From: Chloroflexota bacterium
Lineage (GTDB): Bacteria > Chloroflexota > Anaerolineae > UBA2200
Direction: 5' to 3'
Length of the DNA: 64,000 nucleotides
Assembly: GCA_014360905.1 (NCBI GenBank)
Contig: JACIWW010000001.1
Coordinates: forward strand, 62,001 to 126,000
The position numbers were made by a program, and so were the translations under genes. Numbering within the stretch: the stretch's first letter is position 1; the number at the start of each line of letters is the position of its first letter. Positions 1-64,000 of the stretch are shown piece after piece. Under the pieces are notes generated by a model. The model made no database searches. It was not told where the DNA came from and worked only from the letters and a program-made list of their open reading frames with translations.

Positions 1-1
1 A

Positions 2-1336
2 AATGGACACGTGGAAGGGCTTTCCCATGACGAGAACCAGGGGTTTGGCGTACGTGTAATTGTAAACGGCGCCTGGGGCTTTGCCAGCAGTTCGCTCCTC
101 AGCCTGGATGAAGCAGCGCGCGTGGCAGCTCAAGCGGCACAAATCGCACGCGCCAGCAGCCTCGCCAAAGCCCGCGATGTCTATCTCGGTCCATCAGAAG
201 TACACGTGGCTCGCTATGAGACTCCGGTGCAGGTGGATCCTTTCTCCATTCCGCTAGAGGAGAAGATTGCACTATTGCTAGCTGCCGATGAAGAGATGCG
301 CCGCGCCAAAGGCATCGCAGTAACGGAGAGCAACATGGCCTTTCTCCGCGAGAACAAGGTTTTTGCCAGTTCCGAGGGCAGTTACATCGAACAGATCCTT
401 ATCGAAAGCGGAGCAGGGATAGAAGCCACCGCTGTTGGCGCAAACGAAATGCAGACGCGCTCTTTTCCAAACAGCTTCGGGAGACAACAGAAAAAAGCAG
501 GGTACGAATTCATCCGTGAGCTCAACCTGGTGGAGAACGGTCAGCGCATCGCGGAAGAAGCAGTAGCCCTTCTGAGTGCTCCCCAATGTCCGAGTGGTAT
601 CACCACCGTGATCCTCGACTCCACCCAATTAGCCCTGCAAATACACGAATCCTGTGGCCATCCTTCTGAACTAGACCGGGTATTTGGCGAGGAAGCGAGT
701 TACGCCGGCACCAGTTTTTTGACCCTGGATAAACTCGGCTCTTTCCGATATGGTTCACCCATTGTCAATATTTATGCCGATGCCACTATTCCCAGCGCCC
801 TAGGCACCTTCGGCTATGATGATGAAGGTGTACCTGCGCAACGCAGCCCCATTGTCAAGGAAGGCATTTTCGTCGGGTATCTCACCTCCCGTGAGACTGC
901 TGCCATGCTGGGGCAACGCAGCAATGGCACAATGCGCGCTGACGGCTGGAACCGCATTCCTCTTATCCGCATGACCAACATCAACCTGGAACCAGGAACT
1001 TGGGAACTTGAGGATCTTCTCGCCGACACCGAAGATGGCATTTACATGGCGGTGAACAAAAGCTGGAGCATAGATGACAAGCGACTGAATTTCCAGTTTG
1101 GCACGCAACTTGCCTATGAAATTAAGAAGGGCAAACTGGGACAGATGCTGAAAAACGCCACATACACGGGCATCACACCCGAGTTTTGGCGCTCGTGTGA
1201 CGCCATATGCAACGAGAAATACTGGCAAATCTGGGGGCTGCCCAACTGTGGAAAAGGGGAACCAGCTCAGGTTGCTCATGTTGCACATGGAGCTGCACCA
1301 GCGCGCTTTCGCCATGTGCGCGTAGGCATTGTGTGA
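2..1336 (+). CDS. tldD: TldD-family metalloprotease (5' partial)
   Basis: The reading frame is open from the first bases of the window, so the N-terminus lies upstream and only about 444 residues are seen. The TldD zinc-site signature HESCGH is at nt 644-661, followed by the conserved PSELDRVFGEE stretch. The C-terminus keeps the family's PNCGKGEP block. TldD proteins pair with PmbA/TldE to make a cytoplasmic zinc protease that trims peptides and degrades unfolded substrates. The partner gene follows directly, which supports the assignment. A GTG at position 11 could be mistaken for a start but is internal to the family domain. Confidence 0.93.
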   Translation, partial: NGHVEGLSHDENQGFGVRVIVNGAWGFASSSLLSLDEAARVAAQAAQIARASSLAKARDVYLGPSEVHVARYETPVQVDPFSIPLEEKIALLLAADEEMRRAKGIAVTESNMAFLRENKVFASSEGSYIEQILIESGAGIEATAVGANEMQTRSFPNSFGRQQKKAGYEFIRELNLVENGQRIAEEAVALLSAPQCPSGITTVILDSTQLALQIHESCGHPSELDRVFGEEASYAGTSFLTLDKLGSFRYGSPIVNIYADATIPSALGTFGYDDEGVPAQRSPIVKEGIFVGYLTSRETAAMLGQRSNGTMRADGWNRIPLIRMTNINLEPGTWELEDLLADTEDGIYMAVNKSWSIDDKRLNFQFGTQLAYEIKKGKLGQMLKNATYTGITPEFWRSCDAICNEKYWQIWGLPNCGKGEPAQVAHVAHGAAPARFRHVRVGIV

Positions 1337-1400
1337 AAGACTTCGGATTTGTAGCCTGCAGAAAAGTAACGAAAGCCAATACCAAAGGAGAGATACCACG

Positions 1401-2738
1401 ATGCTAGGTCCAGAAAGAATGAAACGGATTGCACAGCGTGTGCTTGCCTATTCCATTGCCGAGCAAACCGAAGTACTATTGTTCAGCGAAGAAACCTATC
1501 TAACGCGCTTCGCTAATTCCCATATCCACCAAAACGTTGCCGAACGCAATGTGCGCGTCCACGTCCGGGCGGTCTTGGGCAAAAAGGTCGGGGTCGCTTC
1601 GGGCAACGATTTCAGCGAGTTTGCCTTGGACCGCGTTACGGAAAAGGCGGTGGAGATTGCCCTCCTACAGCCAGAGAACCCTGATTTCCACTCCCTGCCT
1701 TCGCCTAAACCCATCCCTGCGGTGAACGCATTCGTCCAAGCCACAGCGGAGTTTACTCCAGAACAACGTGCCAAAGCAGTAGCGGCGATCTGTCAACTAT
1801 CCAAAGAAAATGGGCTAGTTGCCTCCGGGGCGTTCACCACGGCCAGTTCGGAAATCGCCGTCAGCAACTCGCTGGGCGTGTTTGCCTACGCGCCAAGCAC
1901 CGTCGCTGATCTCACCACTGTCATTATGTCCGATGATAGTTCGGGCTATGCCGGCGCAACGTCTCTCGACGTGCGCGAAATCAATGCGGAGCAGATTGGA
2001 CGAGAAGCGGTGGACAAGGCTCTGCGCAGCCGCAACCCACACGCTATCGAACCAGGCGAGTACACCGTGATCCTCGAAGAATATGCGGTGGCAGAGATGT
2101 TGTCCTACCTATCCTACCTGGGATTCAGCGCGCTGGCCGTGCAAGAAGGACGTAGCTTCATGGCTAATAAGTTTGGTCAACGCATAACCGGATACAATAT
2201 CTCCATTTGGGATGATGGACTGGATGGGAGTGGGCTGCCAATGCCTTTTGACTTCGAGGGAGTGCCCAAACAGCGTGTGGACCTCATCGCCGATGGAGTG
2301 GCAAAAGCAGTTGTGTACGACAGTTACACCGCAAATAAGGAAGGCAAAGAATCCACCGGCCATGCCTTGCCCGCACCAAACCCCTACGGGCCATTGCCGG
2401 GCCATCTGTTCATGAAAGCAGGAACGGATAGCAAAGCACAAATGCTAGCCTCTGTTGAACAAGGGTTGTGGGTGACCCGGTTTCATTACGTGAACCCAGT
2501 CCACCCTCTCAAAACCATCCTTACCGGCATGACCCGTAATGGCACCTTCTGGATCGAGCATGGCGAGATCAAAGGCGCTACGAAAAACCTCCGCTTCACC
2601 CAAAACATCCTAGAAGCGCTCTCCAACGTGCGGATGATCAGCGCGGAGACAAAACTGAGAAGCGGCTTCTATGGAGGGGTTCGCGTACCTGCATTGTGCA
2701 TCGAACGCTTTTCCTTTACCGGCGTGACAGAGTTCTAG
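1401..2738 (+). CDS. PmbA/TldE-like partner protease subunit
   Basis: A 445-residue TldD/PmbA-family protein. It lacks the HExxxH metal site of its upstream neighbour, as expected for the TldE/PmbA half of the heterodimer. The start is ATG 1401, preceded by AAAGGAG at 1384-1390; an upstream in-frame start at 1329 would overlap tldD and lacks a ribosome site. The C-terminal half (GMTRNGTFWIEHGEIKGA) matches the barrel of the family. Its 3' end overlaps the convergent gene on the minus strand by 23 nt. Together with tldD it likely forms a two-gene operon. Confidence 0.92.
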   Translation: MLGPERMKRIAQRVLAYSIAEQTEVLLFSEETYLTRFANSHIHQNVAERNVRVHVRAVLGKKVGVASGNDFSEFALDRVTEKAVEIALLQPENPDFHSLPSPKPIPAVNAFVQATAEFTPEQRAKAVAAICQLSKENGLVASGAFTTASSEIAVSNSLGVFAYAPSTVADLTTVIMSDDSSGYAGATSLDVREINAEQIGREAVDKALRSRNPHAIEPGEYTVILEEYAVAEMLSYLSYLGFSALAVQEGRSFMANKFGQRITGYNISIWDDGLDGSGLPMPFDFEGVPKQRVDLIADGVAKAVVYDSYTANKEGKESTGHALPAPNPYGPLPGHLFMKAGTDSKAQMLASVEQGLWVTRFHYVNPVHPLKTILTGMTRNGTFWIEHGEIKGATKNLRFTQNILEALSNVRMISAETKLRSGFYGGVRVPALCIERFSFTGVTEF

Positions 2739-4926
2739 CACTGGCGCCACGTTGAACGATCGGCAAATAAAGCCAGTATTGTTGCGGTGTGGGCGTGCTG
2801 GTCACCGTTGGCGTGCTCGTTGGCGAGGGCGTGAACGTATGGGTTGGAGTTGGCGTCCATGTGCGTGTGGGAGTGACCGTTGCCGTCAGCGTAGGCGTAG
2901 ATGTATTGGTCGGAGTAGGGCTAGCGGTACGCGTTGGAGTTGGGGTAGGAGGTACAACCTCCAGACTCACGACAAATAGGCCAGCTTCTCCTGCTGCGAC
3001 ATAGGCATAAGGCCAGTTAACGACAATATCGGTTACCTGTCCCGGCAACAAGAGCACCCCGGCTTCGCTGAGCGAGAAATGACTGCTCACATTGATCGCC
3101 CATACCCGATACCCATCAGCCAGCAAGGCATAGTGGGCATACAAAGCGAGCGAATAAGTTGTGCCGTCGGTGGGATAGCGGACTAGTTCTCGTGGGCGAC
3201 TTACCGTAGAGAGGTCGAGGATGCGCAGACCCCGTATCCCATCCGCCACATAACCGAGAGTACCGGATACGACGACGCTCCAAGCATTTTTCGGTGCATC
3301 GCTTGAGCCCACTAACTGCGGCTGCTCTAAATTGCTCACATTGAATACCTGCAGCCCTCCAGTGCCATCAGCGACATAAGCATACGGGTCAGAAATAGCC
3401 ACGCCCCGGGCTTCTCCAAGAGTATCACAGCTCGTAATCACGGTTGGCGCTGAGGGAGTACTGACATCCATGATAGTCAGTCCTATACGGTTATTGGCAA
3501 CGAAAGCAGCGTTCCCGCGCACTTGAACCGCATAAGGAAAATCCGGCGTAGCACAAAAGCCCACCCGACTGGGATTGGTTAGGTTGAGTAGATCAATAAT
3601 ACTTAGCCCAGGCAGCTGATCAGGCAAACTGAGAACAGGGATATGCGTGATATAGGCATAACGACCGCCAACCGTCACCCCTGTCGCCACACCAGGGACA
3701 TTGCACACCGAATACAGCGTTGGCGATGCCGCATTGCTGACCTGCGCCACACGCAAGCCATTGAACTCATCAGCAAGATAGGCGTATCCTCCGATCACTT
3801 CCAGATTGTAAAAAGCTCCAGCCTGAGCATAAATGCCCACTTGGCGTGGATTGGTTGGCTGCCCTACATCAATCACACGCAAGCCACCCCCGCTATCTGC
3901 TAAATAGGCATATCTATCTGATAAAGCAACACCAATAGCATTGTATGCCTCCCGATATTGCCCAGCCTTAAATGGAGCCCCAGGCTGGCTGACGTTAACA
4001 ATCACTAAACCGCCATTCAGCGCTGCTACATAAGCATAAGAACTCCTCACCAGCACACTTGTTGGGTAGCCCTCAATGAGGCAGGCTCCTTCTTTAAGCG
4101 GATTCGCTTTGTCGCTTACATTCACTACCCACAATCCATCCACCTGATTACCCACGTCTGGATCCCAGTATGGTTCGATCGCCACATAAGCGTAGTTGCC
4201 TTCCACATCAACGCCAAGGACATAGCTTGGCGTCTCGAGAACTCCTACACGGGAAGGTGCCTCAGGATTGCTGACATCCACAATATGCAGGCCAGCCTGA
4301 TCCGCAGCCACGTAGGCATAGCCAGCGACGACATCCACCCCCCATATTCGAGTCAATGTCTCGGTCTCGTAATACGCAACTTCGCGAGGGGATTGCGCAT
4401 CGTGGACATCCAGGATATATAATCGTCCCAATCCCTGCTCATCTACAACCAAGTAGACGTATGACCCGTCAAGCGCCAGGCCTATAGCTCGGCTGCGCTC
4501 GGGCACAGGCCACGAGGCAACCTTAGCAGGGCTTGCAGGCACATCGACACGGAAAATGCACAATCCAGCGCTCCCTGCTGCTACGTAAGCATAGGAGGGT
4601 GAGGTAGGGGACACGGCCACCGCCTGCACAACATCGGCAAGCCACTCGCTCTGCCCAACGAACTGCGGACTGCTAGGATTGGAAATATTGAGCACAGCCA
4701 AGCGTGGACCAAGGCCAATGTAGGCATATTGCCCCTTCACGGCCACCGAGCGGATCGCGCCGCCGACCTGACCCCTTACTTCCATCTCTATCTCGGACAG
4801 CGTATGCACATCGCTGGCAGAACTACCTGCCCCATGAAGCAGGCTCAATAGGATTGCTGCCGCTAGGCAAAATACAATGGCACAGTGCACCTGCTTCCTA
4901 CTAGATAACCGTGTCATATATAGCAT
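2716..4926 (-). CDS. Secreted LVIVD-repeat beta-propeller-like protein with Thr-Pro stalk
   Basis: About 736 residues. ATG 4926 is chosen because GGAGGAGG lies 4 nt upstream (complement of 4931-4938). A signal peptide ([20 protein letters not shown]) is followed by more than a dozen LVIVD-type repeats of about 43 residues (AYVA..GL.VIDVSNP..P..VG), expected to form beta-propellers on the cell surface. Residues from about 650 are a Thr/Pro/Ser stalk. The protein ends in [10 protein letters not shown] plus a short basic tail, a C-terminal pattern seen in many Chloroflexota exported proteins. No enzymatic motif is visible; adhesion or scaffold roles are possible. Confidence 0.85.
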
Positions 4927-5045
4927 GGTTCCTCCTCCAGAACTTTTTGCAGAGCATAGGTTTGGCGCTTGCAATCCGCACTACCCAGTTGTGCCCATCA
5001 AGTTACCGCATTTTCAGCGCTAAAACACCTGCTACGGACTTACTC

Positions 5046-5897
5046 TCAGATCACGACATTGGGATACAAGCGTCCGCCGATGATCACCAAGAGCACTGTC
5101 ACCACCAGCAAGACAACCAGATCCAACCCCACTCCGTAGGTGCTTGTCCCACCAGCCAGTATCAGTGCGCGCAATGCATCTACTTCGTAAGTCAGGGGAT
5201 TGACACACGAAATCACCCTCAACCAGGCAGGCATGACTGAAATTGGATAGATGGCATTGCTGGCGAAGAACAGCGGCATCGTCAGCACCTGACCAATGCC
5301 CATGAATCGCTCCCGCGTTTTCACTAGGCAGGCGACGATCAAGGAGAACGAAGAGAAAAGCGCCGCACCTAGTATGATCGTGACCAGTACGCCTAGCAGT
5401 GCCAAAGGATTTCTGGACACCCTCACATGCAGAAGCAATGCTAATATATAGACGAGAAAGGCCTGCGATAACCCACGCACGCTAGCTGATAGCGCTTTGC
5501 CCAGCACCAACGCAGCACGCGGCGTGGGGCTGACCAGAAACTTGTGCACGATCCCCAGATCGCGCTCCCAAATAATTGCAATCCCATGAAAGATGGCAAT
5601 GAACAATACGCTTTGTGCCAAGATACCAGGGGTCATGAAATCAATGTAGCGCAGATCGCCAGTAGGAATTGCGCGCGTCTGAGTGAAAACCTGCCCAAAG
5701 ACCAGCAGCCAGAGCGCCGGCTGCACAGCACGTGTCAATAGCTCGGTGGGGTCATGACGCAGTTTGCGCACCTCCAGCTCAGCAATGGTTAACGTCTTGC
5801 TGACAAACCGGTTTATGGTTCTCCACACACGTCCCAAGGATGGCCGGCCCATGCTAGCCCAGCTTGTGGACGGTGCGCCTTGTTCGAGAAGTCTCAC
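5046..5897 (-). CDS. ABC-2 type transporter permease (DrrB-like)
   Basis: A 283-residue integral membrane protein of the ABC-2 permease family with about six hydrophobic segments and the family's conserved ANAIYPISVMPAWLR..NPLTYEVDALR block. The start is GTG 5897, because AGGAGG sits 8 nt upstream (complement of 5906-5911); this makes it overlap the end of the upstream ATPase gene by 44 nt, implying translational coupling. With the ATPase it forms a DrrAB-type exporter for drugs, lipids or polysaccharide. The substrate cannot be told from sequence. It is the last gene of a glycosyltransferase-ATPase-permease run. Confidence 0.9.
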   Translation of the reverse strand: MRLLEQGAPSTSWASMGRPSLGRVWRTINRFVSKTLTIAELEVRKLRHDPTELLTRAVQPALWLLVFGQVFTQTRAIPTGDLRYIDFMTPGILAQSVLFIAIFHGIAIIWERDLGIVHKFLVSPTPRAALVLGKALSASVRGLSQAFLVYILALLLHVRVSRNPLALLGVLVTIILGAALFSSFSLIVACLVKTRERFMGIGQVLTMPLFFASNAIYPISVMPAWLRVISCVNPLTYEVDALRALILAGGTSTYGVGLDLVVLLVVTVLLVIIGGRLYPNVVI

Positions 5898-6681
5898 GGT
5901 AACTTCCTCCTGATTCCAAGATATCTCCTGTATAGTAGGTGAACACCTGATCCAATGTGGCATTGCTATTGCCAATGGAGGTTTTCAACTCCGCCGGTGT
6001 ACCAAGGGCCACCACTTTACCGAGATGCATGATCGCGACTCGGTTGCATAGGTTATCGGCCTCATCCATATAGTGCGTAGTCAGAAAGATCGTCACACCA
6101 TAATCAGCACGCAACTGCCAAATATGCTCCCACACTGCTTTACGTGCCAATGGATCAAGACCAACCGTTGGCTCGTCCAGGAACAATATCTGGGGATGGT
6201 GTAACATGGACTGTGCAATCTCCAACCGACGGATCATCCCACCGGAGTAGTTGCGCACCAACTTGTCCGCGGCATCAGCCAAGCCCATGAAAGCCAGTGC
6301 TTCACGCACCCGCAACTCGCGTTCCGCACGCGGGATGTCATACAATTTGGCGAAGATAAGCAAATTCTCGTAGCCTGTTAGAGTACCGTCGGCAGAGAGC
6401 ACTTGAGGAACATAGCCAATGCAACGTCGCACGTCTGCTGCCTGGCGAACAATGTCAAAGCCAGCCACGCTGGCTTTGCCCATGGTAGGCGGCAGCAAAG
6501 TGGTCAGCATCTTGATCACGGTTGTTTTGCCTGCTCCATTCGGACCCACCAGCCCAAACACTTCACCAGACTTGACGGCAATGGTTAGTGCATCCACGGC
6601 TGTTAAGGTGCCAAAGCGCCGTATCAGTCCTTGCGTGTTCACAATACAATCCGCAGTGTGCATGGTTTTATCTTCCGACAT
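5854..6681 (-). CDS. ABC transporter ATP-binding protein (DrrA-like)
   Basis: A 275-residue ATPase with Walker A (GPNGAGKTT), signature (YSGGMIRRLEIA) and Walker B (ILFLDEPTVGLDP), all typical of the DrrA/daunorubicin-resistance class, including the C-terminal extension with DQVFTYYTGD. ATG 6681 is preferred; a TTG at 6702 next to the upstream stop is also possible. The gene begins right after the glycosyltransferase gene and overlaps the permease, so the three are probably cotranscribed. It energises export with the ABC-2 permease. Confidence 0.9.
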   Translation of the reverse strand: MSEDKTMHTADCIVNTQGLIRRFGTLTAVDALTIAVKSGEVFGLVGPNGAGKTTVIKMLTTLLPPTMGKASVAGFDIVRQAADVRRCIGYVPQVLSADGTLTGYENLLIFAKLYDIPRAERELRVREALAFMGLADAADKLVRNYSGGMIRRLEIAQSMLHHPQILFLDEPTVGLDPLARKAVWEHIWQLRADYGVTIFLTTHYMDEADNLCNRVAIMHLGKVVALGTPAELKTSIGNSNATLDQVFTYYTGDILESGGSYRETSRTRRTVHKLG

Positions 6682-6698
6682 GTCTGTGATTAACCCCT

Positions 6699-7880
6699 TC
6701 AAGTTATGGCACTGGTGGAATCTGATTTGTTGCTGCTAAGCAGTCTAGCAATCTCCTCAACGATTTGGAACGTAGCCTGAGGATGACCCAACTTGCGCGC
6801 GTTAGCCGCGACTTGTTCCATGATGTCCTGTTGCGGTCCAAACCAACCAGCAATCACCTCGGCGATCTGCCATGGCTCGGTAACATAGATCCCGATCCCA
6901 TGCTTCAACACGTAAGGCACATTGCCTGACTCCTGCCCTGGGATGTAGCCGCTGAGCAGGATAGGCAATCCAAGGGCACAGGCTTCGGCAATGGTCCCAG
7001 GGCCGGCCTTGGTGATAATGCAATCGCAGGCCATCATCCAGTCCCAGATATTCTCGACAAAACCTTTGATGATCGCAGGCACAGGCCAGTCCCAAGCGCT
7101 CAGCTCCCTCTGCAACTCCTGATTGCGTCCGCAGATCACAACCAACTGGCCAGCCGGTGACCTTGCACCTTGACCATTGACAGCTAGACGCTGCGCTACT
7201 GCCCGCGCAATCTCCCCCACGGGTCCCATGCCTTCTCCACCACCAGCGATCAAGACCGCTTTTACCTCCGGCATCAGGCCTAATTGCTGGCGCACGAGTG
7301 ATTTAGGCGGGGGAGTTTGAGCGAAGGCTGGACGGATAGGCAAACCCAACTGGCGCAGCTGATGAGGCTCTAACCCTGCGCGCCGCGCCAGAACGTAGCC
7401 CTCGTCGCTAGGAACAAAACAGAGCGTGACCCTAGGGTCAAACCAAACGGGTGGGATGGTAATCAAATCAGTTACTACAGTGACAAAGGGTATGGCACCT
7501 TTCATGCGCAACAACACTTCCAACGTGATCTGCTGCATCAGCGGATGAACAGACACAATTAGGTCGGGATGATATTCCTCAATAGTTCTCTTGATAAAGG
7601 GCGACAGAAAGGTTGCTGTAACCTTCATCAGTGGGTCGATCAGTTCTGCTTTCTCGCCGATTTCGTAAATAAACTTGTATAACCAGGGCACATCATCTAC
7701 CAAGAACCGATATGTTTTGGGCACCTGATTAATAGGCGGAGGCGTGTGCTGGCTCCACAAGTCCACCATATCTACCTGGAATTGTGCGCCATATCGCTCC
7801 CGAAATGCATCCCGTATAGCCTCGGCGCTGGCACGATGCCCGCCACCTGTTTCGCTCATCAAAATCAGTATCTTGCTCAT
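6699..7880 (-). CDS. MGDG-synthase-type glycosyltransferase
   Basis: A 393-residue GT-B enzyme. The N-terminus has the monogalactosyldiacylglycerol-synthase signature ETGGGHRASAEAI (residues about 9-21), and the C-terminal half has the nucleotide-sugar site (ITKAGPGTIAEACALGLP). Relatives (MGD synthases, UgtP) transfer glucose or galactose to diacylglycerol at the inner membrane face to make glycolipids. The following two genes form an ABC exporter, so glycolipid synthesis and export may be linked; that link is inferred. No membrane segment is obvious, consistent with a peripheral protein. Confidence 0.85.
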   Translation of the reverse strand: MSKILILMSETGGGHRASAEAIRDAFRERYGAQFQVDMVDLWSQHTPPPINQVPKTYRFLVDDVPWLYKFIYEIGEKAELIDPLMKVTATFLSPFIKRTIEEYHPDLIVSVHPLMQQITLEVLLRMKGAIPFVTVVTDLITIPPVWFDPRVTLCFVPSDEGYVLARRAGLEPHQLRQLGLPIRPAFAQTPPPKSLVRQQLGLMPEVKAVLIAGGGEGMGPVGEIARAVAQRLAVNGQGARSPAGQLVVICGRNQELQRELSAWDWPVPAIIKGFVENIWDWMMACDCIITKAGPGTIAEACALGLPILLSGYIPGQESGNVPYVLKHGIGIYVTEPWQIAEVIAGWFGPQQDIMEQVAANARKLGHPQATFQIVEEIARLLSSNKSDSTSAIT

Positions 7881-7886
7881 TCGGGT

Positions 7887-8786
7887 TTATCCTGTGGTCA
7901 GAGGAGGCAACCATTGGCCTCCTTGCAGTATTGGAGCAAACAAATCGCCTTTCATCTGCACACGCTCAGACAATGTGCGCAGAGCAAAGTCTGATGGTCG
8001 TATGTGCCCCGCTTCAACCTCGCTCCAGGTAAGCGGAGCCGATACAAGCGCGCCACGCTGCGCCCGCAGTGTGTAGGGAGCTGCTGTATTGCGGCCGATG
8101 CTGTTCTGAGCATGATCTATCGTAACCTGGCGACCGCGATGCGTTGCTCCATGCGCCACGGCAATCAGCTCGGGATACGAAACAGCCAGACGCTCAGCCA
8201 GCGTCCTGACCCACATGCGTACCTCTTCAAAGGTATGGCCAGAGTCTAAGGGTAAGTACACGTGTAAGCCTCGTCCACCACTGGTCTTTGGATAGCTATG
8301 CAGGTTCAATTTTTCCAACGCATCGCGCAGCCGCAATGCTGCTTGCAAGACCTCGTCAAAAGTAGCCTGATCCCCCGGGTCTAGATCAAGGATCGCCATA
8401 TCTGGCTGTGTCAGGTTAGTGACACAGGAAGCCCAGGAATGAAACTCGATGGCGCCTTCATTTGCCAGCCATAGCAACCCTGCTGCGTCATCTATCAATG
8501 GCAATTGAATAATACGCGCGGATGTCTCTGGCTGGTAATCTACATAGCGCAACCACTTGGGAGCATGCTCCGGCGCGTCCCGTCGGTAATAGGAGAAACC
8601 ATGGATGCCGTCAGGGAAAACGCGCAGAGTAACTGGCCGGTCCTTCAGATAGGGCAGCATCGTTGGCGCCACCGCCTGATAATAGCGCAGCATGTCTTCT
8701 TTGGTCAAGCAGTCTTCCGGCCAGAAAACCTTCCTCAAATTGGAGACGACAAGCGCACGGCCGTCTACCTGCCACGTTTCAGACAC
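7887..8786 (-). CDS. Stand-alone LigD-type DNA polymerase/primase domain
   Basis: A 299-residue protein matching only the polymerase (archaeo-eukaryotic primase-like) domain of bacterial LigD. It has the catalytic acidic pair in MAILDLDPGD, the SGGRGLHVYLPL loop and the RRDAPEHAPKW segment. GTG 8786 is chosen because GGAGGAG lies 7 nt upstream (complement of 8794-8800). In bacterial non-homologous end joining this domain fills gaps and prefers ribonucleotides. Ku, ligase and nuclease partners are not in the window. It lies immediately upstream of the glycosyltransferase gene on the same strand. Confidence 0.88.
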   Translation of the reverse strand: MSETWQVDGRALVVSNLRKVFWPEDCLTKEDMLRYYQAVAPTMLPYLKDRPVTLRVFPDGIHGFSYYRRDAPEHAPKWLRYVDYQPETSARIIQLPLIDDAAGLLWLANEGAIEFHSWASCVTNLTQPDMAILDLDPGDQATFDEVLQAALRLRDALEKLNLHSYPKTSGGRGLHVYLPLDSGHTFEEVRMWVRTLAERLAVSYPELIAVAHGATHRGRQVTIDHAQNSIGRNTAAPYTLRAQRGALVSAPLTWSEVEAGHIRPSDFALRTLSERVQMKGDLFAPILQGGQWLPPLTTG

Positions 8787-9048
8787 TGGGTTTCTCCTCC
8801 CTATTAGTTGAGCGCAACTAGCTACGCTAATCAACTAGTGCATAAATCGCCGCTGCCGGCTGCAACAGTTGATCAGTCTTCAGAACAGGTTCTCCACCGC
8901 GTGGAAAACGATGCTTGCTAATTGTAGCCAAATTACTCTTTAGGACAAATCCGCTGCGTTATGATTCAACTTTGGGGATGAACAGAGCGCAGAGAAGCAG
9001 AGAGGAGATTCCGCTCAGCCAGAGGAGGCGCCCTTATCTGAGGCCTGG

Positions 9049-9795
9049 CTAGGCGATGAGTTCTTCCTGAGCTAGCCTAATGCTGAGCATCTGTTGCACA
9101 TAACGGAAATGATTCCAGTTATCCGCATTATCGAGCAAGAAAGAATTGGAGACATCACAGGCCCAGAGCTCGTCACCACTGGCAATGAGATGCTGTGCGA
9201 GTTGGATCACAGAACAAGGCTCTTCCCAACGTCGCAGCAAATAAGAAAGATGATGAAAGATGCGCGATTGAAAAAGGAACACACCAGTATCCACTGCATG
9301 CCAATGTTTCAGGCGCTTGCCAATGCGCTGCACCTTCCCATGTTTGTCAAGCCATACCTTAACCGTGCCTTGCCATCTCGCCCCCGTCTTATTTCGACGA
9401 TTAACGCACATCACGTGTGCGTGCCAAGGACTAACTAGCAATGGGAACAGAAGGTGTGCTGGAAGCAAACGGTCAGCCATTGCTACGACGAAGGGTTCAC
9501 CCTCCACAAAGGGACGTGCCGCGAAGAGAGAAGTCGCACTGCCACGCATATGCCAAGGATTATGCAAACAATAGATCGCAATGCCATACCTGGCACTGTC
9601 CTGCAAATAAGGACGCAGGATACCTTCATTGTAACCCAATACGATGCCAATTTCTTCAAAGCCTGCATTCATAAAGGCTTCGATGGCATAATCAATCAAG
9701 GGACGCTCAGGCACAAAAGCCGATGGATGGGGAAGACAAGTGGATAATGGTACCAGATATTGACCTAGTCCCGTGGCCAAAATGACTCCCTTCAT
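9049..9795 (-). CDS. Nucleotidyltransferase-like protein (sugar/inositol-phosphate type), riboswitch-controlled
   Basis: A 248-residue NTP-transferase fold. ATG 9795 has AAGGAG 5-6 nt upstream. The N-terminal nucleotide loop reads LATGLGQYLVPLS where active family members usually have GxGxR(L)xP, so the usual Arg is a Tyr. The middle keeps NPWHMRGSATSL and DTGVFLF motifs, resembling inositol-phosphate or choline-phosphate cytidylyltransferases. The product is unknown: a sugar or polyol nucleotide is likely if active. Its 5' leader carries a c-di-AMP riboswitch and a terminator, so expression should respond to osmotic or wall status. Confidence 0.7.
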   Translation of the reverse strand: MKGVILATGLGQYLVPLSTCLPHPSAFVPERPLIDYAIEAFMNAGFEEIGIVLGYNEGILRPYLQDSARYGIAIYCLHNPWHMRGSATSLFAARPFVEGEPFVVAMADRLLPAHLLFPLLVSPWHAHVMCVNRRNKTGARWQGTVKVWLDKHGKVQRIGKRLKHWHAVDTGVFLFQSRIFHHLSYLLRRWEEPCSVIQLAQHLIASGDELWACDVSNSFLLDNADNWNHFRYVQQMLSIRLAQEELIA

Positions 9796-9838
9796 AGCAT
9801 CTCCTTTTTGCTGGCCACTGGCAGAGGGGTGCACTGCA

Positions 9839-9866
9839 ACAAAAAACCGGGGCGAACCCGGCTTAT
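9839..9866 (-). terminator. Intrinsic terminator in the leader of the nucleotidyltransferase gene
   Basis: On the minus strand a GC stem (CCGGG/CCCGG with a TTCGC-type loop) is followed directly by TTTTTT. It lies between the riboswitch and the ribosome binding site, about 45 nt before the start codon, the place expected for the expression platform of a transcriptional riboswitch. Confidence 0.8.
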
Positions 9867-9937
9867 CGCTTCCAGCAAGGAAAGACTGCGGTCAATTCAC
9901 TCCCTGTGCACTAACAAAACACAGACAGCTCTATCTT

Positions 9938-10055
9938 CCACAGGCTACGAGGTTAGCTGACGGGTTTGAGAGGGAAGACTCTCCTACTCGTACCCACGAG
10001 ATACACCCCGAAAATTGGTTCCCCCGTTCCCCGCATGGGGACTCGCCAGAGCCAG
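9938..10055 (-). promoter_or_regulatory. c-di-AMP riboswitch (ydaO/yuaA type)
   Basis: Read on the minus strand, the leader has the conserved ydaO blocks in order: GGGGGAACC (complement of 10017-10025), CGGGGTG (10004-10010), a GTAGGAGAG/CTCTC stem, and CAGCTAACCTCGTAG (within 9943-9964). This last block is a hallmark of the c-di-AMP aptamer. A terminator follows downstream. In known examples c-di-AMP binding shuts off genes for osmolyte or ion transport and wall remodelling. Here it precedes a nucleotidyltransferase. Confidence 0.87.
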
Positions 10056-10076
10056 GAAATCTGTATTTTGATTGTT

Positions 10077-10104
10077 ATTTTAGTTGAAAAGGCGGATTTG
10101 TCAA
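10077..10104 (-). promoter_or_regulatory. Minus-strand sigma70-type promoter for the riboswitch transcript
   Basis: On the minus strand TTGACA (complement of 10099-10104), 16 nt spacer, TAAAAT (complement of 10077-10082). Initiation would fall just upstream of the riboswitch. It overlaps the region of the divergent ATP-grasp promoter. Confidence 0.65.
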
Positions 10105-10105
10105 A

Positions 10106-10134
10106 TTGCTGCCTATCCTCAAGTGTGCTATAAT
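10106..10134 (+). promoter_or_regulatory. Sigma70-type promoter for the ATP-grasp gene
   Basis: TTGCTG at 10106-10111, 17 nt spacer, TATAAT at 10129-10134. It lies about 50 nt upstream of ATG 10183 and is back-to-back with the promoter of the divergent nucleotidyltransferase. Confidence 0.6.
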
Positions 10135-10182
10135 GGTTCATTGCTATCACGCAGCAAGAAACACGCACCGCGGAACAAGCCC

Positions 10183-11085
10183 ATGATCCATTACGATCTG
10201 TGTATCGCCTGGAATTGGAACCACGACGCCGACTTTGTCGCGCTACTGGATATGGCCGGCCGCGAGCACGGCCTATCGGTGCTGCAGATCACCCCCCATA
10301 ACCTTGCGTCTAGCTTGCAAGCGCTGGCAAACGCGGAACAAACTTTCCATACCTTATTCGACCGCGCTTCCGATGATGACCCTCGGTTCATGACCCTGGT
10401 GCAATGGGCGCAAGAAAATGGACTGCGATTCATCAACGCTTATGAGAAAGCACGTCGTGCCTGGGACAAAGCGGAGATGCACATGGAATTCCTCCGCGCA
10501 GGCGTGCAAGTACCTCATGCCTTCATCATCCCGCCATACAACGAACTGCCAGAACTCCCCTTGCTCGATTTGAGTTCGCTGGGCTCACCATTTACGATCA
10601 AACCAGCCTGCCGTGGGGGCGGTGAAGGCGTGTTCAATGAAGCAACCTCATGGCAAGAAGTATTGAACGCCAGGCAGGAATATCCCGATGGCGAGTATTT
10701 GCTGCAAGCTCACGTCGCTCCGGCTCAGCTTGGCTCACGGCCAGCGTGGTTCCGTGTCATTTACTGTGTCGGGCAGGTCCACCCCTGCTGGTGGGATGGC
10801 CGGACTCACATCTATACCCCGCTCAGTCCAGCCGAGGAGGCAGAGTATGCATTGAGCCCACTGCGCGACATGACGCTCTGCATCGCGGACTTGTGCGAGC
10901 TCGAACTCTTCTCCACCGAAATCGCGCTCTCCATGGACGGCCGTTTCTTTGCTGTAGATTATGTCAACGATCCGATTGACCTCCGCCTGCAATCCAAAGC
11001 GACAGATGGCGTACCAGACGAGATTGTGCACGCGATAGCAGAACAGTTGGCCGCATTCGTGAAACGCATAGGCTCTCCTGCATGA
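10183..11085 (+). CDS. ATP-grasp-like protein of unknown substrate
   Basis: A 300-residue protein resembling ATP-grasp ligases (RimK/glutathione-synthetase class). The segment IKPACRGGGEGVF (about residues 139-152) looks like the ATP-grasp lysine and glycine-rich loop. FAVDYVNDPIDLR near the C-terminus looks like the metal-binding D/N strand. ATG 10183 is the first start after the promoter; no strong ribosome site is visible, so a start further upstream in the open frame (10084) is not excluded. The substrate is unknown. It stands alone, divergent from the c-di-AMP-controlled nucleotidyltransferase. Confidence 0.65.
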   Translation: MIHYDLCIAWNWNHDADFVALLDMAGREHGLSVLQITPHNLASSLQALANAEQTFHTLFDRASDDDPRFMTLVQWAQENGLRFINAYEKARRAWDKAEMHMEFLRAGVQVPHAFIIPPYNELPELPLLDLSSLGSPFTIKPACRGGGEGVFNEATSWQEVLNARQEYPDGEYLLQAHVAPAQLGSRPAWFRVIYCVGQVHPCWWDGRTHIYTPLSPAEEAEYALSPLRDMTLCIADLCELELFSTEIALSMDGRFFAVDYVNDPIDLRLQSKATDGVPDEIVHAIAEQLAAFVKRIGSPA

Positions 11086-11123
11086 AAAGCAAAACAAACG
11101 GCCGAGTTTGATAACCCGGCCGT
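11086..11123 (-). terminator. Rho-independent terminator of the liv operon
   Basis: On the minus strand a stem of ACGGCCG/CGGCCGT (with an inner GTT/AAC extension) is followed by a T-rich run TTTGTTTTGCTTTT. It lies 44 nt after the livF stop codon. Confidence 0.8.
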
Positions 11124-11166
11124 GAACAATCCACCACATGGTGCTAGAAGACGGAACGCGTTTCGC

Positions 11167-11880
11167 TTATCGCCCTAAATACGCCGCCTTGACCTGCGGA
11201 TTCTCCAGCAACTCTGCTGCCGGTCCTTCCAGCACAATATTGCCAGTCTCCAATACATAGGCGCGATGGGCAATGGAAAGAGCCATAGCCGCATTCTGTT
11301 CCACCAACAGGATGCTGGTGCCCCGTGCATTGATTTCCTGGATAATGCGGAATATCTCCTCTACCAGGAGCGGGCTCAGACCCATGGAGGGTTCATCCAA
11401 AAGCAACAACTTGGGATTGGACATCAAACCACGCCCCATGGCCAACATCTGTTGCTCGCCGCCCGAGAGCGTGCCGCCAGGTTGATTTAGACGCTCCTTC
11501 AGGCGTGGGAAACTAGCGAAGACCCGCTCCATAGATTCCTGAATCCCCTTGGAGTCATTCCGCGTATAAGCACCCATTTCCAGATTCTCGCGCACAGTCA
11601 GTGGTGCGAATATCTTGCGACCTTCGGGCACCTGAGAGATGCCCAGTGACACGATCCTGGGTGCAGACACCTTGGTGAGGTCAATGCCCTTAAACATAAT
11701 GCTACCCTGTCTGGGGCGCAGCAGACCAGAGATGGTTTTCAACGTAGTACTTTTGCCTGCACCGTTTGCACCAATCAAGGTTACAATTTCGCCTTCGTTG
11801 ATGTGAAAAGAAATACCCTGCAGGGCATGAATGGCACCGTAGAAAACATGCAGGTCCTTGACTTCCAGCATTGCTGCCAT
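11167..11880 (-). CDS. livF: Branched-chain amino acid ABC transporter ATPase LivF
   Basis: A 237-residue ATPase with Walker A (GANGAGKSTT), signature (LSGGEQQMLAMGR) and Walker B (LLLLDEPSMGL). The QVPEGRKIFAPLTVRENL block is specific to LivF. It is the last gene of a five-gene operon and lies 6 nt after livG. It works as one of two cytoplasmic ATPases powering import of branched-chain amino acids or related small compounds (amides, urea relatives) through LivHM. Substrate choice depends on LivJ and is not determined here. Confidence 0.95.
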   Translation of the reverse strand: MAAMLEVKDLHVFYGAIHALQGISFHINEGEIVTLIGANGAGKSTTLKTISGLLRPRQGSIMFKGIDLTKVSAPRIVSLGISQVPEGRKIFAPLTVRENLEMGAYTRNDSKGIQESMERVFASFPRLKERLNQPGGTLSGGEQQMLAMGRGLMSNPKLLLLDEPSMGLSPLLVEEIFRIIQEINARGTSILLVEQNAAMALSIAHRAYVLETGNIVLEGPAAELLENPQVKAAYLGR

Positions 11881-11886
11881 ATAGCG

Positions 11887-12714
11887 CTACACCCTCCTCC
11901 CTGCTTTGCCTAGATAGGCTTCGATCACTCTGGGATTGTTAGATACTTCATCAGCAGTGCCCCGCGCAATCACCTGGCCAAAGTCCATTACCGTAATCCA
12001 CTCACAAATGCCCATCACCACACGCATTTGGTGCTCGATGAGCACAATGGTCAATTTGAATCTATCGCGAATAAAGTGGATCAAATCCATCAGTGAGTGC
12101 ACTTCGCGCGGGTTCATGCCTGCTGCTGGTTCATCTAGCAACAACAACTTAGGCTGAGCAGCCAGAGCGCGAGCGATTTCCAGACGGCGCTGTTCACCAT
12201 AAGGCAAGTTGCTAGCAAGTTCTTCCTGGCGATCCTGTAAATTGAACAGAGCCAGCAACTCCTGCGCCCTCTCTGTCAACTCACGTTCACGCTCTTCAAA
12301 TCGCCCATTCTGCATGATCGCGTGGAACAACCCATACCCGGCATGGGGGTGATACGCGATGCGCACATTGTCCAGCACGCTCAAGCGGGGGAAAATGCGA
12401 ATGTTTTGAAAAGTGCGCCCGATGCCAGCCTGCGTGATGACATGAGGTGGCAAGCCAACCAGATTCTTCCCATAGAAGGTTATTTGCCCCGACGTGACAG
12501 AAATTAAGGCATTGATCATGTTGAAGACGGTCGTTTTGCCCGCACCGTTGGGGCCAATAAGGCCAACCAGCTCCCCCTCGCGCACAGTCAGATCGAAATC
12601 ACGAACAGCCCACAGCCCGCCTTCGTAGCCTGCTGCTGTCAGCCGTCCCCCAAAGTTCTTGGATAAGTCTTTGATATCTAGGACAATAGGCCTTTCGTCC
12701 ATGCTCGCTGTCAT
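11887..12714 (-). CDS. livG: Branched-chain amino acid ABC transporter ATPase LivG
   Basis: A 275-residue ATPase with Walker A (GPNGAGKTTVFN), the LivG-typical GRTFQNIRIFPRLSVLDNV block, signature-region LPYGEQRRLEIARAL and Walker B (LLLLDEPAAGMNP). ATG 12714 is chosen: GGGGAGGA lies 9 nt upstream and the codon overlaps the livM stop (ATGA), implying translational coupling. A longer open frame reaches 12807 but is inside livM. It pairs with LivF. Confidence 0.95.
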   Translation of the reverse strand: MTASMDERPIVLDIKDLSKNFGGRLTAAGYEGGLWAVRDFDLTVREGELVGLIGPNGAGKTTVFNMINALISVTSGQITFYGKNLVGLPPHVITQAGIGRTFQNIRIFPRLSVLDNVRIAYHPHAGYGLFHAIMQNGRFEERERELTERAQELLALFNLQDRQEELASNLPYGEQRRLEIARALAAQPKLLLLDEPAAGMNPREVHSLMDLIHFIRDRFKLTIVLIEHQMRVVMGICEWITVMDFGQVIARGTADEVSNNPRVIEAYLGKAGRRV

Positions 12715-13880
12715 GACAACTTGTCCTCCCCAGGTTGAGGATTGCCAGCCCCTGCCGGAGCTACCTGTGGTTTCATCTCCTGCACAGGCGCCACACGCAA
12801 TGGCCACTTTGGTGCGCGCAGAAATCCCAGTTCAACCCTGCCCATCAACCCTTGTGGCCGTAGCAGCATGATCAACAAGAGGGCAATGGGATAGACCACA
12901 AAACGCCATGCCTCAAAGCCTTGTGGCAACCAGATGCGCATGCCCTCCAGCGAAATAGCCCACAAAAATGTAGCCAGGAGCGTGCCCGTCATGTTACCTA
13001 ACCCACCAAAGACGATGATGATCAGCGGGTCGAAAGACCTGACAAAGGAGAAATAACCTGGCGACAAGAAGGCATACAGGTGGGCGTACAGCCCACCAGC
13101 CAGACCGGCTAAGAAACTGCCAATGACGAAGGAGATGGTCTTGTATTTCAGTGTGTCAATGCCCATCGCCTGTGCAGCCACTTCGTCTTCGCGCACCGAG
13201 ACAATCGCCCGACCAACACTGGAATACAAGATATTGCGTACGATGACAATTGTCAGGATCAAGAAAATAAACGTCCAGAAAAAGGAAGTCATTTGCGGGA
13301 TGCCAACCATCCCGCGTGCTCCTTTAGTCTCTGGTATCACCTGGTCAGAGTTAATGATCAACACCTGTATCATGATAGTAAAGCCAAGCGTGGCAATGCC
13401 GAAATAATCCGAGCCCAAGCGCAAGAGCACAATATAGCCAAAAGCAAGACTGATTATTGCTGCAAAGACGGCTCCAATCAGCACAGCAACAAATAGCAAC
13501 GCTGACTTTCCGGCATCAAAATGGAAAAGCTCGACTTGGGCCATAGGGATGAGCTTTTGCAAAAGAGGCGGAATGCGCAGGACAATTCCTTGTATTGGAT
13601 AACTGATCCTCGCAGCCCAATGATAGGTAATCAATGCTGCAGTATAGGCACCAATGCCATAAAAGCCCCATTGTCCCAGTGAAAACTGTCCATTGAAGCC
13701 ATAGATCAGATTCAATCCTAGGCAAATAATGGCCATGATACAGGGGAATATAACCCAGGCTGTGCGGCGAAATTCCGTCATGCGCGGCATCAACACCCAT
13801 TGCACAACCAAAAAGACAACGCATACACCTACCCAGAACAACCAGCTTTGCCCTAGAAAACGAAACCGAGATTTAGTCAT
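12711..13880 (-). CDS. livM: Branched-chain amino acid ABC transporter permease LivM
   Basis: A 389-residue permease with about ten hydrophobic segments and the LivM family sequence NLIYGFNGQFSLGQWGFYGIG. ATG 13880 is chosen because AGGAG lies 5 nt upstream and this start leaves a short 19-nt gap after livH. A C-terminal hydrophilic tail of about 40 residues rich in Pro and Ala (VAPVQEMKPQVAPAG) is longer than usual. It forms the membrane channel with LivH. Confidence 0.94.
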   Translation of the reverse strand: MTKSRFRFLGQSWLFWVGVCVVFLVVQWVLMPRMTEFRRTAWVIFPCIMAIICLGLNLIYGFNGQFSLGQWGFYGIGAYTAALITYHWAARISYPIQGIVLRIPPLLQKLIPMAQVELFHFDAGKSALLFVAVLIGAVFAAIISLAFGYIVLLRLGSDYFGIATLGFTIMIQVLIINSDQVIPETKGARGMVGIPQMTSFFWTFIFLILTIVIVRNILYSSVGRAIVSVREDEVAAQAMGIDTLKYKTISFVIGSFLAGLAGGLYAHLYAFLSPGYFSFVRSFDPLIIIVFGGLGNMTGTLLATFLWAISLEGMRIWLPQGFEAWRFVVYPIALLLIMLLRPQGLMGRVELGFLRAPKWPLRVAPVQEMKPQVAPAGAGNPQPGEDKLS

Positions 13881-13899
13881 ACCCACTCCTGTTCCTAAC

Positions 13900-14895
13900 T
13901 TATGCCTTCTCCTTCGCGGCCTCGCCAAATAGTCCTGTCGGCCTGAAGAGCAACACGATAATCAAAATAGAAAACACAATGGCATCCCGCAGCGTAGAAG
14001 ACAGGTAGCCTTGGCTCAAGGTTTCCACCATGCCAATGATCAGTGAGCCCAAAAATGCGCCAGGAATACTGCCAATACCACCGAACACCGCTGCAATAAA
14101 TGCCTTCAAGCCGGGCATTACACCCAGGAAAGTGCGAATCTGCGGATACACAATGACATACAACATGCCTCCCACGCCCGCCAGAGCCGCACCTATAGCG
14201 AAGGTGAAGGTGATCACCATATCCACGTCAATGCCCATCAAACGCGCTGTTGGCTTATCCCAGGCTACGGCGCGCATCGCTTTCCCTAACTTGGTACGAT
14301 AGACTAGATACCATAAGAGAACAAGGAGCAACGTGCTTATCGCGATCACAATCAACATGACATTGGAAAAAGTCACACCAGCCACATCCCAGGTCTTGAA
14401 TTTGATTGGCAGTGGCGTATAACTGATAAAGTTGGGGGTGAAGACGAAATCCAAAGCAGTGAAATACTCCAAAAAAAACGAAACACCAATAGCCGTGATC
14501 AAGGCTGCAATACGTGGTGCATCGCGCAGAGGTTTATAGGCCACTCGCTCGATGATAACGGCTAGGAAAGAACACACTACCATAGCCAATATCATAGCGG
14601 GGACAAAACCCCAATGATAGTGCGTGGTCGCATAGAAAGCAGTAAACGCACCAACCATGAAAACGTCACCGTGAGCAAAATTGATCAGGCGTACAATGCC
14701 GTAAACCATCGTATAGCCCAAAGCGACCAAGGCATAGACAAAACCCAGGCGGATGCCATCCACCATAAACTGTGCGAAAAGCACCGGGTTCTCACGAAAA
14801 CGTCCTGCTAACCAGAGCAAGATGAACAATCCCGCCAGGATTGCATACCAGCCTCTACGCAAAAAAGGAACGACACGACTCAGAATTTTCTGCAT
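13900..14895 (-). CDS. livH: Branched-chain amino acid ABC transporter permease LivH
   Basis: A 331-residue permease with the LivH motif GYTMVYGIVRLINFAHGD and about eight membrane segments. ATG 14895 (MQKILSR) is preferred over an upstream in-frame codon. A strong stem-loop separates it from livJ upstream, which would allow higher expression of the binding protein than of the membrane components. It forms the translocation pore together with LivM. Confidence 0.94.
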   Translation of the reverse strand: MQKILSRVVPFLRRGWYAILAGLFILLWLAGRFRENPVLFAQFMVDGIRLGFVYALVALGYTMVYGIVRLINFAHGDVFMVGAFTAFYATTHYHWGFVPAMILAMVVCSFLAVIIERVAYKPLRDAPRIAALITAIGVSFFLEYFTALDFVFTPNFISYTPLPIKFKTWDVAGVTFSNVMLIVIAISTLLLVLLWYLVYRTKLGKAMRAVAWDKPTARLMGIDVDMVITFTFAIGAALAGVGGMLYVIVYPQIRTFLGVMPGLKAFIAAVFGGIGSIPGAFLGSLIIGMVETLSQGYLSSTLRDAIVFSILIIVLLFRPTGLFGEAAKEKA

Positions 14896-14929
14896 TTTCG
14901 AATCTGTTCCCCTTCCTCTCCTTAGAAAT

Positions 14930-14963
14930 AAGGGAGGGGGCAAGACCTCGTGCCCCCTCCCTT
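14930..14963 (-). terminator. Intercistronic stem-loop between livJ and livH
   Basis: A perfect 13-bp inverted repeat (14930-14942 and 14951-14963) with an 8-nt loop, 10 nt after the livJ stop. On the minus strand it is followed by TTATTTCT, only partly U-rich. It probably acts as an attenuator or RNA-stabilising hairpin. Confidence 0.75.
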
Positions 14964-14973
14964 GGACACCGAA

Positions 14974-16188
14974 TTATGGGCTCACCGAGGCCTCGAAGAG
15001 CACCTTGCCATCCTTGACGTGCAGGATCGCCGCATTCTTCACCGGGTTGTGGAATTGATCAAACGTGATCGTCCCCGATACAGCCTCGTAGCGAATCGTC
15101 TCCATCGCCTTCGCTACCGCTGTCGGATCATCCACCCCCGCCTTCTCAATCGAAGCCAGCAAGATGTTCGCCGCATCATACGCCAACGCCGCCAATGCAT
15201 CCGGCACCTTGCCAAACTTCGCCTGATACCGCTTCACAAAATCCTGCACGATCGGACGCTGGTCTTCTGGCGAATAGTGGTTGGTGTAGTAGCCGCCATC
15301 GCAGGCCGCCAAATCCGTATCCGGAGAGTCCCAACCATCACCACCTAGCAACACCGCCGTGATCCCCTTCTGCTTCGCCTGCGCACCTATCAGATTCAGC
15401 TTATCATAGTACGTGGGAATGTAGAATACATCCGGATTGGCCGCCTTCACCTTCGCCAGGATGGCCGAAAAGTCCGTGTCCTCCTTCACAAACGACTCCC
15501 AGACCACTACCTGCCCGCCACCCTTCTCAAAAGCCTTCCGAAACTCCTCCGCCAAACCCTTGATGTAGTCATTCCCTACATCCAATACCACCGCCGCCGT
15601 CTTCGCCTTCAGGTTCTCCAAGGCAAACTTCGCCATCACCGAACCCTGGAACGGATCTATGAAGCACGCCCGGAACGTGTACGGCTTCACCTTCCCATCC
15701 TTGTCCACCGTCACCATCACGTTCGTGGACGTCCCACTGATCTGCAACACCTTCTTCTGGTTGGCATACTCACTGATGGGAATGGACTCGCTCGAACATA
15801 CCGCTCCTACTATGTACTTCACCTGATCCTCATCAATCACCTTCTTCCCCGCATCCGCTGCAGCCTTCGGATCGCACTGCGAGTCGCCCAATACCCACTC
15901 TATCTTCCGCCCCAGCACGCCGCCCTTGGCGTTCCACTCCTCAAACGCCATGATCGCTCCATCCCGGTTCGACGCACCAAACGTCGCTACATCGCCCGTC
16001 AGCGGCCCCAGTATCGCGATCTTGATTGGCTCCGCCGGCTTGGGCGTGGGCGGTACAGCAGTTGGTGGTGTTGTGGGTTTGACCTCAGGCTTGGGCGTTG
16101 GTGTAGGAGTAGCCGCCGGTTTACAAGCCCCTAGCAACAGGCCGAATACTAGCACTACGCTCACTACTAAAGTTAACTTGCCTTTCAT
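14974..16188 (-). CDS. livJ: Branched-chain amino acid ABC transporter substrate-binding lipoprotein LivJ
   Basis: A 404-residue lipoprotein. The signal peptide ends in a lipobox LLLGAC, followed by a Thr/Pro linker and a type-1 periplasmic binding fold starting IKIAILGPLTGD. The YIVGAVCSSESIPISEYA and AYDAANILLASIEKAG segments are typical of the LivJ family. ATG 16188 has AAGGAGG 8 nt upstream. It is the first gene of the operon and would be tethered outside the membrane, delivering ligand to LivHM. Which amino acid or amide it binds is unknown. Confidence 0.94.
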   Translation of the reverse strand: MKGKLTLVVSVVLVFGLLLGACKPAATPTPTPKPEVKPTTPPTAVPPTPKPAEPIKIAILGPLTGDVATFGASNRDGAIMAFEEWNAKGGVLGRKIEWVLGDSQCDPKAAADAGKKVIDEDQVKYIVGAVCSSESIPISEYANQKKVLQISGTSTNVMVTVDKDGKVKPYTFRACFIDPFQGSVMAKFALENLKAKTAAVVLDVGNDYIKGLAEEFRKAFEKGGGQVVVWESFVKEDTDFSAILAKVKAANPDVFYIPTYYDKLNLIGAQAKQKGITAVLLGGDGWDSPDTDLAACDGGYYTNHYSPEDQRPIVQDFVKRYQAKFGKVPDALAALAYDAANILLASIEKAGVDDPTAVAKAMETIRYEAVSGTITFDQFHNPVKNAAILHVKDGKVLFEASVSP

Positions 16189-16437
16189 CGTCAAAACCTC
16201 CTTGCAATAGGATTATAGATACTTGGTATTGCACCTCTTACGGCACCGTATACAAGGGAAGCCACCCCGTGCTCTTCTGCCCACAGTGCACGCAAGGGTT
16301 CTCATCTCGATTCTCTAATAAACCCGTCATTTTAGGCTCTATTTACCTCCTTCTTTTCGAGATTCTGAGCCAAAACCCTTTGGCACTGTCGTCCATTGAC
16401 CGCTTTGCAGGCTACTCTGCCAACTGAAGAACTAATG

Positions 16438-16809
16438 CTATGCCTCGAACAGCAATTGCATCTCGGGCTGATCTATGTAGAATAGGATCAACACCGATAA
16501 AGCAATGGATAGCAATGAAGTAATCAGAAGAGGAATATCTGCTGGAGTGCCCGGAGCTTTTGACGGAACTACCTTGGATAGCGTGATCAACATACGCACA
16601 ATGATATTAAAACCTTGTAAGAAGATCGTCATCATCCTGCCGACTGGGCGCAGGGTAAGCAATGCCCAGGCTAGTACTCCAAAAATAGCCACTGGCACAG
16701 CTAATAGCGCACGATTGACGGACAGCAATACTTTGGGAGGCAGCAAAAGGATAGGTATGATCTGCAATAGCGCGATCACCACGATCAGTACAGGCCGTCT
16801 TTTTTTCAC
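16438..16809 (-). CDS. Small membrane protein of unknown function
   Basis: A 123-residue protein with four likely transmembrane segments (around residues 7-23, 30-52, 60-78 and 92-111). GTG 16809 has AGGAGGAA about 9 nt upstream, and a TTGACA/TATAAT promoter lies upstream on the same strand. I do not recognise the family; it resembles small DoxX-like or uncharacterised membrane proteins only in general character. It lies between the liv operon and the ArsR gene and shares no operon with either. Confidence 0.65.
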   Translation of the reverse strand: MKKRRPVLIVVIALLQIIPILLLPPKVLLSVNRALLAVPVAIFGVLAWALLTLRPVGRMMTIFLQGFNIIVRMLITLSKVVPSKAPGTPADIPLLITSLLSIALSVLILFYIDQPEMQLLFEA

Positions 16810-16925
16810 GATATGACTTCCTCCTAATTCAGGATACCTTGGTACGAATATCTCATCGAGGAGATGGACTCGTAAGCCCCGGCACGGCTCAGTACTTGCT
16901 CATCGTAGCGCGGTTAGTCAAAATA

Positions 16926-16953
16926 ATTATAGCAAATCTGAAAATTTTGTCAA
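16926..16953 (-). promoter_or_regulatory. Sigma70-type promoter for the small membrane protein gene
   Basis: On the minus strand TTGACA (complement of 16948-16953), 16 nt spacer, TATAAT (complement of 16926-16931). It is about 120 nt before GTG 16809. Confidence 0.7.
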
Positions 16954-17061
16954 ACAGAGCCACATGCCCTTAGAGGGCTTGTGCGAAACTGAACTACACT
17001 TGTGCCAGCGCGTCGTAGCTTGGCTTGACCAATGATACAAATAGAGTTAAAGTATATTCCA

Positions 17062-17077
17062 TCCTTTATATAAAGGA
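17062..17077 (+). promoter_or_regulatory. 16-bp perfect palindrome, probable ArsR operator
   Basis: TCCTTTATATAAAGGA is a perfect palindrome ending 7 nt before the arsR-type start codon. Its right arm also supplies the AAAGGA ribosome binding site, so a bound regulator or a folded RNA would block translation as well as transcription. Confidence 0.6.
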
Positions 17078-17084
17078 ATAGAAA

Positions 17085-17462
17085 ATGACGCGAGCACTCT
17101 ATGAACGGCAAGCACGGTTTTTCAGTGCACTGGCTCACCCGATTAGGTTGAGCATCCTGGATATCTTATCTCGTGGTGAAGCCTGTGTCTGTCACCTATC
17201 AGCCATTCTACAACTGCGCCAGGCGTACATCTCGCAGCAGTTGGCTACTCTGAAAGAAGCTGGCTTGATTACCGACAGGAAAGAAGGATTGTACGTCTAC
17301 TATTCCCTCGCAGACGCAAGTGTTCCACATCTGCTGCAGGAAGCCCGACACTGTCTCGCACAGATTAGTGGCGATCACATCTTGCGCTGCTTTACACCCC
17401 CGAAGTATGACGAGAGCACCTGCACTTGCCCCGCCTGCCGTGCAAAGCGCTCTCCTCTGTAA
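17085..17462 (+). CDS. ArsR/SmtB-family metalloid-responsive repressor
   Basis: A 125-residue winged-helix repressor. The recognition region carries CVCHLSAILQLRQAYISQQL, where CVC is the alpha-3 metal/metalloid motif known from ArsR and SmtB-type sensors. The C-terminus adds CTCPACRAKR, a second Cys cluster. It starts at ATG 17085 with AAAGGA 7 nt upstream inside a palindrome. It heads the redox island, followed by a small membrane ORF and a thioredoxin-like gene. It probably represses this group until arsenic, another soft metal, or a thiol-reactive signal binds. Confidence 0.88.
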   Translation: MTRALYERQARFFSALAHPIRLSILDILSRGEACVCHLSAILQLRQAYISQQLATLKEAGLITDRKEGLYVYYSLADASVPHLLQEARHCLAQISGDHILRCFTPPKYDESTCTCPACRAKRSPL

Positions 17463-17506
17463 TCCATAACGTTTATCTCCTAGCCTTTATGTTGGATTGA
17501 AAGCAC

Positions 17507-17605
17507 ATGATGAACTACATTATTCCCTTTTTGACTCGCCTTGTCGAAACCTGCTTGCTCATTGCCATCGCCGTCATTGCGGCAAATGGACTACAACTGG
17601 ATTAG
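17507..17605 (+). CDS. Possible 32-residue single-span membrane peptide
   Basis: The frame ATG ATG AAC TAC..TTG GAT TAG encodes 32 residues with one hydrophobic helix (CLLIAIAVIAANG) after a short amphipathic start. The ribosome site is weak (GGATTGAAAG). It sits between an ArsR gene and a thioredoxin gene, where related loci often carry a permease; it could be a permease remnant or a genuine small protein. No family was recognised. Confidence 0.3.
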   Translation: MMNYIIPFLTRLVETCLLIAIAVIAANGLQLD

Positions 17606-17622
17606 GTAATAAGGAGAAAACC

Positions 17623-17871
17623 ATGCACATTATCATACTCGGACCTGGTTGCCCAAACTGCAAGAAATTGGAAGCTCTGACAAAGGAAGCAACAGCTGAG
17701 TTGGGCCTAGCCGACGTCACCTTTCAGAAAGTCAGCGATTTGATGGAGATCATGAAATACCCCATCCTACGCACGCCGGGGCTGGTGATCAATGGTAAGG
17801 TAGTCTGTAGCGGGCGCGTCCCAACAAAAGGAGAGATCAAAAGCTGGCTGAACACAGCTTCGAGCAACTAG
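17623..17871 (+). CDS. Small thioredoxin-like disulfide protein (Thioredoxin_3 type)
   Basis: An 82-residue protein. ATG 17623 has AAGGAG 6 nt upstream (17611-17616). The active site is GCPNCKK near residue 10, and the cis-Pro strand TPGLVINGKVVCSGR matches the small redox-active disulfide family often found with ArsR genes and permeases. Note an additional Cys in KVVCSGR. It is cytoplasmic and may reduce arsenate reductase or the CcdA-type carriers encoded downstream; those partners are inferred from location. Confidence 0.87.
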   Translation: MHIIILGPGCPNCKKLEALTKEATAELGLADVTFQKVSDLMEIMKYPILRTPGLVINGKVVCSGRVPTKGEIKSWLNTASSN

Positions 17872-17947
17872 CACCTGGATCCGCTCATGATGCGCAGAAG
17901 CTTGTTGTAAAGCCATCAGGGCACCAACTTGTGCGTGCTCCTCAGAT

Positions 17948-17976
17948 TTGACAAAAAGCCATTTCTGCGGTATAGT
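17948..17976 (+). promoter_or_regulatory. Strong sigma70-type promoter of the HdrA-like/ferredoxin operon
   Basis: TTGACA at 17948-17953, 17 nt spacer, TATAGT at 17971-17976. The last base of the -10 element is shared with the ArsR-type operator that follows. Confidence 0.75.
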
Positions 17977-17997
17977 ATATTCAGAAAACTGAATATA
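17976..17997 (+). promoter_or_regulatory. ArsR/SmtB-type operator (9-4-9 inverted repeat)
   Basis: TATATTCAG, AAAA, CTGAATATA form a perfect inverted repeat of the ATA-TTCA/TGAA-TAT type typical of ArsR/SmtB/CadC operators. It begins at the last base of the -10 element, so binding would block initiation of the downstream operon. Confidence 0.75.
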
Positions 17998-18121
17998 ATT
18001 GCACAAACACTTTGGCCCACTTTCAGCACAGACTAGCCAGGCAAAGGATACCTGGCTGGTTTGTACTGGATAAGCGAGTTAGGAAAACACAATATTACAA
18101 CATTGGAGGAGGCATCGCACT

Positions 18122-18493
18122 ATGTCTGAGAAACCAAGATTTGTCATGTGTATTTGCACTGGTGAGTGCCCCGGGTTTCAGAGCCTCAACCTGTGGCAAC
18201 TGATCAACTATGTCCGCAATGAACTGGATGTAGAGTATGCCATTGTCCATCCACAACTGTGCGTGGATGACGGCGACCGCTTCCTGACAGATTACATCAA
18301 GTCCAATAGCAAGTACATCATTGGCGCTTGCGATCCCAAGATGCAGCGCAAGATGTTCAAGGACGCTTTTGCTTCAGTGGGTGGCGACTTTGACAAGCAG
18401 GTGGTCTCCCTTGACCTGCGCAACATGTCCACAGAGGAGGCCATGAATAAGGTAGCAGAAGCGGTCAAGCAACTGAGCGAAGCTGCAGCTTAG
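18122..18493 (+). CDS. HdrA-N-like Cys protein (stand-alone)
   Basis: A 123-residue protein resembling the N-terminal segment of HdrA-type heterodisulfide reductase subunits: an MCICTGECPGF start (residues 9-19), an LCVDDG turn near residue 48, and a YIIGACDPKMQRKMF block that parallels the HdrA sequence around its ASCSPRMHEP motif. The flavin and ferredoxin domains of HdrA are absent. GGAGGAGG precedes the ATG by 9 nt. It is the first gene behind the strong operator-controlled promoter and is followed by a ferredoxin, so it probably serves as a thiol or Fe-S electron-transfer partner. Confidence 0.65.
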   Translation: MSEKPRFVMCICTGECPGFQSLNLWQLINYVRNELDVEYAIVHPQLCVDDGDRFLTDYIKSNSKYIIGACDPKMQRKMFKDAFASVGGDFDKQVVSLDLRNMSTEEAMNKVAEAVKQLSEAAA

Positions 18494-18529
18494 CTTCAGC
18501 ACCGACACTAATCTGCCCGGAGGCTATAG

Positions 18530-18805
18530 ATGAATCCGAGAGGAATCCCAAGAGAACAGATACCCTGGTATCCACGCGTTGACCTGGACCAGTGCATTGG
18601 CTGCCAGGAGTGTTTCAACTTCTGTGGAAATGGCGTGTACCAATGGGATGACGAAGGGAATCACCCCATTGTCGCCAATCCTTACAACTGTGTAGTGGGA
18701 TGTAGTGCCTGTGCTAATCTCTGCAGTGGCGATGCGATCTCCTTCCCAACGAAGGAGGAGATCAGGAAAGCCATCGCCGAGCTGATGGCAGTGCACTCGC
18801 AATAG
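18530..18805 (+). CDS. Two-cluster ferredoxin (paralog 1)
   Basis: A 91-residue ferredoxin. Motif 1 is CIGCQECFNFC; motif 2 is CVVGCSACANLC, a CxxxCxxCxxxC spacing rather than the usual CxxCxxCxxxCP. The start region GIPREQIPWYPRVDLDQ recurs in the ferredoxin at 21311. GGAGG lies 6 nt before ATG 18530. It should carry two 4Fe-4S clusters. It is cotranscribed with the HdrA-like gene and is one of three ferredoxins of the same type within 3 kb. Confidence 0.88.
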   Translation: MNPRGIPREQIPWYPRVDLDQCIGCQECFNFCGNGVYQWDDEGNHPIVANPYNCVVGCSACANLCSGDAISFPTKEEIRKAIAELMAVHSQ

Positions 18806-18932
18806 CGATGTGGGGTCTGACGTAGCTTCCCAGAGAGGAGGCAGCTCCAAAGCAACGCTGCTTGAGGCATGCTTCTAGTCTGTAGCCACCGTCAGGCCAC
18901 TGGCTGGCTCTTAGAGAACGTGAGGACAAACG

Positions 18933-19463
18933 GTGAAAAACCACACACGGGGGCTCGAACTGATCAAAGTTCTCGCCCACCCAGTGCGTGTGCAGATCCT
19001 ATGGGCGCTCGGCGCAGGTGAGCAGTACGTCTGCCATTTGATGACAAGCCTCAACAGACGCCAGGCGTACGTCTCACAACAATTGGCCTTCCTGCGCCAG
19101 AACAATCTCATCGTAGCAACTCGTGAGAGCCAGCACATCAGCTATCGCCTGCGGGACGAAGAGCTCGGAGAATTGCTGTCGAGACTGTTCGCACTGCACT
19201 GGTTGCACCTGATTGCTACGCCTGTCTGGTCATCCCGACGCCGTGGTGGTTATGCCCCTGCCCAAAGTGCACTGAACTCAGGATGCATGCCCACTTACCT
19301 GCACAACCATTTGGCACACGAGGCATGGTCGTACGAGCTGAAATCGCCGAATGCGATTGTTCTATTTGCTTGCGTATGTACCGACTGTCCACGGAGAATG
19401 TGGCGGTCTCGATGGATCCATCCTGTCCTTACCTGCAACGCTGGGCCTCCGCATTGCATGTGA
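18933..19463 (+). CDS. ArsR-family regulator (C-terminal part uncertain)
   Basis: GTG 18933 follows GAGG by 7 nt. Residues 1-90 form an ArsR winged helix (VLAHPVRVQILWALGAGEQ, then CHLMTSLNRRQAYVSQQLAFLR), closely related to the regulator at 17085; here the CVC motif is reduced to YVC. After about residue 95 the frame loses family resemblance, and an overlapping frame from about 19325 looks more protein-like. A frameshift or a separate overlapping gene is likely, so the true C-terminus is unsure. Confidence 0.65.
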   Translation: MKNHTRGLELIKVLAHPVRVQILWALGAGEQYVCHLMTSLNRRQAYVSQQLAFLRQNNLIVATRESQHISYRLRDEELGELLSRLFALHWLHLIATPVWSSRRRGGYAPAQSALNSGCMPTYLHNHLAHEAWSYELKSPNAIVLFACVCTDCPRRMWRSRWIHPVLTCNAGPPHCM

Positions 19464-19645
19464 TGCATGCCCCGTCATATGGACAGGAGGCGCAGGCGCA
19501 TCTGGAGTTGTGCCAGTCAGCCAGCGACTATCTATGCCAGCCCAGTTGCCGCGCGCCAGCTCTGGTGGTACAGGCTGCCTCGGCCATGGGGCAGCCTGCC
19601 AACCACGTTAGTGTGGGCATCCACTGCCTGATGGAGGCGGCTTAG
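19325..19645 (+). CDS. Possible Cys-rich protein overlapping the ArsR frame
   Basis: A frame of about 106 residues with coding-like codon use, rich in Cys (CDCSIC, CPYL, LCQPSC). It overlaps the end of the ArsR frame in another register. The family is not recognised. It may be the true continuation of the ArsR gene after a frameshift, acting as a metal-binding tail, or a separate gene with a weak start (GAGGC before ATG 19325). The open frame extends up to ATG 19283. Confidence 0.35.
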   Translation: MVVRAEIAECDCSICLRMYRLSTENVAVSMDPSCPYLQRWASALHVMHAPSYGQEAQAHLELCQSASDYLCQPSCRAPALVVQAASAMGQPANHVSVGIHCLMEAA

Positions 19646-19696
19646 TTCTGGCCATCCCTATAAGGAGCGAAAAGACATTGAAGAAGGGAGGCAGTC

Positions 19697-20005
19697 TTGG
19701 AAAAGAAAGTTAGACTTACTTCCGAGTGGTTGATCAACTATATCCGTGAGCACGGTGGAGTCCTCACGATCTCACGTGACATTGTGGTGGATTGATGAAC
19801 CGCATATAAGGGCCCATCCGGTCGGGTGGGCGAACCCGAGCGTCCAGAGGACTTTGCCCGGCTACAGGCGGATGATTTGACGATCTACATCTCCAAGGAC
19901 ATCTGGGAGAGCCTAAAACCGCGCCAATCGAAGCTATTAGTTGCCATTTCAAGCTATGGGCGCTTCTGGATATACTTGGAGCCAGCAGCAGGCAAGGGAG
20001 AATAA
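19697..20005 (+). CDS. CC/Se-type selenoprotein with tandem in-frame UGA (Sec-Sec)
   Basis: TTG 19697 has AAGGGAGG 5 nt upstream. The frame encodes LTSEWLINYIREHGGVLTIS, then two consecutive TGA codons (19793-19798, residues 33-34), then continues in the same frame as TAYKGPSGRVGEPERP and a further 55 residues to TAA 20005. A SECIS-like 8-bp hairpin with loop GGTC, the same loop as E. coli fdhF, begins 13 nt after the second TGA. With Sec at both codons this is a 102-residue protein in which a selenocysteine pair replaces a vicinal Cys-Cys. It resembles, from memory, the small CC/Se motif family of (seleno)proteins. Alternative: a pseudogene with a double stop. Confidence 0.75.
19812..19831 (+). 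promoter_or_regulatory. Candidate bacterial SECIS element for the tandem UGA
   Basis: Stem 19812-19819 (GCCCATCC) pairs with 19824-19831 (GGGTGGGC): seven Watson-Crick pairs and one G-U. The loop is GGTC (19820-19823). The loop starts 21 nt after the second TGA and 24 nt after the first, within the 16-37 nt range described for bacterial SECIS elements. Confidence 0.75.
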
Positions 20006-20077
20006 GCAATTCCCAGGTCTCGCTCTGGTTCGCTGGGATGTGGTCATTGGGATTTGTCCATTGATTAGGGGATTGTG

Positions 20078-20614
20078 ATGCTAATTGAACGGTATGAACT
20101 CAGATTGGAATCACCGCCATGTGATCCAGGCAGTGAGCGCTGGAGCGCTTTTGCACAGGTTGACACCGACATTGCAGAAGTGCTGCCCTATCTGAACGCC
20201 AAGCTGAGCGGCGCCATTTATGATCACAAGGCGCAGGTATTGACCTGGCGTATGGGCGGACGCGCTATCTCCATCCGTCCCCATGAGATCGCTGTGAGCA
20301 ACCTGCAGGATCGTGCCGAGGCTGAAGCGATGGTCAGACGCATGGTGGATTTGATCAACGAGACCTGGGAACAGCGGGAGCGCATTCAGCCTAGTCTGGT
20401 GAAGCGCGAACCACTCAAAGCGCTCGATGTCTATAAACTGCTGCCCGGGTCAAATTGCAAAGCCTGCGGGCAACCGACGTGTTTCACATTTGCTTTGAAA
20501 CTAGTGGCAGGACAGGCGGCAATATCCGCCTGTGCGCCGCTTTTTGAAGATGAATACCGTTCACAACGCACGCGGCTGCTGCAAATGCTCGAAGCCGCAG
20601 GAATCACAACTTAG
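20078..20614 (+). CDS. (Fe-S)-binding protein with CdhE-like 4Fe-4S motif (paralog 1)
   Basis: A 178-residue protein. ATG 20078 has AGGGG 6 nt upstream. The C-terminal third has NCKACGQPTCFTFAL then ISACAPL: a CxxCxxxxC...C motif like the 4Fe-4S domain of the corrinoid Fe-S protein CdhE/AcsC and RnfB. The N-terminal two thirds (DIAEVLPYLNAKLSGAIY, WRMGGRAISIRP) match the gene at 28273. It probably passes electrons to or from the neighbouring ferredoxins; the partner is unknown. It sits directly after the tandem-UGA gene. Confidence 0.75.
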   Translation: MLIERYELRLESPPCDPGSERWSAFAQVDTDIAEVLPYLNAKLSGAIYDHKAQVLTWRMGGRAISIRPHEIAVSNLQDRAEAEAMVRRMVDLINETWEQRERIQPSLVKREPLKALDVYKLLPGSNCKACGQPTCFTFALKLVAGQAAISACAPLFEDEYRSQRTRLLQMLEAAGITT

Positions 20615-20630
20615 CATAAGAGCAGAGGAG

Positions 20631-21134
20631 ATGCTTGACAAAAAGGAACTGAGTTATCGCCAGATCATTGTGGGACGTTTTCCGACCGGCATGGTAGGGC
20701 TGGATGAACTTTTCGAGTCGCTGTATCAGGCGGATAAGCTGCCCAATGAAGAACTTGGAGCAGAACTGGTCGCAGGGGCACGGAAGCATAATTATATCCC
20801 TGCATCTGCAGAGCGAGACTTTGCAGCAGCGTTGCTGCGGGAGTACCGCAGCTATTACGAACAAAAGCGTACTGGCCAGGCCCCAACAACCAAGCGCGGT
20901 GCGCCACGTCCGCAAGTGCCATGGTTTCCTATGATAGATGAAACGCTCTGCGATGGCTGCGACAAATGCCTGCAGTTCTGCAGCAGTGGGGTATACGCCA
21001 AGCGGGACAGTGGGGTGGTGTATGTCGTGCAGCCTTTGAATTGCGTTGTAGGCTGCGATGCCTGTGCACGCCTTTGCCCGCACCACGCCATTACCTTTCC
21101 GCCGCGCTCCATCCTGCGCACGATGGGGCGTTAG
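20631..21134 (+). CDS. Ferredoxin with N-terminal helical domain (paralog 2)
   Basis: A 167-residue protein starting at ATG 20631 (MLDKKELSYRQIIVGRF); a longer frame from 20532 lies inside the previous gene. Residues 1-80 are a helical domain of unknown type (GMVGLDELFESLYQ). Residues about 92-165 are a two-cluster ferredoxin: CDGCDKCLQFC and CVVGCDACARLC, again with the CxxxCxxCxxxC second motif. A PRPQVPWFPMIDE lead-in matches the other two ferredoxins of this island. Confidence 0.8.
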   Translation: MLDKKELSYRQIIVGRFPTGMVGLDELFESLYQADKLPNEELGAELVAGARKHNYIPASAERDFAAALLREYRSYYEQKRTGQAPTTKRGAPRPQVPWFPMIDETLCDGCDKCLQFCSSGVYAKRDSGVVYVVQPLNCVVGCDACARLCPHHAITFPPRSILRTMGR

Positions 21135-21310
21135 CTCTTTACCAAACCATAACTGGAGTGAGCAGCAATTTGACAGAGTGCTCGCCAGGCTCAATACATG
21201 CAGAGATAGGTTACATAGTGCGACATGCACGTGGATCATTATTAGGACAGCGAAGGAGGTATTGAAAACGCACGGGAGTACCAAAACAGCATCTGGGTAT
21301 ACCACGCACG

Positions 21311-21556
21311 TTGATTCCGTGGTATCCAATCATTGATGAAGAGCGTTGCATCGGATGCATGAGTTGTGTCAAAGCTTGTAAGCACAACGTATTTGACATG
21401 GACACGGTTCGGCCCATTGTGGCTAATCCCTACGAATGTGTGGTGTTTTGCCAAAGTTGTAAGTACGTGTGCGAGGCGGGCGCTATTTCCCATCCGCCCA
21501 AAGAGGCAGTGAAAATAGTTATCAAAGAACTGCGCAAGCAGTATCCGCCGAGTTAA
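21311..21556 (+). CDS. Two-cluster ferredoxin (paralog 3)
   Basis: An 81-residue ferredoxin with [11 protein letters not shown] and [12 protein letters not shown], paralogous to those at 18530 and 20631. The only in-frame start shown is TTG 21311, with no ribosome site next to it. Homology to paralog 1 (GIPR.xIPWYP) continues upstream of it as far as about 21281, after an in-frame TGA at 21263. The sequence AAGGAGG-TA-TTGAAAA at 21253-21268 suggests that a one-base excess in the A run may have broken the true start. The start is therefore unsure; the ferredoxin call is firm. Confidence 0.8.
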
Positions 21557-21598
21557 ATGGAATGGTGCGTTGGGAACTCTGCTATAGGGGAAAAGGAT

Positions 21599-22024
21599 AT
21601 GAAGCCGAAGGTTTTGTTTCTCTGTACACACAATTCAGCACGCAGCCAGATAGCTGAAGCTTTCCTGAAAAAATACGCTGGAGACCGTTTTGAGGTGTAC
21701 AGCGCTGGGCTGGAGCCTACCGCGATCCACCCATACGCCAAACAAGTAATGGAAGAAATCGGTATCTCTATGGACGGACATTATGCCAAAAGCGTGCAGC
21801 AATGGTTGGGGCAGGTGCATTTTTCTTACTTGATCACGGTGTGCGCAAAGGCAGAAGAAAGGTGTCCTATTTTCCCAGGTATGGGTCAGCGCTTATCCTG
21901 GCCATTTGACGATCCGGCTGCTTTTGAAGGAAGCGAAGAAGAGAAGCTGAACAAATTCCGGCAAGTCCGGGATCAGATCGAACAACGCATCAGAGAATGG
22001 TTGGCAGACAAGCATAAGCCATGA
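21599..22024 (+). CDS. arsC: Arsenate reductase, low-molecular-weight phosphatase type
   Basis: A 141-residue protein starting at ATG 21599 (GGGGAAAAGG upstream). The P-loop CTHNSARS (residues 8-15) is the nucleophilic Cys plus Arg of the LMW-PTP fold. The pair [11 protein letters not shown] (residues about 80-90) is the resolving Cys pair diagnostic of thioredoxin-coupled ArsC rather than a tyrosine phosphatase. It reduces arsenate to arsenite in the cytoplasm. Electrons could come from the small thioredoxin at 17623. No arsenite efflux pump (ArsB/Acr3) is in the window. Confidence 0.92.
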
Positions 22025-22082
22025 ACATTGCTACAGTTGAGGTCAGCAATATACAAAATATCCTCAAAAATGGAGCTAGACA

Positions 22083-23708
22083 ATGCATAACTGGGTATAC
22101 ATCCTGCGTAATAAAATAGAAACTGTAGGGCTCGTCTTGCTGCTGCTCATCTTAGTTGCTGAGATGGAAAGTGGCGTTCATGCCGATGGCGTGGTGTATC
22201 TGTTCTATTTCTACGACCCCAATTGTCCGGTGTGTCAGGACATTCATGAGAGTGTCCTGGAGCCATTGCTTGCTGCTTACGAGGGACGCGTTGTCGCTCA
22301 TGAACTCAATATGGCTGACGCCGCGAACTTTGAGTTCTTGCTTGACCTGGAGAAGCGCTTTGGCGTCACCAATCCGGGCATTCCCGAGATCTTTGTCGGC
22401 GAAGACGTCCTGATTGGCCCAGAGGAAATCAGCACCCGCCTGAAAGAGCGTGTGGACTACTACCTAGCGCAGGGCGGCGTGGAACTCCCTGTCGAACCAC
22501 CGGCTGCAGCCCCCACCCCCACGCCAGAGTGCACTGAATGCACTGCCATCCATGAAGCACAGCGCACCGCAATGGCTGCCATGCAGACACCCTCACCGCA
22601 ATGGACGGCTACTCCCGTATCAGGCGAAAGACCACCCATTTATGTCGCTTGGTTCTACCAACCTGGCTGCGACCTCTGTGAACGGAAGGAGCATGATCTG
22701 CAGTACATCCTAAACAAATATCCGCAAGTAAAAGTGCAGCGCTTTAACGTGAAGGAAGAGATGGCACTGAACCAGTACCTGTGTCTCAAGGCCAAAGTAC
22801 CGGAGGAGCGACACCTCACCGCTCCAGCATTCTTTGTCGCGGATTCAGCCTTAGTCGGAACAGAGATCACCGGATCCAGCATGGAGGAGTTGATCCGCCC
22901 TTACCTCGAAACAGGAGCACCAGAACCTTGGACAGGCTATGAAGCGCAGAAAGAAGTCGTTGAAAAGACCATCTTGGAACGCTTCCGTTCGCTGGGCCTG
23001 TGGACTGTGATCGGAGCGGGACTGCTAGATGGCCTGAACCCCTGTGCTTTTGCTACAATGATCTTCCTCGTTTCCTACCTCTCGGTGCGCAAGCGACAAG
23101 GGCGCGAGATCATCGCCACCGGCGCCGCATTCACAATAGGGGTATTTTTCGCCTACCTCGGGGTAGGATTGGGCATGCTCAAGTTTCTCACCTCGCTGCC
23201 GGTGCTAAGTACAATGGGCAAGTGGATCTACGGCTTCACACTGGTGCTCTGTCTGGGCCTGGCTTGGGGTAGCTTCAGCGATTACCGCAAAGCCAAGCAA
23301 GGACAACTGGAAGACATGAGTCTAAAGTTACCCGATCGGATGCGTGGTTGGATACGCTACCTAATCCGCGAGGGTTCTCGGGCGCGGAATTACATAGCGG
23401 CCTCTTTGGTGCTGGGTTTTATTGTCTCCATTGTCGAGCTGGCTTGCACCGGACAAGTGTATCTACCCACGATCATTTTCGTGTTGGGTCTGCCGGAATG
23501 GCGTGCCAGAGCGGTTTCCGCGCTGCTTACCTACAACTTGATGTTCATCACACCTTTGATCTTCGTTTTCTTGCTCGTCTATTTCGGAACGACTTCTCAA
23601 CAACTCACGCGCTGGATGATGCGACGAGCCGCAGCAGTCAAGCTAGGCACTGCAGCGCTCTTCTTGCTGCTGGCGGGATGGTTGGGCTACAGCATCGCTG
23701 CGTTATAA
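22083..23708 (+). CDS. Two thioredoxin domains fused to a CcdA/DsbD-like membrane domain
   Basis: A 541-residue fusion. After an N-terminal hydrophobic segment (residues 13-35) comes a thioredoxin-like domain with DPNCPVCQD, then a Thr/Pro linker containing ECTEC, a second thioredoxin-like domain with QPGCDLCER (about residue 200), and from about residue 310 six or more membrane segments with the conserved pair DGLNPCAFAT and ELACTGQVYLPT, as in CcdA/DsbD/ScsB carriers. It should move reducing equivalents across the membrane to extracytoplasmic thioredoxin domains. ATG 22083 has GGAG 7 nt upstream. Its paralog is at 26073. Confidence 0.87.
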   Translation: MHNWVYILRNKIETVGLVLLLLILVAEMESGVHADGVVYLFYFYDPNCPVCQDIHESVLEPLLAAYEGRVVAHELNMADAANFEFLLDLEKRFGVTNPGIPEIFVGEDVLIGPEEISTRLKERVDYYLAQGGVELPVEPPAAAPTPTPECTECTAIHEAQRTAMAAMQTPSPQWTATPVSGERPPIYVAWFYQPGCDLCERKEHDLQYILNKYPQVKVQRFNVKEEMALNQYLCLKAKVPEERHLTAPAFFVADSALVGTEITGSSMEELIRPYLETGAPEPWTGYEAQKEVVEKTILERFRSLGLWTVIGAGLLDGLNPCAFATMIFLVSYLSVRKRQGREIIATGAAFTIGVFFAYLGVGLGMLKFLTSLPVLSTMGKWIYGFTLVLCLGLAWGSFSDYRKAKQGQLEDMSLKLPDRMRGWIRYLIREGSRARNYIAASLVLGFIVSIVELACTGQVYLPTIIFVLGLPEWRARAVSALLTYNLMFITPLIFVFLLVYFGTTSQQLTRWMMRRAAAVKLGTAALFLLLAGWLGYSIAAL

Positions 23709-23751
23709 TTCTGTACAGAAGGAAAGGGGAAATCTCATAAAGGTACACACA

Positions 23752-24339
23752 TTGACTCTGCTGCTATTGGCAGGAGTGCTCTTGCTAGGCTGTGGGGCAT
23801 GTAGCAGCCAGGCAACGCCGGCCGCCGTATCCAAGCCCACAGAAGGCGTGGCCATGGCAAGCGCTTCTCCAACACCTGAGGAAATTATCCAGGTTACCGT
23901 CGTTGAGCCGGTCAGCCAAGTCATTCGCAATGACACCTACTACTTCGATAACTGCAGTGGCACAGAGGAACGGCGCCAAGCTTTGAGCACGGTTGCCCAA
24001 GTGCAGAAAAGCCTCACTCTAGGGGCCGAAGCTAAAGCAATGGAGAGCGGCCAAGGGACCGCCATATCGGAAGAGTGCCGTGCTAAACTGACGCTTGAGA
24101 TTGAGAAGGCGTATCAGGATAGATTGGCTGCTATCCAAGCCGATCTCGCGCAGGAGGAAATGGTGGCGGGAGCGTACTCGCGCTTCAACTATACTATCAT
24201 CTGGGAGGAACAACGATTTAGTTCCACCGTATCCCTTACACTCGATGGACAGTCTTATACTATACCCTATACCCTGACCCTGTTTGTGCCAAGCCTGGGA
24301 AGCGCTAAATCAATCCCTTGCTCTGGTTGAATGCGCTAA
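23752..24339 (+). CDS. Candidate seleno-lipoprotein ending CSGU-MR
   Basis: TTG 23752 follows AAAGG by 8 nt; the frame is also open upstream through IKVHT, which would give a better signal peptide from a non-standard ATA. A lipobox LLLGC and a Thr/Pro linker come first, then a soluble domain of unknown family with FDNCSGTEE and SEEC. The frame meets TGA at 24328, giving SIPCSG-Sec-Met-Arg-stop (TAA 24337-24339), so the Sec would form a CxxU redox pair. A hairpin follows at SECIS distance. It lies between CcdA and thioredoxin genes and is presumably anchored outside the membrane. If the TGA is a true stop the protein simply ends CSG. Confidence 0.65.
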
Positions 24340-24345
24340 CAAAAC

Positions 24346-24363
24346 GCCTGCCAGTTGGCAGGC
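24346..24363 (+). promoter_or_regulatory. Candidate SECIS hairpin after the lipoprotein UGA
   Basis: GCCTGCC (24346-24352) pairs with GGCAGGC (24357-24363) around an AGTT loop. The loop begins 22 nt after TGA 24328-24330. There is no T-run, so a terminator is less likely. Confidence 0.6.
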
Positions 24364-24389
24364 ATAAAAGAACAAGGAAACAATTGTCT

Positions 24390-24905
24390 ATGCGTTCATC
24401 ACTCTATCGCTGGCTGGTCGGGTTGCTCGTGCTTGCTGCGGTTGTAGCCATTTTGGCACTAAAAACTCGTGGCACAACAAGCAATATTTCCAACTTGCCT
24501 GCTAAAGAGATGGCGTCTGCGACCACATCACTGACACCAACGCCATCTCCTCTTAGTGAGGAGGCAGACCCATTTCCGAGCAAAGCAGATCCAGCTACCC
24601 AGATCGAATGGGTGCTGCGCCACAAGAAGCCAGCCATGATCCTTTTCCACAGCAACCTTTGCCGGCCCTGTCTAATGATGGAAGCCTTGGTGCAGATGGT
24701 GCGACGCGACTACGAGCCCACTGTCGTGTTCATCGAAATCGTCATTGACGATCCGGCCAACGCTGACCTGGTCCGCGCCGCGCGCATTGGCAGCATCCCA
24801 GCTTCCTTATTCGTGGACCGCTCCGGACAAGTCAAACGGGTTGTTGGCTTAATGAAGCAACAGGACCTGCGTGCTGAACTGGCTAGACTAATGAGTGAGG
24901 AATGA
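24390..24905 (+). CDS. Membrane-anchored thioredoxin-like protein
   Basis: A 171-residue protein starting at ATG 24390. One N-terminal membrane helix (WLVGLLVLAAVVAILAL) is followed by a Thr/Pro/Ser linker and a thioredoxin fold with active site NLCRPCLMM (about residues 90-98) and cis-Pro loop GSIPASLFVDRSGQ. The domain faces outside. It is likely a thiol oxidoreductase receiving electrons from the flanking CcdA-type carriers and passing them to the neighbouring lipoproteins. Confidence 0.85.
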   Translation: MRSSLYRWLVGLLVLAAVVAILALKTRGTTSNISNLPAKEMASATTSLTPTPSPLSEEADPFPSKADPATQIEWVLRHKKPAMILFHSNLCRPCLMMEALVQMVRRDYEPTVVFIEIVIDDPANADLVRAARIGSIPASLFVDRSGQVKRVVGLMKQQDLRAELARLMSEE

Positions 24906-24915
24906 GGCGGTAACC

Positions 24916-26010
24916 ATGCGCAGATACAGATGCTGTTTCCAAATTTCCATAGCAAAGGCTGCCGTCTTCCTGCTGCTGGCAATACTGCTTATCGGCTGCT
25001 CGGGGGACACTGTAAACCAACCTGCACCGACCATTATCCCGGTGGCGCCCAGCAGGGCATTTCCGACGGCTACGAAACCCGTGTCGCCCACAACAGTTCC
25101 ACCTACGCCGACAAAGGCTATACTGTTGCCCCCTACCCCAACGCCACCGTTGCAAGGCGTAGCGAGGCTTACTATCCTATATACCAACGATACACGGGGC
25201 TATGTAGACCCCTGCGGCTGAGGAGTTCCCATGGGTGGAGTAGCCCGGCGGGCTACCGCAATCGAGTATCTTCGCGAACAAGCAGGCGAACACGTGCTCG
25301 TGTTGGATGCAGGAAACACGCTTTTGGGGGAAAGATTGGCTTTTGAAACCAAGGGGCGCATTATTGTGGAAGCGATGAATGCCATGGGATATGACGCCCT
25401 CACTGTGGGCACCTTGGAATTGAGCCAGGGAATCCAAGTGCTCCAGGAGCGTGCAAAGGAGGCAAATTTTGCCATCCTCTCTTGCAACATCCTCGATACG
25501 CAGAGCGAGAAGCCTCTCTTCACGCCCTATATCATCGTGCAACGAGACGGCTTGCGCTATGGCATTATCGGTGTTAGTGAACCGGAGATAGTCAATTTGG
25601 CAGACATCGCCCAAACAGCTAAGGCCCTGGATCCCATACAGAGCCTGCAGAGATATTTGCCTGAGGTGCAAGAGCACAGCGATGTGATCATCGTGCTCTC
25701 GCATCTAGGCCTAGAAGGAGACAAGGCTCTAGCTCAAGCCATACCAGACATTGACGTGATTGTGGGAGGAAGGTCAAGGAGGCTTCTCCGAGCGCCTGAA
25801 ATGGTGGGCTCGACGATCATTGTGCAGGCAGGATATGATGGAGAATGGCTGGGCAAGTTGGGTGTAACAGTTACAGCTGAGGGCACGCTTGTTGACCCTT
25901 GGGTGGATATTATACCTCTTGGACCAGATATTGCCGACCATCCGGAGTTGGCAGCTCTTGTCGCACGCTATAACCAGCTCTACCCGCCGCCAACGCCCGG
26001 TGCCCATTGA
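24916..26010 (+). CDS. Metallophosphatase-like lipoprotein with CGU motif (candidate selenoprotein)
   Basis: The frame has a lipobox (LLIGC), a Thr/Pro linker, then LTILYTNDTRGYVDPCG, TGA (25219-25221), GVPMGGVARRATAIEYL and about 250 further residues in the same frame. Homologs of this 5'-nucleotidase-like type carry CGC here, so TGA most likely encodes Sec (residue 102 of 364). A 7-bp hairpin follows at SECIS distance. Metal ligands of true metallophosphatases are altered: TNDTRG for NDxHG, VGTLE for GNHE, GGRSRR for GHSH, so phosphatase activity is doubtful and a thiol/selenol role is more likely. Without Sec it would be two broken ORFs. Confidence 0.78.
25240..25256 (+). promoter_or_regulatory. 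Candidate SECIS hairpin in the CGU lipoprotein gene
   Basis: GTAGCCC (25240-25246) pairs perfectly with GGGCTAC (25250-25256) around the loop GGC. The loop begins 25 nt after TGA 25219-25221. It is inside the coding frame, as bacterial SECIS elements are. Confidence 0.7.
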
Positions 26011-26072
26011 GCGAGATAGCCTCCTATTTCACTTGCTCGCCAGAGCAATGGCTTAGACAGGGTGTAGAGATA

Positions 26073-27296
26073 ATGTGGCATAAGAAATACACAGTCCTAT
26101 ACCACATAGCTGCCACTGCAGGGATACTGCTTGTCGTTGCTCTGCTGTGGAATAGCGGCATCGCAATGCACCTGCGTTTCCTCAAAGCTGGCGCTGCCCA
26201 AAGTTCGGCGGAATCTCCCCCCATATACCTGGTATACTTCTACCAACCGGGTTGTGACCTATGCGCAAAGGCAGATCGCGATGTCGAATACGTCGCGAGC
26301 AGGTATCCTCAGGTGAAAGTGCGCCGGCTGAACATCCGTGAAGAGGCTGCCTTTAACCAGTATCTCTGTCTCCGCGCTGGCGTGCCAGAAGAGAGGCATC
26401 TTGTCGCTCCCGCCGTTTTTGTTGGCGATGACTACCTAGTTGGTCTGAGCCAAATCGGCGCTCGCCCCCTCGAAGAACTGATCAAGCCGTATCTCGCTTC
26501 AGGTTCACCGGAGCTCTGGGCCGACTGGGAAGCAGGCAAACAAGTTGCCGAGGAGGCGATTGTGCAGCGTTTTCGTTCTCTCGGACTGCTGACCGTAGTT
26601 GGCGCCGGGCTGTTGGATGGCATTAACCCCTGTGCCTTTGCCACCATGATTTTCCTCATCTCCTACCTTTCGGTACGTAAGCGACAGGGACGTGAGTTGC
26701 TGGCTACCGGAGCTGCTTTTGCTACCGGCGTCTTCCTGGCCTATCTGGCCATGGGGTTGGGGCTTCTGCAATTTCTTACTGCACTGCCGATGCTTGATGT
26801 CATTGGCAAATGGGTTTACGGCCTCACCATGCTGCTGTGTCTGGGCTTGGCTTGGGGAAGTTTTGCCGATTACCGCAAGGCACGAGAAGGACGTCTGGAG
26901 GATATGAGTTTGAAGCTGCCAGACTACCTACGCGGATGGTCGAGACGCTTGATTCGCGAAGGATCGCGAGCAAGGAACTTTGTGTTGGCCTCGCTGGTTT
27001 TGGGAGCAGCGGTATCTATCGTGGAGCTAGCTTGCACCGGCCAGGTTTACCTGCCTACGATCATTTTCGTGTTGGGCTTGAAAGAGTGGCGGGCACGAGC
27101 AGGTCTGGCTTTGCTCATGTACAACGTGATGTTCATCCTACCACTGGTCATCGTCTTCCTGCTGGTGTACTTGGGCACTACTTCCCAGCAACTGTTGCAT
27201 TGGATGAACCGCAGGGCTGCTGCGGTCAAATTGGGGACAGCCGTCCTGTTTGCGTTGCTGGCCGTCTGGCTGGGCTACAGCATCATTGTTTTCTAG
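26073..27296 (+). CDS. Thioredoxin domain fused to CcdA/DsbD-like membrane domain
   Basis: A 407-residue paralog of the second half of the gene at 22083. ATG 26073 is chosen; an in-frame TTG at 26007 has no ribosome site. One N-terminal membrane helix is followed by a thioredoxin-like domain with QPGCDLCAK (about residue 58) and a polytopic carrier domain with DGINPCAFAT and ELACTGQVYLPT, the Cys pair that shuttles electrons through the bilayer. The first thioredoxin domain of the paralog is missing. It delivers reducing power outward, probably to the adjacent lipoproteins. Confidence 0.87.
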   Translation: MWHKKYTVLYHIAATAGILLVVALLWNSGIAMHLRFLKAGAAQSSAESPPIYLVYFYQPGCDLCAKADRDVEYVASRYPQVKVRRLNIREEAAFNQYLCLRAGVPEERHLVAPAVFVGDDYLVGLSQIGARPLEELIKPYLASGSPELWADWEAGKQVAEEAIVQRFRSLGLLTVVGAGLLDGINPCAFATMIFLISYLSVRKRQGRELLATGAAFATGVFLAYLAMGLGLLQFLTALPMLDVIGKWVYGLTMLLCLGLAWGSFADYRKAREGRLEDMSLKLPDYLRGWSRRLIREGSRARNFVLASLVLGAAVSIVELACTGQVYLPTIIFVLGLKEWRARAGLALLMYNVMFILPLVIVFLLVYLGTTSQQLLHWMNRRAAAVKLGTAVLFALLAVWLGYSIIVF

Positions 27297-27345
27297 GAAA
27301 CCAGCGGTGATTGTGACGGACTCGCTATAAGGAGAAAACACGGCC

Positions 27346-28017
27346 ATGGAATGGGATTTTTCGGCAGTAGCCAATGTCTCGTTGTGGGCTTATCTGATTG
27401 TCTTTACCCGGGGGGTGTTGACTAGCATTGGGCCATGCAACATGGCCATGATCCCGCTAGTTATCGCCTTCGTCGCAGGGCAGAAGCAGATTAGCCGTTG
27501 GCGCAGTCTGACCCTCTCTGGAGCGTTCGCCCTGGGGCTGGCGATTACCTTCACAGCTCTGGGAGTGCTCGCCGCCCTGGTGGGGCGGATTATTGGTGCA
27601 GGTGGCCTGTGGTACTATGTCATGGCAGCGGTGTGCATTATCATGGGCTTGCAGTGGATGGGAGTCGTTTCGCTTCCCCTGCCAGACTGGGGTGCCGGAC
27701 AGCGCGAAAAGATCAAGCGACGTGGTATGATGGGAGCATTACTGCTCGGCCTGGTCTCAGGCTTCGTTGCCTCTGGCTGCGCCATGCCTGCGCTGATTGC
27801 TATTCTCACGCTTGTCATGTCCAAGGGTGCGCTAGCCTACGGCGCGAGCCTGCTCCTGATGTACGGAGCTGGGCGTGGTGTGCCTATCGTCTTGCTCGGC
27901 ACCTTTGCGGGTTGGACGAAACTCATGCCTAAGAGGTCGGCATGGACAGCTCGGATTGAGCAATTGAGTGGGGCATTCATGGTCCTAATCGGATTGTATT
28001 TCCTATGGAGTGCTTGA
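27346..28017 (+). CDS. CcdA-like membrane electron carrier
   Basis: A 223-residue protein with six predicted membrane segments and the CcdA Cys pair, SIGPCNMAMIP (about residue 31) and VASGCAMPAL (about residue 144). It lacks fused thioredoxin domains, unlike the two neighbours. AAGGAG precedes ATG 27346 by 11 nt. CcdA carries electrons from cytoplasmic thioredoxin to outward-facing partners. It is the third such carrier within 6 kb, which suggests several extracytoplasmic acceptors. Confidence 0.88.
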   Translation: MEWDFSAVANVSLWAYLIVFTRGVLTSIGPCNMAMIPLVIAFVAGQKQISRWRSLTLSGAFALGLAITFTALGVLAALVGRIIGAGGLWYYVMAAVCIIMGLQWMGVVSLPLPDWGAGQREKIKRRGMMGALLLGLVSGFVASGCAMPALIAILTLVMSKGALAYGASLLLMYGAGRGVPIVLLGTFAGWTKLMPKRSAWTARIEQLSGAFMVLIGLYFLWSA

Positions 28018-28045
28018 CGACCAAAGCACTAGAAAGTGGATGGTG

Positions 28046-28255
28046 ATGAAGAAAGCATTGGTAGTCCCTTTGAGCGACCAGGAGCTTCTTGAGCTGTGTC
28101 GCGTTCTGCTCGACCGTGATGAGAGGGGCGCCCTGCAATTCTTGGACGAACATCTCAAGCACCCAGCAAACGAGGCGCTAGCAGGCGGTTGAAAGGTGCT
28201 CATCGAGGTGCCTGGGTCAGGCATCAAAGAGGTGCCCGGCAAACGCCTGTTCTGA
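28046..28255 (+). CDS. Small protein with in-frame UGA (possible selenoprotein)
   Basis: The frame from ATG 28046 reads KKALVVPLSDQELLELCRVL and on through HPANEALAGG, then TGA (28190-28192, residue 49), then KVLIEVPGSGIKEVPGKRLF and a second TGA at 28253. Coding-like sequence continues through the first TGA, and a 7-bp hairpin with loop GGGTC lies at SECIS distance. If Sec is inserted the protein has 69 residues; otherwise 48. No family is recognised. It sits between CcdA and the second Fe-S protein gene. The start could also be ATG 28040. Confidence 0.5.
28207..28225 (+). promoter_or_regulatory. Candidate SECIS hairpin after UGA 28190
   Basis: GGTGCCT (28207-28213) pairs with AGGCATC (28219-28225), including one G-U pair, around loop GGGTC. 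The loop begins 21 nt after the TGA. Confidence 0.5.
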
Positions 28256-28272
28256 AATCCCATGAGACGATC

Positions 28273-28833
28273 ATGAGTCAAAATGATGTGCTATTACATA
28301 ACTTCAAAATTACCCACGTCCTGGACTGCATCGCTGACCCCACCAAGAACCGCATCATTGCCGAGTTTTCGGACAATGTTGCCGCCGTTTTCCCGTACCT
28401 GAATGCCATCATCCCGAACTTGATGTACAACCCTGCGGCACAAATCATCACCATCAAGAGGGAATGGCGCATTCTCACCTTCTATCCTCACGTGGCAGTC
28501 ATGGCCAAAATAGACGGTATTGAGGACGCTATCGCTCAATTGACCTGGTTCCAGGGGCTATGCAATGACACTTGGCGCCGGCGAGGGGAGATCGCGCCTT
28601 GCTACGAGGCACGCAAGCTATTGGGGTCGTTGGACGTGTACCCATTGCTGCCGCGCCTCAATTGCAAAGCCTGTGGTGAAGCTACTTGCATGGCTTTCGC
28701 TTTCGAGCTATTGTGGGGTGGGCGCCACCTCTCGGAATGCCCTCACTTATCAGACTCAGAACATGCGGAGGCAGGGCAACGACTGGCCCAATTGCTGGGA
28801 ATTGGCAAAGAGCTGCAGAAACCAAATAGATAG
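28273..28833 (+). CDS. (Fe-S)-binding protein with CdhE-like 4Fe-4S motif (paralog 2)
   Basis: A 186-residue protein paralogous to the one at 20078. ATG 28273 is the likely start; an upstream open frame (28189) overlaps the candidate Sec gene. The C-terminal motif is NCKACGEATCMAFAFEL then LSECPHL. The N-terminal part keeps AAVFPYLNAIIPNLMY and REWRILTFYPH. It likely binds one 4Fe-4S cluster and participates in the island's electron transfer. Confidence 0.72.
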   Translation: MSQNDVLLHNFKITHVLDCIADPTKNRIIAEFSDNVAAVFPYLNAIIPNLMYNPAAQIITIKREWRILTFYPHVAVMAKIDGIEDAIAQLTWFQGLCNDTWRRRGEIAPCYEARKLLGSLDVYPLLPRLNCKACGEATCMAFAFELLWGGRHLSECPHLSDSEHAEAGQRLAQLLGIGKELQKPNR

Positions 28834-28879
28834 CCATTGCACAGTATGACTGGATTTGACAGCATGATTAGAATAAAAT

Positions 28880-28902
28880 AAGGCAAAATGGTGTTTTGCC
28901 TT
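28880..28902 (+). repeat. 9-bp inverted repeat upstream of the zinc-ribbon gene
   Basis: AAGGCAAAA and TTTTGCCTT flank a TGGTG loop, 31 nt before ATG 28933 and after a TTGACA at about 28855. It could be an operator or a leader hairpin; there is no T-run immediately after it. Confidence 0.45.
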
Positions 28903-28932
28903 ACTTCCACCAAATCGTTAAGGAAGTACAGA

Positions 28933-29145
28933 ATGCCAACCTATGAGTTTGAATGTGGTGATTGTGGCGAGCGCTTCGAAATCCGCGCCTCATTTCGGGA
29001 GAAAGAGAAGGACTTGAGCCCCAAATGTCCGCGCTGCGGCAGCGACAACACCGGCCAAGTCTTCGGCGACTTGGTCTTCTTTGCCAAATCAGGTGAGGTA
29101 GCTTTTACCAAACCGTCAGGCGGCAGTTGTTGCTCGGCACGCTGA
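28933..29145 (+). CDS. FmdB-type zinc-ribbon protein
   Basis: A 70-residue protein starting MPTYEFECGDCGERFE at ATG 28933 with AAGGAAG 7 nt upstream. Two CxxC knuckles (CGDC and CPRC) form the zinc ribbon of the FmdB/CxxC family. The C-terminus ends GGSCCSAR, carrying a vicinal Cys pair that recurs elsewhere in the island. Proposed roles of the family are regulatory; here it precedes the MIP18 and YlbF genes, and a metalloid-sensing role is possible but only inferred. Confidence 0.83.
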   Translation: MPTYEFECGDCGERFEIRASFREKEKDLSPKCPRCGSDNTGQVFGDLVFFAKSGEVAFTKPSGGSCCSAR

Positions 29146-29161
29146 AGCAGGAGGTGCGCTA

Positions 29162-29521
29162 ATGCCCGGAAGAGGCCCAACTATGTGGCGCATGGCTAGT
29201 TGCTGCGGTGACAACCAAGCGTTCCAAATGCATATTGAGGAGAAAAACATGATAACTGAACAAATGATTCTAGAAGCATTACGGCCAGTTGTGGACCCGG
29301 AGATCGGCATGAGCGTGGTAGACCTGGGCATGATCCGCGAGATTGTGCTGGACAAGGAGGGAAAGGTAGAGATCAAGATGGTTTTAACCACGCCCTTCTG
29401 CCCTCTTGCCAGTATGCTCACGGCACAGGTGGAGCAAGCTACAGCCGCTGTGCCGGGGGTGAAAGAAGCTAAAGTAACACTGTTGGATGAGCCTTGGAAT
29501 CCGGCATGGATGAAACACTGA
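29162..29521 (+). CDS. MIP18/SufT-type (DUF59) Fe-S assembly protein with N-terminal CC extension
   Basis: Residues 30-119 are a MIP18/PaaD-like domain (EALRPVVDPEIGMSVVDLG, then TTPFCPLASML), a family involved in Fe-S cluster maturation. Two starts are credible: ATG 29162, with an excellent AGGAGGTG 5 nt upstream, gives a 29-residue leader containing MASCCGD; ATG 29249, with GAGGAG upstream, gives the standard 90-residue protein. I annotate the longer form because its ribosome site is stronger. It may serve the many Fe-S proteins encoded here. Confidence 0.82.
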   Translation: MPGRGPTMWRMASCCGDNQAFQMHIEEKNMITEQMILEALRPVVDPEIGMSVVDLGMIREIVLDKEGKVEIKMVLTTPFCPLASMLTAQVEQATAAVPGVKEAKVTLLDEPWNPAWMKH

Positions 29522-29609
29522 GAGCATCTCGGCACAAATCGAGGCGACAAGCTGTGCAAAGGATATCCCGAACGGATTGGCAGTCGAGGTGAGGGAAAGG
29601 AGAGCGAGA

Positions 29610-30014
29610 ATGACCAATCAACCACGTAACGAAGGGGTGATAACCGCCGCTGCCGTAGCTAAAGAGGCAAAAGAGTTCCGCGACTTTACCAATGCCCTGA
29701 TGTACACGCCTGAGTATAGAGCCTTTGACCTGGCCCGCCAACAACTGCGCCAGGATGCGGTGGCCCTCCGGGCAATACAGGATTTCCAAGAGAAGCAACA
29801 ATATCTGCAAATGATGCAAATGTGGGGTACAATCAGCCAAAACGACCAGGATGAACTGCAGCGTCTGTACGAGAGCATGATGCAGATACCCGCTGTGCAG
29901 GATTATGTTCATTGCCAGGAAGAGTTGGCGAAAATGTTTCGCCAAGTCGCACGGCTCATTAGTGAATGCATCGGCACAGAATTCCCACCCCAGCAGTCAA
30001 GCTGCTGCGGATGA
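29610..30014 (+). CDS. YlbF/YmcA-family protein with C-terminal CCG
   Basis: A 134-residue helical protein starting at ATG 29610 with AAAGGAG upstream. It matches the Com_YlbF family (EFRDFTNALMYTPEYRAFD, then LQMMQMWGTISQNDQDEL). In Bacillus the YlbF-YmcA-YaaT complex binds Fe-S clusters and affects RNA decay and development. The extended C-terminus ends QSSCCG, similar to a Cys-containing tail used for Fe-S binding in YlbF and YmcA. The next gene is a paralog. Confidence 0.78.
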   Translation: MTNQPRNEGVITAAAVAKEAKEFRDFTNALMYTPEYRAFDLARQQLRQDAVALRAIQDFQEKQQYLQMMQMWGTISQNDQDELQRLYESMMQIPAVQDYVHCQEELAKMFRQVARLISECIGTEFPPQQSSCCG

Positions 30015-30027
30015 CAGGAGATAGAGC

Positions 30028-30405
30028 ATGCTAGATGCAAACTTAGAAAAGACCGTGAGAGAATTCGCAGCCTGGCTAGTGCAAACACCTCCATTAGCAG
30101 AACTACGCAAAGCGCAAGGGCAGCTGGAGGCCGATGCTGAAGCTCAGCGCCTGCTGACAGAATGGGACCGGAAGCAACAAGAACTGCTACAGCGACAGCG
30201 GGATGGCCAGGCTATTTCGATGGCCGAAATAACGCCTCTGCGCCAAGTGCAAAATCGAATTCGCGCTCATCCCATGGTCATCACCTATAGCGAGATGCGC
30301 AAGCAGGCACAATCCTATCTGACCGATCTCTGTGCAGAAATCAGTGAAGTGCTACGAGTGGATTGGGAGACCTTGAGCCGAGCAATCGGTGAGGAAACGC
30401 CCTAG
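30028..30405 (+). CDS. YlbF/YmcA-family protein (second copy)
   Basis: A 125-residue helical protein with the same fold (REFAAWLVQTPPLAELRKAQ, then DRKQQELLQRQRDG). AGGAG precedes ATG 30028 and the gene starts 13 nt after its paralog. It probably forms a heteromer with that protein, as YlbF and YmcA do. It keeps only a single Cys (DLCAEIS) and lacks the CC tail. Confidence 0.78.
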   Translation: MLDANLEKTVREFAAWLVQTPPLAELRKAQGQLEADAEAQRLLTEWDRKQQELLQRQRDGQAISMAEITPLRQVQNRIRAHPMVITYSEMRKQAQSYLTDLCAEISEVLRVDWETLSRAIGEETP

Positions 30406-30446
30406 TTCTGCAATGCAGAGGAGGAGAGAGCAATGCATGACATGAA

Positions 30447-30740
30447 ATGAAGATCAAAGCCAGTGGGCACATCTTGGAGCGGAATGTCCTGGGACAGCTT
30501 TACGATGCACTAGAGGGCAAGGATTGCGATATAACCGACATCGAAATCTTTGCTCCCACGCTTAAAGGTGGCTGGAGGGAGCAGTGCTCTTCGGTGATCA
30601 TCTTCAAATTAATGCCTGAAATACAGGCTATAGACAAAACAGGCGTAGAAGACTGCTACGGTCTCATCCTGGACATCTTTCGGCAGCAAGGCTGTCGGCT
30701 GATTTATCGCAAAGAGATTGCTTCTGGCCTACAGGCTTAA
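30447..30740 (+). CDS. Conserved-looking protein of unknown function
   Basis: A 97-residue protein (MKIKASGHILERNVLGQLYD...). ATG 30447 overlaps the stop of a 5-codon open frame (ATG 30433..TGA, MHDMK) that owns the strong GAGGAGAGAG ribosome site, so it may be translated by coupling, or the two frames were one before an indel. Three Cys residues occur at CSSV, DCYG and GCRL positions. No family recognised. It is the last gene of the redox island. Confidence 0.55.
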   Translation: MKIKASGHILERNVLGQLYDALEGKDCDITDIEIFAPTLKGGWREQCSSVIIFKLMPEIQAIDKTGVEDCYGLILDIFRQQGCRLIYRKEIASGLQA

Positions 30741-30965
30741 GGAACTTACGACAATCCCGTGTAACCAGAACAGCCTTGTGTCACCGTGAGCGCAGCGTAG
30801 AGCCTGCCCTGAGGTCACCCAAATGGTCTTGTGCGCCTTGGACGGAATTCGTTCCAGTGACGCGCAGGTTCTTACTGCGTTCAGAATGACTGGGAGGGAT
30901 CCATATCGAGCATTGCTAAGCCAGCAACGGCTGTTGACTGGCCAGAACGCTGAGGAAAGGGGAAA
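30741..30965. other. Intergenic stretch with REP-like sequence
   Basis: No gene seen. It contains segments such as TTCTTACTGCGTTCAGAATGAC (within 30867-30892) that resemble dispersed palindromic repeats with a TTC...GAA core, plus an ACGGAATTCGTTCC palindrome near 30840. Confidence 0.4.
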
Positions 30966-31733
30966 ATGAAGGAAATCTTGCGAGCCTTGCAGCAAAGCTT
31001 GGAAAGCAGCGAACCCGTGGCTGTGGCGACTGTCGTCGAAGTAAAAGGCGCCTCTCCCGCCCAGGTGGGTTTTAAATTGCTGGTGCGATCTGATGGCAGC
31101 ATGGTGGGCAACATCGGCGGTGGCACGCTAGAGAAACGCGTCCGCGAGGAAACATTAAATGCCTTGCGGGAGGGGAAATCGCGCCTAGTTCATTATACAC
31201 TACGTGAGGCAGGGCCTGACGCGGTGGGCATGCTCTGCGGCGGCGAAGCTACAGTATTTATCGAAGTGTATCAGCCAGCCCCTATCCTGTTGATCGTGGG
31301 TGGCGGGCACATTGGCCAGCCTCTGGCCGAGATGGCGCGTCTCGTTGGCTTCAACGTGCAAGTGGTGGATGTCCGCACGGAACGCGCCACCGTGCCCCAG
31401 TTTGATCCGGCCTCCGTTACCCCCTGGACGTACGTGGTGCTGATCACCGAAGACCACATCACCGACGAGCAGGCCCTGCGTCAGGTGCTCCATACGCCAG
31501 CGGCTTACATTGGCATGATCGGCAGCTTGCGCAAGGTGGGCACCATCTTTAAGCACCTGCGTGCTGAAGGCATCCCCGAAGAGCAGTTGACCCAGGTGCA
31601 TGCGCCAATTGGGTTGGATCTGGGTGGCCGCAGTCCAGCCGAAATCGCCTTGGCCATCCTGGCTGAGATCGTGCAGGTACGCTATGGCGGAAGCGGAAAG
31701 CCCCGTGCGCTGCTGATGAAAGAGAGCGACTAA
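30966..31733 (+). CDS. xdhC: XdhC-family molybdenum-hydroxylase accessory protein
   Basis: A 255-residue protein with both XdhC domains: the N-terminal VKGASPAQVGFKLLV and GMLCGGEATVFIE segments, and a C-terminal Rossmann fold (ILLIVGGGHIGQPLAEMA) ending IGLDLGGRSPAEIALAILAEI. AAGGGGAAA precedes ATG 30966. XdhC proteins bind and sulfurate molybdenum cofactor for insertion into xanthine-dehydrogenase-type enzymes. A large molybdopterin subunit lies 4 kb downstream, separated by damaged genes. Confidence 0.92.
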   Translation: MKEILRALQQSLESSEPVAVATVVEVKGASPAQVGFKLLVRSDGSMVGNIGGGTLEKRVREETLNALREGKSRLVHYTLREAGPDAVGMLCGGEATVFIEVYQPAPILLIVGGGHIGQPLAEMARLVGFNVQVVDVRTERATVPQFDPASVTPWTYVVLITEDHITDEQALRQVLHTPAAYIGMIGSLRKVGTIFKHLRAEGIPEEQLTQVHAPIGLDLGGRSPAEIALAILAEIVQVRYGGSGKPRALLMKESD

Positions 31734-31795
31734 TGTATAGCTAGCTAAGCCTTACCGCACACGAAGCACGGTTCATTATAGACAAAAGCGCCAAT

Positions 31796-31824
31796 TTGAC
31801 TAATAGGCTATTATTGTGTATAAT
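31796..31824 (+). promoter_or_regulatory. Sigma70-type promoter upstream of the old-yellow-enzyme gene
   Basis: TTGACT at 31796-31801, 17 nt spacer, TATAAT at 31819-31824. The -10 element is embedded in an inverted repeat. Confidence 0.75.
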
Positions 31825-31871
31825 ATATATGCATTATACATATAAAAGATTATTATCTTTATGTAATAATC
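31818..31871 (+). promoter_or_regulatory. Two AT-rich inverted repeats, probable operators
   Basis: GTATAAT (31818-31824) and ATTATAC (31833-31839) form the first repeat over the -10 element. GATTATTA (31848-31855) and TAATAATC (31864-31871) form the second, both with 8-nt spacers. Regulator unknown. Confidence 0.55.
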
Positions 31872-31920
31872 AAGCGAGTCTTCGCAATACCATGAGGTAA
31901 CAACATAGAGGTCAACACAG

Positions 31921-33659
31921 ATGAGCGCCCTGCTCTCGAAACTATTCGAACCTGGCCCCATCGGGAAGATGGAGCTGAAAAATCGCATCATTATGGCGTC
32001 GATTTCCACTAACTTGACAGGAGCAGATGGGGAAATTACTGAAGAGCTGATTGCACACTATGCCGAAAGGGCTGAGGGTGGAGTAGGGCTAGTCACTGTG
32101 GAAAACGTCTGTATTGATTACCCTCTCGGCAGACACGGAGCCGCGCAACCACGCATAGACGAGGATCGTTTCATTTCGAGCCTGCAGCGATTGGCAGATG
32201 CAGTCCACGAGTCCGGCGCGCTAACCGCCGTGGAACTAACACATCCTGGAATGAGCGCTGATTTACGCTTTACTGAAGGGAAAAGTCCAGTTGCTCCATC
32301 GGCTGTGCCAAGGCCCAAGGATGGCCTCTGCCCTAGAGCACTCAGCCAGAAAGAGGTCATGGAGATAGCAAACAAATATATGCAGGCAGCGCGGCGGGCC
32401 TGGGAGGCGGGATTTGACGCCGTGGAGCTTCAGGCTTGTCACGGCTTGCTCATCAATCAATTCCTTTCCCCTCTTAGCAACAAGCGCCAAGATGAATACG
32501 GTGGTAGCAAGGAGAATCGCCTGCGTTTCCTGCTCGAAATCCTTGTGGGCATCAAGTCCCATCTCGGCTTCGATTTTTCCGGTCATGGTACGCCTGGTAG
32601 CTGAGGACTTGCTGAAAGGCGGGCTTACTTTGGAAGATGCGGCTTGGTTCGCGCAACGTCTCCAGGAAGCAGGTGCGGATGCCATTCACCCCGATTTTGG
32701 GTTGGGGGGCAAGGAGAAGCGCTTGGAACCAATGCCTTATCCCCAAGCCTGGAGGGTATACCTGGCGGAAAGAATCAAGCATGCGGTCAGCATCCCGGTG
32801 ATAGCCGTGGGAGTCATTCGTGAGCCACACATGGCTGAGGAGATTCTCGAGACAGGAAAGGCAGATTTTGTCACCCTCGGCCGAGCGTTAATCGCCGATG
32901 CGGAATGGCCTAACAAGGCACTAGCCAGCGAAGAGTATCAGAAAGTGCATTGGCTGCAACGAGTGCGTGGTTGCCAGGCATGTCGAGGATGCACCTTTGC
33001 GTTGCTCGGTGAACCCCGCTGTAGGCAAGAGCAAGGATGTTTCACAAATAAGCCCTGCAAAGGTCAAGAGAAAAGTAGTGGTGATCAGCGGTGGCCCGGC
33101 GGGGATGGAAGCGGCACGAGTGGCAGCCTTGCGTGGACATCAGGTGACTCTTTACGAGAAGAAAGAGCATCTCGGTGGTGCTCTCAATATCGCCTCCGTG
33201 CCACCTGGAAAGGAGAAGCTCAATTGGGTAACGGAATACTACGCATATGAACTCTCCCGGCTAGGAGTAGCAATATACCTGGGGAAGATGGCAGATGCAC
33301 AAACAGTGCGAGACGGACAACCAGATGTGGTCATACTAGCCACTGGCTCCGAACCGGCTGTTCCAGATATCCCTGGTGTGGATGGACCGAATGTACTAAT
33401 AGCCCAAGAACTGCTCGCAAAGAGAATGTATTTCACAGGCCAGTGCAACATTGTGATTGGCGGAGGAATGCTAGGATTGGAGACCGCAGAATACCTGGCT
33501 ACCCAGGGCAATGTGGTCACCATCCTCAAGCGCTACAAGACTATCGCACGCAGCATCGAGCCGCTCTACGCTGAATACCTTCTACGGCAGCTTGGTGAAG
33601 CAAAAGATGATCTTCGCCGTGGTCGGGCTCTACTTCGATACCATCAGGATGAAGAATGA
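31921..33659 (+). pseudogene. Old-yellow-enzyme/2,4-dienoyl-CoA reductase-like gene, frameshifted and 3'-truncated
   Basis: Frame 1 from ATG 31921 encodes an OYE-type barrel (IGKMELKNRIIMASIS, then GFDAVELQACHGLLINQFLSP). It breaks at a TTTTT run near 32578 and continues in another frame (FPVMVRLVAEDLLKGG) to the Fe-S region CQACRGC. It shifts again near 33000 into RCSVNPAVGKSKD and an FAD/NAD domain (KVVVISGGPAGMEAARVAA). The final part ends early at about 33659, well short of the usual family length of about 640 residues. Intact relatives reduce enones or enoyl-CoA with FMN, FAD and 4Fe-4S. Homopolymer errors could explain the shifts but not the missing C-terminus. Confidence 0.8.
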
Positions 33660-33721
33660 GCTGGAGAGGCTCCTGGCGAAGTTCGTATCTTGAGAGAATA
33701 AAGCAAAGTAGATCTTTCGAA

Positions 33722-34174
33722 ATGACAGAGGTAAAGCAAGAAGCACCCGTCAGGTTGCTGCCAGTTTGCGCCAAAGAGGCAGAGAACCTAGACATCATTC
33801 TGGCTTGCGATGGAGCAGCCAGCGTGGGTCAGGTCGGCCATCAGGTGGCAGTTGAGTTGACAAACTCTAAGGAAGCGGCGCGTATGTGTTGCATCACTGC
33901 CGTCGCTGCCGACTCAAAGCCGCACGTAGACATCGCCAAGCGCGCTAGACGACTGATTGTCATCAATGGCTGTGGCAATCGCTGCGCCAGCAAGGTACTA
34001 GAAAGGTTAGAGATACCTTATGATTATGAGACAGTGATCGCCAAGGAGGGAATGGAGAAAGTGCCTACGTTGGACTTTGACATGGCTGATGTCGAGCGCA
34101 TTGCCAAGAAAATCGCTGACGAAGCGCTAGAGCCACTGCCCTCTGAAGAAAAATCAGGAAAAGAAAAGGAGTAA
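33722..34174 (+). CDS. Putative zinc-binding DGC-domain protein
   Basis: About 150 residues. The stretch LDIILACDGAASVGQVGHQ followed by CCITAVAAD and VINGCGNRCASKVLE matches the DGC-type family of putative zinc-binding proteins, with conserved Cys residues. ATG 33722 is the first start that leaves the family N-terminus intact; no clear ribosome site is visible and the frame stays open upstream to 33656. It is followed closely by a NifX-like gene, a common pairing in anaerobes. Function unknown. Confidence 0.72.
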   Translation: MTEVKQEAPVRLLPVCAKEAENLDIILACDGAASVGQVGHQVAVELTNSKEAARMCCITAVAADSKPHVDIAKRARRLIVINGCGNRCASKVLERLEIPYDYETVIAKEGMEKVPTLDFDMADVERIAKKIADEALEPLPSEEKSGKEKE

Positions 34175-34184
34175 TGGAAAGACT

Positions 34185-34592
34185 ATGAAGATCGCTGCTG
34201 TATCTGAAGATGGAAAGATCATCAGTCAACATTTTGGACGTGCCCCGTTTTATGTCGTCGTCACGATCGAAGACAACAAAATCGTAGCACGTGAAATACG
34301 TGATAAAATGGGTCATGCGCAATTCGTTGGCGAACCACATGCCGAAGAGTCCCATGGGACTGACCCGCGCGGCCACGGCTTTGACGCTGGCGCGCAAAGT
34401 CGCCATGCCCGCATGGCAGCCGCCATTGCCGACTGCCAAGTGCTGTTGGCGCGGGGGATGGGTGCTGGCGCCTACGAGAGCATGGCCCAGGCTGGCATCC
34501 GCCCCATCATCACAGATATCGCTTCCATTGATGAGGCCGTGCAGGCTTATCTGAACGGTCGCTTGGTAGATCATACCGAGTGGCTACATTAA
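34185..34592 (+). CDS. NifX/NifB-C-like dinitrogenase iron-molybdenum cofactor family protein
   Basis: A 135-residue protein with the family start MKIAAVSEDGKIISQHFGRAPFY and the GMGAGAYESMAQAGI loop. It has a His-rich central insert (AEESHGTDPRGHG). Such stand-alone proteins bind metal-sulfur clusters or tetrathiomolybdate-like species; they are widespread outside nitrogen fixers. It ends exactly where family members end, and the damaged ABC gene begins within its last 13 nt. Confidence 0.85.
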   Translation: MKIAAVSEDGKIISQHFGRAPFYVVVTIEDNKIVAREIRDKMGHAQFVGEPHAEESHGTDPRGHGFDAGAQSRHARMAAAIADCQVLLARGMGAGAYESMAQAGIRPIITDIASIDEAVQAYLNGRLVDHTEWLH

Positions 34593-35131
34593 GCCTTTCC
34601 GATGCCAGACTCTCGCGAGGTATGAAACGCGCATTGACCATCGCGGCTGCGCTAGCGCACCGCCCGCCGCTGCTCTTCCTAGATGAACCCACAACTGGCT
34701 TGGACGTGATAAGCGCGCGAAATTCGCGGCGCATGATCGCTGCACTCCGCGATGAGGGAGTAACCGTCTTCTTGACCACGCACTATCTGGAAGAAGCCGA
34801 GCAATTGTGCGACCGTATTGCCATTATTGTCCAGGGGCGTATTGTTGCTCTAGATACTGTGGATGGCTTAAAGGCACTAGCTCAGAGCAACGTGGTGGTG
34901 GAAGCGACTGTTGCCGACCCCAATGGGAACATCCGTACTATGCGCTTCTATGGCAAGGATGTGGTGGCCACCGTCCAATTGGCTTTGACGCAGAGTAAAG
35001 ATCGGCATATCTTGGCAATCAGTACTGTCCGCCCGACACTAGAAGACGTCTTTGTCCAACTGACTGGTTTGAGTGCCGAAGTGATAGTGGTCGAAAAAGG
35101 AGGGAAAGGGCAAAGCAATGTGGCGGGATGA
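34580..35131 (+). pseudogene. ABC transporter ATPase, 5'-truncated
   Basis: Only the C-terminal half of a DrrA-like ATPase remains. It begins near the signature region (LSRGMKRALTIAAALAHRP) and has Walker B (LLFLDEPTTGLD) and the switch His (LTTHYLEEAEQL), but no Walker A or Q-loop. It cannot bind ATP normally. It overlaps the 3' end of the NifX-like gene, so a deletion or misjoin near 34590 removed the N-terminal half. The permease partner follows intact. Confidence 0.8.
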
Positions 35132-35849
35132 TTTGCGTTGTATGTTCTACATCGCCCTGAAAGATCTGGAGGCTTATTACTTCAAGCCTCCCAACATCAG
35201 TTGGGGCATTCTTTTCCCCTTTGCCTTTGTCCTGGCTTTTGCCATCCGCAACCCGAACGATGTGCATACGCTAATGCCAGGGCTTCTAGGATTGACCTTG
35301 CTGTTCGGGACTAGTTCGATGGAAGCCATCGTTATTGTTTTCGAGCGGCGCATCGGTGCGTTAGAGCGGCTGTTGCTGGCGTCGATACGTTTGCCTGCAT
35401 TGCTGGCAGGCAAACTACTGGGTGGAATGGCTTTTGGACTGACCGTAACGCTGGTAGTGCTGCTCATAGCGCTGCTAGTCTTTGGTACTGCCGGCATCAA
35501 CTGGCTGCTGTTGTTCCTCGCCATGCTCTTCTCTGCGGCGGCTTTCCCTGCATTGGGCGCATTCGTATCAATAGCCGTGAAAGAGGTGTTCGAGGCACAA
35601 ACCTTGGCAAACTTTATCCGTTTCCCGATGATGTTCCTTGGCGGCGTCTTCGTGCCCATCAATACACTACCCTTGCCCTTGCGGGTGATTGCTTGGCTCT
35701 TGCCGCTCACTTATGCGGTAGAGGTACTGCGCGCCGCATTGTCCGGAACCGCCTGGAGGGCCTGCGCTCTTGATTTGCTCATACTGGCATTGTTTGCTAT
35801 GATTCTATTTAGCCTGGCCGTGCGCATCCTAGAGCGCTGGCTAGACTAG
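35118..35849 (+). CDS. ABC-2 type transporter permease
   Basis: A 243-residue membrane protein of the ABC-2 exporter family with about six hydrophobic segments and FIRFPMMFLGGVFVPINTLP then LLPLTYAVEVLRAAL in the expected order. It overlaps the ATPase remnant by 14 nt. With its ATPase truncated, the exporter is probably nonfunctional unless complemented by another ATPase. Substrate unknown. Confidence 0.87.
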   Translation: MWRDDLRCMFYIALKDLEAYYFKPPNISWGILFPFAFVLAFAIRNPNDVHTLMPGLLGLTLLFGTSSMEAIVIVFERRIGALERLLLASIRLPALLAGKLLGGMAFGLTVTLVVLLIALLVFGTAGINWLLLFLAMLFSAAAFPALGAFVSIAVKEVFEAQTLANFIRFPMMFLGGVFVPINTLPLPLRVIAWLLPLTYAVEVLRAALSGTAWRACALDLLILALFAMILFSLAVRILERWLD

Positions 35850-35882
35850 AGCGCAGTGCCCACCCCGCAGAGAGGAGGAAAG

Positions 35883-38114
35883 ATGGACACCAAGGTCATA
35901 GGCCAAAGCTTGCCGCGTGTTGACGCTTGGGAGAAAGTTACCGGACAAGCACGCTACCCCGGTGATTTCTCTATGCCTGGGATGCTCCACGCTAAAGTGG
36001 CGTGGAGCGAGTATCCGCATGCCCGTGTGCGGCGCATTGACACATCCAAGGCAGAGGCACTGCCCGGTGTGGTCAAGGTTATCACCTACCGCGACGTGCC
36101 AGTCAATGAGTACGGCATTAACATCAGGGATCAGCCGGTACTGATTGCGGAAGGGGATAAGGTGCGCTGGGTAGGTGACCGCATTGCCATCGTCATTGCG
36201 GAGACGGAAGAAATCGCGGAGCAAGCTCGCTGGTTGGTGAAGGTGGATTACGAGCCCTTGCCCGTGGTTACTGACCCGCGCGAGGCTATGAAGCCAGGAG
36301 CTCCTTTGGTGCACGATGAACGCGGGAACACCAATATCCTGCAACACTTCCGCATCCGCAAGGGGGATATCGAGGTGGGCTTTGCCCAAGCCGATGTGAT
36401 TGTCGAAGGATATTACATTACCCCCCACGTAGAGCATGCCTACCTGCAACCAGAAGCCGGCCTGGGCTATATTGATGAACAAGGTCGGGTAACGGTAATC
36501 TCTGCTGCGCAGTGGCCACATGACGACCTCCATCAGATCGCGCATATGCTTAACGTGCCACAAGACCAGCTCCGCGAGATTGTACCCGCCGTAGGCGGGG
36601 CATTTGGTGGCAGGGAGGATATGTACATCCAACATTTGCTAGCCCTGTGCGCTTATGTCGTCCGCCGTCCGGTGAAGATGGTCTTCAGCCGCGAGGAATC
36701 TGTAATGCGCACTGGCAAGCGCCATCCCTTCTACCTGCGCCATCGCTGGGGCGCAACCCGCGACGGCAGGCTCACTGCTGTGGAAATCGAGGGCATTTCT
36801 GATGCCGGAGCTTACGCCTCTACTAGCGTCCCTGTGCTGGCCAATGCTACCAGTTTCTTTGCCGGACCTTACGTGATCCCCCATGCCAAGATTGATGGCT
36901 ACACCGTCTATACCAACAACGCCGTGACCATGGCCATGCGCGGATTTGGCGCCACGCAGGCTCCAGTGGCCTATGAGCAACAGATGGATAAACTCGCTGA
37001 AGCGCTGGGCATGGATCCAGTGGAACTGCGTCTGAAGAACCTTTTTGAAGAAGGATCGATCGCTGTGACTGGCAACCGCATGCCTCCTGGGGTAGGCATC
37101 AAGGAAACATTGCGACGAGCGGCGCTGGCTGCGGGCTGGCGCGAGGAAAACGGCCACTGGTTCAAGCCCGACCTAGGTCGACCTTCCGCGCCTCATAAGC
37201 GCCGTGGCATCGGCGTGGCTTGCGCTTACAAAAACGTCGGCTACTCTTTTGGCTTCGATGACAAGACTACGGCGCGCGTGGAGCTCTCCCTGGAAGAGTC
37301 AGGGACCATCCAGCACGTGCGCGTGCTGGTTGGCGCCTCAGACGTTGGCGAAGGAGTGCACACCGCTCTGGCACAGATCGCTGCTGAGGCCCTGGATGTA
37401 CCCTTGGATCGAGTAGAGATTGCCCCGCTGGATACCGCAGAGGTGCCGGATGCTGGCTCCTCCTCGGCTTCACGGCATGTCTATATGTCTGGCAATGCCG
37501 TGTTGCGTGCTTGCCGGGCAGCTAAGGCAAAGCTAGAGGACGTATTGCATGCAGAGAGCGGAGAGCGCCACATCACAGCAGAGTACACCTACCACGGACG
37601 CAGCGTCCGCCCCACCAGCGCTTATGACCCTGAGACCGGCCAATGCGATCCTCATATCAGTTACGGCTACGCCACGCAGATTGCTTTGGTTGAAGTGGAT
37701 ACGGAAACAGGCGTAGTGGACGTGCTCAAAATATGGGCCGCCCATGATGTGGGCCAAGCCGTGAACCCTGATATGATCGTGGGTCAGATAGGCGGTGGGA
37801 TACACATGGGGTTGGGCTATGCCTTGATAGAAGAGTTCATCCAGCTAGAAGGTATGGTGCGCACACGCAACTTTGCGGAATATCAGATTCCCACCGTTCT
37901 CGATATGCCAGGCGAGGTTGTGCCAATCATTGTAGAAGTGCCCGATCCCACAGGCCCCTATGGTGCCAAAGGAGTGGGCGAAATGACCACCTTGTCTACT
38001 GCGCCAGCCATTCTCAATGCGATTCACGATGCAACCGGGATATGGCTGGATCGGCTGCCAGCTACGGCAGAAAGAGTGCTCTACCATCTTCGAAAGATTC
38101 CTCTGGGAACCTGA
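35883..38114 (+). CDS. Xanthine-dehydrogenase-family molybdopterin-binding subunit
   Basis: A 743-residue large subunit. ATG 35883 has GGAGG 5 nt upstream. Domain order is typical: an N-terminal hammerhead (LPRVDAWEKVTGQARY), then cofactor contacts GGAFGGRED, MRGFGATQAP and ASDVGEGVHTALAQI, with the catalytic Glu in GAKGVGEMTTL near the C-terminus. FAD and 2Fe-2S subunits are absent nearby. Relatives hydroxylate purines, aldehydes, nicotinate or similar heterocycles. XdhC lies upstream and a MoaB-like fragment downstream. Whether it needs selenium, like some anaerobic hydroxylases, cannot be told from sequence. Confidence 0.9.
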   Translation: MDTKVIGQSLPRVDAWEKVTGQARYPGDFSMPGMLHAKVAWSEYPHARVRRIDTSKAEALPGVVKVITYRDVPVNEYGINIRDQPVLIAEGDKVRWVGDRIAIVIAETEEIAEQARWLVKVDYEPLPVVTDPREAMKPGAPLVHDERGNTNILQHFRIRKGDIEVGFAQADVIVEGYYITPHVEHAYLQPEAGLGYIDEQGRVTVISAAQWPHDDLHQIAHMLNVPQDQLREIVPAVGGAFGGREDMYIQHLLALCAYVVRRPVKMVFSREESVMRTGKRHPFYLRHRWGATRDGRLTAVEIEGISDAGAYASTSVPVLANATSFFAGPYVIPHAKIDGYTVYTNNAVTMAMRGFGATQAPVAYEQQMDKLAEALGMDPVELRLKNLFEEGSIAVTGNRMPPGVGIKETLRRAALAAGWREENGHWFKPDLGRPSAPHKRRGIGVACAYKNVGYSFGFDDKTTARVELSLEESGTIQHVRVLVGASDVGEGVHTALAQIAAEALDVPLDRVEIAPLDTAEVPDAGSSSASRHVYMSGNAVLRACRAAKAKLEDVLHAESGERHITAEYTYHGRSVRPTSAYDPETGQCDPHISYGYATQIALVEVDTETGVVDVLKIWAAHDVGQAVNPDMIVGQIGGGIHMGLGYALIEEFIQLEGMVRTRNFAEYQIPTVLDMPGEVVPIIVEVPDPTGPYGAKGVGEMTTLSTAPAILNAIHDATGIWLDRLPATAERVLYHLRKIPLGT

Positions 38115-38261
38115 ATCTACGAAAGAGCGGGTAGCAAGTCAGTATTTACGGACCGCTTCCTAGTCAGGCACGAACTTGCTCAAATCTGGCATGCTGTTCG
38201 TTGCACGCAATGGCGCACTAACCGGCATCCGTAGCGTTTCGAATAGGATTGTCGCCACTGA

Positions 38262-38985
38262 ATGAGCACACACAAGACTCTGCCAGAAATACTGAGGCGA
38301 GCCATTGAGGTATGGCGTCAGGAGGGCGTCAAGAGCCTCTGGTTCAAGATACTAGGCGAGACCATCTATCGCCGCATGGTACTAATGGAGCGACTGCTAG
38401 ACGAGCCTATCTCCGAAGTGATGCCACGTGTGCCAATAACCACTGCCCTGCTTCACGAAAATGACATTGCGGAGTACATTCGTTTCCGACCTGAGGCCGA
38501 TCCCATCAAGGTACACGAACGGTTAGCTTCTGGGGAAATGTGCTTTTTTGGAGGTAAGGTGGTTTCGTATGCAATCGTCCCCGATGAAAAAGCACAGATT
38601 CAGGCCGCCTTGCTCGATCTGGTGGACCGTCAGAGCGTGGACCTCGTTCTCACCACCGGTGGCACTGGCCTAACGCTCCGCGATGTAACCCCTGAGGCGA
38701 CATTGGCGGTCATTGAACGGGAGATGCCTGGGCTAGCAGAGCTCATGCGCATGGAAGGGTATCGGCAAACACACCGTATTTGCGGTGCTCTCCCGCGCTG
38801 TAGCGGGCATCCGTGGCAAAACCCTCATTGTGAACCTGCCAGGCAGCCCTCAGGCAGTGCGCCAACACATGGAGCTCCTGGGACCACTCCTGCCTGCTGC
38901 GGTGGCGCTGGTGAAGGGTGAAGCACCACCCAATGGCATCAACGACCCCGCTTGGAAAGCTCGCTTTGGCGGTGGAACAAAGTAA
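38262..38985 (+). pseudogene. Chimera of GNAT-like N-terminus and MoaB-type molybdopterin-binding domain, frameshifted
   Basis: Residues 1 to about 95 (LWFKILGETIYRRM, LLHENDIAEYIRFRPEADP) resemble the start of a GNAT acetyltransferase. At about nt 38548 the sequence switches to a MoaB/MogA core (GGKVVSYAIVPDEKAQIQ, LTTGGTGLTLRDVTPEAT) lacking the family's first 35 residues. Near nt 38765 the frame breaks and resumes in another register (FAVLSRAVAGIRGKTLIVN, LPGSPQAVRQH) to 38985. Both a fusion joint and a frameshift are present, so a working cofactor-synthesis enzyme is doubtful. Confidence 0.75.
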
Positions 38986-39107
38986 GCGGTACTTTATCCA
39001 GAAAGCTGTCATGTTTCGCCTTGCGATGCAGCCTGCAATAAGGGTCATCAAAAACCCACGGATACTTACCGTGCGGTGAAGCTTCTGCTCCGGGATCATG
39101 CGTTGAT

Positions 39108-39136
39108 TTGACAAATGAGAGCATTTGTGGTATAAT
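39108..39136 (+). promoter_or_regulatory. Consensus sigma70 promoter for the padR gene
   Basis: TTGACA at 39108-39113, 17 nt spacer, TATAAT at 39131-39136. ATATG (39138-39142) and CATAT (39150-39154) just downstream form an inverted repeat suited to PadR autoregulation. Confidence 0.82.
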
Positions 39137-39183
39137 ATATGTGTAATTCATATAGAAGATCATATCAGATAAAAGGAGATTAT

Positions 39184-39585
39184 ATGTGCGGCAAACATCA
39201 CGAAGAGTTTGACGAGAGTGCAGGCCGCTGTTGCCCTCCCAGAGGCAGAGTGCGAGGCTTCGTGCAGCCCTGGTTGCTGTTGCTCTTGGCTCAAGCACCT
39301 GCCCACGGCTATGACCTGATGGAGCGGTTGGCTCAGGATGAAGACAGCCCTGGCGCTGACCCCGGTCTGCTCTACCGCACCCTGCGCCAGTTCGAAGAAG
39401 AAGGGCTGGTCCGTTCATCCTGGGACACAGAGGGCGGCGGCCCAGCCCGACGCGTATATGAAATCACCGAGGAGGGATTGGATTACCTGCACGCCTGGGC
39501 AGCGAACGTCCGCCGCACGCGCCGGCGATTGGACCGCTTCCTCAGTGAATATGAAGCACAGTTTGGTAAGAAAGAAAAGAGGTGA
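39184..39585 (+). CDS. PadR-family transcriptional regulator with Cys/His-rich N-terminus
   Basis: A 133-residue regulator. ATG 39184 has AAAGGAG upstream (the frame is open to 39139 but lies in the promoter). The winged helix contains LLLLLAQAPAHGYDLMERL and GLLYRTLRQFEEEGLVRS. The N-terminal extension MCGKHHEEFDESAGRCCPP has three Cys and two His and could bind metal. The C-terminus lacks the long helical tail. The gene overlaps the next small gene, which it probably controls along with itself. Confidence 0.88.
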   Translation: MCGKHHEEFDESAGRCCPPRGRVRGFVQPWLLLLLAQAPAHGYDLMERLAQDEDSPGADPGLLYRTLRQFEEEGLVRSSWDTEGGGPARRVYEITEEGLDYLHAWAANVRRTRRRLDRFLSEYEAQFGKKEKR

Positions 39586-39590
39586 AAGAG

Positions 39591-39821
39591 ATGCGTGAAT
39601 ACGGCGAATATCGTAGCCATCATGGTTATGGCTGTTGCTGGGACGAGGGATTTTTTGGCCCTTGGATGCGCTTTGGCCCGCGCATGATGCGCTTTGGCCG
39701 ACGCTTCCCTACTCGTGAGGAGCGTATTGCCTGGCTCGAGGAGTACTTGCAAGAACTACAGGCTGAGGCGAAGGCGGTGGAAGAGCGCATTGCTGAACTC
39801 AAGGCCAGAGAAACGGAATAA
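39591..39821 (+). CDS. Small coiled-coil protein (DUF5320-like)
   Basis: A 76-residue protein: an aromatic/Gly-rich start containing YGCCWDEGFFGPW and MRFGPRMMRFGRRF, then a helix (REERIAWLEEYLQELQAEAK...) with heptad repeats. This arrangement is typical of DUF5320-type proteins encoded beside PadR or metal-related genes. ATG 39591 is preferred (GAGGTG 7 nt upstream); GTG 39582 overlapping the padR stop is an alternative. Function unknown. Confidence 0.7.
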   Translation: MREYGEYRSHHGYGCCWDEGFFGPWMRFGPRMMRFGRRFPTREERIAWLEEYLQELQAEAKAVEERIAELKARETE

Positions 39822-39909
39822 GATGGAAACTCTTCATCGAGAAAGCCGTGGCGCAGATCGTCGCTGTGGTGCGGGAGCTTCGGCATAGATACTGCTTACC
39901 TGGCCGCTT

Positions 39910-40150
39910 GACGGGATCTCGGAACACCCCGATCACAAGGCCATCAGTCATTGGACAGCCGAAGCTTTCCCGCGGGCAGCCGACCCTGCAGCCTGTCTTG
40001 CGCAGTCGGACATGGGGCTATCGCTTCATACACTAACTGCCCTGTACCACATTGTCGGCCTTATTCCGTAGCACAGGCGCTGGGAATGGCCCATTTACAC
40101 ACCGTGCCCGATGAGCAAGTGACAACGACTATAGACGTTTCAGCCGCTTG
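39910..40150 (+). pseudogene. PIG-L/LmbE-type deacetylase remnant
   Basis: The frame from 39910 reads DGISEHPDHKAISHWT..AF, a match to the metal-binding HPDH region of PIG-L deacetylases, and after an in-frame TAG (40069) continues as AQALGMAHLHTVPDEQVTTT, also family-like. Both ends are missing. The remnant stops at the integrase fragment on the opposite strand. Confidence 0.5.
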
Positions 40151-40456
40151 GGTCGCTTGGCGCGCAGGGCGTCAACGGGACCCAGGTCCTGGTGGAGTAC
40201 CTCGCGATATGAGGAAGAGCAGGGCACTGAGGGCCTGGTTCTGTGTCGAAGCAGCGACGTTTTCCTTGACGGCCAGGTAGGTGAGAAAGGCTTCGACCTC
40301 GGGAGCGCCCATTTCGGACGGGTGACGCACGCCGTGGAAGTAGATGTAGCGCTTGATCCAGCCGACGTAGGCCTGTTCGGTGCGGATAGAATAGTGCTTG
40401 AGGTGGATGGCGTCGCGGACCTGGTCCAACAGTTTCTTGGGGCGTTGCTCCTCCAT
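40129..40456 (-). pseudogene. Integron-type tyrosine recombinase (intI-like), N-terminal fragment
   Basis: ATG 40456 (complement) with GGAGAC upstream begins an IntI-like SAM domain: VRDAIHLKHYSIRTEQAYVG, WIKRYIYFHG, EAFLTYLAVKENVAASTQNQ. A frameshift near 40208 moves the match into another frame (YREVLHQDLGPVDAL) which ends at TAG 40129-40131. The catalytic domain (R-H-R-Y) is absent, so it is inactive. Its position and divergent direction relative to the cassette at 40717 fit an integron. Confidence 0.82.
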
Positions 40457-40473
40457 AGGTTGTCTCCTCGAAC

Positions 40474-40502
40474 TTGACAAGAAAAGATTTGTGTTGCATA
40501 AT
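40474..40502 (+). promoter_or_regulatory. Candidate integron cassette promoter (Pc-like)
   Basis: TTGACA at 40474-40479, 17 nt spacer, CATAAT at 40497-40502, pointing from the integrase start toward the cassette gene. Confidence 0.6.
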
Positions 40503-40663
40503 ACAGGCGTCGTCGGACCTGCATCGTTAACCCGATTGCCCAGTCAAGACTTCAGGTATTATAGCCGAAACTGGCATAAGTCAACTTTCAAGCACGCTAT
40601 ACCGAATTGATTCTGTCTAGGAATCGGGGTAGCTAGGCCGAAATAGTTCGGTCTACTCAATAG

Positions 40664-40696
40664 TTAGCGCGGACGCTGCGCGTCCGCGCCGTTAGC
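40664..40696 (+). other. attI-like recombination region
   Basis: A 10-bp perfect stem (40667-40676 with 40680-40689, loop TGC) is flanked by GTTAGC direct repeats (40663-40668 and 40691-40696). The right copy, G^TTAGCC, lies 20 nt before the cassette gene start and could be the insertion point. Its seventh-base context departs slightly from GTTRRRY. Confidence 0.45.
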
Positions 40697-40716
40697 CCGC
40701 CAGAAACGAGGATGAC

Positions 40717-43700
40717 ATGAGCGATCCGACGCCATTCAAAGCCTACTTCAAGGAGCTACACGCCGTTGCCCAGCAAGGCGACGCGCGGGAGGAGAGCTTC
40801 TACCCCGCGCTCGCCAACATGCTGAAGACGTTTGCCGATGCAACCGGGCGGAAGCACATCCGGGTGACGACCCTCCCAAAGCCGACGGACGCGGGCAACC
40901 CCGATTTCCGCCTGTGGAACGGCACGGACCGGATCGTCGGCTATGTCGAGGCCAAGAAACCGACGGAAGAACGGCTTGACGAGATCGAGCAGTCGGAGCA
41001 ACTCACCCGCTACCGCGCAACATTCCCGAACCTCATCCTCACCAACTTTTTTGAGTTTCGCCTCTATCGGAACGGGGAACGGATTCAGACAGTGCTCGCG
41101 GCGCGCCCTTTCGTGCTGACCCGCCTGCACACAACTCCGGTTCTCGAAAAGGGAGACGACCTTCGCACCCTTCTCGACCGGTTCCTCGATTTCTCCCTCC
41201 CGCAGTCGTTCACGGCGGAATCGCTGGCCGTCGAACTGGCCAAGCGCACGCGTTTCTTGCGCGATGTGGTCGCTCAGCAGCTCGCGCAGGAGAAGGATGC
41301 GCCCGGCGTTCTCACCGGCTTCTTCGAGGCCTTTCAGACCTATCTGATCGGCGCCCTGACGCCCGAGGACTTTGCCGACCTCTTCGCCCAGACCATCACC
41401 TACGGCCTCTTTGCCGCCCGCACCCGCGCCGGAGACGGCTTCAACCGCCGCGCCGCCTTCGACGCCATCCCGCACACCATTGGCGTTTTGCGCGACCTGT
41501 TCCGGTTTATCTCGCTGGGCGAACTGCCGGAGCAACTGGCCTGGTGCGTGGACGACATCGCCGAGGTGCTCGCCGTGGCCGACGTCCCCGGCATTCTTGA
41601 CCGCTACTACCACGAGGGCAAGGGCAGCGACCCCATCGTCCACTTCTACGAGACCTTCCTTGCCCAGTACGATCCCGCCGAACGCGAACGGCGCGGCGTC
41701 TACTACACCCCGGAGCCCGTCGTCGGCTATATCGTCCGCTCCCTCCGCGGCATCCTCAAGACCCACTTCGGCAAGCGCGATGGCCTCGCTTCCGACGACG
41801 TGACCCTGCTCGACCCCGCCGCCGGGACCATGACCTTCATCGCCCGCGCCGCCGAACGGGCCGTGGCCGAGTTCGTGGCCAAGTACGGCCAAGGCGGCCG
41901 CGCCGATTTCATCCGCCGCCACATCCTCAAGAACTTTTACGCCTTCGAACTGATGATGGCCCCCTACGCCATCGGGCACCTCAAGATGAGTTTCTTCCTG
42001 GACGAATTCGACTATCACCTGGCAGATAACGAACGAATGCCTTTTTATTTGACCAATACCTTGGACATGAGCGAACTAGAGGGCAGCAAGCTGCCGGGGC
42101 TCTCCTCGCTAGCCGAAGAATCCCATCTTGCCTTGCAGGTGAAGCGTGATACGCCTATTTTGGTCATTCTGGGCAACCCGCCTTACTCCGGCCACTCGGC
42201 CAATACCGGCGCGTGGATTCGCGGGCTGATCGAGACCTACAAGCAGGTGGACGGCAAACCGTTGGGCGAAAAGAACCCCAAATGGCTTCAGGACGATTAC
42301 GTCAAGTTCCTGCGCTTCGCGCAATGGAAGATCGAGCAGGCCGGGCGCGGCGTGGTCGGTATGATCACCAATCACGGCTATCTGGACAACCCGACGTTCC
42401 GAGGGATGCGCCAGAGCCTCATGCGGACCTTCGATGAAATCTACGTCCTCGACCTGCACGGCAATTCTCTCAAGAAAGAGACCGCTCCCGACGGGAGCAA
42501 GGACGAGAACGTCTTCGACATCCGCCAGGGTGTCGCCATCGCCTTCTTCGTCAAGCGCGGCGGCAAGACAAAATCCGACGCCGTGGTCCGGCATGCGGAC
42601 CTATACGGCTCCCGCGAGGCGAAGTACGAGTGGCTGAAGGCACATGACATCGCAGATACAGGCTGGCGGGAGCTAAAGCCTAAACTGCCCTTCTATCTCT
42701 TTGTGCCACAGAGCGAAGCATATTTCGAGCACTATAGCAGATTCCCTTCCGTCAATAACGTTTTCGTCGAGTCCAACACGGGCCTCATTGCCGGCCGCGA
42801 CCGTTTGGCAATCCAATTTTCCAGAGATGAAGTTTGGCACACGGTGCTTACGTTCTCACAGATGCCGCCAGAATTGGCTCGGCAAGCATTTCAGTTGGGC
42901 AAAGACGCGAGAGATTGGTCTATTACCGCAGCCCAAAAAGATCTAAATACCTTTGGTTTCAATAAGGAACGGATAGTGCCAATCCTCTATCGGCCATTTG
43001 ATGTTCGATACACGTATTATACGGGTAGGAACAAGGGTTTCCTTAGATGGTGTTATCCCCATTTCATGCGCCACATGCTGGCGGGGGAGAATGTGGGCTT
43101 GGTCACCGCAAGGCAAATGGATACATCAGGAATACAGCAGGTTTTTGTAGCCAATTCAGTAATAGATGCTCATTCGATAACCTCCGCTGTTTCAATTTCT
43201 TACCTTTTCCCTCTCTACCTCTACCCTGACACCTCTAAAAAGGACCTCTTCAGCAAGCCTGAGCCAGACGAGAGGGAGCCAAATCTCGATCCCACGGTCG
43301 TGGCGGCGCTGGCGTCGGCCTACGGCTGGGAACCCACCCCAGAGGATATCTTCCACTACGTCTATGCCGTGCTCTACGCGCCCACATACCGGACAAAGTA
43401 CGCCGAGTTTCTGCGGATGGACTTCCCGCGCATCCCCTTTACGGCGGACGCGGAACTGTTCAGGCAACTTGCCGCGCTGGGCGAGCGGCTTGTCGCGTTG
43501 CACCTGCTCAAATCGCCCGAACTCGATCCGCCCATTGCCCGCTTCCAGGGCGAGGGGGATGGGAAGGTGATCGTCTCGGGCAAGAAGGGCCTTCGCTACG
43601 ACGCCGAGCGGAAGCGCGTGTACATCAACCCGAACCAGTATTTCGAGGGCGTTCCGCCCGAGGTGTGGGCGTACCAGATCGGCGGCTACCAGGTGTGCCA

Positions 43701-43926
43701 CAAGTGGCTGAAAGACCGCAGAGACCGCACCCTCACCCTGGACGACATCCGTACCTACTGCCGCATCGTCACGGCGCTGGCGCGGACCATTGAATTGCAG
43801 CAGGAGATTGACGGCCCCTATCCGGAGGCGGAGAAAGAGATCGTCCCCCTGCCAGGCGCGGAAACCAAAACCAAGACGGACAGCCTAACAAACGGGTCCA
43901 CGCGACGGCGTACCCGCCGCCCGTGA
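40717..43926 (+). CDS. Type IIG/ISP-like restriction-modification enzyme (integron cassette gene)
   Basis: A 1069-residue fused enzyme. Near the N-terminus, NPDFRLW...GYVEAKKP is a PD-(D/E)xK nuclease site (about residues 68-85). The methyltransferase core has motif I LLDPAAGTMTF (about residue 366) and motif IV GNPPYSG (about residue 487). The C-terminal third matches the specificity domain of Type ISP enzymes (FDVRYTYYTGRNKGF). No helicase domain is present. One protein should both methylate and cut DNA. Codon use is markedly GC-richer than that of its neighbours. GAGG precedes ATG by 5 nt and the stop lies inside an attC site, so it was acquired as a cassette. Confidence 0.92.
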   Translation: MSDPTPFKAYFKELHAVAQQGDAREESFYPALANMLKTFADATGRKHIRVTTLPKPTDAGNPDFRLWNGTDRIVGYVEAKKPTEERLDEIEQSEQLTRYRATFPNLILTNFFEFRLYRNGERIQTVLAARPFVLTRLHTTPVLEKGDDLRTLLDRFLDFSLPQSFTAESLAVELAKRTRFLRDVVAQQLAQEKDAPGVLTGFFEAFQTYLIGALTPEDFADLFAQTITYGLFAARTRAGDGFNRRAAFDAIPHTIGVLRDLFRFISLGELPEQLAWCVDDIAEVLAVADVPGILDRYYHEGKGSDPIVHFYETFLAQYDPAERERRGVYYTPEPVVGYIVRSLRGILKTHFGKRDGLASDDVTLLDPAAGTMTFIARAAERAVAEFVAKYGQGGRADFIRRHILKNFYAFELMMAPYAIGHLKMSFFLDEFDYHLADNERMPFYLTNTLDMSELEGSKLPGLSSLAEESHLALQVKRDTPILVILGNPPYSGHSANTGAWIRGLIETYKQVDGKPLGEKNPKWLQDDYVKFLRFAQWKIEQAGRGVVGMITNHGYLDNPTFRGMRQSLMRTFDEIYVLDLHGNSLKKETAPDGSKDENVFDIRQGVAIAFFVKRGGKTKSDAVVRHADLYGSREAKYEWLKAHDIADTGWRELKPKLPFYLFVPQSEAYFEHYSRFPSVNNVFVESNTGLIAGRDRLAIQFSRDEVWHTVLTFSQMPPELARQAFQLGKDARDWSITAAQKDLNTFGFNKERIVPILYRPFDVRYTYYTGRNKGFLRWCYPHFMRHMLAGENVGLVTARQMDTSGIQQVFVANSVIDAHSITSAVSISYLFPLYLYPDTSKKDLFSKPEPDEREPNLDPTVVAALASAYGWEPTPEDIFHYVYAVLYAPTYRTKYAEFLRMDFPRIPFTADAELFRQLAALGERLVALHLLKSPELDPPIARFQGEGDGKVIVSGKKGLRYDAERKRVYINPNQYFEGVPPEVWAYQIGGYQVCHKWLKDRRDRTLTLDDIRTYCRIVTALARTIELQQEIDGPYPEAEKEIVPLPGAETKTKTDSLTNGSTRRRTRRP

Positions 43927-43941
43927 GCGGTGACGTTGGGC
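43883..43941 (+). other. attC site (59-base element) of the restriction-modification cassette
   Basis: R'' GCCTAAC (43883-43889) matches RYYYAAC, and R' GTTGGGC (43935-43941) matches GTTRRRY. The element is exactly 59 bp, with an imperfect inner palindrome around CGGCG-TACC-CGCCG. The coding frame of the cassette ends inside it. Confidence 0.85.
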
Positions 43942-44018
43942 GCGTGGCGCTTTGGTCAGCCCTTGAAACAACCCGTTATCCAGCGAGAGCATTCACTGCG
44001 AATCGCGATGGCTCTGTG

Positions 44019-44225
44019 TCAAGAACTCATGTTCTCTAGGTTGCCCTGTTGCCGTGCTAAACCAATTCCTTCAGCGCTCTTGATGCCGTGCTTGGAAGCC
44101 AGTTCCAGGCTGTAACGGTAAGCACTGGCCAGGTTCTCTGCCTCCCCTTGCGTTCCACCGCGGTAGATGGGACCCACGGCATGGATGTTGTGGAGGGCGA
44201 TGGCGGCGCAGGATGTGGCGAGCTG
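44019..44225 (-). pseudogene. Macro-domain (ADP-ribose-binding) fragment
   Basis: On the minus strand [20 protein letters not shown] then [20 protein letters not shown] and KHGIKS match the centre of a macro domain. The match stops after KHGIKS and a short unrelated tail runs to a TGA at 44019. The N-terminal half is replaced by a transposase fragment, so this is a decayed fusion rather than a gene. Confidence 0.7.
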
Positions 44226-44322
44226 TGGCGCTGATGCTGCCCGTTTCCTGATAGGTTTGCACGAGATGTGTCTTGCTTACGCGATTCATCGTGTATACTT
44301 CCCGGTAGGCCAGATCGGCCAT
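44226..44322 (-). mobile_element. IS481-like transposase N-terminal fragment
   Basis: ATG 44322 (complement) with AGGAGG upstream encodes [20 protein letters not shown] and [15 protein letters not shown], the N-terminal helix-turn-helix of an IS481-type transposase. It runs directly into macro-domain sequence at about 44225. The catalytic DDE part is absent. Confidence 0.6.
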
Positions 44323-44380
44323 AGGGGGTGCTCCTCCTGGTGAAGTTTTTGCCACAACTCTTACCACAGGAGCACCCCCT
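44323..44380. repeat. 13-bp inverted repeat flanking the transposase leader
   Basis: AGGGGGTGCTCCT (44323-44335) and AGGAGCACCCCCT (44368-44380) are perfect inverse copies separated by 32 nt. It may be part of an insertion-sequence end or a leader hairpin of the transposase. Confidence 0.7.
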
Positions 44381-44439
44381 TTTATCAAGATCGCCTGCAT
44401 CACCTGGTAACGATCTGTTGGCGCAAGCGTAATGAAGCT

Positions 44440-44468
44440 TTGTCTATTCTGCTACACATGGCTATAAT
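44440..44468 (+). promoter_or_regulatory. Sigma70-type promoter of the sufCB operon
   Basis: TTGTCT at 44440-44445, 17 nt spacer, TATAAT at 44463-44468. A leader of about 150 nt separates it from sufC. Confidence 0.72.
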
Positions 44469-44534
44469 ATAACTTGTGGTCACGGGACCGTCTCTTAAAG
44501 CATGTGTCCCTTGACTGTCTAATTGCCGACGGGG

Positions 44535-44580
44535 AGCCTCTGCCTGGAAGATGCATATCTACGTCTGGCAGGTAGAGGCT
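44535..44580 (+). promoter_or_regulatory. Leader stem-loop upstream of sufC
   Basis: AGCCTCTGCCTG (44535-44546) pairs with CAGGTAGAGGCT (44569-44580), one G-U pair, across a 22-nt loop, followed by CTTTCT. A second weaker stem (GTCACGGGAC with GTCCCTTGAC) lies upstream. This may be a regulatory leader; no known riboswitch class was recognised. Confidence 0.5.
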
Positions 44581-44624
44581 CTTTCTACGCTGTGGAAACA
44601 CACTCAATGCGAAAGAGGTGCAAA

Positions 44625-45380
44625 ATGCACAATGGCTATCTTTTGCGCGTGGAGAATCTCCATCTGCAACGACAAGAGAAAAAGATCCTGCGCGGCGTAA
44701 CTTTTGAAATTGCGCCCTGGCAGGTATTTGCACTCCTGGGCCGCAATGGCTCAGGTAAGTCCAGCCTGGCTTACACCTTGATGGGTTGTGCGGGATATAG
44801 CCCTTCCGAGGGACGCATCCTCTTCAATGGCCAGGACATTACCAACCTCTCCATTACCGAACGCGCACGGCTAGGCATGACCCTAGCGTGGCAAGAACCT
44901 GCCCGCTTTGAGGGACTGAAGGTAAAGGACTATCTCGCGCTGGGAATGAAGGAACCATTGCGGGAGCGGATGGAAGCGGCACTGAACGCCGTAGCTCTCT
45001 CTCCGCTCTCCTATCTGGAACGCACCGTCAACGATGCCCTTTCCGGTGGCGAACGGAAGCGCATCGAACTGGCTGCCGTCTATGCAATGCACCCGCGTCT
45101 AGCCATCCTCGACGAGCCCGATTCGGGCATTGATGTGCTTTCGCTGGATGACATTGCCCGTCTGATTCGCCGCCTGGCTGCAGAGGGAACTTCTGTGCTG
45201 CTCATTACACACCGCAACGAGATGGTATCGGTGGCTGATAAAGCAGCGTTGATGTGCGCAGGCGAAATCCTGCGCGTTGGAAAACCGCAGGCGATGTGCG
45301 ACTATTACACCAGCCGTTGCCAGCCGTGTGTGACGGCCGAAGCCGTGGAGCCCGTCGGAGATGAGTATGAGCGATTTTGA
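44625..45380 (+). CDS. sufC: SufC-like Fe-S cluster assembly ATPase
   Basis: A 251-residue ABC ATPase with Walker A (GRNGSGKSS), the SufC-type region TLAWQEPARFEGLKVKDYL, signature LSGGERKRIELA and Walker B (LAILDEPDSGIDV), the last being characteristic of SufC. ATG 44625 follows AAGAGGTG by 4 nt; an open frame extends to 44523 through the leader hairpin and is less likely. It overlaps sufB by 14 nt. It drives the SufBC scaffold in Fe-S cluster building, which fits a genome rich in Fe-S proteins. Confidence 0.9.
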   Translation: MHNGYLLRVENLHLQRQEKKILRGVTFEIAPWQVFALLGRNGSGKSSLAYTLMGCAGYSPSEGRILFNGQDITNLSITERARLGMTLAWQEPARFEGLKVKDYLALGMKEPLRERMEAALNAVALSPLSYLERTVNDALSGGERKRIELAAVYAMHPRLAILDEPDSGIDVLSLDDIARLIRRLAAEGTSVLLITHRNEMVSVADKAALMCAGEILRVGKPQAMCDYYTSRCQPCVTAEAVEPVGDEYERF

Positions 45381-46302
45381 AGCTATCTTGAAAGCCTATG
45401 AGCGCTCAGGGGGCAATCCTCATTTCCTCAAGTCATCGCGTGTGGCCAGCCTGGTCGTCAGCGGCAATCGCATCCTGGGTGCAAACGAAGTCGCTGGGAT
45501 TCACCTCATCTCTGAACCATTGCCAGATGGAGTGCGGGTCAAAGTAGTAATTGAACCAGGGATCAAACTGGACACCCCGGCCCATCTCTGCTTTGGAGTG
45601 ATCCCGACGGAAGGCACGCAGCGCATCCTATCCGAATTCGAAATTGGCGCAGGGGCCAAAGCGGATTTCATCGCTCACTGCACCTTCCCCAATGCCAAGC
45701 GCATTGTGCACCTCATGGAAGCGCAGATCCATGTAGGCCGCGACGCTCAAATGAAATACTCCGAGACTCATTATCACGGTGAAGAAGGGGGCGCCGAAGT
45801 GCTGCCCAAAGCCCAGATTGTCGTAGATGAAGGTGGGCAGTATACAGCAGAATTCACATTGACCACCGGTCGTGTGGGCAAGCTAGATCTGGATTACGTA
45901 GTGGACGTAGGCGCCCACGGAGTGGCTGAGCTGACCACCAAAGCCTATGGCTACGGTACAGATACCATCTCTGTGAAAGAAACTATCCATTTAAATGGCG
46001 AGGCGGCGCGTGGCCTAGCTAAGGCACGCATTGCTGTGCGCGATCAAGCCACCAGTGAGGTAATCGGCACAACCGAAGGAAACGCCCCCTTTGCTCGTGG
46101 CCATGTGGACTGCATCGAAATTGTACGCGATAAAGCGATAGCCAATGCCATCCCCGTGGTCAAGGTAACGGATCCCCGTGCGTACGTAACCCATGAAGCA
46201 GCCATTGGCACCGTGGACAAGAAGGAACTGGAGACATTGATGGCTCGCGGTCTGGATGAGGAGACCGCTGTGGATGTGATTATCCGAGGCATGTTACGGT
46301 AG
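45367..46302 (+). CDS. sufB: SufB/SufD-family Fe-S assembly scaffold
   Basis: A 311-residue SufBD-domain protein (EFEIGAGAKADFIAHCTFPN, and the C-terminal TDPRAYVTHEAAIGTVDKK). It is shorter than E. coli SufB (about 495 residues) and stands with SufC only, matching the minimal two-gene SUF-like systems of many anaerobes. ATG 45367 has GGAG 7 nt upstream; ATG 45361 is also possible. The conserved late Glu/His (YVTHEAA) is present. SufS/SufE partners are not in the window. Confidence 0.88.
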   Translation: MSDFEAILKAYERSGGNPHFLKSSRVASLVVSGNRILGANEVAGIHLISEPLPDGVRVKVVIEPGIKLDTPAHLCFGVIPTEGTQRILSEFEIGAGAKADFIAHCTFPNAKRIVHLMEAQIHVGRDAQMKYSETHYHGEEGGAEVLPKAQIVVDEGGQYTAEFTLTTGRVGKLDLDYVVDVGAHGVAELTTKAYGYGTDTISVKETIHLNGEAARGLAKARIAVRDQATSEVIGTTEGNAPFARGHVDCIEIVRDKAIANAIPVVKVTDPRAYVTHEAAIGTVDKKELETLMARGLDEETAVDVIIRGMLR

Positions 46303-46321
46303 CTGCGAAGTGCACAGCAAT

Positions 46322-46350
46322 TTGACTTTTGGGCAAAATTGTTGTATATA
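46322..46350 (+). promoter_or_regulatory. Promoter and operator of the third arsR-type gene
   Basis: TTGACT at 46322-46327, 17 nt spacer, TATATA at 46345-46350 (or TATAAT at 46347). TATAAA (46354-46359) and TTTATA (46366-46371) just downstream form an inverted repeat suitable for the ArsR protein. Confidence 0.65.
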
Positions 46351-46387
46351 ATATATAAATGTCGGTTTATACAAATGGGCTACGCTC

Positions 46388-46750
46388 ATGAAAATCATAA
46401 CGACAGAACTGCAACAAATTGCGCAGACAGAACCTAGCATCCTGAAGGACCTCGCTGCTGACCTGGGCATCATTGCTGACGAGACACGGTTGCGCATTCT
46501 CGATCTTTTGGTCAGTGGCGAGCAATGCGTGTGCGATATCACAAAGGCGCTTGAACTATCGCAACCACTGGCTTCCTATCATCTGGCGGTGCTACGCGCG
46601 GCGGGATTAGTACGCACACGCCGCGATGCACGTTGGGCCTACTATTCCCTCAATTGGCAACGCCTGCAGGGCATTGTCGCCTCTTGCCAGCAGCTTTTCG
46701 ATTCCGGACGTGTGTCGAATGTGCCAACACCAAAAGCACGTTGTCCATGA
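46388..46750 (+). CDS. ArsR-family metalloid-responsive repressor
   Basis: A 120-residue winged-helix repressor with ADETRLRILDLLVSGEQCVC, where CVCDI is the canonical ArsR metalloid site in the recognition helix region. RTRRDARWAYYSLNWQRLQG forms the wing. It heads a three-gene group with a seleno-glutaredoxin-like protein and a small protein, and the AT-rich inverted repeat at its promoter is the likely operator. Arsenite, antimonite or a similar thiophile is the expected inducer. Confidence 0.9.
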   Translation: MKIITTELQQIAQTEPSILKDLAADLGIIADETRLRILDLLVSGEQCVCDITKALELSQPLASYHLAVLRAAGLVRTRRDARWAYYSLNWQRLQGIVASCQQLFDSGRVSNVPTPKARCP

Positions 46751-46789
46751 ATACATCATGACCAACATTTGCAGAGGAATGAATTCACC

Positions 46790-47101
46790 ATGACGCAACA
46801 ACCTACGCGACCATGCAAATGCAAATCCCGTATGCAACCAGACGGTTCACAGAGCAAAAGTGCAGCCGCGACGCCAGCGCCAAATGCGGTCCAGATCTTT
46901 AGCAAAGCTGGATGTCCTTATACCCGTGCCCTAAGGCGCAAGCTGGAACATGATGGCCTGCCTTATGTAGAGTATGATGTGCTCCAAGAGCCGGATATGC
47001 TCCAGCGAATGTTAGCCTTGAACGGCGGGCAACGGAAGGTGCCCACTATCGTAATGGGCGAGCAAGTCATCATTGGGTTCCATGGCTCCTGAGCAGTATA
47101 A
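46790..47101 (+). CDS. Glutaredoxin-like selenoprotein ending Sec-x-x-stop (Uxx-star type)
   Basis: A glutaredoxin fold: AVQIFSKAGCPYTRALRRKL (monothiol-like CPYT site), VPTIVMGEQVIIGFHGS. At GS the frame meets TGA (47090-47092, residue 101), then GCA GTA TAA, i.e. Sec-Ala-Val-stop. A C-terminal U-x-x-stop is, from memory, the defining feature of the Uxx-star family of glutaredoxin-like (seleno)proteins. A bulged hairpin follows at SECIS distance. ATG 46790 is preferred over 46769. The N-terminus has CKCKSR. It is coupled to an ArsR gene, which suggests metalloid or selenium stress. Confidence 0.78.
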
Positions 47102-47102
47102 G

Positions 47103-47122
47103 CTGGCGGCCGTGCGCCGCAG
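47103..47122 (+). promoter_or_regulatory. Candidate SECIS hairpin after the Uxx-star UGA
   Basis: CTG-(bulged G)-CGGC pairs with GCCGCAG around the loop CGTGC (47111-47115). The loop starts 18 nt after TGA 47090-47092 and lies beyond the TAA stop, as for C-terminal Sec genes. Confidence 0.6.
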
Positions 47123-47164
47123 TAAGTTGAGGCCTCCGAAACCATATAGCAGAAGGAGAGCATT

Positions 47165-47461
47165 ATGAATGAGCAGGAATTGGAGGAATTCCTGGCCACC
47201 ATTACACCGGAGCGCATTCGCCAACTAGTTTTGGAGCTTGAGCCACAGCAACCTAAGGCGGATCGCGGCACGGTAGGCTTGTGGCAAATACTAGAAGCGC
47301 TAACCCTCGACCTGCCTATTACGGAGGCTGCGGATCAATCGCAGTTAGAGATGCGTCTGCGCAAAGCGGTCATAGCCGCTGTTGAGCAGATTGAGGGCAT
47401 GACTTTTGTCGAAGGCGATGGCTGATGAACCCCTGATTTCATCTCCCTGGAAGGGAGATAG
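47165..47461 (+). CDS. Small protein with possible tandem-UGA extension
   Basis: Residues 1-86 run MNEQELEEFLATITPERIRQ to FVEGDG, then two adjacent TGA codons (47423-47428) and TPDFISLEGR to TAG 47461. A perfect 8-bp hairpin with loop GGA begins 13 nt after the second TGA. GGAGAG precedes ATG 47165. If the TGAs are Sec codons the protein has 98 residues and a Sec pair near its end; if not, it ends at 47425. Family unknown. The hairpin could instead be a terminator, since the next gene is convergent. Confidence 0.5.
47441..47459 (+). promoter_or_regulatory. 8-bp hairpin, SECIS-like or terminator
   Basis: ATCTCCCT (47441-47448) pairs perfectly with AGGGAGAT (47452-47459), loop GGA. It starts 13 nt after the second TGA, its loop is at 20-23 nt, and it lacks a following T-run on either strand. 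Confidence 0.5.
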
Positions 47462-47485
47462 CATCTTTCTTCCGCCAATGGCGGC

Positions 47486-48952
47486 CTATTCTAGAAGGCG
47501 GTACAGTTTCTGAAATACCCGATGCCTTGAGGCATAAAAGGCGCACTGTTCTGGATTGGGCATGAAAGCAGTAGAGACCCTTGGGGCTTGCGAAGCCCCA
47601 AGGGTCTTCATGTTTCCCAAGGCCCAATGGCCGAGCATTGCTGCGCCAAGGGCGGATGCATCAGGCACCTCCACTGGCATGAGAGGGATGCGCAGCACAT
47701 CTGCCAGAATCTGTATCCATACGGGAGAACGGACAACAGCTCCAGTGAGCCGCACTGGTTCCTCTCCTTGGTCTCCCCCCGCGAGGGCTTCCCAGACATC
47801 CGCCAGACAAAAGGCTACTCCCTCTAAAGTGGCGCGTGCCACATGCGCACGAGTATGCTCTAGACTCAAGCCATAGATGACTGCCCGCACCGTAGGGTTC
47901 CAGTGTGGATTGCGCTCACCACTGAAATAAGGCAATACCAGCACACCGCCAGCACCAGCAGGGGCCGTAGACGCATCCTCCAGCAGCTGCTGATACCCTA
48001 GCTCCGCGGGCAGCTCAGGGTAGAACCTCTCGCGTATCCACTGCAATGCCAGTCCACCATTGTTGATGGACCCACCGGCAAACCAACGTCCGTCCACGAG
48101 AAAATAACACCAGGTGCGCTCAGCGACGTCAAACTGCGGCTGCGGAACGATTTTGCGGATGGCACCACTGGTGCCGATGGAAACCACAACCTGCCCAGGG
48201 GATACAGCCCCAGCACCTAGATTTGCCAAGCCTCCATCGCTAGCCCCCGCTACCACGGGCAAGCCTCGTGGCAAGCCCATCTCACTCGCCACCTGCTGAT
48301 TCAATTCTCCGACCACTGCTGCAGGTGAGATGAGGGGTGGCAACTGATCAGGTGTCACTCCAGCCAGACCCAGCGCTTCCGCATCCCAATCCAGATGTTC
48401 GAGATTGAGCAGCCCCGTAGTAGAAGCTAAGCTCAAGTCGGTAGCCCAGATACCAGTCAAACGATGCAGTACCCAGTCCTTGATGGCAACAAAGCGCGAA
48501 GCTCCTTGGCATACCGATTCCCGCAGCCACCACTGCAAACGTACAGGATGATAAGTAGAGCGCAGTGGACACCCAGTGCGCTGATACAAGGCATAGGGGT
48601 CAGTCTGGGCACGCAGAGCAGGCACATAGGACAAAGCACGGTTATCAGCCCAGGTCATCGCCAAGGCCAGCGGGCTAGCCTCTTTATCAACAGGAAATAA
48701 GCTATGCATGGCGCCACTGAGGCAAAGGCCATGGAGCTGCCTTCGATCCAGCTTTACCGCTAAAGTACGTATGGTCTCTACTACGCCACGCCAAACTTCG
48801 CGCACATCTTGCGCTGCCCAACCGGGATGAGGCGATTGCAGGCTGTATGAACTGGACGCGCTGGCAACAACACATCCATCGGCAGTCAATGCCACAGCTT
48901 TGCAATTGGTCGTGCCCAAATCAAGACCGATCAGCAAGGCATATCTCCCCAC
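47486..48952 (-). CDS. FGGY-family carbohydrate kinase
   Basis: A 488-residue kinase of the gluconate/xylulose type: an N-terminal phosphate loop (LIGLDLGTTNCKAVAL), a central ASDGGLANLGAGA segment, the ATP-site VVVSIGTSGAI and a C-terminal PDASALGAAMLGHWALG. The predicted start is GTG 48952. It phosphorylates a sugar or sugar acid in the cytoplasm; the substrate is not clear. A 33-bp perfect palindrome lies in the coding region near the C-terminus. It is followed upstream by a mutarotase-like gene and a GH13 enzyme on the same strand. Confidence 0.88.
   Translation of the reverse strand: MGRYALLIGLDLGTTNCKAVALTADGCVVASASSSYSLQSPHPGWAAQDVREVWRGVVETIRTLAVKLDRRQLHGLCLSGAMHSLFPVDKEASPLALAMTWADNRALSYVPALRAQTDPYALYQRTGCPLRSTYHPVRLQWWLRESVCQGASRFVAIKDWVLHRLTGIWATDLSLASTTGLLNLEHLDWDAEALGLAGVTPDQLPPLISPAAVVGELNQQVASEMGLPRGLPVVAGASDGGLANLGAGAVSPGQVVVSIGTSGAIRKIVPQPQFDVAERTWCYFLVDGRWFAGGSINNGGLALQWIRERFYPELPAELGYQQLLEDASTAPAGAGGVLVLPYFSGERNPHWNPTVRAVIYGLSLEHTRAHVARATLEGVAFCLADVWEALAGGDQGEEPVRLTGAVVRSPVWIQILADVLRIPLMPVEVPDASALGAAMLGHWALGNMKTLGASQAPRVSTAFMPNPEQCAFYASRHRVFQKLYRLLE
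47575..47607. repeat. Perfect 15-bp inverted repeat inside the kinase gene
   Basis: The arms AGACCCTTGGGGCTT (47575-47589) and AAGCCCCAAGGGTCT (47593-47607) flank a 3-nt GCG loop. It is in frame within the FGGY kinase at about residues 449-459, after the conserved ALGAAMLGHWALG segment. Confidence 0.85.
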
Positions 48953-48961
48953 CCAAAAGCC

Positions 48962-49879
48962 CTATCGGTCAGTCGTTTGCGCTATCTGCACCTTGGGCAA
49001 GATATGTTCATCCACGTCAGCATCGTCCTGGGGCACAGGCACATCGCGGAAGAGGAACCAATACTCGGTATGTTCAACTGCAGCGCCAGGCTGCAAGCGA
49101 ACCAGTGGCCCAAGCGTTTCGATCTCCAACATCTCCGCATCGGTGAATATCTCTGCTGAGCAGCCCAAGTCCGGATACGGTACCCCTGGCACGTAGTCAA
49201 AGCGGACCAAGAAAAGATGCCCATTACGAGCATAGGCTATCCAACCATCTGGGACCATCGCCCCGATTTTCTGATGCGTCTTGGCCCTTGGATCCTGTCG
49301 CAATAGGATATACTTACTGCTCCATGTATAGCGTGGATCAGCCATGTCCGTATATGCCCAAAGAGCAATGGTGCTCAGTGGTGTCAAAAATTCTGCATGT
49401 GCGCCACGTGGCGGCAGGGGGATAATCCCCGTACCTCCTGGAGCCATCACTGACAGCGCCCACGGAGCGAGCTCTACTGCCCAGCAATTGGTATTGCACA
49501 AGCGGTGGGTAACCTGCACATGGGGTCCTTCGCGCGAAAAGCGAATATCCATTTCCTTCTGTATGCCCGTGGCCATCTCTACAGGCTGTATCAGGCGCAC
49601 AAAATCTGGATATGTTTCCAACTGAACAGAGCCATTATCAGGAAAATAAGTGCGTGGCATGGCTTCGGGTGCATGCCATAGACGATGCCCCCCATAGATG
49701 CGCCATTCATCGCCACCCACCTTGCCCAGCATGGATTCGTATTCCTTAAATTCATTCTCCTCACCGATAAAACCAAAGCGGATAATGCGTGGACCAACAT
49801 CCGTGGTCACTACAAGGTCAACTAAGCCATTGGACAAGCGATAACTATTGGGCCATCCCTTGTAATTCAGTTTTTCCAT
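48962..49879 (-). CDS. Galactose-mutarotase-like (DUF4380-type) protein
   Basis: A 305-residue beta-sandwich-like protein. TTDVGPRIIRFGF and GGHRLWHAPEAMPRTYFPDN resemble the DUF4380/aldose-1-epimerase-like superfamily, which binds sugars; catalytic His/Glu assignment is uncertain. ATG 49879 is preferred over a TTG at 49903. It lies 9 nt before the kinase gene and after the GH13 gene, so these probably act on one carbohydrate. Confidence 0.72.
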   Translation of the reverse strand: MEKLNYKGWPNSYRLSNGLVDLVVTTDVGPRIIRFGFIGEENEFKEYESMLGKVGGDEWRIYGGHRLWHAPEAMPRTYFPDNGSVQLETYPDFVRLIQPVEMATGIQKEMDIRFSREGPHVQVTHRLCNTNCWAVELAPWALSVMAPGGTGIIPLPPRGAHAEFLTPLSTIALWAYTDMADPRYTWSSKYILLRQDPRAKTHQKIGAMVPDGWIAYARNGHLFLVRFDYVPGVPYPDLGCSAEIFTDAEMLEIETLGPLVRLQPGAAVEHTEYWFLFRDVPVPQDDADVDEHILPKVQIAQTTDR

Positions 49880-49914
49880 AACCTTGTTATCCTCATTACT
49901 CAACGAGTCTGTTA

Positions 49915-51624
49915 TTATGTCAATTCACCTATGTACACTTCAAAAGGCGCGATGGGAAGATGCGTTAGCGTGTCAATAGGGTTGCCTCGTGAGCGGCTAG
50001 AGAAAATCACGCGTGCTGTCATTGCAGGCACATCAAAACTCAGCACATGTGACTTGTTAGACATATTCAGCACTACCAGGCAACTCTGTCCATCGCTCTC
50101 GCTGCTGCGCAGAAAGGCCAAATAGTCCTGGGCATCCTCATGCAAGGGTACATACTCGCCAGCGATAAGCGCTGGAGTTTGCTTGCGCACTCGCAACAAC
50201 CGCCGGTAGAAATTCAGCAGCGAATCAGGATCCGCCAGTTCATCCGCAACGTTAACACCATGAGCATAGTTGGGGTTCACTGGCAGCCAGGTCTGCACGC
50301 CAAGGGGACTGAAACCAGCATTAGGAGCATTCGCCCACTGCATTGGTGTGCGACACTTGTCCCGACCAATGCGTGCGGCATAAATCACAGCCTCATCCGG
50401 CGGAGTCCCTAGAATCTCTGTCTCCACTTGGTACACGATAACTCCGAGCAAATCCCGGAACTGGCACACGTCCGTGAGCAACAAATCGGTCATGCCGATC
50501 TCCTCACCGTAATAGAGAAAGGGCGTACCACGGAGGGTAAGCATGAGTGCTGCACACAGCCTCGCTATCTCGGCATCGTTCCGCCCATCGCCAAAATGGC
50601 TGTACAGCCGGTCTGTATCGTGATTGCCCAGCGTATTGCATGGCCATGCACCTGGAGGTAACGCATTCAGTCGCTCCTTCTGATTCGCTCTCACCCAGGC
50701 TGGGGTTATGCGATCCGTCCGCATCAACGGAAAATTAAACAGGAGATGAAGTTCGTTCTGCCCATCTCCATAGTAGGCAATATCATCATCTTCACCCACT
50801 AGCATGCGCTCTGGGTACTCATCAACAAGCGCCCTCAACTCACGCATCAATTCATGCGTTTCGGGCTGATCAACTTGATGTACATAGAACTCATCCTGCT
50901 GCTCCAAAAGCCTGGCCCGTTCTTCTGCAGTTTTGGCGTTACGTAAAGCATGATACAACTCCACCTGCGACATCTTGACACTGTGGTCTGGCATCGCCAG
51001 ATCTTCAAAGATAGTGCCAATGGCATCTAGGCGAAAGCCATCTATGCCTCGCTCCAGCCAGAAGCGCACGACTTTCCACATCGCTTCCTTGACCGCTGGA
51101 TTATGCCAATTGAGATCAGGCTGCTGTTTTAAGAAATAGTGGTAATAATACTGGCCAGTGGTGGGGTCATATTCCCATGCTGGACCTCCGAACGCAGAGT
51201 ACCAATTGTTGGGAGGCTGCCCATCCTTACCATCACGCCATATATACCAGTCTCGCTTGGGATTATCTCGGCTGGACCGAGACTCGACAAACCACGGGTG
51301 CAAGTGTGAAGTGTGGTTCAACACCAGGTCCAAGATGACCCGGATGCCACGTTGATGCGCTCCGTCCAGAAAGCGCTGAAAGTCCGCCATCGTGCCATAT
51401 TCCGGAGCAACTCCGGTATAGTCGCTCACATCATACCCGCAGTCGTACTGGGGGGATGGATAATGCGGCGATAACCAGATGGCATCAATGCCCAGATCCT
51501 GCAGATAATCCAGGCGCTCAATCATCCCTGGAAAATCTCCAATGCCATCTCCATTGCCATCAGCAAAACTTCGGGGGTAAATCTGATAGAAGACTGCCTT
51601 TTGCCACCATTTCAACCGGGTCAT
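49915..51624 (-). CDS. GH13 alpha-glucosidase (oligo-1,6-glucosidase type)
   Basis: A 569-residue glycoside hydrolase family 13 enzyme. The four conserved regions are present: DLVLNHTSHLHPWF, GFRLDAIG (nucleophile Asp), MLVGEDDD (acid/base Glu) and TLGNHDTDR (transition-state Asp). The start VFYQIYPRSFADGNGDGIGD is typical of cytoplasmic alpha-glucosidases and trehalose-6-phosphate or sucrose hydrolases. No signal peptide. It probably releases glucose from short alpha-glucans or related disaccharides. Confidence 0.93.
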   Translation of the reverse strand: MTRLKWWQKAVFYQIYPRSFADGNGDGIGDFPGMIERLDYLQDLGIDAIWLSPHYPSPQYDCGYDVSDYTGVAPEYGTMADFQRFLDGAHQRGIRVILDLVLNHTSHLHPWFVESRSSRDNPKRDWYIWRDGKDGQPPNNWYSAFGGPAWEYDPTTGQYYYHYFLKQQPDLNWHNPAVKEAMWKVVRFWLERGIDGFRLDAIGTIFEDLAMPDHSVKMSQVELYHALRNAKTAEERARLLEQQDEFYVHQVDQPETHELMRELRALVDEYPERMLVGEDDDIAYYGDGQNELHLLFNFPLMRTDRITPAWVRANQKERLNALPPGAWPCNTLGNHDTDRLYSHFGDGRNDAEIARLCAALMLTLRGTPFLYYGEEIGMTDLLLTDVCQFRDLLGVIVYQVETEILGTPPDEAVIYAARIGRDKCRTPMQWANAPNAGFSPLGVQTWLPVNPNYAHGVNVADELADPDSLLNFYRRLLRVRKQTPALIAGEYVPLHEDAQDYLAFLRSSESDGQSCLVVLNMSNKSHVLSFDVPAMTARVIFSSRSRGNPIDTLTHLPIAPFEVYIGELT

Positions 51625-51690
51625 TGCCTCTCCTTCCTTGACGAGACCATTGAGATAGAGGGAATCAAGTTCTATAGTATCGCATTTGCC

Positions 51691-52419
51691 TCAATGCTCC
51701 AATTTATCATGCAGCCACTCCGCCACCTCGCGTTGCACCTGGGGGTCATGGCGTGGGCCAGTGTGCCCGCCGCTATCCAGCAACCATAGACGGCTATCTT
51801 CACTGGCAAGCGCATACAAGCGTTCGCTGACCGTATATGGGACGAATTCATCGTCGCAGGCGTGGATGAAGAAAATGGGACGTGGTCTGATGCGTGCCGG
51901 CAGGTCAAAGATATCCGCACTCTCTAGATAGAGCAAATAATCCGGTAAGGTCACGCGCACCTTCCCGCCGGAGAGATGGATCCAATGCCAGTAGTCAGCA
52001 TTGAGCAGCCCAGATTTGAGTTGCTCCCCGGCAGCGGTGCAGAAAGCAACTACTGTGCGCAAAGACGGATACTCGGCAGCAGCACGCAGTCCGTTGTGCG
52101 CGCCCATGCTCGATCCAACCAATGCAATGCGCCCGCTGTCTACCTCGAGCCGGCTCTGCAGATAGGACAAGATCGTGCCCACATCCTGCCAGGCCTGGCC
52201 ATCCAATGCACCCTCGCTCTGCCCATGCCCACGGCAATCATAGGCCAGCACAGCAAAGCCCTCTCCTTGGAGGAATTGCGCGATGTCAGCATAATTTTCT
52301 TTGCAACTAGTAATCCCATGGCATAGCACCACGGTGGGAAAAGGCGGCGTGCCCTCTGGCAAGTAGAAATGAGCCGCCAGACGACCGACATTCCCTACAA
52401 GTTCTATGTTTTCCCGCAT
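51691..52419 (-). CDS. Alpha/beta hydrolase
   Basis: A 242-residue alpha/beta hydrolase with the nucleophile elbow GSSMG, the catalytic Asp in HACDDEFVP and His in SGGHTG. The oxyanion segment VLCHGITSCKENYAD is present. ATG 52419 is chosen, with GGGAGGG 4 nt upstream. It resembles dienelactone-hydrolase/esterase-like enzymes; substrate unknown. It is the first gene of the minus-strand carbohydrate run. Confidence 0.87.
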   Translation of the reverse strand: MRENIELVGNVGRLAAHFYLPEGTPPFPTVVLCHGITSCKENYADIAQFLQGEGFAVLAYDCRGHGQSEGALDGQAWQDVGTILSYLQSRLEVDSGRIALVGSSMGAHNGLRAAAEYPSLRTVVAFCTAAGEQLKSGLLNADYWHWIHLSGGKVRVTLPDYLLYLESADIFDLPARIRPRPIFFIHACDDEFVPYTVSERLYALASEDSRLWLLDSGGHTGPRHDPQVQREVAEWLHDKLEH

Positions 52420-52431
52420 GTACCCTCCCAT

Positions 52432-53154
52432 CGCGTCTTCGCTTGCTACAAACAGTTGTCTACAATCTTAGATAGTTCTTGCCACAAGTCAAACGTAACC
52501 CTATGAAAATGAGCGCTTCAGCACTCAAAAGCGCCAGGGATGACACAATCGAGAAGTCAGGTTTCTGGGAGAAACCTGGCTTCTCTTCCCTGGGCGTGGG
52601 AGCCCAGGATGCTACAACTTTGCAGAGGCGGCTCCCACGCGCCGTATTCCTTACAATGCCTGCTCCAGATGGACAACAGTCCGCCTTCTCCTGGCGCGAG
52701 CTGTTGCCCACGCCGAGCAGGGTAAGGCACATTTCCGCACCATGTCATCAACGAATGGCTGCGCCAAAACAAATCAACGAATCACAGGTTCATTCGTTTA
52801 TTCGTTCCCCACTCGTTGATGGTCATCCCCCAACTGACCCGGTGTGGGCTGTTGCCCACGCCAAGCGGAGGAAGGCAGCTAGAAAAGCCGCCCTGCGAAT
52901 ATGCTGCCCTCTTCACTCATCACCTCTCACTCACGAGATTGCTTCGGGCGCAAAGCGCCCTCGCAATGACAGAAGAAAGCGGCTAGAAAAGCCGCCCTAC
53001 GAATATGTGGCCCTTACCATTTATCACTCACTCGGCAATTTGACAATAACGCTCCGCCGTGGAAAGGCATCGCTTTGCTTGCGGATAGAACATGTGCTAT
53101 CATAGCAGCCAGGCTGTTGCGAAACCGCCATGTAAACTCCTAGGAGGACTTTAG
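52432..53154. repeat. Intergenic repeat cluster (palindromes and a direct repeat)
   Basis: No gene seen. GAGAAGTCAGGTTTCT and AGAAACCTGGCTTCTC (52552-52586, loop GGG, one G-U) form a long hairpin. A REP-like unit ATTGCTTCGGGCGC-AAA-GCGCCCTCGCAAT lies near 52939-52969. GCTAGAAAAGCCGCCCT.CGAATATG occurs twice as a direct repeat, near 52878 and 52982. Confidence 0.65.
53075..53103 (+). promoter_or_regulatory. Sigma70-type promoter of the Gfo/Idh/MocA gene
   Basis: TTGCTT at 53075-53080, 17 nt spacer, TATCAT at 53098-53103. Confidence 0.55.
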
Positions 53155-54285
53155 ATGACGAAGAAGATGAACATTGGACTCATTGGACTGGGATATATTG
53201 GCAAGATTCACACTATCGCCTATCGCGACATACCATTTTGCTTCCCAAAATCACCAGTGGTGGCTAATCTCGTAGCAGTGCTCCGCTCGCGGTTAGACAG
53301 CGAAGAAGAAGCGATGAATAGCTTTGCCCTTGCCACAACCGACCAGGCCAAATTCTATGCTCAGCCCTTGGATATTGTGGACATATGTTCGCCTAATTAC
53401 CTGCACCGTCAACATGCTCAAAGGGCGTTGGAGTCAGGTCTTGCCGTATATTGTGAGAAGCCGCTAGCCTGCACGCTTGAGGATGCCCGTGCTATGGCCG
53501 ACCTGGCCGAGAGCACGGGAGCGCTAACTCACGTGGCCTATGTGCTGCGTTACTTGCCTGCCATACGCCAAATGAAAGCACTCATTGACGCAGGCGAGGT
53601 CGGTGAGGTTTTCCACTTTCGTGCCCGCATGTTTCACAGCGGCTATTTGGACTACGAGCGCCCAATGTCTTGGCGTTTGCGACGGGCACAGGCTGGAGGC
53701 GGCGCTTTTATGGATCTGGGCGCTCATCTGGTAGATTTGACCCACTATCTGTTGGGTGGTATTGTGACGGTGCGGGCTGCCATGCGTACCTTCATCTGCG
53801 AGCGTTGCACCACACCAGGCAGTGAAAAAAGAGAGCCAGTGGACGTAGATGATTGGGCACTCTGCACATTGGAACTTGCCAGCGGCGCAGTGGGCGTGCT
53901 CGAAGTCACACGCATGGCTGCCGGTGCAGAGGACGCAACTGAGTTCGAGGTCTATGGCAATAAAGGGGCCCTGCTCTTCCAAGTACGTGAACCCAACTTT
54001 GCCTATCTTTATGACCTGCGTCGGCAACAGTGGATAAGAGGAACCATGAACCTACCGCCTATTCCTGGAGAGCGTCCCATCGAGCAGATTTGGCCAAGTG
54101 CCAAATACTCCCAGGGTCATATGACCAATGCCCACCTGGCAGCTGCCTACGATTTTATCCTCAATGTGGCGGAGAAGAAACCCTCTCAAGTTGATTTCCG
54201 GGCTGGTGCCGCCGCACAAGAAGTGATTGAGGCAGCCTATATCTCTGCTGCACACGGAGGCGAGTTGATCCGCTTGCCATTATAA
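53155..54285 (+). CDS. Gfo/Idh/MocA-family oxidoreductase
   Basis: A 376-residue dehydrogenase with the N-terminal NAD(P)-binding loop IGLIGLGYIGKIH, the EKPLACTLEDARAMADLAE motif whose Lys-Pro is typical of the family, and AGGGAFMDLGAHLVDLTHYL in the substrate domain. AGGAGG precedes ATG 53155 by 8 nt. It oxidises or reduces a sugar, inositol or amino-sugar derivative in the cytoplasm. It stands near nagA and SIS genes, consistent with an amino-sugar pathway, but the substrate is unknown. Confidence 0.92.
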   Translation: MTKKMNIGLIGLGYIGKIHTIAYRDIPFCFPKSPVVANLVAVLRSRLDSEEEAMNSFALATTDQAKFYAQPLDIVDICSPNYLHRQHAQRALESGLAVYCEKPLACTLEDARAMADLAESTGALTHVAYVLRYLPAIRQMKALIDAGEVGEVFHFRARMFHSGYLDYERPMSWRLRRAQAGGGAFMDLGAHLVDLTHYLLGGIVTVRAAMRTFICERCTTPGSEKREPVDVDDWALCTLELASGAVGVLEVTRMAAGAEDATEFEVYGNKGALLFQVREPNFAYLYDLRRQQWIRGTMNLPPIPGERPIEQIWPSAKYSQGHMTNAHLAAAYDFILNVAEKKPSQVDFRAGAAAQEVIEAAYISAAHGGELIRLPL

Positions 54286-54361
54286 GAGCCTTTGAAAGGG
54301 ACAAAAAGCCAACTGGCCATCTCCCCTGAGGCAATCTCTTTCAATTAACTGGCGCGGAAAC

Positions 54362-55531
54362 TCAAAATCCAGAGTAAACGATCCGCCCCTTGACCAGGGT
54401 CATGTATACGTTGACCTGTTCATCAATAACGGACAAACTGGCGTCTTTGCCCACAGCGATGCTTCCCAAGCGATCGGAAAAGCCCATTGCACGGGCTGGA
54501 TTAAGGGAAGCCATCTTCACTGCTTCGGGCAATGGCACTCCAACCTTCTGACGGACATTGCGCACGCATTGGTTCAATGTTGCCGTGCTGCCAGCAAGGG
54601 TGCCATCAGCCAGCGTCGCGATGCCATCCTTGACCGTGACAACGTGGCCCACTAACTCGTAGGTCCCATCGGGCAAACCAGCTCCAGGCATGGCATCCGT
54701 AATGAGCACAACGCGATCGGTACCCAGGCAGCGGATCAGCATTTTCATTGCCCCAGGATGGACATGCACTGTATCGGCAATGAGTTCTGCGGTCACTTCG
54801 TCAGAGGTCAAAATAGCTCCGAAAACGCCTGGCTCGCGATGTTGAAAGCCACGCTGCGCGTTAAAAGTATGAGTGACGTGAGTAAAATTGCCCCGCAAGG
54901 CAGCACTAGCCAATTCGTAATCAGCGTTCGTATGTCCTAACGAGACGACCACTCCTGCGGCACGGAAGCGTGCCGCTATTTCTTGGGCGCCAGGCAGTTC
55001 TGGCGCCAGAGTCATCTGGCGAATCCAGCCACGCCCAGCCTGCAACACCGTCTCCGCTTCCTCCATCGCTGGCTGACGCAGCCAGGCTGGGTTAAACGCT
55101 CCCTTTTTCTCCTTGCTTAAATATGGGCCTTCTAGATGCAGCCCCAAGGCTTCTGCGCCAGACATGCCCGCGTCCAACACATCAGCATAGGCACGCACCA
55201 TTTGCACCAATTCCTCCGCAGAAGGAGCGGAAATAGAGCACAGAAAACCGGTCACTCCGGTGCAGGCTACCCACTCAGAATAGGCACGCAAGTCTTCTGC
55301 CAATTGCCCAGGCGTCTCAAAATCGATGCCCTTACCACCGTGTACATGCACGTCTATAAAGCCTGGGACGACAATGCGACCACGCATGTCCATACGCAGT
55401 CCATCCGCACGGGGTGCCCCTTCCATTGGCCCTACGTAAGCGATGCGGCCGTCATCGGAAATAACTACGGCCCCACGCTCGATGACCTCTGTCGGGGTAA
55501 ACACCGTTGCATAGTAAAGCACCATTGCCAT
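54362..55531 (-). CDS. nagA: N-acetylglucosamine-6-phosphate deacetylase
   Basis: A 389-residue amidohydrolase: metal site IDVHVHGGKGIDF, LGLHLEGPYLSKEKKGAF (metal-bridging Glu), SLGHTNADYE, VTHTFNAQRGF and LITDAMPGAGLPDG (catalytic Asp). These are the NagA-defining blocks. GGAGGAA lies upstream of ATG 55531. It deacetylates GlcNAc-6-phosphate in the cytoplasm. Divergent promoters separate it from the SIS isomerase gene at 55707, and the PTS operon downstream could supply its substrate. Confidence 0.93.
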   Translation of the reverse strand: MAMVLYYATVFTPTEVIERGAVVISDDGRIAYVGPMEGAPRADGLRMDMRGRIVVPGFIDVHVHGGKGIDFETPGQLAEDLRAYSEWVACTGVTGFLCSISAPSAEELVQMVRAYADVLDAGMSGAEALGLHLEGPYLSKEKKGAFNPAWLRQPAMEEAETVLQAGRGWIRQMTLAPELPGAQEIAARFRAAGVVVSLGHTNADYELASAALRGNFTHVTHTFNAQRGFQHREPGVFGAILTSDEVTAELIADTVHVHPGAMKMLIRCLGTDRVVLITDAMPGAGLPDGTYELVGHVVTVKDGIATLADGTLAGSTATLNQCVRNVRQKVGVPLPEAVKMASLNPARAMGFSDRLGSIAVGKDASLSVIDEQVNVYMTLVKGRIVYSGF

Positions 55532-55580
55532 AGCGAGCTATTCCTCCTTTTCCTTGTTGGCTACCATTTGCAGTGCTCAC

Positions 55581-55609
55581 ATCTTAGGCATGATTACATC
55601 CTAAGTCAA
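55581..55609 (-). promoter_or_regulatory. nagA promoter with inverted repeat
   Basis: On the minus strand TTGACT (complement of 55604-55609), 17 nt spacer, TAAGAT (complement of 55581-55586). CTTAGG (55583-55588) and CCTAAG (55600-55605) form an inverted repeat within it, a likely operator. Confidence 0.7.
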
Positions 55610-55643
55610 ACCAGCGCTATCCAACTGCTGTGAAACTGCCAGT

Positions 55644-55672
55644 TTGACCACACCCTCTCCGCCTTGTATAAT
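55644..55672 (+). promoter_or_regulatory. Promoter of the SIS isomerase gene
   Basis: TTGACC at 55644-55649, 17 nt spacer, TATAAT at 55667-55672, divergent from the nagA promoter 35 nt away. Confidence 0.75.
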
Positions 55673-55706
55673 CCATTGCGCAAGCCATTCGACAATGGAG
55701 GCTTTT

Positions 55707-56768
55707 ATGTCCAATTACACACGCGGCGCATTCATGCGTGACGAAATCGCAAGTCAGGACAAAATCTGGGCGGAGATCATTCCCCTAGTTACCAAGCGCG
55801 CAGAAGAAATCAAGAGGCAGCTCGCCAACGTAGATGAAGTGATTTGCAGCGGATGTGGCTCCGGTCTGAACGCCGCGCTTTACGCCGCATCCGTACTGCA
55901 AATGCAAACAGGCCTCTCGGCACGTGCTGCTGCAGCAGCAGAGATTTACCTATTTCCCCAAAATGTCTTGCTCAGCAAGCGCAACTCTTTAGCGATACTG
56001 ATTTCGCGCTCAGGCAGGACTACAGAAGTCATCTATGCTCTGGAGTATTTGCAATGCAATGGCATTCCTGTCATCGGTATTACCTGTACCGAAGATAGCC
56101 CATTGGCTACGAAGTGCGACCTGCCTCTAATTCTCACCCCTGCTAGAGATCGCGCCGTGGCTACCACTCGCTCATTCACGGGAATGACACTGGCCGCACA
56201 ACTGCTTGCCGCGATCGTTGCGGATGACACCACCACCCTCGAAGCATTGCGTCGCTTGCCTACGCTATGCCAGACGCAGTTGGCAACTTATCATGATCTG
56301 GGCAAGACACTGGGGCAGCGTACCGATTTAATCAAATATGCCTGCGTTGGTAATGGGCCATTCTTTGGTCTAGCACGGGAAGCCCAACTGAAGATCAAGG
56401 AAATGGCGCTGCTGCCCGTTGATGCTTATCCTATGCTCGAATTCCGCCATGGCCCACAATCCACCGTGGATAGGCAGATGTTGATGATAGCATTTATGTC
56501 AGATACTGCTCAACAAGAAGAAAAGCATTTCCTGCGCGATATGAAAGCCCTGGGAGGCGTGACCTGGGCTCTTTGCGACCGAGCCGACGGAGAACTGCGA
56601 GGGCATGCAGATTATGTGCTGGAATTGAACTCGGGCCTGAATGAACTGGCGCGAGGATTGCTCTACATGCCCGCGATTCAATACATGGCATATTACCGTT
56701 CCCTAGCCCAGGGATTGAATCCAGACCAACCACCCCACTTATCCTATTGGGTGGATACATCGCGTTAA
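55707..56768 (+). CDS. Double-SIS-domain sugar isomerase (AgaS/GlmS-C-like)
   Basis: A 353-residue protein with two SIS domains as in the isomerase half of GlmS and in AgaS/FrlB: ICSGCGSGLNAALYAASVL, AILISRSGRTTEVIYAL, VGNGPFFGLAREAQLKIKEM and EFRHGPQSTVD. ATG 55707 has GGAGG 5 nt upstream (the open frame runs to 55644). It probably isomerises or deaminates an amino-sugar phosphate such as glucosamine-6-phosphate, following NagA; this role is inferred from context. Confidence 0.87.
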   Translation: MSNYTRGAFMRDEIASQDKIWAEIIPLVTKRAEEIKRQLANVDEVICSGCGSGLNAALYAASVLQMQTGLSARAAAAAEIYLFPQNVLLSKRNSLAILISRSGRTTEVIYALEYLQCNGIPVIGITCTEDSPLATKCDLPLILTPARDRAVATTRSFTGMTLAAQLLAAIVADDTTTLEALRRLPTLCQTQLATYHDLGKTLGQRTDLIKYACVGNGPFFGLAREAQLKIKEMALLPVDAYPMLEFRHGPQSTVDRQMLMIAFMSDTAQQEEKHFLRDMKALGGVTWALCDRADGELRGHADYVLELNSGLNELARGLLYMPAIQYMAYYRSLAQGLNPDQPPHLSYWVDTSR

Positions 56769-56834
56769 GTTTTGATTCTTGAGATGTAAGCCAGGGGGAA
56801 TGCCCTCTATATGCGATGGAAGGAGAGCGAATCC

Positions 56835-57434
56835 ATGCCACGCAAAGGCAGCAAATCAGACGCACGCACAGAACAAGGACGCATGCTGGCACGACAACTT
56901 TATGATTATAAGATTGGTCAACTAGAGAGATTGAGCGCCGAAGAGCAAGCACGCTTGCTGCGCGACTTTCCCCTGCTTGGTGAAGCAGAGTTCAAAGATG
57001 TGCTACGCCAGGTCATCGAAGCCAAGCGCTATGAGCAGGAACGCATCGGCTGGCAGGCTATCCCCCACGATGTAGCTGTGCTAGTCATTGTAGCTGTAAC
57101 CAGTTTGTTCAACTTACGCGCTGGCATTGTAGCCGGTATTGCCACTTTGGTGCTGTTAGAAAGCCTCTTTCAGTTTTACTTTGACCGCAAGCTCTATCGT
57201 CCGCTGAGCACACTGGTCTGGCTTACTTATCCCGCTTATGCTATTCAGGCTTATGTGCTCTACTATCGTGGATTCACGCCCATCTGGATCGTGGCAATAG
57301 TGGCGCTTGTATGGGGTGGAACTTTTCTGCTAGGCATGTTGGCTCGTATACCGCCACGTCTTATCTTCAATGCGCGCGTGAAGGCCGCTGAGGAAAGCAT
57401 GCGTCGCAAGGGAGAAAAACCTCCGAAGCGCTAG
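56835..57434 (+). CDS. Membrane protein of unknown function
   Basis: A 199-residue protein. ATG 56835 has AAGGAG upstream. An N-terminal helical cytoplasmic part (residues 1-80, rich in Glu, Arg and Lys) is followed by four predicted membrane segments (about 84-104, 108-122, 130-150 and 156-176) and a basic tail. Family not recognised. It follows the SIS gene by 66 nt and converges with the phosphatase gene, overlapping its end by 4 nt. Confidence 0.65.
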   Translation: MPRKGSKSDARTEQGRMLARQLYDYKIGQLERLSAEEQARLLRDFPLLGEAEFKDVLRQVIEAKRYEQERIGWQAIPHDVAVLVIVAVTSLFNLRAGIVAGIATLVLLESLFQFYFDRKLYRPLSTLVWLTYPAYAIQAYVLYYRGFTPIWIVAIVALVWGGTFLLGMLARIPPRLIFNARVKAAEESMRRKGEKPPKR

Positions 57435-58111
57435 AGCCCTCGTTGCTTATTCAATGCCTCGCTGCCACGAAGGTTATCCAGCACTTCGGACAAGTTCGAG
57501 AAAGGCATTGCCGGAATGCGTTGCTCACGGCAATAATCTAATAGACTTGCTCGTGCGAACAAGACATCGGCTGCTCCCACAACCTCGATATCGGACAAGC
57601 CATCGCCGATAAACACGACCTGAAAACCCTCTGCTTTATAGCGTCGCACAAAAGCCAATTTGGATGTGCCGCGCAATGGAGATTCCGCGCTATACCAAGG
57701 GAAAGACAAATGCAATCCATCGGGTCCAAAGTGAATTTCATTGGCATAAACCTGCACATGGTGGATACCGTGACGTTCGAGGATATAGCGGATATACCAA
57801 GTCAGCCCATCGCTGACAATAGCGAATGGGTAACCTTGTTGCTGGCAAAAACTCACCAAATCGGGGAAAGCAGGATCCAAAGGAACCGAGTCCAGTAGAT
57901 GCTCCATCTCGGCACGACCGGCAGTTATAGTGGCAAAACAGGCCCTCATCTCCTCTGGGGTGCTGATCTTGCCCTGCTCCCAAAGCTTGACCATTTGCAG
58001 GCAAGAGGGAGCGGCAAATCTGCGATACAGCATATCAATCACAATGCAAGGCGTTGCTGTGCCATCGAAATCGCACAACACGGCCACTTGGGAATTCAGC
58101 AGCAGAGCCAT
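57431..58111 (-). CDS. HAD-family phosphatase (MtnX/SerB-like)
   Basis: A 226-residue HAD hydrolase: motif I AVLCDFDGTATP (nucleophile Asp), motif II AIVSDGLTWYI, a Lys in SKLAFVRRYK, and motif III VVFIGDGLSDIEVVGAADV. The layout matches MtnX/phosphoserine-phosphatase-like enzymes. ATG 58111 is preferred over GTG 58126; neither has a strong ribosome site. The substrate may be a small phosphorylated metabolite. Confidence 0.85.
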   Translation of the reverse strand: MALLLNSQVAVLCDFDGTATPCIVIDMLYRRFAAPSCLQMVKLWEQGKISTPEEMRACFATITAGRAEMEHLLDSVPLDPAFPDLVSFCQQQGYPFAIVSDGLTWYIRYILERHGIHHVQVYANEIHFGPDGLHLSFPWYSAESPLRGTSKLAFVRRYKAEGFQVVFIGDGLSDIEVVGAADVLFARASLLDYCREQRIPAMPFSNLSEVLDNLRGSEALNKQRGL

Positions 58112-58136
58112 GTGGCACGCACTCACTGCTATATTT

Positions 58137-58580
58137 TTAGCCCTTGGCCCTGCGCTTTTTGCCGCGCAGGGATTTGACCCAATTTTCCAACTTCTCTGGA
58201 CTGGCTACGTGAGGCTCCCACTTTTCGCCCTGCTCAACCGCTTTCATCATGGCGTCATAGATCTCTTTGGGATATGCTTCGACCCAGCGCACCCAGGCAG
58301 GCTTGATAAAAGACGGTGGCTGTACCGTCCACCACAGTCCACAGAGGATCAAGAGCACAAAGAGACCTTGGTACAAGATATAGTACGAACCTAACCGTGC
58401 CTCGACCGTGGAATGAAAAGAATATACTAGGAATAGCAGCCCCAGAGGGATGTAGCCATAGGCCGTTCCTCGCGAACGCCAGTACCAATTCTTCCACAAA
58501 CCAAGCCGCGCAGCCACGCCTAACGCGGTGAAAACAACTCCAAAAAATCTCAGCAAGAATTGTGGATCGATCCCTAACAT
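58137..58580 (-). CDS. Membrane protein of unknown function
   Basis: A 147-residue protein with about four hydrophobic segments in the first 90 residues and a C-terminal cytoplasmic region ending in a basic run (GKKRRAKG). ATG 58580 overlaps nothing and starts 1 nt after the stop of the ceramidase-like gene, with AGAGGA upstream, so it is translationally linked to that gene. No family recognised. Confidence 0.65.
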   Translation of the reverse strand: MLGIDPQFLLRFFGVVFTALGVAARLGLWKNWYWRSRGTAYGYIPLGLLFLVYSFHSTVEARLGSYYILYQGLFVLLILCGLWWTVQPPSFIKPAWVRWVEAYPKEIYDAMMKAVEQGEKWEPHVASPEKLENWVKSLRGKKRRAKG

Positions 58581-58581
58581 G

Positions 58582-59865
58582 TCAGTCCTCTTTTAGCAAG
58601 CGCAATGCCACATCACGCAACTCCTCGGCAGCATCCGCACCATAGGGACTGATGAGCGCTTCGTAGGTCCCCTCGGCTATCGAGACAGCATCCGGGAAAT
58701 AGCCCAAGTAGTCATTGGCATAACTGACCACCGCCGTGTATGGATACTTGCTTTGCTGCTTGATCTCCATCACGGTACGCGTGAAGGCCTCGCCGGGCCA
58801 CCCAACGAGCGCCAGATCGCCTATCTGCAGCAATTGGACCTGGCTACTTCGTGGCTTGACATTGTCTAGTTGTTTGGCCATCATTGCTTGGCCCATGGCA
58901 CCCTCAACTCGCGTAGTGGCACGACGAATTTCGCCATGGGTTGCCCCGGCTGCTTTTAACGCTTCCAGTTCGGCTTGCAATCGCTCCAACTCGCGCTGCG
59001 CTTCATCGGAGGATGGAAAACATCGAAACTTGGGCTCCACCTCAGTGACATGAGCTCCTAGACGCACTGTGTCCTGCATCACGATAAGCTGCATCTCTTT
59101 GAGCACCTCGCCAGCCAAGATGCGTCCCATACGCTCTACTTCGTCATAGGACTGACCCCGCCTGGTAAAGCGCGTGCTGATGTCTCCCGAAGCTCCGTTA
59201 GTATACAGGAAAACAGTATGCGGGTAAATGCTGCGCAATGCAGCCCGCGCTGCTCCTGGGTAGTCTGCAGAGAAGAACAGGTTCTGGTAACCCAACACTG
59301 TTGGGTGGCAACCATAATTCATGACAACCGCGATAGGCTGACCGGAGGCATCATCCACACGCAGCACAACCACGTCATGATCCACAACCCCGCTTTCAGG
59401 GTCATTGCGGTTGAGGCCAATGCCCTCTACCTCACCCTTCCCAACGCCCAGTCGCGCCGGTTGTAAGCACTCTTGAGCCCAGATTGCTGCTCCTACCAGT
59501 TTGCGCTCTACCATCCGCTGAAGGTCGGGGTCGGGAGCGGTATGGATACCAGGTATATGCGGCAAAAATCCTCCAGCCCCCGAGTGTGTATGCGAACAGG
59601 TGACCATCGTGCAGTGAGTCGGCACTCCGATCGCTTGTTCGATGCCTGCGCGCACCCGCTGAGTGAAATCCAGGCTCACTCCCAACAGGTCCATGCTGAT
59701 GAGCACGATCTGATCCTCGCCGCATTTCAGCAGCAAGAGTTGTGCCAGCAGTGGATCCAAGACACCTAGGCTGGTTCCCTGACGGGCACTGTAGCCATCA
59801 AAGCCCGCGCCCACCGGGGGAGTGATATCCACCTCCACCGCTCCTGCTAAAAGTTGTTTTCTCAT
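58582..59865 (-). CDS. Neutral/alkaline ceramidase-like hydrolase
   Basis: A 427-residue protein matching the N-terminal domain of neutral/alkaline non-lysosomal ceramidases: AGAVEVDITPPVGAGFDGYS, VTCSHTHSGAGGFL (zinc His pair), MNYGCHPTVLG and NGASGDIS (active-site Ser region). No signal peptide is visible and it is shorter than eukaryotic ceramidases, like many bacterial members of unknown substrate. ATG 59865 is preferred. Its position in an amino-sugar PTS run suggests amide cleavage of a sugar-derived compound, but that is only inferred. Confidence 0.82.
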   Translation of the reverse strand: MRKQLLAGAVEVDITPPVGAGFDGYSARQGTSLGVLDPLLAQLLLLKCGEDQIVLISMDLLGVSLDFTQRVRAGIEQAIGVPTHCTMVTCSHTHSGAGGFLPHIPGIHTAPDPDLQRMVERKLVGAAIWAQECLQPARLGVGKGEVEGIGLNRNDPESGVVDHDVVVLRVDDASGQPIAVVMNYGCHPTVLGYQNLFFSADYPGAARAALRSIYPHTVFLYTNGASGDISTRFTRRGQSYDEVERMGRILAGEVLKEMQLIVMQDTVRLGAHVTEVEPKFRCFPSSDEAQRELERLQAELEALKAAGATHGEIRRATTRVEGAMGQAMMAKQLDNVKPRSSQVQLLQIGDLALVGWPGEAFTRTVMEIKQQSKYPYTAVVSYANDYLGYFPDAVSIAEGTYEALISPYGADAAEELRDVALRLLKED

Positions 59866-59873
59866 ACCTCGCC

Positions 59874-60614
59874 TCACCAGATCTTGATGCGCCCTTTGTA
59901 GCGGTCTAGGAGCGCCTGGTTGTACTCATCGCTGCCATCCAGGTTGCCACTCATGAATACAGGCGGTTGAATGCCGCGTTCCAGCAGATTCTGGATAGTT
60001 TGCACAATAATGGTATGCATGATAAACATGCCGGCCACTCCGGACCCGGCTCCTACTGGCACCGGCAAACCAGGCAGATGGAGCAGGCAATCCCCTTTCG
60101 GGCAGCAATTGTCTATCACCACATCTACCAATTCGTACAGTTTCTTGCCACTAGAATGGCGTGAGGTCGTCCCTTTGGAATGAGCCAAGGACGTGATAGC
60201 GATTACTGGCACGCCCCGGGCTTTGGCTCCTGCCGCCATCTCGATGGGAGCAGCATTCCGTCCCGAGTTGGAAATCACGACAAGAGCATCCTTAGAAGAA
60301 ATGCCATAGTAGTTCAGGATCACTTCGGCCATTCCTTCCACGCGTTCCATGTACTCGCTTTGCCACACCTTGGAATGCCCAGTCAGGCTGGGCTCCAGGA
60401 TAGCATCTACAGGGGCCAGCCCTCCAGCACGGTAGGCTACATCCTCGGCAATGACATGCGAATGGCCAGTGCCGAAGGTGTAGAGAATGCCATCCTGAGC
60501 AATAGCATCGGCAGCGATCTTTGCAGCACGTTCGATCTGCTCCATCTGGGTCTCGACAATCCGCTGCAATACCTCTTGTACCACTTTTGTATACTCCAAT
60601 GCTTTGTTTGCCAC
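59874..60614 (-). CDS. SIS-domain protein, UPF0309-like (copy 1)
   Basis: A 246-residue single SIS-domain protein: ILYTFGTGHSHVIAEDVAYR, LVVISNSGRNAAPIEMA and HSKGTTSRHSSGKKLYEL. GTG 60614 has GGAGG 6-7 nt upstream. It is a clear paralog of the gene at 61706. Such proteins bind phosphosugars and may act as isomerases or etherases (MurQ-like). It lies between PTS genes and the ceramidase-like gene on the same strand. Confidence 0.85.
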   Translation of the reverse strand: MANKALEYTKVVQEVLQRIVETQMEQIERAAKIAADAIAQDGILYTFGTGHSHVIAEDVAYRAGGLAPVDAILEPSLTGHSKVWQSEYMERVEGMAEVILNYYGISSKDALVVISNSGRNAAPIEMAAGAKARGVPVIAITSLAHSKGTTSRHSSGKKLYELVDVVIDNCCPKGDCLLHLPGLPVPVGAGSGVAGMFIMHTIIVQTIQNLLERGIQPPVFMSGNLDGSDEYNQALLDRYKGRIKIW

Positions 60615-60727
60615 CTAGACCTCCATTGGCAATGAGTATTGTCCACAAAGTAGTCACAAAGAAAGGAGCCTTCACTGCCTATAGCGCAGGCCCCTGGCAA
60701 AAACATCACACCATGCAGGCAGCATCA

Positions 60728-61231
60728 CTACTTGGCCCATTCCGGTAAGGTCTTTTCAATAACAGGCCAATACTCCGTATCTGGATCCGAGGGCATCATG
60801 CGGCAGGTGATGCGGATACCCATCTCATGCAGCTTCTTCAAAGCCTTCACGCCGGATTCCGTCAGATACACCGTATTGGAAATCTTTTTGGAACCGCGCA
60901 CAAAAGCCTGATTGCCCAGGTTCAGGACCGGCATTTTCAAACCATTTTCCACTAGAGCTAACCCGTCCTCCGGGAATTTGGCGATAATGAAGATGTTCTC
61001 CTTCTCCGCCTCAGGATTGCCATTGCAATAAGCTACACAGTCCTTGATGGAAAGCACCGATACTTTGGCGCCAATAGGCGCCACCGCCTTTAAAAGTGTT
61101 ACTTGCAGTGGATCGGCGGCTACCTGGTCGTTGGTCACGATGATGTGGTCGATTTTGAACTCGGCGTTCCAGGACACCAGGATCTGGCCGTGAATCAAGC
61201 GATTATCCATACGTACATGAATGACTGGCAT
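60728..61231 (-). CDS. PTS mannose/sorbose-family IIB component
   Basis: A 167-residue IIB protein. The phosphorylated His is in MDNRLIHGQILVSW (residue 15), the hallmark of mannose-family IIB. The C-terminus has SDPDTEYWPV. It accepts phosphate from IIA and passes it to the sugar imported by IIC/IID. The general PTS proteins EI and HPr are not in the window. Gene order on this strand is IIC, IID, SIS, IIA, IIB, SIS. Confidence 0.93.
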   Translation of the reverse strand: MPVIHVRMDNRLIHGQILVSWNAEFKIDHIIVTNDQVAADPLQVTLLKAVAPIGAKVSVLSIKDCVAYCNGNPEAEKENIFIIAKFPEDGLALVENGLKMPVLNLGNQAFVRGSKKISNTVYLTESGVKALKKLHEMGIRITCRMMPSDPDTEYWPVIEKTLPEWAK

Positions 61232-61256
61232 GTTACTCCCTCAAGCTCATTATAGT

Positions 61257-61673
61257 TTATTGCTCAACGGGCTTTCTGCCCAAAGTCTCTGACAAAGTAC
61301 GGATGCTGCTGATCCCTGCCTCGCGCGCGACCTCCACCAACTCTGCCAGGCTCTGACCCTCTCGTTGGACAGCAACTTCCAGCAGCATGGGCAGGCTCAC
61401 ACCAGATACTACCTCGATCTGATCACGCTGCATGGCCAATCGGGCACTGGCATTGAAGGGGCTAGCTCCGAAAACATCCACCAGGATTAGGACGCCATCC
61501 CCACTATTCACTTTTTCTACGGCTGCCGCAACGCGATCCATCAAGCTTTCCACGCTGTCTTCCTCGCGCAGGTTGACCGCCACAACACCCTTCTGCTCAC
61601 CAACGATCATGCGCGATGCATCCAGCAGCCCATCTCCCATCGCGCCGTGACAGACAACGACAATTCCAACCAA
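61257..61673 (-). CDS. PTS mannose-family IIA component
   Basis: A 138-residue IIA domain beginning VGIVVVCHGAMGDGLLDA, with the phosphorylated His at residue 9. ILVDVFGASPFNASARLA and EVVSGVSLPMLLEV are family segments. The start is TTG 61673 after a GGGGGAAAG ribosome site. It is phosphorylated by HPr and donates to IIB. Confidence 0.92.
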   Translation of the reverse strand: MVGIVVVCHGAMGDGLLDASRMIVGEQKGVVAVNLREEDSVESLMDRVAAAVEKVNSGDGVLILVDVFGASPFNASARLAMQRDQIEVVSGVSLPMLLEVAVQREGQSLAELVEVAREAGISSIRTLSETLGRKPVEQ

Positions 61674-61705
61674 CTTTCCCCCAATCTTTATAAATGATAA
61701 CCTAT

Positions 61706-62428
61706 TTATGAGTGCAAACCAAATACGCTGCCTACACGCGTTTGATAACGCGCCATTACGCGGGCATTGTATTCGTCAGAGCCATCCAGGTTCGCACTCA
61801 TCAACACGGGAGGAGTTTCCCCTTTATCCAATATATACTGGATAGCCTCAACCATCACAGCATTCATCAGGGCGGCGCCAAGCACAGTGGACACGGCTCC
61901 TGCCTTCACAGGCAAGCCTTCGAAATCCAAGCAGGCATCGCCAGGCGGTGTCCCCGTGTCCAGCACCACATCCCCAAGTTCGTACAATTTCTTGCCACTG
62001 GAATGGCGCGATGATACGCTTTTGGAGTGGGCTAACGAAGTAACCGCAATCACATGCAAGCCCATTTCTTTAGCCCGCATGGCTACTTCGATAGGTTCCG
62101 GATTTCGTCCGGAATTGGAGATGACAAAGATCGTCTCGCCAGCTTTGAGCGGCAAGCCCTTCAGCAAGACATCGGCAAAACCTTCTAGACGCTCAGCACG
62201 ACCCCACATGGGATCCACGATCTGCACCACGGGGTATAATCCACCAGCACGCGCATGGACTTCTTGCGATAGCAGTTGCGAATGGCCACTGCCAAAGGTG
62301 TATACCAGACCACCGCCGATAATCGTATCGCCCACGAGTGCCGCGGCCTTGCGTATGGCTTCCTTTTGTGTCTCTTTCATTCTTTGTATGGACTTGCATA
62401 CTTCATCGAGATATTCTATGTACTTCAT
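61706..62428 (-). CDS. SIS-domain protein, UPF0309-like (copy 2)
   Basis: A 240-residue SIS protein paralogous to the one at 59874: LVYTFGSGHSQLLSQEVHAR, IFVISNSGRNPEPIEVA, HSKSVSSRHSSGKKLYEL. The shared blocks show a duplication within the operon. AAAGGAC precedes ATG 62428 by 6 nt. The two copies may act as a heteromer or on successive phosphosugars. Confidence 0.85.
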   Translation of the reverse strand: MKYIEYLDEVCKSIQRMKETQKEAIRKAAALVGDTIIGGGLVYTFGSGHSQLLSQEVHARAGGLYPVVQIVDPMWGRAERLEGFADVLLKGLPLKAGETIFVISNSGRNPEPIEVAMRAKEMGLHVIAVTSLAHSKSVSSRHSSGKKLYELGDVVLDTGTPPGDACLDFEGLPVKAGAVSTVLGAALMNAVMVEAIQYILDKGETPPVLMSANLDGSDEYNARVMARYQTRVGSVFGLHS

Positions 62429-62452
62429 GTCTTGTCCTTTTTATGCAAAGTT

Positions 62453-62491
62453 GCGAGGTAACTGGGAAGGCAAGCATCCCAATTACCTCGC
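62453..62491 (-). terminator. Intercistronic stem-loop between PTS IID and SIS genes
   Basis: A 15-bp inverted repeat (62453-62467 and 62477-62491) with one G-U pair and a 9-nt loop, in the gap after the IID stop. No strong T-run follows on the minus strand, so partial termination or RNA processing is likely. Confidence 0.65.
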
Positions 62492-62522
62492 TGTTTTCAG
62501 GGGTTGTCAGCGCTGTTCGCTT

Positions 62523-63347
62523 TTAGCCAAAGATCCCTAGTGCACCGCCCACAAAGCCAATGATCACCAGGACGACGATCACGCGCGTAGGACTCCAGCC
62601 CTTCTTCTTAAGCAACCAATACGCCAGGAAGGTGACCAACACAGGCAGCAAATACGGCATGATCGCATCCAACTGGGGCTGCACTTCAACTGTTTGTGTC
62701 ACTTTTTCGCCGCGCACAACCACTTCGCGCGCCCATTTGAGCGGAGTGGTTAGGCGCACGATGGAGGGCGCAAAGCCACCCACCACGATCAACCCAGCAA
62801 TAGTAGCCAGTTCCGTAATCCGCTGGATGGCTCCGCTACCCAACTGTGCCACAATGTTCGTACCCTGGTTGTATGCCCAGAAGAACTGCCAGTAACGAAC
62901 AGCCAGATAGGGGAAGAAGACCAGCAGGATGACCAGAATTGGCCCCAGCGCGTTGCCCTGGAGGGCCATGACAGAGCCAATGCTGAAGATGATGCTATTG
63001 TAGAGCGCCCAGACCAGGGTATCACCCACGCCAGCCAGCGGACCCATCAGGCCAACCTTAAGGCCCTCCGTTGTCTCCAGAGATGCCCCTGCCTCCTCCA
63101 ACGCGATGTGTGCGCCAATAATCAGCGGAGCACCTACTACCGGGTTGGTGTTAAAGAAGTTCAGGTTGGTAATGAAGGCTTCCTTGAACTCCTCTGGATC
63201 GGGGCGGGTCTTCTTCAAGACAGGAAGTATCGAGAAGCAGTAACCTACAGACTGCATGCGTTCATAGTTCCAGCCGCACTGGAACAGGAAAACATAACGC
63301 CAAAACGCCGACATCAGGTCAGCACGGGTGAGTTTCTTCTGTGCCAT
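62523..63347 (-). CDS. PTS mannose-family IID component
   Basis: A 274-residue membrane protein of the EIID family: SFWRY-like start (LMSAFWRYVFLFQCGWNYER), FNTNPVVGAPLIIGAHIALEE, LMGPLAGVGDTLVWAL and TPLKWAREVVVRGE are conserved. It forms the sugar channel with IIC, and starts 2 nt after the IIC stop. Confidence 0.93.
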   Translation of the reverse strand: MAQKKLTRADLMSAFWRYVFLFQCGWNYERMQSVGYCFSILPVLKKTRPDPEEFKEAFITNLNFFNTNPVVGAPLIIGAHIALEEAGASLETTEGLKVGLMGPLAGVGDTLVWALYNSIIFSIGSVMALQGNALGPILVILLVFFPYLAVRYWQFFWAYNQGTNIVAQLGSGAIQRITELATIAGLIVVGGFAPSIVRLTTPLKWAREVVVRGEKVTQTVEVQPQLDAIMPYLLPVLVTFLAYWLLKKKGWSPTRVIVVLVIIGFVGGALGIFG

Positions 63348-63349
63348 GG

Positions 63350-64000
63350 TTATGCCTCCTTAGGCCGATACTTCAGTTGCTGGAAGACCAATGCAATAGC
63401 AAAGGCTGCCAGCGCGATGCCAACAAGGGGCATCTTGAGGTAAGCATACATCACGAACCCAATCAACAAGAAAGCGGGATATTGCTCGACAGGCAAGATC
63501 TTGAGCAGCATTGCGAATCCCAGAGCAGGCAGAATTCCGCCGGTGACGGTAATGCCCTTGGCAAACCAGGGATTTGCCTCGAAGAAGCTGGACACGCCTT
63601 TCACCAGCCCTTCGCCAAAGGCCACTGCCAGGAACACGGGAATAGCTCGTGACAAGCCCCAAATAATATGGCTTGTGAAAATCATCATGCGGTCAAAGGC
63701 AGTGGCATTGCCCTCCTCTGCATAGCGGTCTGCGCGGTGCACGAAGACAAAGTTGAGGAAGCGGTTCACGATATCCACTTGCGTCAGCAACAGAGCCGCT
63801 GGGATAGCCAAAGCAACCCCTGTCTCAAAGCCCACGGCTTTGCCAAAATACGTGCCCAGGATCGCCCCAACCGTATAATCAGGGATCGTGGCACCACCAT
63901 AGGTATAAACGCCGAGAGCCATCAACTCCAACGTGCCGCCGACCATCATGCCTGTCTGGACATCGCCCACGAGGATCCCTGCAACAAAGCCAGCGATCAG
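63350..64000 (-). CDS. PTS mannose/sorbose-family IIC component (5' partial)
   Basis: The frame is open to the end of the window (LIAGFVAGILVGDVQTGMMV), so the N-terminus lies beyond it. The visible 216 residues are a polytopic EIIC (VGDVQTGMMVGGTLELMALG, ATIPDYTVGAILGTYFG, ILPALGFAMLLKIL). It carries the sugar-binding transmembrane path together with IID. Confidence 0.93.
   Translation of the reverse strand: MIAGFVAGILVGDVQTGMMVGGTLELMALGVYTYGGATIPDYTVGAILGTYFGKAVGFETGVALAIPAALLLTQVDIVNRFLNFVFVHRADRYAEEGNATAFDRMMIFTSHIIWGLSRAIPVFLAVAFGEGLVKGVSSFFEANPWFAKGITVTGGILPALGFAMLLKILPVEQYPAFLLIGFVMYAYLKMPLVGIALAAFAIALVFQQLKYRPKEA

Follow-up and report, generated by a model that had tools for sequence, protein, structure and literature searches.

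Gene Content of the Island

The window, i.e., the whole stretch of 64,000 nucleotides that was analysed, contains at about 17.1–31.7 kb an island of some 20 genes of an anaerobic bacterium that is tied to arsenic resistance. Two ArsR regulators, ArsC, an ArsE thioredoxin, three CcdA-type carriers, three ferredoxins and two CdhE-like Fe-S proteins are encoded in it, and selenocysteine (Sec) is assigned to four places in three genes, two of these places being adjacent in one small protein. The features are as follows.

17062–17077, no strand: perfect 16-bp palindrome TCCTTTATATAAAGGA, candidate operator directly upstream of ArsR1
17085–17462, +: ArsR1, ArsR/SmtB-type regulator with CVC motif (EACVCHL); NF033788, 91 bits
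17507–17605, +: possible remnant of a PF03773-type permease (SO_0444/SaoE-like); G001 and other loci have a permease between ArsR1 and ArsE
17623–17871, +: MTH895/ArsE-family thioredoxin-like protein (CPNC); TIGR00412, 96 bits, cut-off 62
18122–18493, +: small protein resembling the HdrA N-terminal domain; weak match, HdrA2 positions 14–84, E 0.004
18530–18805, +: ferredoxin 1, two 4Fe-4S sites
18933–19463, +: ArsR2, 68 bits; C-terminal half frameshifted relative to G001
19697–20005, +: CC/Se-family selenoprotein, Sec-Sec (UU), TGATGA at 19793–19798
19812–19831, +: hairpin for both UGA codons, 8-bp stem, GGUC loop, 21 nt after the second UGA
20075–20614, +: CdhE-like protein 1, TBP-like half domain and 4Fe-4S domain of the corrinoid iron-sulfur protein
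20625–21134, +: ferredoxin 2, N-terminal extension
21290–21556, +: ferredoxin 3, start uncertain
21599–22024, +: ArsC, thioredoxin-coupled arsenate reductase type; TIGR02691, 129 bits, below the cut-off of 174
22083–23708, +: two thioredoxin-like domains fused to a CcdA-type membrane domain
23752–24330, +: lipoprotein of unknown family, conserved only in the host's family
24390–24905, +: membrane-anchored thioredoxin (CRPC)
24916–26010, +: UshA-like lipoprotein, Cys-Gly-Sec, TGA at 25219
25240–25256, +: UshA hairpin, 7-bp stem, 3-nt loop GGC, 25 nt after the UGA
26073–27296, +: second thioredoxin-CcdA fusion
27346–28017, +: DsbD/CcdA-type transmembrane carrier (CcdA3), 88 bits to DsbD
28046–28255, +: GGU selenoprotein, TGA at 28190, no known family
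28208–28224, +: GGU hairpin, 6-bp stem, loop GGGTC, 21 nt after the UGA
28270–28833, +: CdhE-like protein 2, conserved neighbour of the GGU gene
28930–29145, +: FmdB-type zinc ribbon by family match, C-terminal end SCCSAR
29249–29521, +: MIP18/SUF-type protein by family match
29577–30405, +: two YlbF-like proteins, the first ending in SSCCG
30966–31733, +: XdhC-family protein, nearest to the AOR maturation factor family, below its cut-off

A preliminary description had claimed a selenoprotein-rich redox island with ArsR genes, which is borne out; the genome also has the complete Sec machinery. Family matches confirm its numbers of ArsR regulators, ArsC, CcdA/DsbD-type carriers, ferredoxins and CdhE-motif proteins, and thioredoxin-type domains number five rather than the four counted there.

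The three ferredoxins are HgcB/PorD-like. Both CdhE-like proteins carry the 4Fe-4S motif of the acetyl-CoA decarbonylase gamma subunit, and 54–57 residues of the first match the 4Fe-4S domain of the corrinoid iron-sulfur protein with about 42–46% identity. The HdrA-N-like small protein is 94% identical to its counterpart in the same-genus genome G001, which holds the closest island (locus L047).

ArsR and ArsC are both present in the island, as in an ars operon, though ArsC remains under its equivalog cut-off. The frameshift in ArsR2 corresponds to a 5-nt insertion relative to L047. No arsenite efflux gene was found in the island of the window; the permease is present in G001 and Acr3 in other loci, and the host genome's own acr3 is split in two frames. 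The nearest families of the relatives' permease are SO_0444 Cu/Zn and SaoE efflux, with the SaoE score below the cut-off.

Operator-like palindromes had been proposed at both ArsR genes; the perfect 16-bp one before ArsR1 stands, but only a poor one lies upstream of ArsR2. A 16-bp repeat of the former kind is not very rare by chance, and the corresponding place in G001 has a different palindrome, the sequence not being conserved. We therefore do not use the operators as evidence.

Selenocysteine Codons and Hairpins

We compared 265 TGA codons open upstream and downstream (16.9–31.8 kb, both strands) with the loci of relatives, which singled out exactly four Sec codons, at 19793, 19796, 25219 and 28190. 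"At least four" had been expected; the four stand, but the 265 candidates hold no further ones, the other spanning TGA codons lying mostly in frames that shadow real genes. At 21263, upstream of ferredoxin 3, lies the sole one whose frame could plausibly be that of a gene; closer examination ruled it out as a Sec codon.

The distance from the UGA to the first G of the loop is 24/21 nt for the two CC/Se codons, 25 nt for UshA and 21 nt for GGU, in agreement with the 21–25 nt noted earlier, and each hairpin has the SECIS form, a short apical loop that opens with G and is placed about 16–37 nt after the UGA. Single-sequence folding of these hairpins, described earlier as stable, is not decisive (z = −1.2, −0.5 and −2.8), those of CC/Se and UshA being unremarkable in it. 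Pairing over the relatives is decisive: 94–96% of cells are paired, compensatory changes occur in all three hairpins, and the covariation score was reached by none of 500 shuffles.

Homologs continue past the TGA codons, where they conserve Sec or Cys: CC in L182 and L183 and CU in L184 for the CC/Se family, and GHCK in L217 for GGU. The genome encodes tRNA-Sec (anticodon tca), SelB (348 bits), SelA (584) and SelD (377), so that the absence of selB and tRNA-Sec, which would have spoken against the assignment, did not occur. Co-occurrence with SelB as such does not discriminate, because 101 of 120 relatives have a SelB above the cut-off, as do 46 of the 52 with any of the three genes; the remaining six are fragmented or incomplete MAGs. 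Since the UGA codons are conserved as Sec, the hairpins covary and SelA, SelB, SelD and tRNA-Sec are encoded, comparison of sequences strongly supports Sec decoding at four UGA codons in three genes.

Three Selenoproteins

At the level of sequence, one hairpin is shown to serve the two adjacent UGA codons of the CC/Se gene. The combined TGATGA and hairpin pattern occurs once in the window and never in shuffles; a DNA search of 84,980 species yielded 46 true loci, spread over Chloroflexota, Firmicutes, Cloacimonadota, Calditrichales and others, and in a protein search in the class (298 relatives) all 20 CC/Se homologs had TGATGA. Cultivable carriers are Geosporobacter, Anaerosolibacter, Alkaliphilus, Thermosediminibacter and Fervidicola.

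The protein is a borderline member of NF041239 (40.2 bits against a cut-off of 40, and 29.5 bits in the genomic search), a model that gave only four weak matches in 400 genomes of the phylum, CC and CU forms among them. This motif family was listed earlier with the motif CxxU and one Sec (PMC13188914); the window protein is of the same family but has two adjacent Sec residues, kept over several phyla. In the literature collection searched, no paper on adjacent Sec codons was found. The predicted fold weakly matches IscA/SufA/HesB/DsrR-type proteins, which fill all ten best rows in Foldseek and nine of ten in VIA-align (Z at most 4.9, TM about 0.4–0.5, a predicted fold with no sequence match); searched by sequence against solved structures, the CC/Se profile had no match.

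The GGU gene was found in 31 genomes of 27 genera, with the UGA at one column in 31/31, and in-frame similarity goes on past it for an extension of 11–26 residues only. The distant homolog with Cys (L217) lies near Acr3 in another class. No NCBIfam (20.0) or Pfam model matches the protein, and because neither collection covers the family, annotation probably truncates such genes or misses them.

The UshA-like lipoprotein belongs to a family already listed (PMC13188914). Its TGA is conserved in dozens of genomes, and 26 fetched copies have CGU. It shares the PCGU motif and homology over 240 residues with NF041198 but does not reach its cut-off (197.7 bits against 275), being a shorter relative of about 370 residues versus 519, without the C-terminal domain. 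Cys-Gly-Sec is kept while most phosphatase metal ligands are lost: aligned to the intact homolog L044, the UshA/SoxB metal motifs NDxHG, GNH(D/E) and GGHxH read TNDTRG, GTLE and GGRSR. Of the selenol/thiol lipoproteins suggested earlier, UshA is the only selenol one; by inspection, neither the CC/Se nor the GGU protein has a signal peptide.

Neighbourhoods in Other Genomes

Acr3 was observed in 10 of the 46 CC/Se loci (about 0.03 expected), in 6 of 29 GGU loci (<0.01 expected) and in none of 32 control loci. Acr3, ArsA, ArsD or ArsC accompanies CC/Se in 14/46 loci and ArsR in 18/46, with homologs of ArsR1 recurring; in Geosporobacter (L174) the order is CdhE, ArsE, UU protein, ArsR, ArsD, ArsA, ArsA, permease. 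This association gives good support for placing the selenoproteins, along with their Fe-S partners, in neighbourhoods of arsenic resistance (ArsR, Acr3, ArsA/ArsD, ArsC, ArsE).

Tungsten AOR or its radical-SAM maturase gene was found in 17 of the 46 CC/Se loci, and neither ars nor tungsten genes in 13. Arsenic is not the sole setting of CC/Se, because 11 of the 17 tungsten-linked loci lack both ars genes and ArsR in the 8 kb fetched.

That the gene set would be conserved in no other genome is contradicted by its parts, which do recur. The idea of one system holds to that extent, but there is no single fixed operon: since most of the set is present only in G001, the island is a modular neighbourhood.

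Comparison with Known Systems

Several selenoprotein genes in one neighbourhood are also the mark of Tso, the three-selenoprotein operon, and SAO, the selenocysteine-assisted organometal operon (PMC13188914). Tso likewise has an ArsR/SmtB-type regulator and a DsbD-like protein, and the SAO permease SaoE is related to that of the island's relatives. Membership was rejected for Tso (TsoR 39.7 against a cut-off of 115, TsoB 82 against 805, no TsoA or TsoC match), for SAO (no SaoC, SaoB, SaoT or SaoL match, only the relatives' permease being SaoE-like, below cut-off) and for HgcAB (HgcB-like ferredoxins 31–33 bits against 99); the 20 island proteins scanned gave no family match to HgcA or MerB.

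The Sox system combines an ArsR-type regulator, a CcdA carrier, a thioredoxin and a UshA/SoxB-fold partner (SoxR, SoxV, SoxW, SoxB). The island has the same four kinds of component, but SoxB scores 129 against a cut-off of 550, the UshA-like protein has lost metal ligands, and no SoxXA or SoxYZ match was found among the proteins scanned.

Closest in content are anaerobic ars operons (ArsR, Acr3 or ArsA/ArsD, ArsC, ArsE): ArsR, ArsC and ArsE are in the window, and homologs of island genes lie among such genes. The island differs by adding three selenoproteins, CdhE-like Fe-S proteins, ferredoxins and CcdA carriers, and the copy in the window lacks the efflux permease.

Proposed Function

We consider it rather probable, from gene content and neighbours, that the island is an anaerobic arsenic-response module in which selenols replace part of the usual thiol chemistry in a ferredoxin-fed thiol/selenol relay. 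ArsR control, electron flow across the membrane and the order of electron transfer are what we infer. As(III) would release ArsR1 from DNA, and reduced ferredoxins and the CdhE-like 4Fe-4S proteins would supply low-potential electrons. In the cytoplasm, the Sec-Sec and GGU proteins may hold As(III) between vicinal selenols or maintain the reduced state of ArsC and ArsE, with the Sec pair of the IscA/HesB-like predicted fold possibly at the place of the conserved IscA cysteine. The CcdA-type carriers would move reducing equivalents through the membrane to thioredoxin domains that face outward, and these could reduce the Cys-Gly-Sec of the UshA-like lipoprotein, presumably a former metallophosphatase that is now a redox or metalloid-binding protein. 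Several observations weigh against this reading: the CC/Se loci with tungsten genes or with neither kind of neighbour, the UshA genes that mostly stand alone elsewhere, the absent permease, the frameshift in ArsR2, the split acr3, the unconvincing operators and the weak fold match.

More tentatively, the vicinal diselenol, with two adjacent UGA codons and one hairpin, might serve anaerobic arsenic resistance as a centre devoted to binding As(III) or reducing As, together with the previously unlisted GGU family and a 4Fe-4S protein of low potential.

An unlikely alternative is maturation of tungsten/molybdenum enzymes, where the Sec-Sec IscA-like protein, radical SAM and XdhC would mature AOR-type enzymes (sulfur/selenium insertion, Fe-S carrier) and arsenic genes would adjoin since As(III) poisons such enzymes. 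The predicted fold agrees with it, as do a W_rSAM_matur-like gene in 11/46 and AOR in 7/46 CC/Se loci, the AOR-maturation-type XdhC of the window, found also beside the GGU gene in L191 and L204, and, by inspection, a Mo-hydroxylase-like large subunit at 35856–38114. However, the Geosporobacter, Anaerosolibacter, Alkaliphilus, Cloacimonadota and Calditrichales loci contain ars genes, AOR being absent within 8 kb, and for the closest island, which has XdhC, family clustering placed no AOR or radical SAM gene within 20 kb.

ArsR, ArsA and Acr3 families also act on antimony, and it is conceivable, if quite unlikely, that the system acts on a different thiophilic species (antimonite, mercury, selenite, polysulfide), with the arsenic genes as a general metalloid kit. 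The permease nearest to SO_0444 and SaoE and the resemblance of the ferredoxins to HgcB fit this, but Acr3, ArsD and ArsC recur beside the selenoproteins, and the scan of 20 island proteins for HgcA and MerB was negative. The preliminary description had named arsenic, selenium, mercury or sulfur species as targets; the neighbours favour arsenic, so the four do not stand evenly.

It is improbable that CcdA, thioredoxins and UshA form a DsbD-like system, unrelated to arsenic, for general outward disulfide/selenenyl repair that keeps extracellular proteins reduced. CcdA3 resembles DsbD, both CcdA fusions have outward thioredoxin domains, and UshA is mostly alone in other genomes, often away from ars genes; against this, three genomes of another family (L058–L060) have ArsR, CdhE-like, Trx-CcdA and UshA in a row, and in G031 about 0.2 kb separates UshA from Acr3. 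That some UGA codons are ordinary stops followed by coincidental similarity is hardly credible, since the short GGU extension and the unremarkable folding of two hairpins are outweighed by conserved in-frame protein past the UGA, its single column in 31/31, Cys in the distant homolog, compensatory pair changes and a fixed UGA-hairpin distance.

Taken together, the island, seen as an arsenic-response module, suggests that in anaerobes arsenic is dealt with by a selenium chemistry that descriptions of arsenic operons do not include. What is new here is the adjacency of two Sec residues, the GGU family and the setting among arsenic genes, although parts of this setting may be contained in two Haft papers on selenoprotein neighbourhoods. 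Adjacent Sec codons kept over several phyla raise the question of how SelB can use a single hairpin for two codons in succession, and in the UshA branch a metallophosphatase fold appears to have become what is likely a redox or metalloid protein. The island supplies a set of small proteins, amenable to testing, that connect the selenocysteine of anaerobes with arsenic; if the proposed role of the diselenol is true, the arsenic operons of strict anaerobes would have an unrecognised selenium-based branch.

Selenocysteine machinery and in-frame TGA codons

The window (G000:C1:62001-126000) belongs to a genome of 2.83 Mb in 49 contigs that is 96% complete. Annotation of the island proteins with NCBIfam and Pfam showed that the gene list of the preliminary description, which proposed a selenoprotein-rich, ArsR-controlled redox island, is correct in substance. 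The selenocysteine (Sec) machinery is present in the genome: tRNA-Sec with anticodon tca, SelA (584 bits), SelB (348 bits), and SelD (377 bits), the last having an in-frame TGA in its own gene.

For each of 265 TGA codons on either strand of 16.9–31.8 kb, we translated the surrounding sequence and compared it with the loci of relatives. Four codons had many matches in which TGA stood opposite another TGA or a codon for Cys: 19793 and 19796 (each in 85 loci, duplicates counted in), 25219 (46), and 28190 (32). Most of the remaining spanning matches were frames shadowing real genes, and TGA 21263, the sole other one in a plausible gene frame, was rejected after a check by hand. Four Sec codons are therefore upheld, and the alignments place three predicted selenoprotein genes in the island:

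19697–20005, CC/Se gene, Sec-Sec pair (TGATGA)
24916–26010, UshA-like lipoprotein gene, Cys-Gly-Sec
28046–28255, GGU gene, protein of 69 residues

The same scan supported no TGA readthrough in the gene of an FmdB zinc ribbon protein (28930–29145, C-terminal SCCSAR). Ocean metagenomes are known to contain FmdB selenoproteins.

The three selenoprotein genes

The CC/Se protein scores 40.2 bits against the CC/Se motif family NF041239, barely over the cut-off of 40. When 298 relatives were searched at the protein level, without regard to TGA, 19 of them, from at least 14 genera, yielded 20 homologs; all 20 have two TGA codons, adjacent in every case, and 19 have the near-identical hairpin CCCATC(C/A)GGTC(G/T)GATGGG, while the twentieth, L086, lacks both this hairpin and the PSG segment. 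The pattern of TGATGA plus hairpin matched once in the window and never in shuffles; across 84,980 species it matched 54 stretches, 46 real and 8 chance. Its carriers include Anaerolineae, Thermoflexales, Candidatus Cloacimonadota, Calditrichales, Bacterium UASB270, and the Firmicutes Fervidicola, Thermosediminibacter, Thermovorax, Geosporobacter, Anaerosolibacter, and Alkaliphilus. Since the scan selects for the hairpin, the conserved PSG residues encoded there are not independent evidence. Distant homologs from other classes of the phylum have CC (L182, L183) or CU (L184).

The CC/Se structure predicted from 39 sequences (pLDDT 86) weakly resembles an IscA/HesB-like arrangement (Z ≤ 4.9), and the best ten Foldseek rows are all IscA, SufA, HesB-type, or DsrR proteins. 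By inspection, the Sec pair sits at the position of the conserved SGCSG loop of IscA; unlike IscA, the CC/Se protein has no C-terminal CxC.

The UshA-like lipoprotein scores 198 bits against NF041198, under the cut-off of 275. Its TGA recurs at the same position in dozens of relatives, and 26 fetched copies have CGU. Where the intact homolog L044 has NDMHG, GNHDFD, and GGHTH as metal-ligand motifs, the window protein has NDTRG, GTLELS, and GGRSR, and the other Sec forms have also largely lost the metal ligands; the Sec branch has therefore probably ceased to be a metallophosphatase, as judged from these motifs. A second UshA-like gene of the source genome (G000:C19:9722-10657) has one in-frame TGA. 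In genomes of one family, the gene for YqeB, a selenium-dependent molybdenum cofactor protein, lies directly 3' of the UshA selenoprotein gene (L058 7767–8687; L060 14061–14870, 384 bits).

The GGU protein had no match in NCBIfam 20.0 or Pfam, whether searched singly or as a set of 31 homologs. Among 396 relatives searched, 31 genomes from 27 genera carry it, with TGA in all 31, and the in-frame similarity continues past this codon as (E/A)GG-U-K-V(L/M)IEVPGAGI, with 11–26 residues between the TGA and the real stop. A profile search showed that homologs without TGA exist in the phylum: L217 has GHCK at the Sec site and Acr3 on the same locus, and L219, L220, and L221 lack the motif yet lie near Acr3, ArsE, ArsR, or CdhE-like genes.

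Hairpins after the UGA codons

In alignments of distinct sequences only, 94% of cells are paired for CC/Se (19 sequences), 95% for UshA (24), and 96% for GGU (25); pairing falls to 26–55% in slid controls, and 0 of 500 shuffles reach the covariation score of any of the three genes. L086 was omitted from the CC/Se set, and six GGU sequences that were divergent or had gaps were omitted from the GGU set; by inspection, several of those omitted have an equally spaced hairpin. Both partners of a pair clearly changed in nine CC/Se sequences (CG to AU), in eight (CG to UA) and six (GC to CG) UshA sequences, and in ten GGU sequences (CG to UA). Because the hairpins lie within coding sequence, protein constraint contributes to their conservation; despite it, third-position changes come in pairs.

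Arsenic genes and AOR genes in the neighborhood

The same-genus genome G001 (L047) shares most of the island, with gene order kept, and has an additional permease between ArsR1 and ArsE. ArsR, CdhE-like, Trx-CcdA, and UshA genes are consecutive in three genomes of another family (L058–L060). The permease, which other loci also have between ArsR1 and ArsE, is absent from the window, where a 32-residue peptide like its N-terminus is left (17463–17620). An insertion of 5 nt, judged against G001, shifts the cysteine-rich C-terminal half of ArsR2 (18933–19645) into a different frame. Two YlbF-like proteins at 29577–30405, the first ending in SSCCG, are kin to the halo-CC-star family HcsL. Outside the island, a further ArsR-like gene precedes a glutaredoxin-like gene (46388–47092, by inspection of ORFs), and the genome's own acr3-like gene (G000:C22:26509-27454) is split across two overlapping frames.

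Among 46 CC/Se loci of up to 8 kb, 14 have Acr3, ArsA, ArsD, or ArsC, 18 ArsR, 12 ArsE, 15 CdhE-like, and 9 permease genes; among 29 GGU loci of up to 3.2 kb, 19 have CdhE-like genes and 6 Acr3. None of 32 control loci, which were shorter (4 kb) and came in part from the UshA search, had ars, ArsR, CdhE-like, or AOR matches. The expected rate comes from 100 relatives with about 35 acr3 copies between them: Acr3 was observed 10 times against 0.03 in CC/Se loci and 6 against 0.01 in GGU loci; these counts are somewhat inflated by genus-level kinship, and the matches nonetheless occur in several phyla.

The main rival explanation places the CC/Se protein in the maturation of an AOR-type tungsten or molybdenum enzyme, with the ars genes as neighbors because As(III) poisons such enzymes. 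AOR or W_rSAM-maturase-like genes occur in 17 of the 46 CC/Se loci, a setting that the arsenic mechanism leaves unexplained; 6 of these 17 also have ars genes or ArsR, and 13 of the 46 have neither kind. In thermophilic Firmicutes the Sec-Sec gene has genes for tungsten AOR and ferredoxin next to it, and in Anaerolineae it adjoins a W_rSAM-maturase-like gene (L127, L139, L153, L163, L176, and others).

Proposed mechanism

In the predicted structure of the CdhE-like protein (20075–20614; high confidence, pLDDT 91), residues 113–174 align with the 4Fe-4S domain at the N-terminus of the corrinoid iron-sulfur protein (2ycl; 57 residues, 42% identity, Z 9.7). Residues 5–100 of the model form a TATA-binding-protein-like half fold (Z 11). 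The cluster of the corrinoid protein passes electrons for reductive activation, from which we infer, by analogy, that the CdhE-like protein may be a low-potential electron donor.

In the arsenic mechanism, expression would respond to arsenic via ArsR. Ferredoxins and CdhE-like proteins would supply electrons in the cytoplasm, where the Sec-Sec and GGU proteins could bind As(III) or reduce ArsC or ArsE, and UshA would be reduced outside by CcdA carriers and thioredoxins. The evidence-based parts of this scheme are the Sec part and the arsenic association.

The CC/Se and UshA-like selenoproteins belong to families already given in PMC13188914, the latter also in PMC2398784; the GGU family is absent from the available part of the PMC13188914 list of about 119 families. 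A search of the available papers turned up no account of two adjacent Sec residues, of the GGU family, or of a selenoprotein set in ars operons. Among known systems, the island is related to arsenic operons and to operons with several selenoprotein genes.

Follow-up and report, generated by a model that had tools for sequence, protein, structure and literature searches.

A selenoprotein of the UshA-like CxU type (COG0737) was catalogued by Zhang and Gladyshev in 2008, and their survey noted it as a special case for its want of a standard Cys redox motif (PMC2398784). Reviews list the type as 'UshA-like, CxU' (PMC13188914), and the entries for it in these sources, from 2008 onwards, assign it no function. 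Its domain is also covered by a curated model, NF041198 (UshA_like_PCGU, 'UshA-like (seleno)protein'). The term PCGU itself was not found in our literature search.

Here we describe a protein of this kind from the 64,000-nucleotide stretch of Chloroflexota DNA that we analysed, hereafter the window. NF041198 is its best curated family (E 2.8e-58), with a score of 197.8 bits that lies under the cut-off of 275. An earlier note on the same DNA had taken the protein as unnamed, which does not stand in view of this model and the literature. Taken as a whole, we think it rather likely that the gene encodes a selenocysteine-containing lipoprotein with a metal-free UshA fold, in which a Cys-Sec pair has a redox role and is re-reduced by the products of neighbouring genes.

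The selenoprotein gene and its candidate SECIS hairpin

The gene (24916-26010, forward strand) encodes an UshA-like CGU selenoprotein, 364 aa long, whose residue 102 is Sec, as judged from the read-through frame, the family and fold, and an 81% identical orthologue. The sole internal TGA of the frame (25219-25221) comes right after GAC CCC TGC GGC, encoding DPCG, and the terminal stop is a second TGA (26008-26010), so that UGA has two meanings within this one gene. PCGU corresponds to residues 99-102, and the Cys-Gly-Sec motif proper (C100-G101-U102; 25213-25221, forward strand) is recognized by its conservation in the short members, the single-domain relatives to which the window protein belongs. 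At the N-terminus (24916-25155, forward strand), sequence and model confidence delimit a hydrophobic segment with the lipobox LIGC, whose lipid Cys 28 is encoded at 24997-24999, and a Thr/Pro-rich linker (residues 27-80) of low model confidence; the domain begins at about residue 80. A lipobox-like motif is present in 29 of the 40 short members, and the prediction that the product is an extracytoplasmic lipid-anchored lipoprotein is supported. Comparison with the 81% identical orthologue, which has the same TGA, gives a dN/dS of 0.10 for the whole gene and 0.07 for the domain, values that indicate strong purifying selection.

Homologues were gathered from GTDB contigs and 60 relatives. About 41 different Anaerolineae/Chloroflexota genes, from many families and at about 35-81% identity, have TGA at the same PCG-U site, and the agreement of many independent, mostly metagenome-assembled, genomes rules out a sequencing error. 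C100 is found in 38 of the 40 short members and position 102 is Cys or Sec in all of them; three variants of the motif (ATU, CGVU and VGGUU) occur in a few genes, and G107/G108 and R111/R112 are nearly invariant across the clade. Just one short-clade gene (L031, PCAC) has Cys (TGC) at the Sec site, and CGC stands at the corresponding site in Planctomycetota relatives. The window genome also encodes SelB (C6:16546-18435, 347.6 bits against a cut-off of 242) and a tRNA-Sec with UCA anticodon (C4:25801-25896, 70.3 bits; tca in ARAGORN). In two related genomes selA adjoins a PCGU gene (TIGR00474; the copy that was scanned scores 592.6 bits), lying convergent and immediately beside it (L062:6357-7742 and L057:2887-4359). 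The pattern of SelB/PCGU co-occurrence is suggestive only: 9 of the 60 relatives have no SelB above the cut-off, and six of these (G009, G022, G029, G037, G047, G054) are also without a PCGU-TGA gene, while G005, G018 and G030 do have one; G005 and G018 show partial SelB pieces only, and G030, whose SelB is below the cut-off, has tRNA-Sec.

Decoding of UGA 25219 as selenocysteine, and with it a genuine selenoprotein, is strongly supported by these comparisons. The proposal in the earlier note, that Sec occupies the place where relatives have CGC, is thus upheld by the TGA shared among about 41 genes, by SECIS covariation, and by the presence of SelB and tRNA-Sec.

Two further genes deserve mention. 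The window genome holds a second short PCGU selenoprotein gene with the same TGA (G000:C19:9722-10657, L046), and in three relatives a gene of this type is followed by a NAD-dependent epimerase gene in place of the CcdA genes. Another gene, L084 (G005:C41:3158-4048), has two consecutive in-frame TGA codons (VGGUUP), which may represent either a double-Sec motif or decay.

Exactly 18 nt after the Sec codon (25222-25239), a hairpin with a GGC loop lies within the V-A-R-R-A codons (25240-25256, forward strand); its perfect 7-bp stem is formed by GTAGCCC (25240-25246) and GGGCTAC (25250-25256). Bacterial SECIS rules call for a loop of 3-9 nt with G in the first two positions, a stem of 4-16 bp, 16-37 nt from UGA to loop, and an MFE of at most -7.5 (PMC13188914). 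The window hairpin, with a UGA-to-loop distance of 25 nt and an energy of -14.1 kcal/mol, agrees with all of these constraints. This energy is unexceptional under synonymous recoding (p=0.24; mean z about -1.0 for 33 members), because the Ala-Arg-Arg-Ala codons form a natural near palindrome, and as the energy test is not significant per gene, a covariation test was used instead. At the third bases of the Ala1 and Arg2 codons, 21 genes have C-G, 14 have T-A and 1 is mismatched (Fisher p=4e-9, which treats these related genes as independent), and the third bases of the preceding V/L codon and Ala2 pair in 36/36 (G-C, A-T, T-A, C-G, G-T). Parsimony on the tree, which we offer as a correction for relatedness, requires at least 6 changes of pair type for Ala1/Arg2 and 8 for V/L-Ala2. 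Of the 41 Sec genes, 39 have a stem of 5-11 bp; in most Cys/metal homologues, including ones with the same GGxARRA peptide (L142, L044, L101, L115), it is 1 bp long. This contrast (Mann-Whitney p=1e-7, again assuming independent sequences) is understated, since the long 'non-Sec' stems of L048 and L136 belong to fragments of TGA genes. The hairpin qualifies as a genuine SECIS candidate whose stem is preserved by synonymous covariation across homologues, and the SECIS of the short branch can be supported from such codon covariation. In the CGU genes of Planctomycetota, another hairpin occurs at a comparable distance. At gathering scores, Rfam gave no SECIS match within the 64-kb window; its sole match there is a c-di-AMP riboswitch (RF00379, 76.6 bits) at 9927-10058 on the minus strand.

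The UshA-type fold and its former metal site

The AlphaFold model has a mean pLDDT of 79.8, and values around 90 or higher for the greater part of the domain. It superimposes on the N-terminal domains of CD73, UshA, and SoxB with Z scores of 36-38 across about 279 residues, and sequence searches agree. An UshA/5'-nucleotidase-type N-terminal metallophosphatase fold is supported by this model, in line with the phosphatase fold suggested in the earlier note (Z about 37 and rmsd 1.8 to CD73/UshA).

The metal motifs of this fold are altered in the window protein. In the alignment, the former D-x-H motif reads TNDTRG (25183-25200, forward strand), with D92 kept and the H43 equivalent replaced by Arg94; the former GNHE/D motif reads VGTLE (25405-25419, forward strand), with loss of the metal Asn and the catalytic His; and the former GGHSH motif reads GGRSRR (25765-25782, forward strand). 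A further ligand Asp motif, DAGD, has become DAGN, leaving two of the eight ligands, D92 and H263. The first three of these motifs had been read off the sequence in the earlier note, together with the in-frame TGA at 25219 after DPCG and the 7-bp hairpin 18 nt on, and all of these readings were confirmed.

Eight ligand and catalytic positions were compared in an alignment of the short PCGU clade (40 members), the haem-fused group (40 members) and other UshA domains (26). Of the eight, 0-4 are retained in the short clade, 0-5 in the Planctomycetota CxC/CxU cytochrome fusions, and all in complete classical UshA domains; the exceptions in this last group are incomplete sequences or fragments of PCGU/cytochrome type that were misfiled. 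None of the 40 short members has GNH, and GGHxH is gone family-wide; D92 persists in 37/40 and the equivalent of H217 in 20/40. By this alignment, loss of the metal centre is shown to be clade-wide, and not the decay of one copy; the site is lost in the whole CxC/CxU group tested. The earlier note had asked whether all CGC/CGU members share the loss, and those tested do (40 short and 40 haem-fused); neither a different residue or stop at the TGA nor intact ligands in close orthologues, which it had named as signs against its reading, occurred in the PCGU clade. The retained polar residues D92 and H263 could still bind one metal. According to the alignment, Cys-Gly-Sec is situated on the loop that once bore the D-x-H ligands, 8-10 residues after D92. 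Classical enzymes exist alongside: one frame of the window genome (G000:C16:43404-47393, 1606-codon frame) has three UshA-type domains with intact metal ligands.

Gene neighbourhood and proposed role

Ten nucleotides upstream of the selenoprotein gene ends a gene for a thioredoxin-fold membrane/lipoprotein with a CRPC motif (24318-24905, forward strand; Pfam Thioredoxin 4e-8, TIGR01068 4e-11). Overlapping its other end is a gene for a thioredoxin-like (CDLC) domain fused to a CcdA/DsbD-like membrane domain (26007-27296, forward strand; weak ArsG/TsoB matches). A homologous copy lies upstream (22083-23708, forward strand) and was recognized from profile matches and neighbourhood clusters as a second thioredoxin-CcdA-like fusion. 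Further downstream is a CcdA/DsbD transmembrane electron-transfer protein (27346-28017, forward strand; Pfam DsbD_TM 7e-30). A lipoprotein without a family match in profile searches (23752-24330, forward strand) is kept beside the gene in the window genome (G000), G001 and G005. An ArsR-type regulator and an ArsC-like protein also belong to the cluster. Two PF04060 Fe-S motif proteins (window 20075-20614 and 28189-28833) flank the thioredoxin/CcdA genes; they combine a motif as in the gamma subunit of CO dehydrogenase/acetyl-CoA synthase with an N-terminal part of no recognised kind, and the orthologues in G001 and G003 also have relatives of them nearby.

The thioredoxin-fold gene is kept beside the selenoprotein gene in G000, G001, G003 and G005, and the CcdA fusion in these and also in the G007/G045 genus. 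In the neighbourhood comparison this context is confined to the closest clade and absent around most PCGU genes. The neighbours that the earlier note proposed could keep the protein reduced, the CcdA fusions, are thus present in the closest clade (G000, G001, G003, G005, and the G007/G045 genus) and not around most other PCGU genes, and as a general guide to function the conserved neighbourhood fails beyond that clade. From these comparisons a thioredoxin/CcdA electron donor appears not to be general across PCGU genes, and since the neighbours differ elsewhere, the electron source is probably exchangeable.

In the mechanism that we propose, SelB and tRNA-Sec read UGA 25219 as Sec, aided by the SECIS hairpin that follows after 18 nt, and the Cys-Gly-Sec pair would constitute a new active site. 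The pair may cycle between a selenol/thiol and a Cys-Sec selenenylsulfide, reducing a small or protein-bound oxidised substrate. In the window lineage, the lipid-anchored thioredoxin encoded next to it and the membrane proteins of CcdA/DsbD type would return it to the reduced state with electrons drawn from the cytoplasm; in the Planctomycetota forms this task would fall to a fused tetraheme cytochrome. An extracytoplasmic Cys-Sec redox protein, fed at this locus by the adjacent thioredoxin/CcdA proteins, is the most likely role that we infer from sequence and context: C100 and U/C102 are almost invariant where the metals are lost, thioredoxin and CcdA proteins are adjacent in the closest clade, and four c-type haem motifs are fused to the domain in Planctomycetota relatives. 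More tentatively, a metallophosphoesterase fold may have become an extracytoplasmic Cys-Sec oxidoreductase across several phyla, coupled to thioredoxin/CcdA in Chloroflexota and to a fused tetraheme cytochrome in Planctomycetota. If true, that fold would gain its first class of redox enzymes. The combination of metal loss with thioredoxin/CcdA and cytochrome partners makes the function directly testable.

Alternatively, in the direction of the thiol/selenol carrier or metalloid-binding protein inferred in the earlier note, the CGU pair might bind a metalloid (As, Se, Hg) or carry a S/Se atom in a SoxB/SoxYZ-like manner, with no electron cycling. SoxB is the next profile after NF041198 (129 bits), SoxB structures, among them the SoxB-SoxYZ disulfide complex (4uwq), fit the model at Z 36, and the window cluster contains the ArsR-type regulator, the ArsC-like protein and CcdA fusions that are weakly ArsG-like. 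We nonetheless regard this role as unlikely: the protein falls far short of the SoxB cut-off of 550 and lacks the di-metal ligands, most family members have no ArsR/ArsC genes nearby, and the fusion of CxU domains to cytochromes elsewhere fits electron transfer better. The loss of the catalytic His117 in 40/40 short members, the disappearance of GNH and GGHxH across the family, and the absence of the UshA C-terminal nucleotide-binding domain speak against a residual hydrolase or binder. Such a protein would act on a nucleotide or other phosphorylated ligand, perhaps with one metal, and would use CGU as a redox switch or structural pair; despite the UshA N-domain fold (Z 37) and the frequent retention of D92 and the H217 equivalent, we consider this improbable.

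It is scarcely credible that the gene is a pseudogene, a product of sequencing error, or two ORFs divided by a true stop. Table 11 does read TGA as a stop, and an ATG occurs shortly after it (ORF 25231-26010), but the same codon is shared by genes of many families, dN/dS is about 0.1 across it, the SECIS covaries, relatives have Cys at the site, and the genome has the Sec machinery. A decaying gene is ruled out on comparative grounds by the clade-wide ligand loss and by dN/dS.

Comparison with known families

The resemblance to NF041198 lies in the homologous domain, the PCG-Sec/Cys motif and the same loss of UshA metal ligands. The window protein, however, matches only positions 19-269 of the 519 in this model, whose C-terminal half (about 350-519) is a tetraheme cytochrome c554-type domain that the window protein lacks. 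The short clade instead consists of a tethered single domain with an N-terminal hydrophobic segment, often with a lipobox; CxxCH is absent from every short member and occurs four times in Planctomycetota members. In a maximum-likelihood tree the 40 short genes form one clade (support 98/92) that is separate from both the haem-fused and the classical group. A phylum-wide NF041198 search found at least 9 of 400 genomes passing 1e-36, with three candidates per genome scored, and none of the Chloroflexota members among the matches listed passed the model's cut-off. The current NCBI model does not capture the widespread short branch of Anaerolineae, whose genes will consequently be annotated as broken. 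Planctomycetota haem-fused members are often tandem, a Sec gene with a Cys gene. At four such loci (L153, L144, L145, L149) the tandem CGU- and CGC-cytochrome genes lie directly downstream of a putative ECF sigma/anti-sigma pair, recognised by inspection of the sequence, which suggests stress-controlled expression of the Sec/Cys pair.

Among other families, NF049981 ('UshA-like (seleno)protein family 2') has a related UshA-like domain (E 6.8e-17); membership is ruled out by a score of 61.8 bits against a cut-off of 140 and by the motif, which is CxU in the window protein and not CxxU. SoxB (TIGR04486; 2wdc, 4uwq) has the same fold and is the second-best profile at 129.2 bits, above all nucleotidases, but its cut-off of 550 and the missing di-metal ligands rule it out, and a SoxYZ partner was not seen near the gene. 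The N-terminal domain of UshA/CD73 (1ush, 4h2i, 2z1a) shares the fold at 25-32% identity over about 279 residues, whereas the window protein is without the binuclear metal site, the catalytic His and the C-terminal domain, and has gained Sec; the cut-off and the retention of only 2/8 ligands rule out a classical nucleotidase. By these sequence comparisons, the window protein belongs to an already known kind of selenoprotein, of which the short Chloroflexota clade is a distinct variant.

Follow-up and report, generated by a model that had tools for sequence, protein, structure and literature searches.

An arsR-linked UXX-star family 1 gene with a predicted C-terminal selenocysteine and a SECIS hairpin beyond its stop codon in an Anaerolineae genome

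The DNA analyzed, hereafter the window, was a stretch of 64,000 nt from a Chloroflexota bacterium (Anaerolineae; UBA2200; assembly GCA_014360905.1, contig JACIWW010000001.1, positions 62,001–126,000, forward strand). On its plus strand, an arsR gene encoding an ArsR/SmtB metalloregulator of 120 aa with an EQCVCD motif (46388..46750; NF033788, PF01022) was followed, after a gap of 39 nt, by the gene of a UXX-star family 1 glutaredoxin-like selenoprotein of 103 aa (46790..47101; NF041212, NF041114, PF00462 and an AlphaFold2 model). Near its end, this gene contained a TGA assigned to selenocysteine (Sec101, 47090..47092) and was succeeded on the same strand by a bacterial SECIS hairpin lying entirely 3' of the TAA stop (47103..47122) and by small86, an uncharacterised conserved partner gene of 86 aa (47165..47425). 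A candidate promoter with a dyad, found by eye and by dyad search, was located in front of arsR on the plus strand (46322..46371), and SufC/SufB-like genes, so named by profile resemblance, were present farther upstream (44523-46302).

The protein, read as 103 sense codons from the ATG at 46790, had the layout MTQQPTRPCKCK...CPYT...GFHGS-Sec-Ala-Val-stop, with PCKCK in an N-terminal extension, the glutaredoxin domain with CPYT after it, and selenocysteine as the third-last residue. The Uxx-star family had been named in the first-pass annotation of this DNA, and profile searches bore this out. When the whole-protein score was compared with the curated NCBIfam cut-off, with Sec entered as Cys and the tail included, the Uxx-star model NF041212 gave 88.6 bits (cut-off 66) and the UXX-star family 1 model NF041114 gave 76.4 bits (cut-off 72). 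The NF041212 score was 83.6 bits when the protein was ended at the residue before Sec, and PF00462 matched with 50 bits. By these scores, the protein is a member of UXX-star family 1, a selenoprotein family already catalogued and also called 'distant Grx-like protein 1' (PMC13188914). The glutaredoxin domain, the CPY[TSC] site and the C-terminal G-x-U-x-x-stop tail are shared with the family in general. What is new in this member is the N-terminal extension, an additional Cys-bearing segment (MTQQPTRPCKCK...) found in this genus, together with the arsR-linked operon containing small86. Among the aligned homologs, the CPY[TSC] redox motif was nearly always retained, and the N-terminal Cys motif was absent from most members.

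Other families with the same domain were compared as well. In the HUGP/GUXX-star fusion (NF045501), a UXX-star domain also forms the C-terminus, but of a longer protein whose N-terminal domain is missing here; only the C-terminal domain aligned, and its 53.9 bits fell below the cut-off of 325. Glutaredoxin 3 (TIGR02181, 36.2 against 90) and NrdH (TIGR02194, 28.4 against 85.75) share the fold and the active site, but both scores were below the cut-offs, and the C-terminal helix of ordinary glutaredoxins was lacking, the chain ending in Sec-x-x instead. A single-sequence query of the genome contig collection returned no close relatives of the exact protein, an alignment query of the same collection gave 75 matches for UXX-star, and the search of a viral collection yielded distant glutaredoxins only, the best with 28–47% identity.

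The reading of the TGA was approached by comparison. As the first-pass annotation had stated, the glutaredoxin frame meets TGA GCA GTA TAA; these codons occupy 47090-47101, in frame with the ATG at 46790. Among the loci fetched, 65 distinct homologs carried TGA in the corresponding column, from Chloroflexota, Actinomycetota/Thermoleophilia, Zixibacteria, Planctomycetota, a desulfovibrio, Eremiobacterota and others; the tail was U-x-x-stop in 61 of them and U-x-x-x-stop in the remaining 4. In seven further homologs, all from Chloroflexota, Cys replaced Sec, and the frame likewise closed after two more residues (C-x-x-stop). Every aligned member thus had Sec or Cys at this position, two residues before the C-terminus in the present protein, and none ended ahead of the TGA without either, the outcome that the first-pass annotation had named as contrary to its proposal. 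The Cys forms could not be attributed to a loss of the selenocysteine machinery, since the genomes carrying them contained selA too. The terminator itself was TGA in 18 of the 65 genes, two or three codons past the Sec-TGA (L058, L062, L081, L086, L090, L091, L100, L102, L105, L107, L109, L110 and L115 among them), so that in these genes translation must insert Sec at one TGA and terminate at another within 9–12 nt.

The host genome contained all the genes expected for selenoprotein synthesis, namely selA, selB, selD and selC: SelA (584 bits), SelB (348 bits), SelD (377 bits, itself with an in-frame TGA and Sec-containing) and a tRNA-Sec with the TCA anticodon were detected. Among the homologs, one Sec-form gene (L130, tail GGGUHI-stop) came from a genome of 95% completeness, G402, in which no selA was found, which may reflect missing contigs or contamination.

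The hairpin of 20 nt directly 3' of the TAA had the core GCGGC-CGUGC-GCCGC (47106-47120), with the loop CGUGC at 47111-47115. The first-pass annotation had described a bulged hairpin whose loop started 18 nt after the TGA; the distance was exactly 18 nt, and the bulged form, in which 47103-47110 pairs with 47116-47122, is an alternative pairing of the same element. Bacterial SECIS elements have been characterized by a G in the first two loop positions, a loop 16–37 nt after the UGA and an MFE limit of −7.5 kcal/mol (PMC13188914). Here, the loop CGUGC lies at 18 nt and the MFE was −12.3 kcal/mol. The folding energy of this single sequence was not unusual (z −0.13) and, since it was not significant, the case for the hairpin rests on comparison. 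A covariance model was built from nine relatives, with the window and its genus mate left out, and it detected the site with 30 bits (E 1.5e-5). This was the only clear match in the window, where the next best site scored 10.8 bits and no further copy of this SECIS type was convincing. Compensatory changes were observed at 6 of the 7 stem pairs among close relatives, a result reached in none of 500 shuffles. Moreover, when a hairpin was counted if it was of sufficient strength, with a G in the first two loop positions and a loop start 14–26 nt after the codon, it was found in 63 of the 65 Sec-form homologs and in none of the seven Cys forms (0/7), against an expectation of about 16–18% from shuffles of the same sequences. 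These comparative data exclude a chance hairpin.

A plain stop at the TGA, with a protein ending in GFHGS and a tail and hairpin that are coincidental, the latter perhaps a transcription terminator, would agree with a single-sequence fold that is no better than that of shuffled sequences. Nevertheless, TGA with a nearby stop recurs in 65 homologs, Cys takes its place in seven others, the hairpin is confined to the TGA forms and covaries in its stem, and the Sec machinery of the genome is complete; the hairpin has no T run and was hence rejected as a terminator. The Sec/Cys column and the hairpin contrast led to the rejection of the plain stop, which is extremely improbable, and the reading of the TGA at 47090 as selenocysteine is well supported by the sequence comparison. 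Clean natural material on the position rules of SECIS elements is provided both by the contrast between Sec and Cys forms, in which the hairpin accompanies TGA alone, and by the 18 genes in which a stop TGA follows the Sec-TGA by two or three codons.

The ArsR protein scored 92.7 bits with NF033788 (cut-off 55) and 66 bits with PF01022, carried a Cys-based sensor motif (EQCVCD, CVC) and was encoded upstream of UXX-star on the same strand. Only four above-cut-off ArsR genes were found in the genome (2.83 Mb), and the window contained three of these, so that an adjacency to UXX-star by chance is unlikely. Just upstream of arsR, a promoter-like sequence was read by eye (TTGACT, 17 nt, TATATA) with the dyad TATAAA-N6-TTTATA beside it; a consensus promoter scan gave no promoter above threshold upstream of arsR. 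The arsR genes of relatives had longer dyads over the −10 region, as in L047, with a 10-bp arm (ATAATTCAAC/GTTGAATTAT). The gene order, the CVC motif and the promoter dyad suggest that the UXX-star operon is under ArsR-type control, presumably with a metal or metalloid as the inducer.

The neighbours of UXX-star in other genomes were then compared, as the first-pass annotation had proposed for both ArsR and the small gene that follows. An arsR gene was present upstream in seven of the nine close Anaerolineae loci, which share ancestry and are not independent trials: directly upstream in three genomes (G000, G001 and G006), and at a distance of up to about 4 kb in four others (G002, G004, G005 and G079). 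In G003 and G053, the surroundings of UXX-star showed no ArsR. In G006 the order was arsR, UXX-star, arsM (335 bits, cut-off 263) and small86, and in G002 it was arsR, an ArsP permease (PF03773, 237 bits), a Trx/CcdA-like gene and UXX-star. The Trx/CcdA-like protein of the G002 type was also found in G003, and it is homologous to that encoded at 22083-23708 in an island of the window. A reductive dehalogenase-like gene preceded UXX-star in G004 and G005. In G000 and G001, arsR was immediately preceded by SufB/SufC-like genes, and in G079 and G006 SufB-like genes were located near UXX-star.

Outside this clade ArsR was absent and the neighbours were different. The selB gene adjoined UXX-star on the same strand in G019 (L041:8029-10203) and, by a partial match, in G054; trpS adjoined it in G007, G045 and G076; and in other groups the gene stood beside unrelated genes. 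The adjacency in G019 directly links the Sec elongation factor to this selenoprotein. ArsR linkage was therefore rejected as a trait of the whole family. Judged from the gene orders, the link is real but limited to this part of the Anaerolineae. The ArsR link that the first-pass annotation had assigned to the gene was supported, with two qualifications: the adjacency of arsR is conserved in related Anaerolineae, with arsM in one operon, but the association is not family-wide and the control itself is a deduction. Arsenic resistance operons (ArsR, ArsM, ArsP, ArsE, thioredoxin-type ArsC) resemble the locus in the ArsR adjacency, in the arsM of the G006 operon and in the ArsC-, ArsE- and ArsG-like genes of the window island; they differ in that the canonical arsB/acr3 was not seen beside this UXX-star gene, and the ArsC-, ArsG- and CcdA-like proteins of the window scored below the NCBIfam equivalog cut-offs. 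A literature search for UXX-star tied to ArsR or ArsM returned nothing relevant; the key papers of the family curators lay outside its scope, and no priority is claimed for the neighbourhood.

Two further genes recurred in this setting. The small86 gene was conserved (33–88% identity) and was found in 10 of 150 relatives, and no Pfam or NCBIfam family matched its product. It was positioned directly 3' of UXX-star in five genomes and after arsM in G006. In G027, G013, G135 and G117 the adjoining gene was ArsR, ArsP or Trx/CcdA-like rather than UXX-star, these neighbours being assigned by sequence resemblance apart from those that were profile-matched; in the loci L153-L157, the small86 homologs lay beside ArsR/ArsP and Trx/CcdA-like genes, an aldehyde ferredoxin oxidoreductase-like gene was seen in L157, and no UXX-star gene was adjacent. 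The second gene, dom97, encoded a domain of 97 aa; it closely followed UXX-star in G053 and preceded it in G079. In the UXX-star proteins of two genomes, G004 (L051:9701-10204) and G005 (L052, minus strand, about 13207-13735), a related helical domain with a CxCxC-type start formed an N-terminal fusion, and these fusions had neither an NCBIfam nor a Pfam name; the two domains were matched by hhalign with a probability of 96% (E 4e-9), from small profiles. Both the fusion form of G004 and G005 and the small86 family appear to be undescribed in the libraries searched. Within the window, a dom97-like domain was fused to a ferredoxin resembling HgcB (20532-21134) inside the island of ArsR-, ArsC- and CcdA-like genes, with an Fe-S domain protein beside it (20075-20614).

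The AlphaFold2 model of the UXX-star protein showed a glutaredoxin fold with a mean pLDDT of 84, low in the N-terminal 30 residues. Residues 32-99 of the model aligned with residues 1-67 of E. coli Grx3 (3grx, Z 9.3, rmsd 1.7). Residues 63-67 of Grx3 (GGCDD) we take to be part of its glutathione site, and this would place Sec101 two residues past the glutathione-holding loop. The helix that normally follows this loop was missing from the model. Given that position and the missing helix, cooperation between the active-site Cys42 and Sec101 would be the most likely chemistry.

The best overall explanation, to which we give a probability of roughly 0.7, is that the locus encodes a Sec-decoded UXX-star protein under ArsR, with Cys42 and Sec101 acting on a metalloid. 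According to this explanation, UXX-star and small86 would be transcribed from the arsR promoter once a metal or metalloid, either arsenite-like or an organo-arsenical, is bound by ArsR and repression is lifted. SelB and tRNA-Sec would decode the TGA at 47090 as Sec, directed by the SECIS just past the stop codon, and the product would be a thiol/selenol redox protein with the glutaredoxin fold of UXX-star family 1. Sec101 may then pair functionally with Cys42, in one version as an internal resolving selenol that stands in for external glutathione and in another as half of a soft-ligand pair, and the two residues could reduce the metalloid or hand it to the efflux or methylation machinery of the neighbouring island.

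Sec101 might, however, serve mainly as a metal or metalloid ligand, in a chaperone that also uses Cys42 and the N-terminal PCKCK, and not as a catalytic redox residue. The Sec of UXX-star and Sao proteins has been named as a possible metal-binding ligand in a 2026 review (PMC13188914), and both PCKCK and the CxCxC-type start of the G004/G005 fusion are Cys-rich. This role is rather unlikely given the conservation described above, in which the redox motif is kept nearly throughout and the N-terminal Cys motif is not. A second alternative is a general selenoredoxin, active in peroxide or disulphide reduction or in Fe-S handling, that is merely placed under ArsR here and does not have metalloids as a substrate. 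As ArsR linkage is absent outside the clade, a general redox protein may have been turned to metalloids only locally, and the SufC/SufB-like genes nearest upstream make iron-sulphur redox another possible setting; selB and trpS elsewhere, the reductive dehalogenase-like neighbour and the SufB-like genes near other members fit the same picture. The recurrence of arsR, arsM, ArsP and an ArsG-like CcdA in different arrangements within the Anaerolineae nevertheless points beyond a mere promoter accident, and we consider this alternative rather unlikely. A broader and speculative proposal would be that the proteins of UXX-star family 1 are self-contained in their redox chemistry, with the C-terminal Sec in the role played by glutathione in ordinary glutaredoxins. 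In Anaerolineae they may carry out the redox reaction of a module for (organo)metalloids, as yet undescribed, whose other parts would be ArsR, small86, a Trx/CcdA-like membrane protein and dom97, the last sometimes as a fusion.

Through this locus and those related to it, UXX-star is connected within a single clade to the genes of ArsR, ArsM and ArsP; with two further uncharacterised partners named, small86 and dom97, a specific test of the substrate becomes possible. The association with a gene island of arsenic type and with these unstudied partners is a testable clue to the role of UXX-star.

Additionally, a second candidate for a glutaredoxin-like selenoprotein was detected in the same genome (L038, G000:C2:135908-136102), with the TGA at the active site (TKTUPYCYQ). 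Elsewhere in the window, a c-di-AMP riboswitch (ydaO) was identified on the minus strand at 9927-10058 with 76.6 bits.
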